From positions 1 through 28,870 of the IMG/VR virus record IMGVR_UViG_3300030060_001360: a stretch of DNA of 28,870 bases. One strand, written 5' to 3'. This document shows positions 1 through 28,870 of the stretch, piece after piece. Both the position numbers and the translations under genes were made by a program. The notes under the pieces were generated by a model, which was not told the DNA's origin, made no database searches, and was given only the letters and a program-made list of their open reading frames with translations. Position 1 is the first letter of the stretch. Every line of letters starts with the position of its first letter. The stretch is from a virus.

Positions 1-2
1 AA

Positions 3-110
3 CATAAAGCTATGCAAAGTGTTAAATTTACTAGAGTAGATTACAACGAAAAAATAAGTTATTACAAATCTGCTGTTGATAACTTAAAAAAACAAAAAGA
101 AATAGACTAA
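3..110 (+). CDS. C-terminal end of a gene cut by the window start (hypothetical)
   Basis: An open frame runs from position 3 to a TAA at 108-110 and is open at the window edge, so this is probably the tail end of a longer gene. The visible 35 residues end in a Lys-rich stretch (DNLKKQKEID). An internal ATG at 12 could instead start a 33-residue peptide. No family is recognisable. The next gene starts 23 nt later on the same strand. Confidence 0.45.
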   Translation, partial: HKAMQSVKFTRVDYNEKISYYKSAVDNLKKQKEID

Positions 111-133
111 ATTATTTCACATATAATTGTGCT

Positions 134-481
134 ATGACAATTCCATTATACGCAAGTCATCAGCATCAAACCACAATTGAACCATATATTGAAGCGTGTA
201 AAAAATTTGCAAAAGACGTAAGTACAAAAAGCAAATACAACAATTATTTAGATTTATTAAATGTTATTGTAGAATACCACAATAATTACAGAACGAACGG
301 CAATTATTATGATTGGTTAATGATTATTCCTATTAACTTATCTGTAGCCACGAATGGATTTTTTGCAGGTTTAGAAACTAAAAGAAATGCATCTATTGTT
401 AGAGCATACAAAGTTGTATTGGAACAAATGGTACACGATACAGTAGATAAAATTAATTTGTTAGAACCTGAAAATGAATAA
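134..481 (+). CDS. Hypothetical phage protein, 115 aa
   Basis: I do not recognise this protein. It starts at ATG 134 with no Shine-Dalgarno site, and its 3' end overlaps the following sigma-like gene by 8 nt (ATG at 474 inside ...GAAAATGAATAA), so the two are probably translated together. It looks soluble and mostly helical, with many Tyr and Asn residues and no Cys. There is no signal peptide; a moderately hydrophobic stretch around residues 62-72 (LMIIPINLSVA) is too short for a confident membrane segment. The coupling to a transcription factor gene suggests an early or middle accessory protein, which is inference only. Confidence 0.7.
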   Translation: MTIPLYASHQHQTTIEPYIEACKKFAKDVSTKSKYNNYLDLLNVIVEYHNNYRTNGNYYDWLMIIPINLSVATNGFFAGLETKRNASIVRAYKVVLEQMVHDTVDKINLLEPENE

Positions 482-1070
482 GTTATATATTAAAATATCA
501 AAATTAACCAATAAATTTAGAAAAATGGCTTTTGGTATATCACAAGATGAAAACAAAATTAATGAAGCGGTACAAGAATTAATGTTGTATTTTTTACAAA
601 TGAATCCAAAAACATTAAAAAGTATATATGACAAAGACGGAATAGAGGGAATAACAAAATATGGTGCGGTTGCTTTGCGTAGAGCATTAACGAGTAAAAG
701 GTCTAATTTTTATTATAAGTATGAGAAATATTACACACATATTGATGGTTTTAATTATGTTTCATCTAATACTATGGTGGACGACAATTTTACTAACAAT
801 TCTAATTATTATAAAAGTATTGAAAATTTGCCTACACAAGATTTTAAAAATGGTTGGGAGCAATTAGAAATTATAGATACACAACTAGATAAGCTAAACT
901 GGTATGATGCAGAGGTTTTTAAACTATATTATTATGAAGGCAACACGCTTGATAGTTTAGCAGAAAAAACAAGAATAAGTAGAAACAGCTTGTTTACTAC
1001 AATAGATAAGGTAAGAAATATATTAAAAGAAAAATGTAATGAAGTTATACAATCCAAGGAGGAAAAATAG
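474..1070 (+). CDS. Sigma-70-like transcription factor (region 4-type HTH)
   Basis: A 198-residue protein whose C-terminal part (about residues 138-187) has the layout of sigma-70 region 4. A helix around LDKLNWYDAEVFKLYYYEG is followed by TLDSLAEKTRISRNSLFTT, a helix-turn-helix in which ISRNSLFTTIDKVR would be the recognition helix. The N-terminal half (residues 30-75) is helical and could correspond to a degenerate region 2, but I cannot show the RpoD core-binding motif. Family knowledge: sigma-like proteins in phages redirect host RNA polymerase to middle or late promoters. It overlaps the upstream gene by 8 nt. It could read the recurring AT-rich element found at four gene-block starts in this window; that link is inference. 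Alternative: an HTH regulator without sigma activity. Confidence 0.65.
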   Translation: MNKLYIKISKLTNKFRKMAFGISQDENKINEAVQELMLYFLQMNPKTLKSIYDKDGIEGITKYGAVALRRALTSKRSNFYYKYEKYYTHIDGFNYVSSNTMVDDNFTNNSNYYKSIENLPTQDFKNGWEQLEIIDTQLDKLNWYDAEVFKLYYYEGNTLDSLAEKTRISRNSLFTTIDKVRNILKEKCNEVIQSKEEK

Positions 1071-1077
1071 TTTTCAA

Positions 1078-1167
1078 ATGCAATTTGGTTTTCAAAGTCC
1101 AAGTTGGAAAAAATGTAGTGTTAATAGTTTAGAGTTACAACAAAAAACAAAAAAGAAAAAAAAGTGA
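1078..1167 (+). CDS. Small ORF, 29 aa, Lys-rich C-terminus
   Basis: ATG at 1078 opens a 29-codon frame ending at TGA 1165-1167. The peptide begins MQFGFQSPSWKK and ends in seven Lys/Thr residues (KTKKKKK). Its stop overlaps the GTG start of the next gene (GTGA at 1164-1167), the junction type used by neighbouring genes, which is the main reason to think it may be translated. It fills the only gap between the sigma-like gene and the Cys-rich gene. No function can be given; it may simply serve to couple translation of the next gene. Confidence 0.35.
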   Translation: MQFGFQSPSWKKCSVNSLELQQKTKKKKK

Positions 1168-1562
1168 AGTTTTTTGTATCGAACGATATATATGAAGATA
1201 GGATAACTATATGCAAATCTTGTGTTTATTATTTTAAACCAACAGGCACTTGTAAAGATTGTGGTTGTTTTATGAAAATAAAAGCACGTTTAGCACCAAT
1301 GGGTTGTAGTCAAAAAAAATGGGAAGCCACAACAAAAGTAGATACACCAGATGATTTACCACAAGAAATAATTGATGAAATAATTAATATGTGGCCAGAT
1401 TTAAAAACAGGCAGAGCAAAAAACCAAACAGCAAAAAAAAGAATGATAGAAACATACAATACAATTTACAATACTAATTATAACCCTACAACAAATTGTG
1501 GTTCTTGTATTAGTACATGTTTTGATGCAATTAAAAACCTTTACGAAAAATATAAATTATGA
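1164..1562 (+). CDS. Cys-rich putative zinc-binding protein, 132 aa
   Basis: The start is the GTG at 1164; an in-frame TAG at 1125 and no ATG in between leave little alternative. The N-terminus carries a zinc-ribbon-like pattern: CKSC (Cys17, Cys20), then CKDCGC (Cys30, Cys33, Cys35) and Cys48. A second cluster, CGSCISTC (Cys112, 115, 119), lies near the C-terminus. Nine Cys in 132 residues suggest one or two structural Zn sites. The middle segment (residues 58-105) is helical and polar. Small proteins with this Cys pattern are common and uncharacterised in Bacteroidota phages. It overlaps the next gene by 4 nt (ATGA). Role unknown. Confidence 0.7.
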   Translation: MKFFVSNDIYEDRITICKSCVYYFKPTGTCKDCGCFMKIKARLAPMGCSQKKWEATTKVDTPDDLPQEIIDEIINMWPDLKTGRAKNQTAKKRMIETYNTIYNTNYNPTTNCGSCISTCFDAIKNLYEKYKL

Positions 1563-1780
1563 ATAAAAAAGACATACCAGAATACTATATTGGAAAAAAT
1601 GGCTACATGGCAAAAGATGTTGTGGAAAATTTTGATTTAAGTTATAACATAGGTACAGCAGTTACCTATTTATTAAGAAGCAAAAGAAAGCATAAAGACG
1701 GTGGAATTGAAGACATACGAAAAGCAATAAATCATTTGCATTTTGAATTAGATAGATTAGTTACAGATGGCATTATATAA
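1559..1780 (+). CDS. DUF3310-like protein (SaV-like), 73 aa
   Basis: The protein matches the remembered pattern of the DUF3310 family of phages: a short N-terminal segment, then FDLSYNIGTAVTYLLRSKRK (residues 25-44), equivalent to the family's conserved 'N-x-G-x-A-x-x-Y-x-x-R' core, then a Lys-Asp-Gly turn and a helix DIRKAINHLHFEL. Family members are 60-100 aa and usually lie among nucleotide-metabolism or replication genes; their function is not established. It is coupled upstream by ATGA and overlaps the next gene by 14 nt. Confidence 0.65.
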   Translation: MNKKDIPEYYIGKNGYMAKDVVENFDLSYNIGTAVTYLLRSKRKHKDGGIEDIRKAINHLHFELDRLVTDGII

Positions 1781-2027
1781 ATGTGAGTGTGGGGAACACC
1801 AAAAAGAAATAAAAAAAATATCTATTGTTTATCGTGATAATAAATGGATAACAAAAGGTTCTGAATGTCCGTGTGGTAAATATATGGAAAGCGAACCACA
1901 AGAAGGAATGCCTAGTATAAAAAGAACAGAGGCATCGTTAAGTAAAAAAAAACGAGGCGACAAGTTATGGGATAGTGCAAAAGAAAAAATAATTGGTGAA
2001 CGTGGTATTAATGAGGACTTTAAATAA
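1767..2027 (+). CDS. Small zinc-ribbon-like protein, 86 aa
   Basis: The N-terminus has a CECG motif (Cys6, Cys8) and about 26 residues later CPCG (Cys34, Cys36), a CxC/CxC arrangement consistent with one Zn site of the FmdB/zinc-ribbon type. The rest is charged and Lys/Glu-rich (ASLSKKKRGDKLWDSAKEK) with no membrane segment. It overlaps the DUF3310-like gene by 14 nt. Its stop codon lies inside the first box of the putative promoter element at 2021. Function unknown; zinc ribbons of this size may bind nucleic acid or protein. Confidence 0.65.
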   Translation: MALYKCECGEHQKEIKKISIVYRDNKWITKGSECPCGKYMESEPQEGMPSIKRTEASLSKKKRGDKLWDSAKEKIIGERGINEDFK

Positions 2028-2052
2028 AAATTAATAAATTCTATTATAAAAT
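2021..2052 (+). promoter_or_regulatory. Recurring bipartite AT-rich element, copy 1 (candidate phage promoter)
   Basis: Box A TAAATAAA (2021-2028) and box B CTATTATA (2041-2048), with B starting exactly 20 nt after A as in the copies at 15208, 16351 and 18914. Box B ends 4 nt before the ATG of the ParB-like gene. If it is a promoter, the transcript would be leaderless or nearly so. Confidence 0.5.
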
Positions 2053-2775
2053 ATGAAAGTAAAAATAAACGAAATACATAGTAATGTAAAAAATCCTAGG
2101 GTCATAAAAAATGACAAATTTAAAAAACTGGTAAAATCCATAAAAGAATTTCCAGAAATGCTAGAGTTAAGACCTATTGTTGTAGATGAAAACAATTTAA
2201 TACTAGGTGGTAACATGAGGCATAAAGCATGTATAGAAGCAGGTTTAAAAGAAGTGCCAATAAAAATTGCAAAAGGGTTAACAATAGAACAAAAGCAAGA
2301 ATTTATAATAAAAGACAATGTTGGATATGGTGAATGGGATTGGGATATATTAGGTAACGAATGGCAAAGTAATGAGTTAGATGAATGGGGTTTAGATGTA
2401 TGGCAAGAAGAACCACAAGAGGATATTGAAAAATACACAGGTAAAATTGAAACACCTAAATATGAGCCAACTGGTGAAAAGCCAAAAGTAAATGAATTAT
2501 ATGATACAGAAAAGGTAGATAAAATAATAGACAAAATAAAGTCTTTGAAACTTAATAAAACAGAGGAAGCGTTTTTAATATATGCAGCATATAGACATAC
2601 AGTTTTTAATTACAAAAACATAGCTGAATATTATATACACTCTGACAAAGTCATACAAGAACTAATGGAAGATAGTGCGTTGGTTATAATAGATTTTGAA
2701 AAAGCAATTGAAGGTGGATATATAGCTTTAAATGAAAAAATAACATCACAATATATAGAAGACTATGGCGAATAA
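2053..2775 (+). CDS. ParB/Sulfiredoxin-fold protein, 240 aa
   Basis: Residues 1-75 form a ParB N-terminal (ParB/Srx-type) domain: an opening beta strand and NPR turn (KVKINEIHSNVKNPRVIKN), a helix, the strand RPIVVDENNLILGG, and the diagnostic GGNMRHKA box at residues 52-59. Phage members of this fold act as nucleases or NTP-dependent DNA clamps, or sit beside DNA-modifying enzymes. The C-terminal half (about 130-240) is a separate, unrecognised helical region; no methylase motifs are present, although many phage ParB proteins are fused to one. The gene overlaps the glycosyltransferase gene by 11 nt, so the two probably work together. It follows promoter-element copy 1. Whether the nuclease or CTPase activity is retained cannot be told from sequence alone. 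Confidence 0.8.
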   Translation: MKVKINEIHSNVKNPRVIKNDKFKKLVKSIKEFPEMLELRPIVVDENNLILGGNMRHKACIEAGLKEVPIKIAKGLTIEQKQEFIIKDNVGYGEWDWDILGNEWQSNELDEWGLDVWQEEPQEDIEKYTGKIETPKYEPTGEKPKVNELYDTEKVDKIIDKIKSLKLNKTEEAFLIYAAYRHTVFNYKNIAEYYIHSDKVIQELMEDSALVIIDFEKAIEGGYIALNEKITSQYIEDYGE

Positions 2776-3619
2776 AGAGTTTGCAACATTTATATTAACA
2801 TATGGTAGGGCAGAAAAAGTACATACATATGATACATTAAACAAATACAACTACACAGGTGATTTATATTTTGTTTGTTCTGATGATGATAAACAGGTAG
2901 ATAGATATAAAGAAATATACAAAGACAAAGTTATTGTTTTTAGTAAAAAAGATTATGCAGACAAGTTTGACATAGGTGATAATTTTAATGATGACAGAGT
3001 AGTAGTTTATGCTAGAAACGCTGTATTTGATATTGCAAGGGAATTGGGTTATGAATATTTTCTAGTACTTGATGACGATTATACAGAGTTTAGATACACA
3101 AGAGACCATAAACAACAATATGTAACTAAATTACGAAGGGTACAAAATTTAGATAAAATGTTTGGTCATCTTTTAGAGTATTACAAAAATACAAATGCAA
3201 AAACATTATGTATTGCACAGGGTGGTGATTTTATAGGTGGTGAAAATAGTAGCGTATTTACAAAAAAGCTATCCAGAAAAGCTATGAATTTTTTTATATG
3301 TTCTGTCAATAGGCCTTTTAAATTTATAGGTAGAATAAACGAAGATGTAAATACATATGTAAGATTAGGACAAACTGGTGATATATTTTTAACTATATGC
3401 GATTTAAGATTACAGCAATTAGATACACAAAGCAATACAGGTGGATTAACAGAATTTTATTTGGAAGGCGGTACATATGTTAAATCATTTTATACAGTTA
3501 TGTTTTCACCATCATCTGCTGTTATTAATTTAATGGGTAATAAATACAAAAGACTACACCACAGAATAAAATGGAACAATACAACACCAATAATATTAGA
3601 AGAAAAATATAAGAAATAA
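2765..3619 (+). CDS. Glycosyltransferase, TAGT (TET-associated) type
   Basis: A 284-residue protein with a GT-A glycosyltransferase layout: an N-terminal strand ATFILTYGRAEK (residues 7-18), a nucleotide-sugar half with YARNAVFDIARELGYEYFLV (82-101), and a DxD-type metal/sugar-nucleotide motif LDDDY (102-106). The acceptor half contains GRINEDVNTYVRLGQTGDIF (189-208), where GRINEDV is the signature I associate with the TET-associated glycosyltransferase family. Family knowledge (Iyer, Aravind and co-workers): these are predicted to attach sugars to hydroxymethylated pyrimidines in phage DNA. No signal peptide or membrane segment is present. The 11-nt overlap with the ParB-like gene and adjacency to terminase fit a DNA-modification role. 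No TET/JBP oxygenase or hydroxymethylase gene lies in this window, so the substrate is unknown. Confidence 0.75.
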   Translation: MANKEFATFILTYGRAEKVHTYDTLNKYNYTGDLYFVCSDDDKQVDRYKEIYKDKVIVFSKKDYADKFDIGDNFNDDRVVVYARNAVFDIARELGYEYFLVLDDDYTEFRYTRDHKQQYVTKLRRVQNLDKMFGHLLEYYKNTNAKTLCIAQGGDFIGGENSSVFTKKLSRKAMNFFICSVNRPFKFIGRINEDVNTYVRLGQTGDIFLTICDLRLQQLDTQSNTGGLTEFYLEGGTYVKSFYTVMFSPSSAVINLMGNKYKRLHHRIKWNNTTPIILEEKYKK

Positions 3620-3972
3620 TGGACAAAAGTAGACACATAAAAAAAGAAGCTATGCTAACTGCACTTGAAAATAGTTTAGGTGTGGTTACGGTAGCCTGTA
3701 AACAAGCAGACATACCACGTAGTACATACTACAAATGGATTAAAGAGGACAAAGAATTTGCAAAGCAGGTAAAAGAAATAGAAAACATTGCACTGGACTT
3801 TGCAGAAAGTCAATTACATACACAAATGAAAGGAGGTAGTACACCTGCAACAATATTCTATTTAAAAACAAAAGGCAAGAAACGTGGTTATATAGAAAGG
3901 TCAGAATTGGATTTAACATCTGGTGATGAGCCTGTAAAAATTAATGTAAACATTAAGGGTGTTGAATATTGA
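3619..3972 (+). CDS. terS: Terminase small subunit
   Basis: A 117-residue protein directly upstream of and overlapping (14 nt) the large terminase. Residues 8-45 form a helix-turn-helix (MLTALENSLGVVTVACKQAD then IPRSTYYKWIKEDKEFAK) typical of phBC6A51-like small terminases, which recognise the packaging site. The middle (45-75) is a helical oligomerisation segment ending in LHTQMKGGSTPATIFYLKTK, a pattern frequent in this family. The ATG starts on the last base of the glycosyltransferase stop codon (TAATGG at 3617-3622). Role: pac/cos recognition and loading of DNA onto TerL. Confidence 0.85.
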   Translation: MDKSRHIKKEAMLTALENSLGVVTVACKQADIPRSTYYKWIKEDKEFAKQVKEIENIALDFAESQLHTQMKGGSTPATIFYLKTKGKKRGYIERSELDLTSGDEPVKINVNIKGVEY

Positions 3973-5272
3973 AGCTAATTTTACACATACGCAAGAACAA
4001 GCAATAGAATATTTATTTGACAAAACAACAACAGAAATATTATTTGGCGGTGCAGCAGGTGGTGGTAAGTCATGGGTAGGTTGTAGTTGGTTAATATTAA
4101 TGTGCCTTAAATATCCTAAGACAAGGTATTTAATGGGTAGGTCAAAACTTGATAGTTTAAAAAAGACTACATTTAATACATTTTTAGAAGTTTGTGAAAC
4201 TTGGAACCTTAAAGCAGGTAAGCATTACAATTTTAATGGTGGTTCTAATATAGTAAGTTTTTACAATAAATCAGAAATAATACTAAAGGATTTATTTTTA
4301 TACCCATCAGACAGAAACTTTGACAATTTAGGTTCTTTGGAAATAACAGGGGCTTTTATAGACGAAGCAAATCAAATAACAGAAAAAGCCAAAAACATAG
4401 TAGCATCAAGAATGCGTTACAAATTAGATGAATTTAATCTAATACCAAAATTATTAATGACCTGTAACCCTGCAAAAAATTGGGTGTACACACAATATTA
4501 CAGACCATCAAAAGAAGGTAAACAAAAAACACATAGAAAATTTATACAAAGTTTGGTTGATGATAATGAATATATATCTAAATACTACAAAACACAATTA
4601 CAAACACTTGATGAGTTAAGCAAACAAAGACTATTATTTGGAAATTGGGAATATGATGCAAGTAAAGATAATTTAATTGAATATGATGCTATAATTAATA
4701 TGTTTGACATAAAAGGTGTTAATGGTGAAAAATACATAACTTGTGATGTAGCACGTTTTGGAAGCGACAGAACAGTTATAATGGTTTGGGAAGGGTTACA
4801 TATTACTTATATAAGAACACTGCTTAAATCGGCTGTAAATGATGTTGTGGACGAGGTTAGGCAATTACAACAAGAACATCAAATAAATTTAAGAAATATT
4901 ATAGTTGATGAAGATGGTGTTGGTGGTGGTGTAAAAGATTATTTACGTTGTCAAGGTTTTGTAAATAATGCAAGACCAATAAAAAAAGAAAACTACCAAA
5001 ATTTAAAAACACAATGCTATTATAAGTTAGCGGATTTAATAAACAAAGGGCAAATAGGAATAACTTGTAATGATGTAAATGTTAAAAACAATATAATTGA
5101 GGAGTGTGAACAAATAAGAACAAAAGATGCTGACAAAGATAATAAGCTACAAATTATACCAAAAGACACTATAAAAGATATTTTAGGTAGGTCACCAGAT
5201 TACGCAGATGCATTAGCTATGAGAATGTATTATGAAGTAGATGCAACTTTTGGAAGGTATTATGTACAATAA
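3959..5272 (+). CDS. terL: Terminase large subunit (packaging ATPase/nuclease)
   Basis: 437 residues with every hallmark of TerL. Walker A is FGGAAGGGKSW (29-39), Walker B is GAFIDEAN (131-138) with the catalytic Glu, and the coupling motif is LLMTCNP (165-171). A C-terminal RNase H-like nuclease has acidic residues in CDVARFGSD (Asp263, Asp270), IVDEDGVGGG (Asp317) and SPDYADALAM (Asp414, Asp417). The ATG is missing: translation must start at GTG 3959 or the adjacent TTG 3962, 14 or 11 nt inside terS, suggesting translational coupling. The protein packages DNA into the prohead through the portal and cuts it. A bidirectional hairpin terminator follows directly. Confidence 0.96.
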   Translation: MLNIEANFTHTQEQAIEYLFDKTTTEILFGGAAGGGKSWVGCSWLILMCLKYPKTRYLMGRSKLDSLKKTTFNTFLEVCETWNLKAGKHYNFNGGSNIVSFYNKSEIILKDLFLYPSDRNFDNLGSLEITGAFIDEANQITEKAKNIVASRMRYKLDEFNLIPKLLMTCNPAKNWVYTQYYRPSKEGKQKTHRKFIQSLVDDNEYISKYYKTQLQTLDELSKQRLLFGNWEYDASKDNLIEYDAIINMFDIKGVNGEKYITCDVARFGSDRTVIMVWEGLHITYIRTLLKSAVNDVVDEVRQLQQEHQINLRNIIVDEDGVGGGVKDYLRCQGFVNNARPIKKENYQNLKTQCYYKLADLINKGQIGITCNDVNVKNNIIEECEQIRTKDADKDNKLQIIPKDTIKDILGRSPDYADALAMRMYYEVDATFGRYYVQ

Positions 5273-5340
5273 AAAAAGGGGTTAGGCCCACACGTTTAAC
5301 CCACCCCTTTTTAAAATTACAACCAAGTAATTAACTAAAA
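5271..5340 (-). ncRNA. Candidate antisense small RNA, about 70 nt
   Basis: A - strand promoter match (5347-5376) would start transcription near 5340, and the hairpin at 5273-5312 with a seven-T run would end it near 5271. The product would be an unstructured 5' segment of about 28 nt followed by the terminator hairpin, with no ORF of note. The inference rests only on this promoter-terminator pairing; no RNA family is recognised. Confidence 0.25.
5273..5312 (+). terminator. Bidirectional intrinsic terminator after terL
   Basis: AAAAAGGGG (5273-5281) pairs with CCCCTTTTT (5304-5312). Inside it, further pairing between GGTTA and TAACC is possible. On the + strand the stem ends in five T. On the - strand it is followed by seven T (complement of 5271-5277), so it can stop transcription from either side. 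Confidence 0.8.
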
Positions 5341-5346
5341 ACGGTG

Positions 5347-5376
5347 CAAATATAGTACAATAAACTAAATAAACAA
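5347..5376 (-). promoter_or_regulatory. Bacteroidota-type promoter on the - strand
   Basis: Read on the - strand, TTG (complement of 5374-5376) is followed after 19 nt by TATATTTG (complement of 5347-5354), an exact TAnnTTTG -7 box, then CACC. The same TATATTTGCA core occurs in the + strand promoter at 25106. In such AT-rich DNA a chance match is not excluded. Confidence 0.4.
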
Positions 5377-5394
5377 TTTTTCTATATATATATT
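5366..5394 (+). promoter_or_regulatory. Degenerate copy of the bipartite AT-rich element
   Basis: TAAATAAA (5366-5373) is followed by CTATATATATA (5382-5392) and the ATG at 5395. The two boxes are those of the other copies, but the spacing is 16 nt rather than 20. It lies in the gap after the terL terminator, where a promoter for the tail block is expected. Confidence 0.35.
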
Positions 5395-6030
5395 ATGAAA
5401 GTCAAAATAAAAAAAGGCGAAAAAACAAAAACATATAATGTTGTTGAAAGTTGGGAAGACGTAACGCTTGAAAAATTCATGCAACTAAATATGAGTGAAA
5501 TTGACACACAGTCAAAAGAAGCATTAGAAGTTATTGCAGTATTATCAGATTTACCAAAAAATATAATTAAAAAATTATCATTACGTGATGTAACAAATTT
5601 ATTTGAGCGTTTAGGTAAAATAGATATACAACAAGTTTTAAGATGCACAACAATAATAGACAATGTTGAATACGGTATGCATCCAGATTTGTCAGAAATA
5701 ACATTAGGTGAATATGCAGATTTGGAAACATTTATGAGTAAAGATTTGCAAAAAAATTTACCAGAAATAATGGCAATACTATTTAGGCCAATAACAGCAA
5801 AAGATGGTGATGTATATACAATAGAAGCTTATGATGGTAATATAAAGATACGAGCCGAGAAAATGAAAAAAATGTCAGCAGAGCAAGTACAACAAGTGCT
5901 GGTTTTTTTTTGGACTTTCGTAAGAATATTTATAATGATTTTGCCGTTGTCTTTGGTAGAGGGGCAAAAGTTGAAGACGATGGAAAAATTCCTGAAACCT
6001 TCGCAAAAAAGTGGGGATGGTTTGGCGTAA
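5395..6030 (+). CDS. Tail-assembly chaperone-like protein, zero-frame product
   Basis: A 211-residue protein that starts the tail block. The N-terminus is small and basic (KVKIKKGEKTKTYNVV), followed by an acidic, helical, chaperone-like region (TLEKFMQLNMSE; ITLGEYADLETFMSKDLQKN) and the segment AEQVQQVLVFFW ending at residue 173. At that point a nine-T run (5903-5911) contains an in-register T TTT TTT heptamer. The zero frame then adds about 39 residues with a hydrophobic run (FVRIFIMILPLSLV) and stops at TAA 6028-6030, while the -1 frame continues for 87 codons. This short-plus-extended architecture is that of lambda G/GT and other tail-assembly chaperones. The tape measure, however, is about 7 kb downstream rather than adjacent, so the assignment is tentative. 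Confidence 0.6.
   Translation: MKVKIKKGEKTKTYNVVESWEDVTLEKFMQLNMSEIDTQSKEALEVIAVLSDLPKNIIKKLSLRDVTNLFERLGKIDIQQVLRCTTIIDNVEYGMHPDLSEITLGEYADLETFMSKDLQKNLPEIMAILFRPITAKDGDVYTIEAYDGNIKIRAEKMKKMSAEQVQQVLVFFWTFVRIFIMILPLSLVEGQKLKTMEKFLKPSQKSGDGLA
5904..5910 (+). other. Candidate -1 ribosomal slippery site U UUU UUU
   Basis: The zero frame reads CTG GTT TTT TTT TGG; the heptamer T TTT TTT sits exactly in X XXY YYZ register. A one-base backward slip moves ribosomes into the open frame that ends at 6173 and yields a fusion of about 259 residues. No strong downstream hairpin is obvious by eye. Confidence 0.55.
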
Positions 6031-6173
6031 TGCATAGGTTATGCAATCAAGACATAAGTAAATTAGGAGCAATTACTAAATTAAATTTATTAGAATGTTT
6101 AACATGGCTAACATACGAAACAGATTTAAATCAACAAAACAAAGTAAATTATGGTAGAAAACAAGTCGTATAA
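5910..6173 (+). CDS. -1 frame extension of the chaperone-like protein (87 codons)
   Basis: Open from TTG 5910 to TAA 6171-6173 in the -1 frame relative to the preceding gene. The stretch FAKKWGWFGVMHRLCNQD followed by AITKLNLLECLTWLTYETDL looks like genuine protein and resembles a conserved helical domain of flavobacterial phages. Its FAKKWGWF part lies within the region that also encodes the zero-frame product, so starting only at ATG 6030 would truncate it. Three readings are possible: a -1 frameshift fusion (preferred), reinitiation at ATG 6030 (TAATG with the zero-frame stop), which gives 47 aa, or one missing T in the homopolymer. It overlaps the next gene by 23 nt. Confidence 0.6.
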   Translation: MDFRKNIYNDFAVVFGRGAKVEDDGKIPETFAKKWGWFGVMHRLCNQDISKLGAITKLNLLECLTWLTYETDLNQQNKVNYGRKQVV

Positions 6174-6696
6174 TAATGTAACAAATTTTTTATGTAGATT
6201 AGGTGAATACCACGAACAGGTACATAGCGTATCTGTTGGTGATATTTTTCAAATAAATTTACAAAAGATGCAAAAGCTACCATTAATGCATATAAATCCT
6301 ACAAACGTAACAACTGGTGATAGTTCTTTGACATATAACTTTCAAATATTTATTTGTGATTTGGCAGATAATGATATGGCTAGTCAAACAAAGCAGCAAA
6401 GCGAATTGACAAAATTAATTAACCAAAAAAATAACGAACAAGAAATTTGGAATCAAACATTGGATATTACTACTGATATTATTGGTATGTTAAGACACTC
6501 GTCAAGACAATCACTAGCAGGTACAAATGATATTAATTTTCCAAAATATTTTACAACTGGTCAATTTACAATAGAACCATTTCAAGAACGATTTGACAAT
6601 TTATTATGTGGTTGGTCATTTAGTGTAGGTATACAGGTTATAGATGATTTTGACACTTGTAATATACCGGTAACAAATTTAGGTGCAGGGTACTAA
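6151..6696 (+). CDS. Tail-completion/terminator-like structural protein, 181 aa
   Basis: A conserved-looking phage structural protein. The region 47-75 (INPTNVTTGDSSLTYNFQIF and ICDLADNDM) is beta-rich. A polar helix with NEQEIWNQTLDITTDIIGML follows, and the C-terminus FTIEPFQERFDNLLCGWSFS plus VGIQVIDDFDTCNIP is again beta-rich. This alpha/beta layout and the position between a chaperone-like gene and an HK97 gp10-like gene suggest a tail-terminator or neck protein, but I cannot name the family. ATG 6151 lies inside the preceding -1 frame. Its stop TAA overlaps the ATG of a 21-codon ORF (TAATG). Confidence 0.6.
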   Translation: MVENKSYNNVTNFLCRLGEYHEQVHSVSVGDIFQINLQKMQKLPLMHINPTNVTTGDSSLTYNFQIFICDLADNDMASQTKQQSELTKLINQKNNEQEIWNQTLDITTDIIGMLRHSSRQSLAGTNDINFPKYFTTGQFTIEPFQERFDNLLCGWSFSVGIQVIDDFDTCNIPVTNLGAGY

Positions 6697-6761
6697 TGAA
6701 ATTTAAAATAGGTAAATATAAAATAACAATTGGTTTTTTTAAAATAACAATACATATATGA
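6696..6761 (+). CDS. Tiny ORF, 21 aa, with internal repeat
   Basis: ATG at 6696 shares its A with the upstream stop (TAATG), and the stop TGA at 6759-6761 overlaps the next ATG (ATGA). The peptide is MKFKIGKYKITIGFFKITIHI, with a strand-like [FY]KI[GT]I repeat seen three times and a strongly basic, beta-prone character. Tight coupling on both sides argues that ribosomes pass through it, but it may be only a coupling device. Function unknown. Confidence 0.4.
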   Translation: MKFKIGKYKITIGFFKITIHI

Positions 6762-7114
6762 ATTACGAAGATTTATTAGAAAAGCTAGAAGCAATTAGTA
6801 TTAATTTGGAAAGTTACAGCGATTATCCAGAAAGTGCATCTAATAATGCAAAAAGAGCAATTAAATATAAAAAAGAAAATGGTAGTTCTTGTGGCACTAA
6901 GGTAGGTTGGACACGAGCAAATCAACTAGCAAATAAAAAACCAATTAGTCGTGATACAATAGCACGTATGGCATCATTTAAAAGACATCAGCAACATAAA
7001 GACGTACCATATTCAGAAGGTTGTGGTGGTATTATGTGGGATGCCTGGGGTGGTTCATCTGGTGTAAATTGGGCAATAAATAAATTAAAACAAATAGATA
7101 AAAAGAAAAAATAA
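6758..7114 (+). CDS. Conserved small phage domain protein (Cys/Trp/His motif), 118 aa
   Basis: After a short acidic helix, the protein has a strikingly motif-dense core: YPESASNNAKRAIKYKKENG (residues 23-42), SSCGTKVGWTRANQLANKK, PISRDTIARMASFKRH, and GCGGIMWDAWGGSSGVNWAI. I recognise this as a domain carried by many phage head-associated proteins, sometimes fused to protease- or portal-like proteins, but I cannot name it. Conserved Cys, His, Arg and Asp residues would allow a metal site or enzymatic role. The C-terminus is Lys-rich (KQIDKKKK). It is coupled upstream by ATGA and followed 2 nt later by the next structural gene. Role: probably virion assembly; inference. Confidence 0.65.
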   Translation: MNYEDLLEKLEAISINLESYSDYPESASNNAKRAIKYKKENGSSCGTKVGWTRANQLANKKPISRDTIARMASFKRHQQHKDVPYSEGCGGIMWDAWGGSSGVNWAINKLKQIDKKKK

Positions 7115-7116
7115 TT

Positions 7117-7566
7117 ATGGCAGATTTAGTAACAACAATTAGCGAAAGTGTAACACTCAATGGTGCGTTACGTGGCTCTACAAATTCAGTAACAACAACA
7201 GGAATTACAGATGTTATGGAACGTATATTGACTTGCGCACATTCAAACACAACAACAATAGCAGTATTTAATTCTACACCACATGGTGCAGCAGGAGCAT
7301 TAGATTTGGAAAATTGTAAATATATACGAGTAACAAATTTAAGTACAGACCAGGTAGTTGATTTAGCAGTAGTAACAGAAAATACAAACTACCAAGTTGT
7401 ATTAACAGCAGGTAATTCTCATATACTTTGTCAAGCAGATACTGCAGCAATTGGTGAAACAGATACAACTCCTGCTTTTGGTACTTTAGAAGATGTTGTA
7501 ACACTACAAGTTAGACCAAGAGCAACAACAGATGTACAGGTAGAATTATTTGTTGGATTAATATAA
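7117..7566 (+). CDS. Beta-rich structural protein, 149 aa
   Basis: A Thr/Val/Ala-rich protein with alternating strand-like segments (YIRVTNLSTDQVVDLAVVT; VVTLQVRPRATTDVQVELFV) and very few Lys residues, unlike its early neighbours but typical of virion proteins. There is no signal peptide. Its stop overlaps the next ATG (TAATGG). It resembles small capsid-decoration or tail-ring proteins in composition only; no family is recognised. The gene lies between the small Cys/Trp domain protein and the gp10-like protein. Confidence 0.6.
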   Translation: MADLVTTISESVTLNGALRGSTNSVTTTGITDVMERILTCAHSNTTTIAVFNSTPHGAAGALDLENCKYIRVTNLSTDQVVDLAVVTENTNYQVVLTAGNSHILCQADTAAIGETDTTPAFGTLEDVVTLQVRPRATTDVQVELFVGLI

Positions 7567-8165
7567 TGGAAGAAGAAGAATACATATCTGAATTACAATC
7601 TTATTTTGAAGATTTTGCAGACAAAGTAGTTGAGCAAACAAAAGAGGCACTATATGATGCAAAAGATGGTAATACAAATTTAGGAGAAAGCATAAGAGCG
7701 GAGGTTGTATATAATGAAGAAGAAGGCAAAATGTCAATTATGTTTTATATGCTAAACTATGGAACATATGTAAATCAAGGTGTGTCTGGTAATGAATCGT
7801 CAGGTTTTCAAAGATATACAAATTGGAGGGGTGATGAGGTAAATTCTGATTTTGCATATTCTGATAAAATGCCACCTGTAGCTGTTATTGAAGAATGGGT
7901 TAAGAAAAAAGGAATAAAAGGCAGAAAGTCTTTAAAGAAATACAGAAAAAATAAAAACAGTACAATAAAAGGTGCAGGTCAGTTTATAACAAACAAGTCA
8001 TTGGCTTTTGCAATATCCAAGTCAATACAAAAGAAGGGAATAAAAAGCACAAGTTTTTTTACAAAACCTTTTGGTAGCTTGTATTCAGAATTAAAGGAAG
8101 GCATAGCGCCAATATTAAAAAACAAAATACAAGATATGTATTTAACAACATTTACAAAATTTTAG
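7566..8165 (+). CDS. HK97 gp10-like tail-completion protein, 199 aa
   Basis: The N-terminus is an acidic helix (EEEEYISELQSYFEDFADKV). The central part has the features I associate with gp10-like neck/tail-completion proteins: MLNYGTYVNQGVSG (residues 61-74), then MPPVAVIEEWVKKKGIKG, then LAFAISKSIQKKGIKSTSFF and TKPF near the C-terminus. Such proteins join the head-tail connector to the tail tube. Length is somewhat above the usual 120-160 aa, accounted for by a Lys-rich insertion (SLKKYRKNKNSTIKG). It is coupled by TAATG to the upstream gene and lies 3 nt before the next. Confidence 0.65.
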   Translation: MEEEEYISELQSYFEDFADKVVEQTKEALYDAKDGNTNLGESIRAEVVYNEEEGKMSIMFYMLNYGTYVNQGVSGNESSGFQRYTNWRGDEVNSDFAYSDKMPPVAVIEEWVKKKGIKGRKSLKKYRKNKNSTIKGAGQFITNKSLAFAISKSIQKKGIKSTSFFTKPFGSLYSELKEGIAPILKNKIQDMYLTTFTKF

Positions 8166-8168
8166 AAT

Positions 8169-9578
8169 ATGGCAAATTCAATTATAGAACAACAACCTGC
8201 TAAAACAGTATTACCTGTTGGGCAAGATGTAATATTTGTAGTGTCAAATGACGATGCAGTAGGGTTTCAAACAAGGGTTAAATTTATTGCAGAGGTTCAT
8301 ATAAGTACAGGGGCAATATCATTAAGCAGTACATCAAAAAGGATAGGTGTTTTTAAAACAACTCCTAATAATGCAGGTGTAGGTATTTTTAATTTTAGAA
8401 ATATAGTAGAAAATTATGTACAAGCACAACATATAGCAGGTTTCAAAAGCACATACAAAGGTATTTCTTCAGATGGTAAAAACCACCCTATTCATTTAAT
8501 AGACAAATTAAGTTTACAAACTGACATACTACGTTATTTTGCAGTACAATTTAAAGTTGAATATTTAGGTGCTGATGTTACAAAACCAAATGAAGTTAAT
8601 ATTGCAAATGGAACAGGAGCAAATAGTGTGCAATTTAAAATTACAAACGCATATTTGAAACATACAGATGTATTAACATTTTCAACAGATGTAAACAATC
8701 CTAATGGTTTTGGCTATGACATAACTAAATTCAAGCCAAGTGATACATCAAAGCAATTTTTAACTAATTTACCAACTACATTATATGCAAACATAAATGA
8801 CTATGGAACAGCAGGTATTTTACAGACAGAACAAGACATGTGGGATAATGCACGTAGAGTGAAGTTTACATATTACGAGCCAGACGGAACTACCACATCA
8901 GAAATGTATAGTAAAAGTGGAAGTACTGGTGCATTTTATAGCTGGTCAACAGATGGTAGAAAACAAATAATATTAGCAGGTATATACCCTGGTAATTTAA
9001 GAAATTGGTCTAGTACATTTCCTGCAAGTACAATAGAAGGCGGTTATTATACTGTACAATTATTAGATAATTCTAATAATCCAACTTCTAAACTATATAC
9101 AATAAATGTAAATTGTCCAGATGAAAAGCAATTTGAAAGTGTAAGGCTATGTTGGTTAAATCAATGGGGCGTTTGGGATTACTATACATTTAATAAAAAA
9201 TCAACTACTAAAATAAAAAGTGAAGAAACAACATACCAACAACTAGAAGGTACATGGAACGAAAGGGTTTATAGTATAGGTGGCTTTAGAGGTGGTAAAA
9301 AAACATTTAGAAGAAACAGCACAGAAAGTATAACTATTAATACAGATTTTGTCACAGAAGATTACAATACAATATTTCAAGAATTAATAAATAGTCCAGA
9401 GGTGTTTATGTTAAAAGGTTTTCAAACAGATGCTGCAGATAGCGTTCTTAATCAATACGTTGTACCTGTTAGATTAACAACAACAGATTTTACAACCAAA
9501 ACTATTAGTAATGATAAGTTAATACAATATAGCTTTAATATAGAAAAAAGCTTAACATTAAGAACACAAAGCGTATAA
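8169..9578 (+). CDS. Minor tail / baseplate protein, 469 aa
   Basis: A beta-rich, Thr/Ser/Asn-rich protein. The N-terminal region VLPVGQDVIFVVSNDDAVG looks like a repeated-strand domain. The C-terminal region (about 325-450) has a conserved-looking segment RLCWLNQWGVWDYYTFNKKS, then GTWNERVYSIGGFRGGKKTF and FVTEDYNTIFQELINSPEV. This pattern is familiar from large tail proteins of Bacteroidota phages and suggests a distal tail or baseplate component. It has no enzymatic motifs. Its TAA overlaps the start of the next, larger tail gene (TAATG), implying stoichiometric co-expression. The exact role is inferred from position and composition. Confidence 0.6.
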   Translation: MANSIIEQQPAKTVLPVGQDVIFVVSNDDAVGFQTRVKFIAEVHISTGAISLSSTSKRIGVFKTTPNNAGVGIFNFRNIVENYVQAQHIAGFKSTYKGISSDGKNHPIHLIDKLSLQTDILRYFAVQFKVEYLGADVTKPNEVNIANGTGANSVQFKITNAYLKHTDVLTFSTDVNNPNGFGYDITKFKPSDTSKQFLTNLPTTLYANINDYGTAGILQTEQDMWDNARRVKFTYYEPDGTTTSEMYSKSGSTGAFYSWSTDGRKQIILAGIYPGNLRNWSSTFPASTIEGGYYTVQLLDNSNNPTSKLYTINVNCPDEKQFESVRLCWLNQWGVWDYYTFNKKSTTKIKSEETTYQQLEGTWNERVYSIGGFRGGKKTFRRNSTESITINTDFVTEDYNTIFQELINSPEVFMLKGFQTDAADSVLNQYVVPVRLTTTDFTTKTISNDKLIQYSFNIEKSLTLRTQSV

Positions 9579-12334
9579 TGTCAGTACAGCTAATAATATA
9601 TCCACAATTTTTTGATGGTGAAACCTCATTAAATAATTACCAATTAGAATATGTAATAGATGGTAGTTCATTTTTAACCATAAATGGTTCAGATTCATAT
9701 ACAGCTACACAATCAAATGCTATACTAGATGCCTTAACAAATGCACCACCAGCAATAGCAAATTCATGGTACAGGTTTAGAAGTTCAGATGCAGGTACGC
9801 CATCATTTCCAGAAAATTCTAGCAATAAGTTAAAACTATATAAAACGACTACACAAACAAAATGCGGTGTTTACCAAAGATTGTCTAATTTAAGTGTAGG
9901 GCAAGATTATAATTTTGAAGCAACCATAACGACAGGCACATCAGATTTATTATTTTTAAGTGTTTATGACGGTACGTCAGTTGTAACGCAACCATTATTT
10001 TCATCAGCAGCAGGTACAGTAACAACAACTTTTACAGCTACAGCCACAGACAATACAATAGTTTTAACATATACAAATACAGCAACAACTAGCGGTCATA
10101 TTTTGATTAGTAATATAATGGTACAACCGAGTGTATCACAAACCGCAAATTTAAGTGGTGGGCAAGTTACGGTAGATTTATATGAAAACGAAGATATACC
10201 TCTGACATTAAGTATTGATGATTTTAAAAATGTAGCAGAAAAAGTACAATCTTATTCTAAGGCATTTGACTTACCTGCGACTAAAAGAAATAATAAGATA
10301 TTTGACAATATATTTGATATAACTAGAACAGATACAGGCATAGTGTTCAATCCATATATAAAAACAAAGTGTGAATTAAAACAAGATGGTTTTATTTTAT
10401 TTGAAGGGTATTTAAGACTTATTAGTATATCAGATGCAAATGGCGAGATTAGTTACAATGTAAACTTATATAGCGAGGTAATTGCATTGGCAGATTTTTT
10501 AAAGGAAAAAACATTTAAGGACATAGATTTTACAGAATTAACACATGTATATAATAAAACAAATATTAAATATAGTTGGAATGATAGTGGTAGTACAGGT
10601 ATAACGTATACAGAATCTGCTACATCAGGATATAGAGATGCTAATGACACACTTAAATACCCATTTGTTGATTGGGAACATCAATTTACAACAGATAATA
10701 ATAATAATCCAGAATTGCTAACACTAGGTAATGCGTTCAGACCCTGGATGCAAATTAAATATTTAATAGAACGTATATTTGAAGACAGCCCTTTTACATT
10801 TGAAAGTACATTTTTTAATACAACAGATTTTAAAAAATTGTATATGGACTTTAATTGGGGTGGTGAAAAAGAACCACACAATAATCAAGCAACAGGTACA
10901 GGTACAAATCAAAGCACCACAGGTACTGCGGCAGGATTAAATACATATAGTAAATTAATATTTGATGAAGAAACTTTTTCAGATGATGATTTATTTGGCT
11001 ACGATAGTGCAAACACAAAATTTGTATCACAATTTGACAACCAATTGTTTACTATTGATTTTACTTTTGCTGTGACATATACAGGGTTAAGTAGCCCATC
11101 TACCGCACAAACAGTAGGTAATGTTGTTTGGCGAGAATTTGATAGTAGCGGTGGCTTTGTAAATAATTATTCACAACAAAATATAAATACATTTGGTACA
11201 GGTGCAACATTTGCAGGGGTTATTGTTTCAGGTACTTTTGCAGCTACATTACCACAAGGTAATTATTTAGTTCCAATGTTTACAAGAACAAGTGCAGTAT
11301 CAACTATGACACAAACACCAGTTACAGGTGTACCGAATGGCTTTTCAGATACAGTCATAACAGTAGGTAATACAACAATAAATAATTCAACATTTGCGGA
11401 TAATTTAAGAGGTGAATTAAAACAATGGGAGTTTTTGAAAGGTATAATAAATATGTTTAATCTAATATCAATACCAGACAAAGACAATCCTAATAATATA
11501 TTAATAGAACCTTATGGTGATGTATTTATAAATAACACATCAGGCGGTAGTATTTCTGATTTAACACTTAAAGACAGGGGCATACAACATGACTGGACTG
11601 ATAAAATTGATGTAAGTGAAATAAAAATGTCACCATTAACTAATTTAAATAAAATTACTAAATTTTTGTTTAAAGAAGATGAAGATGACTACACATACAT
11701 GCAATATAAAAGAGCCACTACAGGATTTATGTATGGAAGTAAAATATTTGATGCAAGTGGTTTTACTGTGCTAGATGGTGAAAAAACAATAAAGGCAGAC
11801 CCATTCGCAGCTACTGTTGTAAAGCCATTAATGCCCGAATATAATGACTTTATAATTCCTTCAATATACTCTTATAGTGCAGATAACGGTGAAAGTAGTG
11901 GTTTTGATAACAGCCCTAGAATATGTTACAATGTAGGTAAAAAAACATTAACAAGTTGTACTTATTCTATACCAGCGCAAAACTTTGTAAGCGGTAATGC
12001 GGCAGAAAGTGAGTTTTTACAATTTGCACACTTATCAACCGTTACAACAACAAACAATACATTAGATTTTCATTTTGGCGAATGTCAACTATTTACAGGT
12101 GTAGGAAACCCAGTTACAAAAAATTTATTTAATTTATATTGGCTGCCTTATTACAATGAACTATACAATTCAGATACACGAACAATGAGTTTGAAAGTAG
12201 ATTTAACACCTGGTGATATAGCTTTATTTAAATTGTTTGATACAGTATTTATTAAAAATAGAGAATTTAGAGTGAATAAAATAGATTACAAACCAGGCGA
12301 TTTATCAACAGTAGAATTTATATTAATACCATAA
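9578..12334 (+). CDS. Large tail-tip / baseplate protein, 918 aa
   Basis: The longest gene in the window. Residues about 60-190 (SWYRFRSSDAGTPSFPENSS ... GHILISNIMVQPS) resemble a carbohydrate-binding jelly-roll module. Residues about 205-330 contain YENEDIPLTLSIDDFKNVAE, YSKAFDLPATKRNNKIFDNI and ELKQDGFILFEGYLRLISIS, a core I associate with tail-tip proteins of Bacteroidota phages. The middle is Thr/Gly/Asn-rich. The C-terminal part is beta-rich and ends with VFIKNREFRVNKIDYKPGDL. No peptidase or lysozyme motif is visible. Likely role: baseplate hub or host-contact protein carrying a glycan-binding domain, by inference. It overlaps both neighbours by one base (TAATG). Confidence 0.6.
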   Translation: MSVQLIIYPQFFDGETSLNNYQLEYVIDGSSFLTINGSDSYTATQSNAILDALTNAPPAIANSWYRFRSSDAGTPSFPENSSNKLKLYKTTTQTKCGVYQRLSNLSVGQDYNFEATITTGTSDLLFLSVYDGTSVVTQPLFSSAAGTVTTTFTATATDNTIVLTYTNTATTSGHILISNIMVQPSVSQTANLSGGQVTVDLYENEDIPLTLSIDDFKNVAEKVQSYSKAFDLPATKRNNKIFDNIFDITRTDTGIVFNPYIKTKCELKQDGFILFEGYLRLISISDANGEISYNVNLYSEVIALADFLKEKTFKDIDFTELTHVYNKTNIKYSWNDSGSTGITYTESATSGYRDANDTLKYPFVDWEHQFTTDNNNNPELLTLGNAFRPWMQIKYLIERIFEDSPFTFESTFFNTTDFKKLYMDFNWGGEKEPHNNQATGTGTNQSTTGTAAGLNTYSKLIFDEETFSDDDLFGYDSANTKFVSQFDNQLFTIDFTFAVTYTGLSSPSTAQTVGNVVWREFDSSGGFVNNYSQQNINTFGTGATFAGVIVSGTFAATLPQGNYLVPMFTRTSAVSTMTQTPVTGVPNGFSDTVITVGNTTINNSTFADNLRGELKQWEFLKGIINMFNLISIPDKDNPNNILIEPYGDVFINNTSGGSISDLTLKDRGIQHDWTDKIDVSEIKMSPLTNLNKITKFLFKEDEDDYTYMQYKRATTGFMYGSKIFDASGFTVLDGEKTIKADPFAATVVKPLMPEYNDFIIPSIYSYSADNGESSGFDNSPRICYNVGKKTLTSCTYSIPAQNFVSGNAAESEFLQFAHLSTVTTTNNTLDFHFGECQLFTGVGNPVTKNLFNLYWLPYYNELYNSDTRTMSLKVDLTPGDIALFKLFDTVFIKNREFRVNKIDYKPGDLSTVEFILIP

Positions 12335-13188
12335 TGTCAGAAATACCATACATAAAAGATTTTGAAATAAAACCGAATGCAATAAGTGCAGATGGTGTAG
12401 TTACATTTACAGATGGAACTAATAACGTAACACCTAACCAATTACAATGTGAAAGGTATGGTTATACATACGATAATACAACTCGCACTTGTAGAGCATT
12501 TTTATATAAAAGAGAAATTAATGTTGTAAGTAAATTTGCTAGTAACAATGTGCAAGGTGATGATAATACAATTGTTCAAGGGGCAAATAACACTTATGTT
12601 ATGGGTGAAAAAAACCAAATACAAACAGGTAGTAGAAATAACATAGTAGTTGGAACTAACAATGTAATGAATACTAAAATAAAAAATAGTGCAATGTTTG
12701 GTGTTGGGGCAAATGGCGTTATAGATGGTGCAATGATTTTTGGCGGCAATTCATTAACAGAAAGAGCGGGTACTAGACAAACAATTACATTAATGTATGG
12801 TTGTGAAACAACAGGCGGTACAACAAGAGATAGTTTTATAAATAATACTGAATTAAAATTTTTTCAACCAGAAGTAAATAGGGTTTATTATTTTCAATCA
12901 GAAACACTTGCCGTGCGTGTGGGTGGTTCTAGTGCCTCTGGCTCTATTGGAGATTTTAAAGCCTGGGTAGAACGTGGGGTTGTGGTTTGTGATAATAGTG
13001 GTAATTTAAGTATAGACAGAAGTAGAACAAGCCCTGCTAGTAGTGGTGCAGTTAGTGGCTGGTCGCCAATCAATGCAGTTAGCGCACCAAATTTTAGACA
13101 AACAGTAACAGGAGCAACAGATATGACAATAAACTGGGTAAGCACAATAAGGTTTATGCAAATATTCTCTGGTGCTTCTATTCCTTAA
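12334..13188 (+). CDS. Tail fibre / receptor-binding protein with YadA-like repeats
   Basis: After an N-terminal attachment region (residues 1-65), residues about 68-140 contain repeats of roughly 7 and 14 residues: NNVQGDDNTIVQGANNTYVM, GEKNQIQTGSRNNIVVGTNN, then NSAMFGVGANGVIDGAMIFG. This G-x-N-N-x-(I/V) pattern is that of trimeric YadA-head or left-handed beta-roll fibres. The C-terminal 140 residues form a beta-rich tip with GTTRDSFINNTELKFFQPE and FKAWVERGVVVCDNSGNLSI. Position between the tail-tip gene and the tape measure supports a virion fibre role. Receptor specificity cannot be read. Eleven bases separate it from the tape measure. Confidence 0.65.
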   Translation: MSEIPYIKDFEIKPNAISADGVVTFTDGTNNVTPNQLQCERYGYTYDNTTRTCRAFLYKREINVVSKFASNNVQGDDNTIVQGANNTYVMGEKNQIQTGSRNNIVVGTNNVMNTKIKNSAMFGVGANGVIDGAMIFGGNSLTERAGTRQTITLMYGCETTGGTTRDSFINNTELKFFQPEVNRVYYFQSETLAVRVGGSSASGSIGDFKAWVERGVVVCDNSGNLSIDRSRTSPASSGAVSGWSPINAVSAPNFRQTVTGATDMTINWVSTIRFMQIFSGASIP

Positions 13189-13199
13189 AATAAAAAATT

Positions 13200-15203
13200 A
13201 TGGCAGAAGAAACTATAGAATTAAAAATTGATGCAGATGTATCTGGAGCAAAACAAGAGGTTACAGCATTAAAAGAAGAATTAAAAGCGACAAAGCGAGA
13301 GGTAAAAGAATTAAACACAAGTAATAAAGAGCTAGACGCAGGTAACGAAAAATTAGCCACTAGTGTATTAGATATTGCACAGAATTACACCTCTATGGGA
13401 GGTTCCATAAGGCGTGTACGTGGTCTTGTTGGTAAATTAGTACCAACATTTAAAATGCTTTTTAAAACAATAAAGCTTGGTATTGCATCTACAGGGATAG
13501 GAGTTCTAGTTCTTGCATTAGGCGCTGTATTTACCGCAATGATGAGTACAGAGAAAGGTGGTAAGGCATTAAAAGCTATAATGAATGGTATTGGTGAGGT
13601 GGTAAACTTTATAATAAAACCATTGCAAATAGCGGGTGACGCAATACTTAGTTTATTTGGTGTAGAAGATACAAACTCGATTGATTCAGCAGAAAAATTA
13701 GCAAGTGAATTAGCTAACATTGAAAGTGCTATGGCTGCAATTAATCTTCAACGTTCCAAAGACAAAGTGCAGTTAGATGCAAATCAAAGAGTTATTGATG
13801 ATACCACAAAATCAGAAAAAGAAAGACTGAAAGCAGCAGAAGATAACTTTAAAATAAATAAAAAGAATAATCAAGATGAATTAGCCGCTTTACAAGAAAC
13901 ATTAAAAGCGCAAACTAAACATTTAAAACAAAAAGAAGCTGATTTAAGGCATGAAAAAAGGCGAGAGGCAGAACACGGAAGAAGTGCAAAAAGAAAAGAA
14001 GAAGAACAAAATGTTAATAAAGCATTAAAAAACCAACAAGCAACATTAAAGAAAATATCTGATTTACAAGGGCAATTAATTATTAACGAAAGAAATTATG
14101 GTGATGAAGTTAAAAGAATACAATCTTTTCGAAAACAAGAAATGCAAGAAATTATACAAAAAGCATTAGATAATATTAAAAAACGAAAAGAAGCTGAAAA
14201 AAAGGCTAATGAACTAAGGATTGCAGCTAATAAACAAGTAAATGCTGTAATTGATAAATTAACAGACGAATTGGCGGTTAGCGCATTAAAAACAGAGGAA
14301 GAAAAAGAGTTGAAAAAACTAGAAATTCAAAAGAAAAACGAGTTGGCAAGTATTAACAACTCTAAAGCAAATAAAGCGGTAAAAGATGCAGCTATATTAT
14401 TATTAGATGAAAAATTTAAAGAACAAGAAGCTGCGATAACTAAAAAATATGATGATATTGACCAAGAAAAAAAGGATAAGGAAGCGGAAGATTTAAAAAA
14501 ATTAAGAGAAGAAAACCTACTTGCAGAAGAACAAGACGAAAACAAAAGACAATTAAAATTGCTTGAATTACAAAAAACAGCAGAATTAGAGCAAATTGCA
14601 AAACATGAAAATTTTGCTGAATTGAAACTTGAAATCGATAAAAAATATAAAAGACTTGAAGCGGAGGTTGACAAGAAAGCAAAAGCAGACCAGGAGGAAA
14701 GAGACCAAGAAGCGCATGACGCTAAAATGGGTATGGCTGTGGATGGTATGAATTTAATAAAAGAAATAGCAAATTTTGAAGCAGACCAAGCTGTTGCAAA
14801 AGACAAAGAAATAGAAAAGTCACAAACAAGAGGTGCTAAAATAGCAAAAGCAGTTGCATTAGCACAAGCAGCAATAACAGGTACAGAAGGTGTTATGAAT
14901 ACTTTTACAAGCGCAGGAAAAAGTCCTTTAGCTAGTGTAATACCTGGCTATCAATTTATACAAGCAGGATTAGCAGCAGGTTTTGCTGCACAAAATATTA
15001 GAAAAATAGCAGCAGGTGAACCACCAAGTGACACAGGAGGTGATGGTGGTGTAGACACAACCCCTGCACCGGCTATGATGGGAGGAGCATTTACATTAGG
15101 TGAAGCAGCAGCACCAGAACCAGTACGTGCTTTTGTAGTAACGGATGAAATGACTAACTCGCAAAATCAGTTAGCAAATATTAGGCGTAGAGCCACAATT
15201 TAA
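13200..15203 (+). CDS. Tape measure protein, 667 aa
   Basis: The N-terminal 90 residues are coiled coil (TALKEELKATKREVKELNTS). They are followed by a hydrophobic, membrane-compatible segment GIASTGIGVLVLALGAVFTA (residues 94-113), then a very long Lys/Glu/Ala-rich coiled coil (about 160-540) with segments such as KEKERLKAAEDNF-type heptads and EEEKELKKLEIQKKNELASI. The C-terminal 120 residues are Ala/Gly-rich (AQAAITGTEGVMNTF; GLAAGFAAQNIRKIAAGEPP). This architecture, and the location in the tail block, identify it. It sets tail length and may contact the host membrane during DNA entry. By the usual rule a tail of about 100 nm is predicted. The gene ends just before promoter-element copy 2. 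Confidence 0.85.
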   Translation: MAEETIELKIDADVSGAKQEVTALKEELKATKREVKELNTSNKELDAGNEKLATSVLDIAQNYTSMGGSIRRVRGLVGKLVPTFKMLFKTIKLGIASTGIGVLVLALGAVFTAMMSTEKGGKALKAIMNGIGEVVNFIIKPLQIAGDAILSLFGVEDTNSIDSAEKLASELANIESAMAAINLQRSKDKVQLDANQRVIDDTTKSEKERLKAAEDNFKINKKNNQDELAALQETLKAQTKHLKQKEADLRHEKRREAEHGRSAKRKEEEQNVNKALKNQQATLKKISDLQGQLIINERNYGDEVKRIQSFRKQEMQEIIQKALDNIKKRKEAEKKANELRIAANKQVNAVIDKLTDELAVSALKTEEEKELKKLEIQKKNELASINNSKANKAVKDAAILLLDEKFKEQEAAITKKYDDIDQEKKDKEAEDLKKLREENLLAEEQDENKRQLKLLELQKTAELEQIAKHENFAELKLEIDKKYKRLEAEVDKKAKADQEERDQEAHDAKMGMAVDGMNLIKEIANFEADQAVAKDKEIEKSQTRGAKIAKAVALAQAAITGTEGVMNTFTSAGKSPLASVIPGYQFIQAGLAAGFAAQNIRKIAAGEPPSDTGGDGGVDTTPAPAMMGGAFTLGEAAAPEPVRAFVVTDEMTNSQNQLANIRRRATI

Positions 15204-15207
15204 AAAT

Positions 15208-15239
15208 CAAATAAATATTAATTAAATCTATTATATATT
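15208..15239 (+). promoter_or_regulatory. Recurring bipartite AT-rich element, copy 2
   Basis: CAAATAAA (15208-15215) and CTATTATATA (15228-15237), with 20 nt from box start to box start, are followed 2 nt later by the ATG of the protease gene. Together with the ATG the 35-mer aligns without gaps to the copies at 2021 and 18914. It lies between the tail and head blocks, a sensible place for a promoter. Confidence 0.55.
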
Positions 15240-15950
15240 ATGCCTTGTGAAAAATGCGATAACGGAAAATACAAATGGGGGAAAACAGGAAGCTGTGAAT
15301 ATGAAACGGTAGCTGAATGTGAAGAAGCCAACAAAGATTACTATGCTAACTTAAAAACAACTCGTATTGTAGAGTTAATCATAGAAGAAGACAATCAAGA
15401 GTTAGCCATAGATGCTATTAGTCTTGTAAACAGTCCAGCAATAGAACAAGATTTTGTCTATTTTGGTAAGGAAAAAAACAATTTAACATTTGCAAAAGTA
15501 GATGAAGAAAAACGTATGTTAGTTTCACCTGCTCTAATACCTAACAAGCAGATATTTAGGTATGACCCTAACACGGATTCTGAATATTATGTTTATTTTA
15601 GTCCAGAAACAGTTAGAAAAGCAAGTGAATTGTATTTAAAACATAATAACCATCATAAAGCTACATACGAGCATCAAGACAGGGTTAGCGGTGTTTTGAC
15701 GGTTGAATCTTGGGTAAAAGAAGGAGACCAAGACAAATCTAAATTATACGGCTACGACTTGCCTAACGGAACATGGTTTGTAAAGATGAAAATAACTAAT
15801 GATGAATTATGGTCACGTATAAAAGATGGCGAATTGCGTGGTTTAAGCATAGAAGGATATTTTGCAGATAAGTTTGAGGCTATGCAACAAAGAAAACCAA
15901 CAGATGCAGAAATATTGTCTGCATTAAATGAAATTTTAAAAACAAAATAA
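15240..15950 (+). CDS. XkdF-type prohead serine protease (Peptidase_S78_2-like)
   Basis: 236 residues. The N-terminus carries a small Cys motif, CEKCDNGKYKWGKTGSCEYE (Cys3, 6, 18, then Cys27), possibly a Zn-bound extension. The protease core (about 85-210) matches the XkdF family: RMLVSPALIPNKQIFRYDPN, YYVYFSPETVRKASELYLKH, HHKATYEHQDRVSGVLTVES, GTWFVKMKITND and LRGLSIEGYF. By analogy with HK97-type proteases the His in TYEH and the Ser in LSIEGYF are candidate catalytic residues. The role is to cleave the scaffold and activate capsid maturation. It is the first gene of the head block and starts 2 nt after a putative promoter. Confidence 0.82.
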   Translation: MPCEKCDNGKYKWGKTGSCEYETVAECEEANKDYYANLKTTRIVELIIEEDNQELAIDAISLVNSPAIEQDFVYFGKEKNNLTFAKVDEEKRMLVSPALIPNKQIFRYDPNTDSEYYVYFSPETVRKASELYLKHNNHHKATYEHQDRVSGVLTVESWVKEGDQDKSKLYGYDLPNGTWFVKMKITNDELWSRIKDGELRGLSIEGYFADKFEAMQQRKPTDAEILSALNEILKTK

Positions 15951-15951
15951 T

Positions 15952-16329
15952 ATGACAAAAAAAAGTAAATTCTTTGCAGAATTAAAAAAGGAAAACAACA
16001 TTAAAAAATTTAATGTAAAAGAAATTAAGTTAAATAGAATACAAGACATCAAAGACTTATTAAGATTTGAAAGTGAAATGAGTGATGCTAAAGGACTCTT
16101 AGATGATATTGAGGCATTATCCGATAACTTTTATGGCGCATATAAGAATTTAGAAGAAATGATAGCAACAGCAGAAGAGGAGTTAATGGAATTAGCAATG
16201 GAATTAGAAGCTATAGGTGTAGACAGACCAAGCGAACTTGAAGAATTAAGAGACACAATAGACAGGCAATATGACGAGTTGTTTGCATTAGAAGACAGAG
16301 CAAGATTTTACAATATAGTACTAAATTAA
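15952..16329 (+). CDS. Coiled-coil protein between protease and scaffold, 125 aa
   Basis: A highly charged helical protein: NRIQDIKDLLRFESEMSDAK, LLDDIEALSDNFYGAYKNLE, then MIATAEEELMELAMELEAIG and LEELRDTIDRQYDELFALED. It starts 1 nt after the protease stop, so it is cotranslated. No Cys, no membrane segment and no named family. Position suggests a role in prohead assembly, for example as an accessory scaffold, but this is inference from context and coiled-coil content only. Confidence 0.6.
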   Translation: MTKKSKFFAELKKENNIKKFNVKEIKLNRIQDIKDLLRFESEMSDAKGLLDDIEALSDNFYGAYKNLEEMIATAEEELMELAMELEAIGVDRPSELEELRDTIDRQYDELFALEDRARFYNIVLN

Positions 16330-16350
16330 AATAATATGACACTTTAAAAT

Positions 16351-16392
16351 CAAATAAAAATAAAACAAATCTATTTAATAAAAAAAGAACCT
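16351..16392 (+). promoter_or_regulatory. Recurring bipartite AT-rich element, copy 3
   Basis: CAAATAAA (16351-16358) and CTATTTAATA (16371-16380) keep the 20-nt box spacing, and the flanking AAAATCAAATAAA is shared with copy 2. Here the ATG (16393) is 22 nt after the start of box B rather than 12. The element therefore keeps its own geometry while its distance to the start codon varies, as expected of a promoter. Confidence 0.5.
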
Positions 16393-17251
16393 ATGGACAT
16401 TAAAGAACAAATACTAGTAGCTTTGGGATTAAACGACAAAACTATCTTGGCAAGCGAAAAGCGAAGATGGAACAATTTTTGTATCTACTGCTGATGAATT
16501 ACAAGCAGGGGTAGATATATCTGTACTAACTGAAGATGGCACTACGATATTATTACCTATCGGAACATATAAAACTGATACAGGTGTAACATTTAGAGTA
16601 GAAACTGAAGGTGTGGTAGCAGAGGTTATGGAAACAGAAACGGAAGAGGTCGTTACAGACGAAGAAGTTGAAATGGCAGAAGAAGCTGACGTACAAGACT
16701 GGGAAGGGATGGAAAAAAGAATTAAAAACCTTGAAGATGCTATTGCAGACATTAAAGCTAAAATGGGTGATAATAGTGAAACAGTAGAAATGGCTGACGA
16801 AGAAGCAACAGAAGATGTTGTAACAGAAGTTGTAGAAGAAGTAGAAAAAGCAGTTGAAGAAATTGCAGCAGCTATTGATGATGCTACACCAGAAGAGGTA
16901 ACACCAGAATTGGCAGCAAAAGCAGCAGAAGTTGCAGTTGAAGTAATGCAAGAAAAAGCTGAAGAAGTTGCACAAACTGAAATGGCTGATGAAGATGAAG
17001 ATGAAGAAAAAAAGAAAAAAGAAGAGGAGGAAGAAGACGAGGAAAAAATGAAGAAAAAGAAGAAAAAAGAATACAGTAAATTGTCAAAACTAGAAAAGGA
17101 AAACAAAAGGTTAAAAGAAAAACTTAAAAGAACACCTGCTGATACTCCTTTAAATACAAATAAATTTAGTAGCGACAGACCTGTTTTATCAAATAGAGAC
17201 TATAAAAGATTGTCTAGCAGAGACAAATTCTTGTACAATTTAAATAAATAA
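16393..17251 (+). CDS. Scaffolding protein, reading frame interrupted near 16440
   Basis: Frame A starts at ATG 16393 (MDIKEQILVALGLNDK) and stops at TGA 16492-16494. Frame B opens after a TAA at 16430-16432, and its sequence KLSWQAKSEDGTIFVSTADE continues naturally through ISVLTEDGTTILLPIGTY to the end at 17251. Dropping one A from the AAAA at 16438-16441 would give a single 285-residue protein. The intact product has a small beta-rich N-terminal domain, an acidic Glu/Ala/Val-rich middle, a Glu/Lys low-complexity block (about 16980-17070) and a Lys-rich C-terminus. Position before the capsid gene and composition fit a scaffold cleaved by the XkdF protease. The break may be a sequence error, a mutation or a +1 programmed shift; without it only an internal GTG (16613) gives an in-frame start. 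Confidence 0.7.
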
Positions 17252-17266
17252 TAATAATAATAATAA
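17249..17266 (+). repeat. Tandem TAA x6 between scaffold and capsid genes
   Basis: Six consecutive TAA triplets beginning with the scaffold stop codon. They give repeated in-frame stops and an A-rich leader ahead of the capsid ATG at 17279. This is a simple repeat with no other evident role. Confidence 0.6.
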
Positions 17267-17278
17267 AAAAGAAAAAAA

Positions 17279-18196
17279 ATGGCATTTAACGTAACATCAA
17301 ACTATGCAGGAAAGGCAGCAGGATTTTATATTTCTGCAGCACTTAAACAAGCTACATCATTGGATTATTTAACAATGATTGAAAACGTAAAATACAAAAG
17401 TAACATACAACAACAGGCAGCAAGTTCAGTTGTAAGGAATGCGACTTGTGATTTTACTGACCACGGTACATTGGCACTTACAGAGAAAGTATTAGAGCCA
17501 AAGAACCTACAAATTAACCTAGACCTTTGTAAATCTAATTTATTAGAGTCTTGGGAGGCAATGGAAATGAGAGCAGGTGCAGGAGCACCACCACCACCAT
17601 CATTTGAAGACTATGTAATTTCTTACATGGGTGAAATTATTGCAGAAGCAACTGAAAATTCTATATGGAGTGGAGTTGCAGCTACAAATGGTGAATTTGC
17701 AGGATTTTTAGGAACAGCAACTGGTTACTTATTACCAGGTGTTGATGGAACAGTAATACAATCATCTGCTTCTGGAGCATATACAGCAGGTAACATTATT
17801 GCTAACCTACAAACATTAACAGCAGATATGGCTGCAAATGTTTCTCCAATATTAAGAAAAGAGGATTTACATATTTACATGAACCCAAAAACTTATGCAT
17901 TCTATATTTCAGCAGTATCGACATTAGGATATGTAAACGCTTATAACATGAATGGTGACTATGAGCCAGTTTTTGAAGGTTATAAAATTGCAGTATGCCC
18001 TGGAATGGTTGACAACCAATTAGTTGCGGCTACAAAATCTAACTTATTCTATGGTACTGACCTTTTAAGTGATGCTACTAGAATTACTATGTTAGATATG
18101 GCTAACCTAGATGGGTCAGATAACATGAGATTAGTTGCAAGATATTCTGGTGGTGTTCAAACTGGAGTTGGAGCTGACATTGTTAGACAATCATAA
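17279..18196 (+). CDS. Major capsid protein (HK97 fold)
   Basis: 305 residues directly after the scaffold and close to the protease, the standard capsid position. The N-terminal arm is helical (SNYAGKAAGFYISAALKQAT). The centre contains an Ala/Gly/Pro-rich loop (GAGAPPPPSFEDYVISYMGE) followed by the helix IIAEATENSIWSG and the P-domain-like LHIYMNPKTYAFYISAV. The C-terminus ends with MRLVARYSGGVQTGVGADIV, typical of HK97-like capsid proteins of Bacteroidota phages. GC content and codon choice appear slightly higher than in flanking genes, fitting high expression. A stable UUCG-loop hairpin follows its stop codon. No delta domain is visible, so a separate scaffold is required, consistent with the preceding gene. 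Confidence 0.82.
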   Translation: MAFNVTSNYAGKAAGFYISAALKQATSLDYLTMIENVKYKSNIQQQAASSVVRNATCDFTDHGTLALTEKVLEPKNLQINLDLCKSNLLESWEAMEMRAGAGAPPPPSFEDYVISYMGEIIAEATENSIWSGVAATNGEFAGFLGTATGYLLPGVDGTVIQSSASGAYTAGNIIANLQTLTADMAANVSPILRKEDLHIYMNPKTYAFYISAVSTLGYVNAYNMNGDYEPVFEGYKIAVCPGMVDNQLVAATKSNLFYGTDLLSDATRITMLDMANLDGSDNMRLVARYSGGVQTGVGADIVRQS

Positions 18197-18213
18197 TAAA
18201 ACAAATTAACAGA

Positions 18214-18235
18214 AGTGGGTGCTTCGGCACTCACT
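18214..18235 (+). terminator. Stable hairpin with UUCG loop after the capsid gene
   Basis: AGTGGGTGC (18214-18222) pairs with GCACTCACT (18227-18235), nine pairs including one G-U, closed by the loop TTCG. No T run follows (CCTTTAACC), so it may be a weak terminator, an attenuator or a 3'-end stabiliser of the abundant capsid mRNA. Confidence 0.55.
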
Positions 18236-18260
18236 CCTTTAACCTTAAAAAATAAATAAC

Positions 18261-18848
18261 ATGGCATGTACGGCATTAACAAAAGGTAGAGGCCTCGATT
18301 GCAACAGAATTGCAGGGGGTGTTAAAAATGTTTACTTTTCAGTATATTCAGATTTTGGAAGTACTGATTGGGCATATGATGGCACACACCCACAAGAAAT
18401 TGATACAATTGATTGGAATAGTAAAAGTATTTATAAATATGTAATGCCTTTAGGCGTTGCATCTGTTACAGATACAATTACAGGTTCTACCGAAAACGGC
18501 ACAATATTTTACACTCCTACTGTAAATATTATGCTAAACAAATTAACAAAAGAAGACCAAAACCAAATAAAACTGTTAGGACAAACTAAAGTGAGAATTT
18601 TAGTTGAATTAAATGCAAAATTAGCTACAGGACATGACGCTATTTTAGCATTAGGTTTTGAAAATGGAATGGATTTAAATACAGGAACTATGGATAGTGG
18701 GGCTGCTTTTGGGGATAGAAATGGATACACTCTGACCTTCACAGGAATGGAGTCAAGACCAATGGCTTTCCTAGAAGACTACACTACATCTATATTCGAT
18801 AATAGTGGGTTCACTAACAAAGGAACACCATTTGTAGTAAGTACATAA
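18261..18848 (+). CDS. Probable major tail (tube) protein, 195 aa
   Basis: A beta-rich protein opening with ACTALTKGRGLDCNRIAGGV, then VYKF-like IYKYVMPLGVASVTDTITGS and ENGTIFYTPTVNIMLNKLTK, and ending with GDRNGYTLTFTGMESRPMAF. This layout (N-terminal Cys-containing segment, repeated strands, NGTxFY and NGYxLTFTG motifs) is one I associate with tube-like proteins of Bacteroidota phages. It is followed by a strong terminator, fitting a highly expressed virion protein. The alternative is a capsid-associated or decoration protein given its place next to the capsid gene. It has its own spacing from the capsid gene through the UUCG hairpin. Confidence 0.55.
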   Translation: MACTALTKGRGLDCNRIAGGVKNVYFSVYSDFGSTDWAYDGTHPQEIDTIDWNSKSIYKYVMPLGVASVTDTITGSTENGTIFYTPTVNIMLNKLTKEDQNQIKLLGQTKVRILVELNAKLATGHDAILALGFENGMDLNTGTMDSGAAFGDRNGYTLTFTGMESRPMAFLEDYTTSIFDNSGFTNKGTPFVVST

Positions 18849-18879
18849 TTTTATTGGTAGTTTTCATTATATTTTGATT

Positions 18880-18903
18880 AAGGTGGTTTTTTACCACCTT
18901 TTT
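18880..18903 (+). terminator. Intrinsic terminator
   Basis: AAGGTGGT (18880-18887) and ACCACCTT (18893-18900) form a perfect 8-bp stem with a five-T loop, followed by TTT. It closes the capsid/tail-tube unit, and only 10 nt separate it from promoter-element copy 4. Confidence 0.85.
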
Positions 18904-18913
18904 CATTTATAAG

Positions 18914-18945
18914 CAAATAAAAATCAAGTTTTTCTATTATATAGT
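18914..18945 (+). promoter_or_regulatory. Recurring bipartite AT-rich element, copy 4
   Basis: CAAATAAA (18914-18921) and CTATTATATA (18934-18943), with the same 20-nt spacing and a 2-nt gap to the ATG at 18946. It lies directly downstream of an intrinsic terminator, so transcription must restart here. This is the best single argument that the element is a promoter. Confidence 0.6.
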
Positions 18946-19425
18946 ATGATACAAGCAATAACAGAAACTGATTTAACGACATATCTACAAACAGAAGACA
19001 ATAGAATAGATACATCAGTCGGTTCTGACAAAATAAGGTATTTAGTAAAATTTACTAATGACATGGATAATTCAGTACAATACGCTTATTCTAATGTGCA
19101 TTTAGTATACGATAGATATACAAAATTTAACTTTACTTATAACGCAACACCAGATGTTTATGAAGGTAAAATAAATTTTAAACCATCAGGATATTACAAA
19201 TACGAAGTTTATGAAGTCTCCTGGACTGGTGCAGTCGCTATAAGCGCAGGTAACGCACCAATTAATGAAAATGATGTATTACCTATAGGTGCTACACATG
19301 GCGTGGTACAGGGGCTTGTAACAAAGGGTAAAATGTATGTTGCAGACAAAGCAGGTACACAGCAAATATCATATAACCAACATACGGAAACAGAAGGAAC
19401 AAATTATATATATTACGGAAATTAA
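18946..19425 (+). CDS. Structural protein, 159 aa
   Basis: Not assigned to a named family. It is beta-rich, with RYLVKFTNDMDNSVQYAYS, YKYEVYEVSWTGAVAISAGN and a C-terminal GVVQGLVTKGKMYVADKAGT. The last part resembles a short strand-turn unit common in appendage-base or decoration proteins. No Cys or membrane segments. It heads a unit that starts after a terminator and candidate promoter, and is followed 11 nt later by another small structural gene. Virion component by inference. Confidence 0.55.
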   Translation: MIQAITETDLTTYLQTEDNRIDTSVGSDKIRYLVKFTNDMDNSVQYAYSNVHLVYDRYTKFNFTYNATPDVYEGKINFKPSGYYKYEVYEVSWTGAVAISAGNAPINENDVLPIGATHGVVQGLVTKGKMYVADKAGTQQISYNQHTETEGTNYIYYGN

Positions 19426-19436
19426 AAAATTAAAAA

Positions 19437-19715
19437 ATGGCGATAGAAAACGTACAACAATTATTGACAGAACAATTAGGTAAAAATGGCGGTACAGAAA
19501 TAGTAACATCTTCGGCGGCAGTAAGCTCTAAAGATTACTATTGTGTATATTTTCCTGTAAATACCGTGGTTTCAGCAATAACAGTAGCAGATGCAACAGG
19601 CGAAAGTGCATTACAAACTACATTACCGGCAGGTACAACTTTATTTATGAACGTAACAGCGTTGACGCTGACTAGCGGTATTGCAATATGTTACGATGAA
19701 GGTTTAACTACATAA
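19437..19715 (+). CDS. Small structural protein, 92 aa
   Basis: A Thr/Ala/Val-rich protein, almost free of Lys and Arg, with strand-like segments (YYCVYFPVNTVVSAITVAD; TTLPAGTTLFMNVTALTLTS). The composition resembles small head-decoration or ring proteins and the 149-aa protein at 7117, though I see no clear sequence match between the two. It starts at ATG 19437 after an A-rich leader, and the next gene begins 1 nt after its stop. Function unknown. Confidence 0.55.
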   Translation: MAIENVQQLLTEQLGKNGGTEIVTSSAAVSSKDYYCVYFPVNTVVSAITVADATGESALQTTLPAGTTLFMNVTALTLTSGIAICYDEGLTT

Positions 19716-19716
19716 T

Positions 19717-20442
19717 ATGTTAGCATTAAAACTAGGACAAAACATTGGTGGTATTGCTAATAGAAATTCATTTAGCAATGTCTATTCTTTAAATTTTGCC
19801 GGTGTTGATGATTATGTTAATTTAAATTCAGCAGTAGGTGTTATTGGTACTATTAGGGCTACATTATCTGCATGGGCTAAATTAGAAGACGTGGGAACAG
19901 ATAATACATCAATATTTAAATATTATGTTGATGGTAGCAATCAGGTTACAATTATTTATTTAAGTTCAACAAATCAATTTAAATTTATGTATAAAGCCGG
20001 GGGTACTGTAACACAAGTTTTAGTAAGCGCAGGAAGCATTGAAGGAGATGGCAATTTTCACCATTATGCAATAACTTATGATGTTGGGGCGGCTGAATTA
20101 AAAGCATATATAGATGGTTCGCAAGTTGGAACAACTCAAACCTCTTTTGGTACTTGGTCTGGAACTATAAGTGTTTTTGAACTAGGGCGTAATTCTTTAG
20201 CAGGAACAGGTTATTGGATAGGTCAAATTGACGAAATTGCTTTATTTAATGCAGCCAAAAGTTCAAGTGATATAAGCTCAATATATAATGGTGGTAAACC
20301 AAATGATTTGGTCGGTTATAGTAATTTAGTTGGTTATTGGAGGAATGAAGAAGGAAGCGGTACTACTATTGCAGATGCCTCTACAAACTCTAACTCTGGT
20401 ACTTTAGTAAACGGAACTGCTTTTAGTAGACTAGTACCATAA
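19717..20442 (+). CDS. LamG / concanavalin-like lectin domain protein, 241 aa
   Basis: Residues 25-200 match a Laminin_G_3 (LamG-like jellyroll) fold: SLNFAGVDDYVNLNS at the start, TLSAWAKLEDVGTDN, the core GNFHHYAITYDVGAAELKAY with IDGSQVGTT, and WIGQIDEIALFNAAKSSSDI. A C-terminal LVGYWRNEEGSGTTIADASTN is the usual tail of this family. Such modules bind glycans; in phages they occur on capsid decorations or tail appendages and may help attachment to host or environmental polysaccharides. Position between small structural genes and the portal suggests a virion surface protein. The ligand is unknown. Confidence 0.8.
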   Translation: MLALKLGQNIGGIANRNSFSNVYSLNFAGVDDYVNLNSAVGVIGTIRATLSAWAKLEDVGTDNTSIFKYYVDGSNQVTIIYLSSTNQFKFMYKAGGTVTQVLVSAGSIEGDGNFHHYAITYDVGAAELKAYIDGSQVGTTQTSFGTWSGTISVFELGRNSLAGTGYWIGQIDEIALFNAAKSSSDISSIYNGGKPNDLVGYSNLVGYWRNEEGSGTTIADASTNSNSGTLVNGTAFSRLVP

Positions 20443-20451
20443 AAATATAAT

Positions 20452-20670
20452 ATGAAATACGTAATTTATAATATGACAAATGTATCTTTAATTGATTTTA
20501 CAAAAGTAAAAGAAACTAGCCAAGAAACATTAAGGCTTTCAATGGATAAAACAAAATGCGTTTTAAAATTTGAAGGCGAAACACCAGAATTTTTAGTAGG
20601 TTTGCAACAATACAATTATGAAGAAATAATAAATATTATGCACTCTATTGAATGGACTAACAACGAATAA
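20452..20670 (+). CDS. Hypothetical protein before portal, 72 aa
   Basis: A small soluble protein, strand-rich at the N-terminus (MKYVIYNMTNVSLIDF) and in the middle (KTKCVLKFEGETPEFLVG), ending in a helix YEEIINIMHSIEWTNNE. No recognised family. It starts after an A/T-rich spacer and its stop is 1 nt before the portal ATG, so the two are cotranslated. A role in portal or head assembly is possible on position alone. Confidence 0.55.
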   Translation: MKYVIYNMTNVSLIDFTKVKETSQETLRLSMDKTKCVLKFEGETPEFLVGLQQYNYEEIINIMHSIEWTNNE

Positions 20671-20671
20671 T

Positions 20672-22792
20672 ATGAACGATAAAATACTATCTATAAATCT
20701 AGAAACACAAACAGCACCAATAGTACAAGAAGTACGTGGTAGAGACTACGTAGAATATGGTACGGAGGATTGGAAAAACTTATATCCACAATTTCTTATT
20801 GATTTATACTATAATTCTAGTACACATGCCGCTATTATTAATGCAACAGCAGAAATGATTGCAGGTGAAGATTTGGTAATAGAAGATGATGAAACAAATT
20901 TAGATGTTTATGTTAAGCTAAAGAAATTTATGCGACATGCTAACGGAAAAGAATCTTTACATCAAGTAATAAAAAAGGTTGCTTTTGATTTTAAGCTACA
21001 AGGCGCATATGCATTACATGTAATTTGGAATGTAGAAAAAACACAAATCGCAGAAGTTTACCACGTGCCAGTAGAAAGAGTTAGGGCAGGAAAACCTAAT
21101 GACATGGGTGTTGTAGACACTTATTACATTAGTGCAGATTGGGGTAATACTAGAACGCACAAGCCATCACCTATTGCTGCATTTAACACAAAAGATAGAA
21201 CAGCAGCTAGTCAGTTACTATACACTGGTGCGTATTCTCCTAATATGGACATCTACCATACACCAGACTATCTTGCTTCATGTAATTGGGCATTGGTAGA
21301 CCAGAAGGTAGCAGAATTTCACTTGTCAAATATAGAAAATGGCTTTAGTGGGAGTTATTTCATATCCTTTGCGAATGGAATACCTACACAGGAAGAGCGT
21401 TTACAAATAGAACAAAGTTTAAAGGACAAATTTACTGGCGCAAAAAATAGTGGCAAATTTGTTCTAACTTTTAGTGACGATAAAACAAGAACACCAGAAA
21501 TAACACCAATAAGTGTTTCTGATGCAGACAAGCAATATTTAGCACTACAAGAATTATTGGTACAAAATATACTAACAGGTCACAGGGTGACAAGTCCTAT
21601 GTTAATGGGAATTAAATCAAATACAGGTTTAGGAAATAACGCTAATGAATTAAATTCTGCTGCTAATTTTTATCTAAATACTGTTGTTAAAAATTTTCAA
21701 AATCATATACTAGATACATTACAAACTATATTTAGCGTAAATGATATGGATTTGGAAGTTGGATTTGTACAATCAAAACCTATTACATTAGAATTTACAA
21801 ACGAAGATTTAAAAGCTGTAATGGAAACTAATGAAATACGTGAAGAACTAGGATTGGCACCATTAGATGAAGATGTAGTAATAGAAAATAAATTTAGTAA
21901 AGTAGGCACAATGGTAACAGATGGTGTTGAATTACCATTATTTGAAACAATAGAAGAAGCAGAGGCAGAGGCTGAAAAACTAGGTTGTAGTGGTTACCAC
22001 GAGCATACACAAGATGGTAATACATACTATATGCCTTGTGAAAACCACGAGCAAATAACCAGTTTGGATAAATGTAATTGTAAGGATGAATTTATTACAC
22101 CAAATCCTTGTCAGCCTGGTTATGAAGCATATGGTACAAAAATAAAAGATGGTCGTACGGTACCTAATTGTGTGCCAATTAAAGCTAGTAAACAAAATTT
22201 AGAATTACATAATTTTATAACTGAATTTGGTGAAGATATTCCAGAAGGATATGTGTTACTTGATAAAGAAATAGTAGAAGATGAAGACGAGGATTTTGAC
22301 TTTGAAACTACATTAAATGATGCTGTTGGTAAAAAATACAATTTTATATCAACTGGTAGAGCAAATCCAAACGCACGTGATGATGAAGATGGTTTAAACG
22401 CTGATGGTACGAAGTTTTTTAAAGTTAGGTATAGATACACTAAAATATCTAAAAACCCTAAAGGCAGCTCCAGAGCCTTTTGTAACGCAATGATGTCTGC
22501 AGATAAAATATACAGAAAGCGTGACATTATAAGTATGGGTACAAAAGCAGTAAATCCAGGTTTTGGTCCTAGAGGTGCAAACACTTACTCAATTTGGAAC
22601 TACAAAGGAGGTGGAGCGTGTTATCACATGTGGGAACGCTTGATATTCCAAGCAGACCCAACAGACGACAATTTTGTTTATTACCCAGACAATATAGATG
22701 CAGACAAATTAATAACAGAAGCAAAGGCAGAAGGGTTGGTTGGTGAAGCACCGATTGACATGCCAAATCAAGGCTTTTTAACACCAAGATAG
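20672..22792 (+). CDS. Portal protein with Cys-rich C-terminal extension, 706 aa
   Basis: ATG 20672, 1 nt after the preceding stop, is the start; an in-frame TTG at 20648 lies inside the upstream gene and is less likely. The N-terminal 400 residues are portal-like: HAAIINATAEMIAGEDLVIE, QVIKKVAFDFKLQGAYALHV, FANGIPTQEERLQIEQSLKD, SPMLMGIKSNTGLGNNANEL and FYLNTVVKNFQNHILDTLQT. The extension (about 435-700) holds a His/Cys cluster (CSGYHEHTQDGNTYYMPCEN), a second Cys pair (NPCQPGYEAYG; VPNCVPIK) and a domain with SRAFCNAMMSADKIYRKRDI and YSIWNYKGGGACYHMW. Typical portals are 400-520 aa, so about 200-300 residues are additional. The protein forms the DNA gate and connector ring. Its place after the capsid gene, far from TerL, is unusual. 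Confidence 0.82.
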   Translation: MNDKILSINLETQTAPIVQEVRGRDYVEYGTEDWKNLYPQFLIDLYYNSSTHAAIINATAEMIAGEDLVIEDDETNLDVYVKLKKFMRHANGKESLHQVIKKVAFDFKLQGAYALHVIWNVEKTQIAEVYHVPVERVRAGKPNDMGVVDTYYISADWGNTRTHKPSPIAAFNTKDRTAASQLLYTGAYSPNMDIYHTPDYLASCNWALVDQKVAEFHLSNIENGFSGSYFISFANGIPTQEERLQIEQSLKDKFTGAKNSGKFVLTFSDDKTRTPEITPISVSDADKQYLALQELLVQNILTGHRVTSPMLMGIKSNTGLGNNANELNSAANFYLNTVVKNFQNHILDTLQTIFSVNDMDLEVGFVQSKPITLEFTNEDLKAVMETNEIREELGLAPLDEDVVIENKFSKVGTMVTDGVELPLFETIEEAEAEAEKLGCSGYHEHTQDGNTYYMPCENHEQITSLDKCNCKDEFITPNPCQPGYEAYGTKIKDGRTVPNCVPIKASKQNLELHNFITEFGEDIPEGYVLLDKEIVEDEDEDFDFETTLNDAVGKKYNFISTGRANPNARDDEDGLNADGTKFFKVRYRYTKISKNPKGSSRAFCNAMMSADKIYRKRDIISMGTKAVNPGFGPRGANTYSIWNYKGGGACYHMWERLIFQADPTDDNFVYYPDNIDADKLITEAKAEGLVGEAPIDMPNQGFLTPR

Positions 22793-22794
22793 AC

Positions 22795-23373
22795 ATGGCA
22801 TACGTATTATTCATATCAGAAAGTAAGCTAAAAGAATCTACCGCAATTAATTTGCAAGTAGATACAGATTTATTATTGCCTTATGTAAGACAGGCACAAA
22901 AAATATATGTAGAACCAAAACTAGGAACTACATTATTTGAAAAGATTAAAACATTAATAACTGATGGTACTATTGGCAATGTAGGTAATGAAGCTTACAA
23001 AACTTTATTAGACGAATATATAGGCGACATGCTACCGAATTGGGCATTTTACCATGCAGTACCTTTTTTAAGATTTAAGGTTGAAAATGGTAACATATTT
23101 GCCAAAACAAGCGAAACAGGTTCACAATTAAGTACAGAAGAGGCACAACATTTACGTGAGGAGATAAGAAATACAGCAGAATATTACACAGAGCGAATGA
23201 TTGAGTATATCACAAACAACACATCTTTATTCCCAGAATACAGCACAAATAGTGGTGCAGATATATCACCAGACAGAAATGCTTACTATAATGGAATGAA
23301 CCTAGAAAGACCAATGCAACAAGGTACAAAATTAACATTAAGGAATTTTTTAACACCTGATATTGCACCATAA
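22795..23373 (+). CDS. Head-tail connector adaptor (DUF6712-like), 192 aa
   Basis: A helical protein beginning LFISESKLKESTAINLQVDT and DLLLPYVRQAQKIYVEPKLG, followed by LFEKIKTLI and the strongly helical YIGDMLPNWAFYHAVPFLRF. This resembles the adaptor family found downstream of portals in Bacteroidota phages (DUF6712), which I recall rather than verified. Adaptors of the gp6/gp15 type sit below the portal and receive the tail. The C-terminal region ends LRNFLTPDIAP. It begins 2 nt after the portal stop and its own stop is shared with the next ORF (TAATG). Confidence 0.65.
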   Translation: MAYVLFISESKLKESTAINLQVDTDLLLPYVRQAQKIYVEPKLGTTLFEKIKTLITDGTIGNVGNEAYKTLLDEYIGDMLPNWAFYHAVPFLRFKVENGNIFAKTSETGSQLSTEEAQHLREEIRNTAEYYTERMIEYITNNTSLFPEYSTNSGADISPDRNAYYNGMNLERPMQQGTKLTLRNFLTPDIAP

Positions 23374-23492
23374 TGACAAAATATTACAAGCCAAAAACTA
23401 TAAATATAACAAAGCTAAAGTCCTATTTGGATAAGCAAAAACCTAAAAAAGATGAACGATATAAAGGACACAATACAAGTAGGAATAGCTAA
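23373..23492 (+). CDS. Small basic protein, 39 aa
   Basis: ATG 23373 overlaps the adaptor stop (TAATG). The peptide MTKYYKPKTINITKLKSYLD continues with KQKPKKDERYKGHN and ends at TAA 23490-23492. It is strongly Lys-rich without hydrophobic stretches. Its last 41 nt overlap the holin-like gene in another frame. Coupled starts and stops on both sides support translation. Function unknown. Confidence 0.45.
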   Translation: MTKYYKPKTINITKLKSYLDKQKPKKDERYKGHNTSRNS

Positions 23493-23607
23493 CGGAAGTG
23501 CTATTGGTTTCAGTATAACGGATTGCAACGAGATTTTAACTCTTGTTTCTTTAATACTGGCAATAGCTTTTACAATATATAAATTTATAAAATTTGACAG
23601 AAATTAA
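23452..23607 (+). CDS. Holin-like single-span membrane protein, 51 aa
   Basis: A 51-residue protein with an N-terminal polar segment (MNDIKDTIQVGIANGSA), one hydrophobic segment ILTLVSLILAIAFTIYKFI (about residues 29-47) and a basic C-terminus KFDRN. This is a small holin layout (one transmembrane helix, charged tail). It precedes and overlaps (14 nt) the DUF5675 lysin candidate, the usual holin-endolysin order. The start lies 41 nt inside the upstream 39-aa ORF. Confidence 0.6.
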   Translation: MNDIKDTIQVGIANGSAIGFSITDCNEILTLVSLILAIAFTIYKFIKFDRN

Positions 23608-24112
23608 AAAATGGCTCGTAAAGCTACTACAAACACTTATAGGTCTTCTAGAAGAAAAAGAAAAGGAAGACACAGTAAACAAGACAGAAACACCTATCGT
23701 GGACAAGGGCGTTAATCTACTAATTATTAGGGATACGTTTACAGACAAATCTACCATAGGTAAATTATATGTGAATGGTGAATTGTTCTGTGATACACTA
23801 GAATTACCATATAGAGATAATCAAAGAAGCATATCGTGTATACCGGATGGTGAATACAAGGTGAATTTAAGACCAGCAAGGCAAAGTGCAACAAGAGACT
23901 ATTTACATATGATAGTTGAAGATGTACCAAATCGTTCATATATATTATTTCACAGAGGCAATAAACCATCACATACTAGGGGTTGTATTCTAGTAGGTCA
24001 AACTCGTCAACAAGACTTTGTTGGCAACTCAACATTAGCTATGGATTTATTGATGAAAGAAATAATAAATTTAGGCGGAGAAAATATAACATTAATAATT
24101 AAAAATAGATAA
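23594..24112 (+). CDS. DUF5675 family protein, probable lysin, 172 aa
   Basis: The start is TTG 23594, since no ATG precedes the domain; translation probably couples to the holin-like gene by a 14-nt overlap. Residues 1-22 form an amphipathic helix (IKKWLVKLLQTLIGLLEEKE). The domain (about 42-165) matches DUF5675 as I recall it: IRDTFTDKSTIGKLYVNGEL, FCDTLELPYRDNQRSISCIP, DGEYKVNL, then YILFHRGNKPSHTRGCILVG. The His120 ... His127-xx-Arg-Gly-Cys131 arrangement resembles the catalytic HxG/GC pattern of L,D-transpeptidases. Family members occur beside phage holins, so a peptidoglycan-cleaving role is likely but not proven. Confidence 0.68.
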   Translation: MTEIKKWLVKLLQTLIGLLEEKEKEDTVNKTETPIVDKGVNLLIIRDTFTDKSTIGKLYVNGELFCDTLELPYRDNQRSISCIPDGEYKVNLRPARQSATRDYLHMIVEDVPNRSYILFHRGNKPSHTRGCILVGQTRQQDFVGNSTLAMDLLMKEIINLGGENITLIIKNR

Positions 24113-24114
24113 CT

Positions 24115-24258
24115 ATGGAATGGAAAGAAATTTTGTTAGCAATACTAGCTATTGCAGAAATAATTGTTAGGTTAACACCAACAGAAAAAGACAATTCAAT
24201 TTTAAATAAAATCATGTGGGTAGTAAATAAATTAATACCGAACAAGATTAAAAAATAG
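24115..24258 (+). CDS. Small membrane-associated lysis-cassette protein, 47 aa
   Basis: ATG 24115, 2 nt after the lysin stop. A hydrophobic N-terminal helix KEILLAILAIAEIIVRL (residues 4-20) is followed by LTPTEKDNSILNKIMWVVNK and a basic end LIPNKIKK. I have seen very similar small proteins next to lysis genes in Bacteroidota phages. Possible roles are a second holin, antiholin or spanin-like factor; the sequence alone does not decide. Its TAG overlaps the GTG of the phosphoesterase gene (TAGTG). Confidence 0.55.
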   Translation: MEWKEILLAILAIAEIIVRLTPTEKDNSILNKIMWVVNKLIPNKIKK

Positions 24259-24977
24259 TGAGAAACAATCGCTATAGATTAAAGCCAAACGAAATTTTGG
24301 CACTTAAAAAAATGAGGGAAACCAAGACTAGGAGTGTCCTAGTCATTGGTGACCTGCATGAGCCATTTTGTCTAGATGGCTACCTACAATTTTGCATAGA
24401 CAAATACTACGAATATTCTTGCACGGAAGTAGTTTTTATTGGTGACATAATAGACAATCATTTTAGTAGCTACCACGAAACATCTGCTGATGGTATGGGT
24501 GGTGCAGATGAATTGGAATTTGCCATAAAACGTATAGCAAGATGGCGCAATGCATTTCCTTTAGCAACCGTGGTCATTGGTAACCACGATAGAATCATAA
24601 TGCGTAAAGCACAAACAAGTGCAATTCCAAGCAAATGGATAAAATCATATAAAGAAGTTTTGGAAGTACCTAATTGGAATTTTGTAGAAAGGTACGAACA
24701 AGATGATGTGCAGTACATACATGGTGAAGGCGGTACAGCCAGAACAAAATGTAGGGCAGATATGATGAATACAGTACAAGGTCACCTACATACACAGGCA
24801 TATACAGAACATTATGTAGGAAAAAAGTTTAGAGTATATGGCACACAAGTGGGTTGTGGTATTAATCACAAAGCATACGCAATGGCATACGCTAAATATG
24901 GCAAAAGACCTGCTGTTGGTTGTGCTGTTATACTGAATAACGGACAAACGCCTTTAAACTTATTAATGCCTTTATAA
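24258..24977 (+). CDS. Calcineurin-like metallophosphoesterase, 239 aa
   Basis: GTG start overlapping the upstream TAG. All motifs of the metallophosphoesterase superfamily are present in order: GDLH (31-34), GDIIDNH (62-68), GNHD (108-111), then HGEG and GHLHTQ in the C-terminal half. These coordinate a two-metal centre. It is cytoplasmic (no signal peptide). In phages such enzymes can be protein or nucleotide phosphatases or 2',3'-phosphodiesterases; the substrate cannot be inferred. It is the last gene of the block before the regulatory island. A role in countering host nucleotide-signalling defence is a speculative alternative. Confidence 0.85.
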   Translation: MRNNRYRLKPNEILALKKMRETKTRSVLVIGDLHEPFCLDGYLQFCIDKYYEYSCTEVVFIGDIIDNHFSSYHETSADGMGGADELEFAIKRIARWRNAFPLATVVIGNHDRIIMRKAQTSAIPSKWIKSYKEVLEVPNWNFVERYEQDDVQYIHGEGGTARTKCRADMMNTVQGHLHTQAYTEHYVGKKFRVYGTQVGCGINHKAYAMAYAKYGKRPAVGCAVILNNGQTPLNLLMPL

Positions 24978-25012
24978 CACCCCCTTGTGCGTTTTAAGGC
25001 ACTTTCATAACT

Positions 25013-25045
25013 TTTTAATAGTAATACCCTAGGTTAGTATTAAAA
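25013..25045 (+). promoter_or_regulatory. Imperfect inverted repeat upstream of the early promoter
   Basis: TTTTAATA (25013-25020) pairs with TATTAAAA (25038-25045). Inside, a mismatch, a TAA/TTA pairing and a short CC/GG closure around a 3-nt loop extend the stem. There is no T run on the + strand, so it is more likely an operator, or a terminator for the opposite strand, than a + strand terminator. Confidence 0.45.
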
Positions 25046-25049
25046 CCCC

Positions 25050-25066
25050 TTAAATATCATATTTAA
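25050..25066. promoter_or_regulatory. 17-bp perfect palindrome, candidate operator
   Basis: TTAAATAT-C-ATATTTAA is a perfect 8-bp inverted repeat around one base. It lies about 17 nt upstream of the -33-like box of the early promoter, where a repressor or activator dimer could bind. AT-only palindromes can occur by chance in this genome. Confidence 0.4.
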
Positions 25067-25082
25067 ATTTTATTATAAAAAA

Positions 25083-25113
25083 TCTGTTAATATCTTTTTT
25101 TTTGTTATATTTG
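25083..25113 (+). promoter_or_regulatory. Bacteroidota-type promoter for the early replication operon
   Basis: TCTG (25083-25086, one mismatch to TTTG), a 19-nt spacer, then TATATTTG (25106-25113), an exact TAnnTTTG -7 box. The start would be near 25120, giving a short leader to ATG 25134. It stands in the longest intergenic gap of the window, ahead of eleven same-strand genes, and should be read by the host housekeeping sigma factor. Confidence 0.7.
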
Positions 25114-25133
25114 CATAGTATTAACTAAAAACA

Positions 25134-25394
25134 ATGAAAATGAAATACGATTACAAAATGTTGGAAGCCACCAATAAAAAAGAGGCAATCACATCAATTT
25201 TAGATGCAGTAAAACATAATGCAGTTTGGCTTAATAAATGTCAAAGTTATACAGCAAGAGCAATTATACACCTTATTGGTGATGATATTAAAGAACAATA
25301 TTTAAATGAATTGGACAAAGATGCTGTTATTGATTTATTTGTTGAATTAAAAACTGAATACTATAACTTCATAGACAATACAAGATGGAACTAA
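25134..25394 (+). CDS. First early gene, hypothetical, 86 aa
   Basis: First gene after the host-type promoter. ATG 25134 (a second in-frame Met at codon 3) follows the leader TTAACTAAAAACA. The protein is helical and soluble: YKMLEATNKKEAITSILDAV, NAVWLNKCQSYTARAIIHLI, then LNELDKDAVIDLFVELKTEY. No family recognised. It overlaps the next gene by 10 nt. First genes of phage early operons often act against host functions, but nothing in the sequence shows that here. Confidence 0.65.
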   Translation: MKMKYDYKMLEATNKKEAITSILDAVKHNAVWLNKCQSYTARAIIHLIGDDIKEQYLNELDKDAVIDLFVELKTEYYNFIDNTRWN

Positions 25395-25732
25395 TTTGCA
25401 AAGAATTCCATTTTTACAATAATAAAATTTATAAAACTATAAGTAAATGGTCGCCAGATGGCTGGTTTACCGACATAGAAAAAGTAGAACCATCTATCAG
25501 AATATTTGGCACACCAGAACAAGTAGACAAAGCATATAAAGATTATGTAAAAATGACAGGTCTTAACTTGGACGAGACCTACGACTTTAAAGTTGAGCCA
25601 AAAGGTTCTTGGTGGTATAATATTTACGGAAAAGATGCAGAAAAAATAAATAAAAAGACACAAGAAAAACTAACTAAATATAAACAGCTTTATAAAAAAC
25701 AAAACAATAAAGCACTAATAACTACAATATGA
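25385..25732 (+). CDS. Hypothetical early protein, 115 aa
   Basis: Starts inside the previous gene (10-nt overlap). Trp/Tyr-rich and basic towards the C-terminus: YKTISKWSPDGWFTDIEKVE, TPEQVDKAYKDYVKMTG, and GSWWYNIYGKDAEKINKKTQ ending in a Lys-rich helix. No motif, membrane segment or family I recognise. It overlaps the next gene by 4 nt (ATGA at 25729), so the early genes form one translational chain. Confidence 0.65.
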   Translation: MELICKEFHFYNNKIYKTISKWSPDGWFTDIEKVEPSIRIFGTPEQVDKAYKDYVKMTGLNLDETYDFKVEPKGSWWYNIYGKDAEKINKKTQEKLTKYKQLYKKQNNKALITTI

Positions 25733-25980
25733 ATAAACCAATAATTAATAATACATTTGAAACAACAGCAGGTACTGAAAATGTTGATTTAAGAAAAAAA
25801 GAAGAACACAAAAGACTAAACATACATACGTTTATGGCACACGAAAATGAAGTTTGTTTAGCAGGTACAGACGAGCATGGTAAAGAATTATGCATGTGGT
25901 TTGACGCTTATGAATTTATACAATGGGTGGACATAGACCATATTAAAGAAAAATTAACTAAACACATTAATAAAATATGA
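25729..25980 (+). CDS. Hypothetical early protein, 83 aa
   Basis: Coupled to both neighbours by ATGA overlaps. It has an unstructured N-terminus and a compact part NIHTFMAHENEVCLAGTDEH followed by CMWFDAYEFIQWVDIDHIKE, which alternates strand and helix with aromatic residues. No family recognised. Likely a small cytoplasmic accessory protein of the early region. Confidence 0.6.
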   Translation: MNKPIINNTFETTAGTENVDLRKKEEHKRLNIHTFMAHENEVCLAGTDEHGKELCMWFDAYEFIQWVDIDHIKEKLTKHINKI

Positions 25981-26279
25981 AAACAAACATAAGTAGATAT
26001 GATTTTGCAGGTTGGTTCGCAGAACATAGACCAAACGATTTTAGTCCAATAGGGCGAATGGAATTATATGATATGCTAACCGCATACGAGGATGACACAG
26101 GGGAAGAAATGGAGTTTGACCCTATTGCATTTTCTTGTGAATATGCTGAATATGAAAATATGGAAGAATTTTGGCAAGACTATGACAAAGAGGATTATCC
26201 TGATGAAGAATCAATAATGGATGCAACATTCTATTGGGCTTTTGAAAATGGAGAAAGTTTTATAATACAACAATTTTAA
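25977..26279 (+). CDS. Very acidic early protein, 100 aa (DNA-mimic candidate)
   Basis: Of 100 residues, 27 are Asp or Glu and only 5 are Lys or Arg, a net charge near -22. The acidic residues are spread through EDDTGEEMEFDPIAFSCEYA, ENMEEFWQDYDKEDYPDEES and the C-terminal FENGESFIIQQF. The FDPIAFSCEY...FIIQQF pattern recalls a family of small phage proteins of unknown function. Such charge and size are typical of DNA-mimic anti-restriction or anti-nuclease proteins, usually made early. That role is inference. It overlaps the previous gene by 4 nt. Confidence 0.65.
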   Translation: MKTNISRYDFAGWFAEHRPNDFSPIGRMELYDMLTAYEDDTGEEMEFDPIAFSCEYAEYENMEEFWQDYDKEDYPDEESIMDATFYWAFENGESFIIQQF

Positions 26280-26281
26280 AT

Positions 26282-26665
26282 ATGAAAAAACAACTAATAA
26301 AAGAAAAATACGAAAAGTATGGATTAACACCTGATGACATTTTTAAGCATCAACATTATCTAATAATAACACGAAGCGGTATAGAAAAAATACAAGCTAT
26401 AGAAAACATTAAAATATATTATGATGTAATAAAATGCGAAAAGGATTTTGCAGGTGTAAAAGCAACAGCAACAAAAGAAGGTAATACATTGGAAACATTT
26501 GGTTCTGCTTTGAAAGGTGATTTTAAAAGCGGTAATACAATGTCATGGTATGTACTAGAAATGGCAGAAAAAAGAGCAATGTCAAGAGCGGTACTAAAAA
26601 TGACTGGTTTTTATGAACTAGGTGTTTTTGGTGAAGATGAAGCCGAAGATTTTAAACGAAATTAA
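26282..26665 (+). CDS. Recombination/annealing-associated protein candidate, 127 aa
   Basis: Residues 1-55 contain KYEKYGLTPDDIFKHQHYLI and a strand-rich part. Residues 56-90 hold AGVKATATKEGNTLETFGSA. The helix EMAEKRAMSRAVLKMTGFYE (93-112) is a signature I associate with Erf/Sak-like phage proteins ('AEKRAxxRAVL'), followed by LGVFGEDEAEDF. It lies two genes upstream of an SSB-like protein, matching annealase-SSB clusters. It is shorter than full Erf or Sak (about 200 aa), so it may be a truncated or accessory form. Starts 2 nt after the acidic protein. Confidence 0.5.
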   Translation: MKKQLIKEKYEKYGLTPDDIFKHQHYLIITRSGIEKIQAIENIKIYYDVIKCEKDFAGVKATATKEGNTLETFGSALKGDFKSGNTMSWYVLEMAEKRAMSRAVLKMTGFYELGVFGEDEAEDFKRN

Positions 26666-26683
26666 TAATTAAAATAAATAAAC

Positions 26684-26893
26684 ATGAAAAAATTTAAAGT
26701 AAAAGATTTATCAAAACTAGCAACTAAACAAAAAATACATGAATTAAAAGATTATGTTCTCCTAATAAGAAAATGGGAAAAAAATGGTGTTGTGAAATGC
26801 AAGGTTCAAAGCCCTAGTGGTTATGAATATATAGTTATGGAAGATAACTTAGAAGAAATTAAAACAAAGTCTAACAAAAAAATAAAGAAATAA
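26684..26893 (+). CDS. Small Lys-rich hypothetical protein, 69 aa
   Basis: ATG 26684 follows an A/T leader typical of Bacteroidota translation starts (AAAATAAATAAACATG). The sequence LATKQKIHELKDYVLLIRKW, then CKVQSPSGYEYIVMEDNLEE and KTKSNKKIKK, suggests one helix and a small beta unit, basic overall. Its last base is the first base of the next start codon (TAATG). No family recognised; a nucleic-acid-binding helper is possible from charge and neighbours only. Confidence 0.55.
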   Translation: MKKFKVKDLSKLATKQKIHELKDYVLLIRKWEKNGVVKCKVQSPSGYEYIVMEDNLEEIKTKSNKKIKK

Positions 26894-27216
26894 TGCAAAT
26901 AGAAGGAAAACTAATTAAGATACTTGAAGCAGAAAGTGGAACAAGTAAAAGTGGAAAAGCATGGTCAAAACAATCATGTTTAGTAGAAACAGATGAAAAA
27001 TACAATAATCTTGTATGTGTAACAGCTTTTGGTGATGATAACATAAATAATTTAAATAAACTAAAAGTCGATGGGAGATGTACAATATGGTGTAATGTAT
27101 ATTCAAGGGAATACAATGGAAAATTTTATAACCAAATAGATGGATGGAGATTTTCAAAAAGTGGTAATGATGCACCTGCTGAAAGTTTTATTACATCTGA
27201 TGATATGCCGTTTTAA
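26893..27216 (+). CDS. DUF3127-like single-stranded DNA-binding protein (OB fold)
   Basis: 107 residues. The order of strands QIEGKLIKILEAESGTSKSG, KAWSKQSCLVETDEKYNNLV, CVTAFGDDN, then VDGRCTIWCNVYSREYNGKF and YNQIDGWRFSKS follows the DUF3127 OB-fold family of Bacteroidota. The C-terminus ends in SDDMPF, the acidic Asp-Asp-x-Pro-Phe tip by which bacterial SSB recruits partner proteins. Role: binding of single-stranded DNA during replication or recombination. Neighbours are an annealase-like protein and a DnaA-like protein. It is shorter than host SSB (about 150 aa) and lacks the Gly/Gln-rich linker. Confidence 0.78.
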   Translation: MQIEGKLIKILEAESGTSKSGKAWSKQSCLVETDEKYNNLVCVTAFGDDNINNLNKLKVDGRCTIWCNVYSREYNGKFYNQIDGWRFSKSGNDAPAESFITSDDMPF

Positions 27217-27218
27217 TT

Positions 27219-27734
27219 ATGACAGACAGATATAATTTTAGAGCAATTTGTGATTTAACAGAAAAGGTTTTACAACTACCAAAAGGTGCTTTAAAAGACA
27301 AAAGTCGAAAAAGACCGCTACAAGTAGCTAGACAAGTAGCCAGTATGATTGGTAGGTTGGAAGAAGATATACACCACAAAGATATTGCAAGTTGCTTAGA
27401 CAGAAACAGGTCACTTATTTACCACTATGAAAAAACACATGAGGGTAATTACTTGACATGGCCTATCTATAAAGATGCTTTTAATAAAGTTTACAAAGCA
27501 TATAAAGACATGGAAGGAGAAAAAAATATGTTTATTATGGGTAGTGATATGAAGGGTCATTTATTAAGAAATGGTGTTACAGAGGCACCAAAATTTAAAG
27601 ATGATGTATTGTTGTCTGTAAAAAGTGGTAATGCATCTTGTATAATTAAAACAAGTTATCTAGATTTTTCTAATCAGTTAGAAAATATTAGATTAGCACT
27701 TGACAATTATCATTATACAATAAATATTATTTAA
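27219..27734 (+). CDS. DnaA domain IV-like DNA-binding protein, 171 aa
   Basis: Residues 22-72 reproduce the DNA-binding domain of DnaA: KGALKDKSRKRPLQVARQVA (the basic loop and VAR helix), SMIGRLEEDIHHKDIASCLD, and RNRSLIYHYEK corresponding to the signature RxHSTVxHxxx helix. No Walker motifs, so it has no AAA+ ATPase. The C-terminal 95 residues are an unrecognised domain. Family knowledge: stand-alone DnaA-C domains in phages act as origin-binding or regulatory proteins. It is placed ahead of the HTH_36 replication gene, and the two share one base (TAATGG). The target site is not identified here. Confidence 0.72.
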   Translation: MTDRYNFRAICDLTEKVLQLPKGALKDKSRKRPLQVARQVASMIGRLEEDIHHKDIASCLDRNRSLIYHYEKTHEGNYLTWPIYKDAFNKVYKAYKDMEGEKNMFIMGSDMKGHLLRNGVTEAPKFKDDVLLSVKSGNASCIIKTSYLDFSNQLENIRLALDNYHYTINII

Positions 27735-28336
27735 TGGATAAACCTAACTATTACGCAGTTATTCCTGCTAACGTAAGATACAGCAAAAAATTACCACCTA
27801 ATGCTAAATTACTTTATGCAGAAATAACTGCCTTATGCAATATGAATGGCAAGTGCAATGCATCAACAAAATACTTTTGTAATTTATATGAGGTTAGTAG
27901 AGGTTCAATACAAAATTGGTTAAAATTACTTGAAGACCAAAACTATATTACACGTGTCATTATATATAAACCAGGTAGTAAAGAAATAATGACAAGGTAT
28001 ATTAAATTAAATGACAAGGGTAGTGCAAAAATATGTACAGATAATACTAATATAAATATAGATAATAATAATATTACATATAGTAATAAAAAGGAGCGTT
28101 TTAAAAAACCAACTATTGTTGAAATAGATTTGTATTGTGCAGATAGACAAAACAATGTAGATGCTTATGCTTTTTTTGATTTTTATCAAAGTAAAAATTG
28201 GATGGTTGGTAAAAATAAAATGAAAGATTGGAAAGCGTGTGTACGTACATGGGAGCGTAGAGAAAAAAAAGGCACACCTACATCAAAATTAGATGCACAA
28301 ATAAGTGCTTGGGAAGAAGCTAAAAAACTATTATGA
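27734..28336 (+). CDS. HTH_36 replication initiator / organiser-like protein, 200 aa
   Basis: Residues 1-75 form an HTH_36-type winged helix: YYAVIPANVRYSKKLPPNAK, LLYAEITALCNMNGKCNAST, KYFCNLYEVSRGSIQNWLKL and LEDQNYITRVI. A flexible Asn/Ile-rich linker (DNTNINIDNNNITYSNK) follows. A conserved-looking C-terminal part contains VDAYAFFDFYQSKNWMVGKN and MKDWKACVRTWERREKKG, the usual C-terminal module of phage replisome organisers. Proteins of this type recognise the phage origin and recruit the helicase. The next gene overlaps by 4 nt. Confidence 0.72.
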   Translation: MDKPNYYAVIPANVRYSKKLPPNAKLLYAEITALCNMNGKCNASTKYFCNLYEVSRGSIQNWLKLLEDQNYITRVIIYKPGSKEIMTRYIKLNDKGSAKICTDNTNINIDNNNITYSNKKERFKKPTIVEIDLYCADRQNNVDAYAFFDFYQSKNWMVGKNKMKDWKACVRTWERREKKGTPTSKLDAQISAWEEAKKLL

Positions 28337-28695
28337 AAACATTATTACAAGAAAACATACAAGAATTAACAAAGAAAGTACTTGACCTTATAGCAAAAAC
28401 ATCTGTAGAAATAGGACAAAAACCAGATGCACAAACTATGGCTACATTAAGCAAGATATTTGCTGAAGATTTACAAACAGAAAACAGGTTTAAAAACCTG
28501 ACTTTCAATCAAGTACAAGATGCTTTTCACCAAGGTGTACGTTTTGCAAAAGATGAACCTTTTTTAAATATTAGAACATTTTACAAATGGTTATATTCTC
28601 ATAAAAAAACAATAGATAATGCTACATATCAAACAGAAAAATTAAATCAAAAAAATGTACCTTTTTATCAACCACCAATAAAATTAATTAAATGA
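28333..28695 (+). CDS. Replication-associated hypothetical protein, 120 aa
   Basis: Starts with an ATGA overlap to the HTH_36 gene. It is wholly helical: NIQELTKKVLDLIAKTSVEI, QTMATLSKIFAEDLQTENRF, then KNLTFNQVQDAFHQGVRFAK and LNIRTFYKWLYSHKKTID. A helicase-loader or primase-helper role is suggested by position after an organiser, and the F-x-N-L-T...F-x-x-G-V-R-F pattern recurs in phage replication modules as I recall. No enzymatic motif is visible. Moderate confidence that it is part of the replisome loader. Confidence 0.6.
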   Translation: MKTLLQENIQELTKKVLDLIAKTSVEIGQKPDAQTMATLSKIFAEDLQTENRFKNLTFNQVQDAFHQGVRFAKDEPFLNIRTFYKWLYSHKKTIDNATYQTEKLNQKNVPFYQPPIKLIK

Positions 28696-28870
28696 AAGAA
28701 ATAAAAATACAAGCGCACGAAGTAAAAAGCCAGTCAGATGCTATTTTATGGCATTTAAAAAAATATGGCAGCATAACAAGTTATGAAGCTATAAAAGAAT
28801 ATGGCGCAACAAGATTGTCAGCTATTATATTTAATCATAGAAAAGATGGTTACAATATAGATAGTATGCC
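28692..28870 (+). CDS. HTH_55-like winged-helix protein, cut by window end
   Basis: Overlaps the previous gene by 4 nt (ATGA). The visible 59 residues contain the complete HTH_55 core: SDAILWHLKKYGSITSYEAI followed by KEYGATRLSAIIFNHRKDGY and NI. Members of this family are 60-90 aa phage proteins placed in early regions and are taken to be small DNA-binding regulators. The reading frame is open at position 28870. No target site can be given. Confidence 0.75.
   Translation, partial: MKEIKIQAHEVKSQSDAILWHLKKYGSITSYEAIKEYGATRLSAIIFNHRKDGYNIDSM

Follow-up and report, generated by a model that had tools for sequence, protein, structure and literature searches.

A phage genome known solely from metagenomic sequence offers few clues to the timing of its transcription. 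In the 28,870-nucleotide stretch of viral DNA analyzed here (the window; IMG/VR record IMGVR_UViG_3300030060_001360), an AT-rich element composed of two boxes recurs at the starts of gene blocks, which raises the question of what the element does and which factor reads it. The original prediction had suggested a phage-specific promoter class. This is the best-supported reading, the element being strand-specific, bipartite, present at five gene-block starts, and unlike the host consensus TAnnTTTG. The probable recognizing factor, which that prediction missed, is most likely the sigma factor encoded by ORF 474-1070.

The element and its copies in the window

The four predicted copies of (C/T)AAATAAA were recovered at 2021, 15208, 16351, and 18914; in each, the start of CTATT lies 20 nt from that of the first box. 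As had been claimed, copies 2021, 15208, and 18914 form a gapless alignment of 35-mers in which the ATG has offset 32, while the copy at 16351 keeps its box spacing and has its ATG at offset 42 instead. On the other hand, the degenerate copy placed at 5366 with 16-nt spacing proved to be misregistered. In the register of this fifth copy, AAACTAAA starts at 5362 and CTATATATAT at 5382, which is the normal offset of 20 nt; a strong copy in the 5362 register occurs in 42 of 52 orthologous upstream regions of relatives, and the 16-nt spacing was rejected because of this conservation. The relevant features are as follows:

474..1070, + strand: ORF of the predicted sigma factor, 198 aa (sigma2-like residues 1-89, sigma4 helix-turn-helix (HTH) residues 127-197)
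2021..2050, + strand: element 1 (late-start), TAAATAAA-N12-CTATTATAAA; before the ParB-like/terminase block (ATG at 2053), with its upstream box overlapping the previous ORF's stop codon
5279..5302, + strand: terminator-like hairpin, after the terminase gene and before element 2
5362..5391, + strand: element 2, AAACTAAA-N12-CTATATATAT; TAC gene at 5395
15208..15237, + strand: element 3, CAAATAAA-N12-CTATTATATA; ahead of the XkdF-type protease gene at 15240
16351..16380, + strand: element 4, CAAATAAA-N12-CTATTTAATA; ahead of the MDIK ORF 16393-17251, with the ATG 42 nt from box 1; the major-capsid-like gene at 17279 comes after this ORF
18880..18900, + strand: terminator-like intrinsic hairpin, directly before element 5
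18914..18943, + strand: element 5, CAAATAAA-N12-CTATTATATA; upstream of ORF 18946, in the block leading to the portal gene
25084..25113, + strand: promoter-like site of host type (Bacteroidota primary sigma), CTG-N19-TATATTTG; ahead of 25134, the first early ORF

Exact matches to the element number four in the window, against a mean of 0.03 in dinucleotide-preserving shuffles, none of which reached four. The proposed weight-matrix scan against shuffled sequence placed the four copies far above all other sites of the window. With a matrix built from relatives only, they score 25.7-33.6 bits (elements 1, 3, 4, and 5: 25.7, 33.6, 28.8, and 32.7 bits, respectively), the next-best place in the window scores 6.4 bits, the reverse strand does not exceed 4.7 bits, and shuffles contain 0.005 hits above 18 bits on average. 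Element 2 scores 16.5 bits with the refined matrix. A site at 1802, inside ORF 1767-2027, scores 17.2 bits with the refined matrix and is best taken as a background match.

With regard to host-type signals, the -7 box of TAnnTTTG is absent from all five elements, in line with the earlier claim, and instead occurs where the early block begins. In relatives, the early-block region is enriched for TTG located 19-20 nt before TAnnTTTG. Sigma70-like sites (TTGACA/TATAAT) show no excess (106 in 20 kb versus 105.8 in shuffles), and a TTTAAA/TATTAT match of sigma70 type overlapping element 1 is within background.

Conservation of the five sites among relatives

The comparison set consisted of the window phage and 38 near-complete relatives. 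These relatives measure about 28-31 kb, 19 of them have terminal repeats, and 25 were picked by TerL or portal only. The element occurs at the same five gene-block starts in 34-38 of the 39 genomes per site: 34 for element 1, 37 for element 2 (a count that includes two mis-anchored cases), 38 for element 4, and 37 for element 5. In orthologous upstream regions, it was found in 35/50 for element 1, 25/29 for element 3, and 26/35 for element 5. By comparison, the upstream regions of 36 other genes contain it once in ~1,180. Multiple bipartite sites with fixed spacing are found at late gene blocks and none at early genes. Hits in relatives are strongly oriented (213 forward versus 3 reverse), and the offset between boxes is 20 in 130 of 140 pairs when spacing is left free, in a test whose matrix was itself built at that spacing. 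The most divergent relative, G023, has a sigma factor (38% identical) and is without a recognizable element; no replacement motif was found in it. A search of a genome collection matched two metagenome-assembled contigs only. In total, 577 contigs were confirmed by the sigma search alone.

The intrinsic terminator noted before the copy at 18914 corresponds to the terminator-like hairpin at 18880-18900. A hairpin of this kind lies at most 80 nt upstream of element 5 in 32/37 genomes, compared with 2/444 control gene starts. The hairpin before element 2 is not general in relatives (1/35), and coupling of terminator and promoter was rejected as a general rule, being true of element 5 only and not of the other four.

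These data bear on two of the alternative explanations. The genome has a G+C content of 31% and the box letters are mostly A/T, so that chance matches in AT-rich DNA might be suspected; nevertheless, the probability of this explanation is negligible, and it was rejected on the basis of the matrix scores, the shuffles (4 copies versus 0.03 expected), and the recurrence of these five positions, each in 34-38 of 39 genomes. A signal acting at the RNA level, which would serve translation initiation by Bacteroidota ribosomes that do not use Shine-Dalgarno sequences, is very improbable too. It would account for the ATG at a fixed 32 nt in many copies, and adenines before AUG are known to aid initiation in flavobacteria (PMC6847099), but the distance to the ATG ranges over 30-62 nt across sites (36-61 nt for element 4) while the box spacing stays fixed, which also upholds the earlier view that the element is not just a ribosome-binding context. 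Moreover, the element is missing before some 36 genes, among them those for major capsid and portal, and the late-start site persists where the gene behind it has been swapped, the TerS/TerL module being non-homologous.

A predicted sigma factor and its covariation with the downstream box

ORF 474-1070 shares the genome with the sites, is located before element 1, and has a counterpart in 38/38 near-complete relatives. From sequence profiles and structural models, its product is predicted to be a divergent ECF-like sigma factor, which would bind core RNA polymerase and initiate at cognate promoters. The TIGR02937 sigma70-ECF model matches it with E=1.1e-6 (28.4 bits, under the curated cut-off of 42.9), and 45/45 aligned homologues match at E<=0.01, the best of them at 1e-11. 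Further matches were to Pfam sigma70 region 4 and to PHROG sigma families (E 1e-5 to 3e-3). The AF2 model has its best PDB fold match in 6dv9_F, ECF sigma L (E=2.2e-4, prob 1.00), and the whole-chain model was aligned with SigL over 180 columns. The modelled region 4 resembles that of E. coli sigmaE in the region 4/-35 DNA structure 2h27 (66 columns, TMt 0.84, rmsd 1.7); together with the Pfam match, this identifies a sigma4 HTH for which -35 binding is predicted. Region 2 is weak by sequence, with a Pfam Sigma70_r2 match in 1/45 members; its isolated model (pLDDT 90) matches ECF sigmas with a weak E of about 4-8, the match to SigL having TMq 0.54-0.61 and E of about 5-7. Region 4 alone was aligned in a sequence-only profile comparison with E. 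coli RpoE. No relative was detected in named phages by tblastn, and a PDB sequence search yielded no significant relative.

Across relatives, a single residue of this protein varies in step with one part of the element. The downstream box changes jointly at all sites of one genome, and the agreement of variants within genomes is 0.90 versus 0.64 when permuted (dereplicated, 0.87 versus 0.65; p=0.0002). Arg at sigma residue 76 pairs with CTATT, while Asn, Tyr, Thr, or His pairs with TATATT, TATATA, or TACATT; CT is found at 97% of sites for the 93 Arg76 sigmas and at 0% for the 13 sigmas with Asn/Tyr/Thr/His. On a tree computed without residues 73-79, four independent co-changes of residue 76 and the box were counted versus 0.27 expected (0/20,000 random placements as high, P<5e-5), and residue 76 is the top of all columns by shared changes. 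Exceptions are an R76 lineage (L099/G015) with mixed boxes and the K76 lineages, which are also mixed. Divergence of the downstream box follows that of the sigma factor more than structural-gene divergence would explain (partial r 0.36, p=0.003); for the upstream box, no such relation was observed (partial r 0.09, p=0.22).

Very likely, the element serves this phage group as its late promoter, and host core RNA polymerase reads it together with the ORF 474-1070 sigma. Promoter activity, its timing, the transcript starts, and recognition by the phage sigma are inferred from these computed features. In a rival reading, a host alternative sigma, or the host primary sigma plus a phage activator, reads the sites while the phage protein serves otherwise; flavobacteria do carry several ECF sigmas and sigma54 (PMC9723704). 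This is unlikely: the element does not resemble TAnnTTTG, the box correlates with the phage sigma more than with structural proteins, and its changes follow the phage residue in four independent lineages, with which a host factor is not expected to co-vary. Slightly less probable still is that the element works as an operator bound by a phage activator or repressor, perhaps by the ORF 474-1070 protein itself if this is an HTH regulator and not a sigma. The strongest part of the protein is indeed the HTH, which matches YlxM/UPF0122 models as well; nevertheless, the full-length model has its matches among ECF sigmas, every member is recognized by the sigma superfamily model, and the element is asymmetric and confined almost entirely to one strand, its two boxes lying ~20 bp apart like -35 and -10.

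Proposed late transcription and comparison with known systems

According to the favored promoter reading, the five elements probably activate the late (structural) genes of this phage, an uncultured marine one with Bacteroidota-type hosts. Briefly, the host primary sigma would transcribe the early block from the TAnnTTTG promoter near 25.1 kb, and transcription would run through the replication genes until, past the contig junction, it reaches the sigma gene. The phage sigma would then fire five YAAATAAA-N12-CTATTATATA promoters, which precede the packaging, tail-chaperone, protease, scaffold/capsid, and portal blocks. In these promoters, region 4 would touch YAAATAAA as a -35-like box and region 2 would touch TCTATT(ATATA) as a -10-like box, with residue 76 near the upstream edge of the latter. 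Since the ATG follows the second box by only 2-3 nt at many sites, transcripts there should be leaderless or nearly so; a near-zero leader is unusual in flavobacteria (PMC9723704, PMC6847099), which counts against this reading. The fuller picture, a clade whose own ECF-like sigma controls late genes, with specificity repeatedly rewritten at residue 76, five promoters moving jointly, and late mRNAs starting on the start codon or a few nt from it, is moderately probable.

The analysis offers a regulatory map for a marine phage group known solely from metagenomes (hundreds of contigs) and a proposed function for a conserved hypothetical gene, and the motif lets late operons be called in such contigs. 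In addition, natural sigma variants with matching promoter variants make joint specificity change of sigma and promoters directly testable.

By analogy, the system would be a phage-encoded sigma/late-promoter regulon like that of Salmonella phage 7-11, whose sigma SaPh711_gp47 reads late promoters GTAAtg-(16)-aCTA (PMC8948821). As proposed, the two systems share a phage-encoded sigma containing region 4, late promoters of bipartite form ahead of several gene blocks, host sigma promoters for the early genes, and a sigma gene first reached from early promoters (PMC8948821). They differ in box sequences and host phylum, the present group comprising ~29 kb Bacteroidota-type phages with five promoters. 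It was predicted in the 7-11 study that more phage sigma/promoter pairs would be found (PMC8948821), and the present case fits. The tailed phage phiEco32 also combines a phage sigma (phi32_gp36) with cognate middle/late promoters, tAATGTAtA (PMC4331800, PMC8948821); however, these are single-element promoters and that sigma lacks region 4, whereas the window sigma has region 4 and an upstream box. Bacterial ECF sigmas (TIGR02937; Mtb SigL, E. coli RpoE) share the sigma2-linker-sigma4 layout by profile and fold, while the window sigma is highly divergent, phage-encoded, and paired with an A/T-rich -35-like box; no anti-sigma partner was identified for it.

Neither sigma nor element was found in Flavobacterium phage 11b, yet it is nearest by TerL, which is consistent with exchange of the terminase module. 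The nearest cultured phages are Nonlabens (Persicivirga) P12024S/L (portal 32%, MCP 27%), which encode sigma-70 region 2 proteins (gp33/gp35), annotated as hypothetical with a Pfam note. The gene lies just before the terminase, the same place as the window sigma, to which its product is distantly related (profile E 1.4e-4). P12024S carries the motif AAAACAAA-N12-(C)CGTTAAT with the same geometry, 31-33 nt before six gene starts; its downstream box is CGTTAATATA, compared with CTATTATATA in the window phage.

Conserved elements at gene-block starts

The bipartite AT-rich element YAAATAAA-N12-CTATT is present at 2021, 15208, 16351 and 18914 of the window, as originally noted, compared with a mean of 0.03 copies in shuffled windows. 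With a weight matrix trained on relatives alone, these four copies score 25.7-33.6 bits and the rest of the window at most 6.4. A fifth, degenerate copy had been placed at 5366 with 16-nt spacing; the copy exists, but it begins at 5362 and keeps the usual 20-nt offset. Upstream regions of orthologues of 41 window genes were scanned across relatives.

Element sites in the window, with strong sites among orthologous upstream regions and genomes carrying the site (genome counts include 2 TAC and 8 protease sites that the anchor rule had classed as "extra")
2021, ParB (late start): 35/50 regions, 34/39 genomes
5362, TAC: 42/52 regions, 37/39 genomes
15208, protease: 25/29 regions, 35/39 genomes
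16351, MDIK ORF: 4/6 regions, 38/39 genomes
18914, MIQ ORF: 26/35 regions, 37/39 genomes

The remaining 36 genes yielded a single strong site in some 1,180 upstream regions altogether, and the element was absent before orthologues of the sigma gene and early genes. The 160 relative loci contain 57 forward copies of the exact gap-12 pattern and no reverse ones, with just 0-4 forward matches at neighbouring gaps. Box spacing is constant while the distance to the ATG varies from 30 to 62 nt; the spacing test is partly circular, as the matrix was built at the tested spacing, which does not apply to the gap count. The late-start site is kept even where another ParB/TerS/TerL module sits behind it. 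This distribution, fixed spacing with variable ATG distance, and survival of the module swap bear out the earlier view that the element is not merely a ribosome-binding context, and fit a conserved five-site regulon of promoters rather than a translation signal. A non-homologous terminase/ParB module, lying between the sigma and TAC genes, appears to have taken the place of the usual one in the near-complete relatives G011-G014, G017, G021, G022, G025, G029, G030, G032, G034, G035, G037 and G038, and its front, with the element retained, is likely a module-exchange boundary.

The window, an IMG/VR record of 28,870 bases, carries, in order, replication genes, the sigma-like gene, ParB-like and terminase genes, tail, protease, capsid-like, portal and phosphoesterase genes. 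The nearest named phages, which have Bacteroidota hosts, are Flavobacterium phage 11b (TerL, 53% identity) and Nonlabens phage P12024S (portal 32%, MCP 27%), and a flavobacterial host is inferred. Viral metagenomes are rich in relatives. Direct terminal repeats in 19 of the 38 near-complete relatives indicate a genome size of ~28-31 kb; at the junction of the window a few hundred bases are apparently missing. ParB-like and glycosyltransferase-like proteins (2053-3619) open the first late block, a pair suggestive of DNA modification; the latter (PHROG beta-glucosyl-HMC-alpha-glucosyltransferase) is rare (4/39 genomes).

Probable sigma factor and downstream box

Single-sequence matches of ORF 474-1070 to sigma region 4 are weak; TIGR02937 (sigma70-ECF) is matched by 45/45 aligned homologues. 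In the AF2 model (pLDDT 78) the linker is disordered; the best-matching PDB entry is Mycobacterium tuberculosis SigL (E 2.2e-4, prob 1.00), and most of the next ones are other ECF sigmas. The modelled region 4 superposes on the E. coli sigmaE region 4/-35 DNA structure (TMt 0.84), and isolated region 2 (pLDDT 90) is SigL-like (TMq 0.54-0.61) at a non-significant E-value. The gene is present in 38/38 near-complete relatives, 25 of which were selected by terminase or portal only.

The downstream box changes in concert among the sites of a genome.

Divergent downstream boxes
G005: TACATT at 5/5 sites
G021, G022: TATATT at 5/5 sites each
G020: CC(C/T)TTT-type
G018: TATATA

Within-genome agreement at motif positions 20-21 is 0.90 versus 0.64 permuted (dereplicated, 0.87 versus 0.65, p=0.0002). 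Downstream-box distance tracks sigma distance after removal of structural-protein distance (r 0.36, p=0.003); upstream-box distance shows no such correlation. Among 110 distinct sigmas, 93 carry Arg76 and go with CT at 97% of sites, 13 carry Asn, Tyr, Thr or His76 and go with CT at none, and the four with Lys76 have mixed boxes; this larger set is not fully independent of the discovery, because 38 of its genomes are those in which column 76 first drew attention. On a tree excluding sigma residues 73-79, losses of Arg76 and CT share a branch four times (expected 0.27; 0/20,000 random placements reached four), with modest support (0.65) for one of the four; two Arg-only changes and one CT-only change are unshared. 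Residue 76 ranks first among all sigma columns for shared changes. It sits at the DNA-binding end of sigma2, where two predicted helices are briefly interrupted (74-77), and may correspond to the ECF specificity loop or to region 2.4.

In G023 (L291/L292), the most divergent relative, sigma is 38% identical and the five elements are not recognisable, which may reflect a further change of promoter specificity. In the N76 lineage (G021, G022, L134 and L164), a candidate sixth element of TATATTATTGA or TATATTATTAC type (15-19 bits) lies in the early genome part, outside the five usual places.

Proposed late transcription and parallels

Host-type TTG-N19/20-TAnnTTTG promoters open the early block in most relatives; the window has
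25084-25113: early-block host-type promoter-like site, CTG-N19-TATATTTG.

On the best reading, early genes would be transcribed via host sigma, and the phage sigma would then redirect host core polymerase to the five late promoters. In phages 7-11 and phiEco32, promoter element and transcript start are 6-9 bp apart (PMC8948821); thus TCTATT, if the -10 core, would put the start at or beside the ATG at 32-nt sites, predicting leaderless or near-leaderless late mRNAs there. In F. psychrophilum, leaderless transcripts account for only 5.5% of the mRNAs mapped (PMC9723704). The proposed scheme resembles that of phage 7-11, whose sigma contains region 4, whose late promoters are bipartite and whose early promoters are of host type; the present group differs in sigma lineage, boxes and host group. 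Caution is advised by 7-11 itself, whose in silico late promoters (PMC4331800) differed from the later experimental motif (PMC8948821). No prior account of this scheme was found in the literature searched, mostly outside subscription journals.

In P12024S (L323), gp33, whose annotation mentions sigma-70 region 2 and which weakly matches the sigma profile (E 1.4e-4), directly precedes terminase, like the window sigma gene. Six AA(A/C)(A/C)AAA-N10-14-CGTTAAT sites lie 31-33 nt before gene starts (opposite strand 0; shuffles 0.03).

P12024S motif AAAACAAA-N12-(C)CGTTAAT, before gene-block starts
2998-3031
5379-5412
21248-21280
23929-23961
25168-25201
26769-26802

In P12024S a weaker variant of the motif, TCGTTACTATA, is located ahead of gene 179. 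P12024L carries the same sigma gene. In the cultivable P12024S, sigma gene and motif look like the same arrangement as here, differing in specificity.
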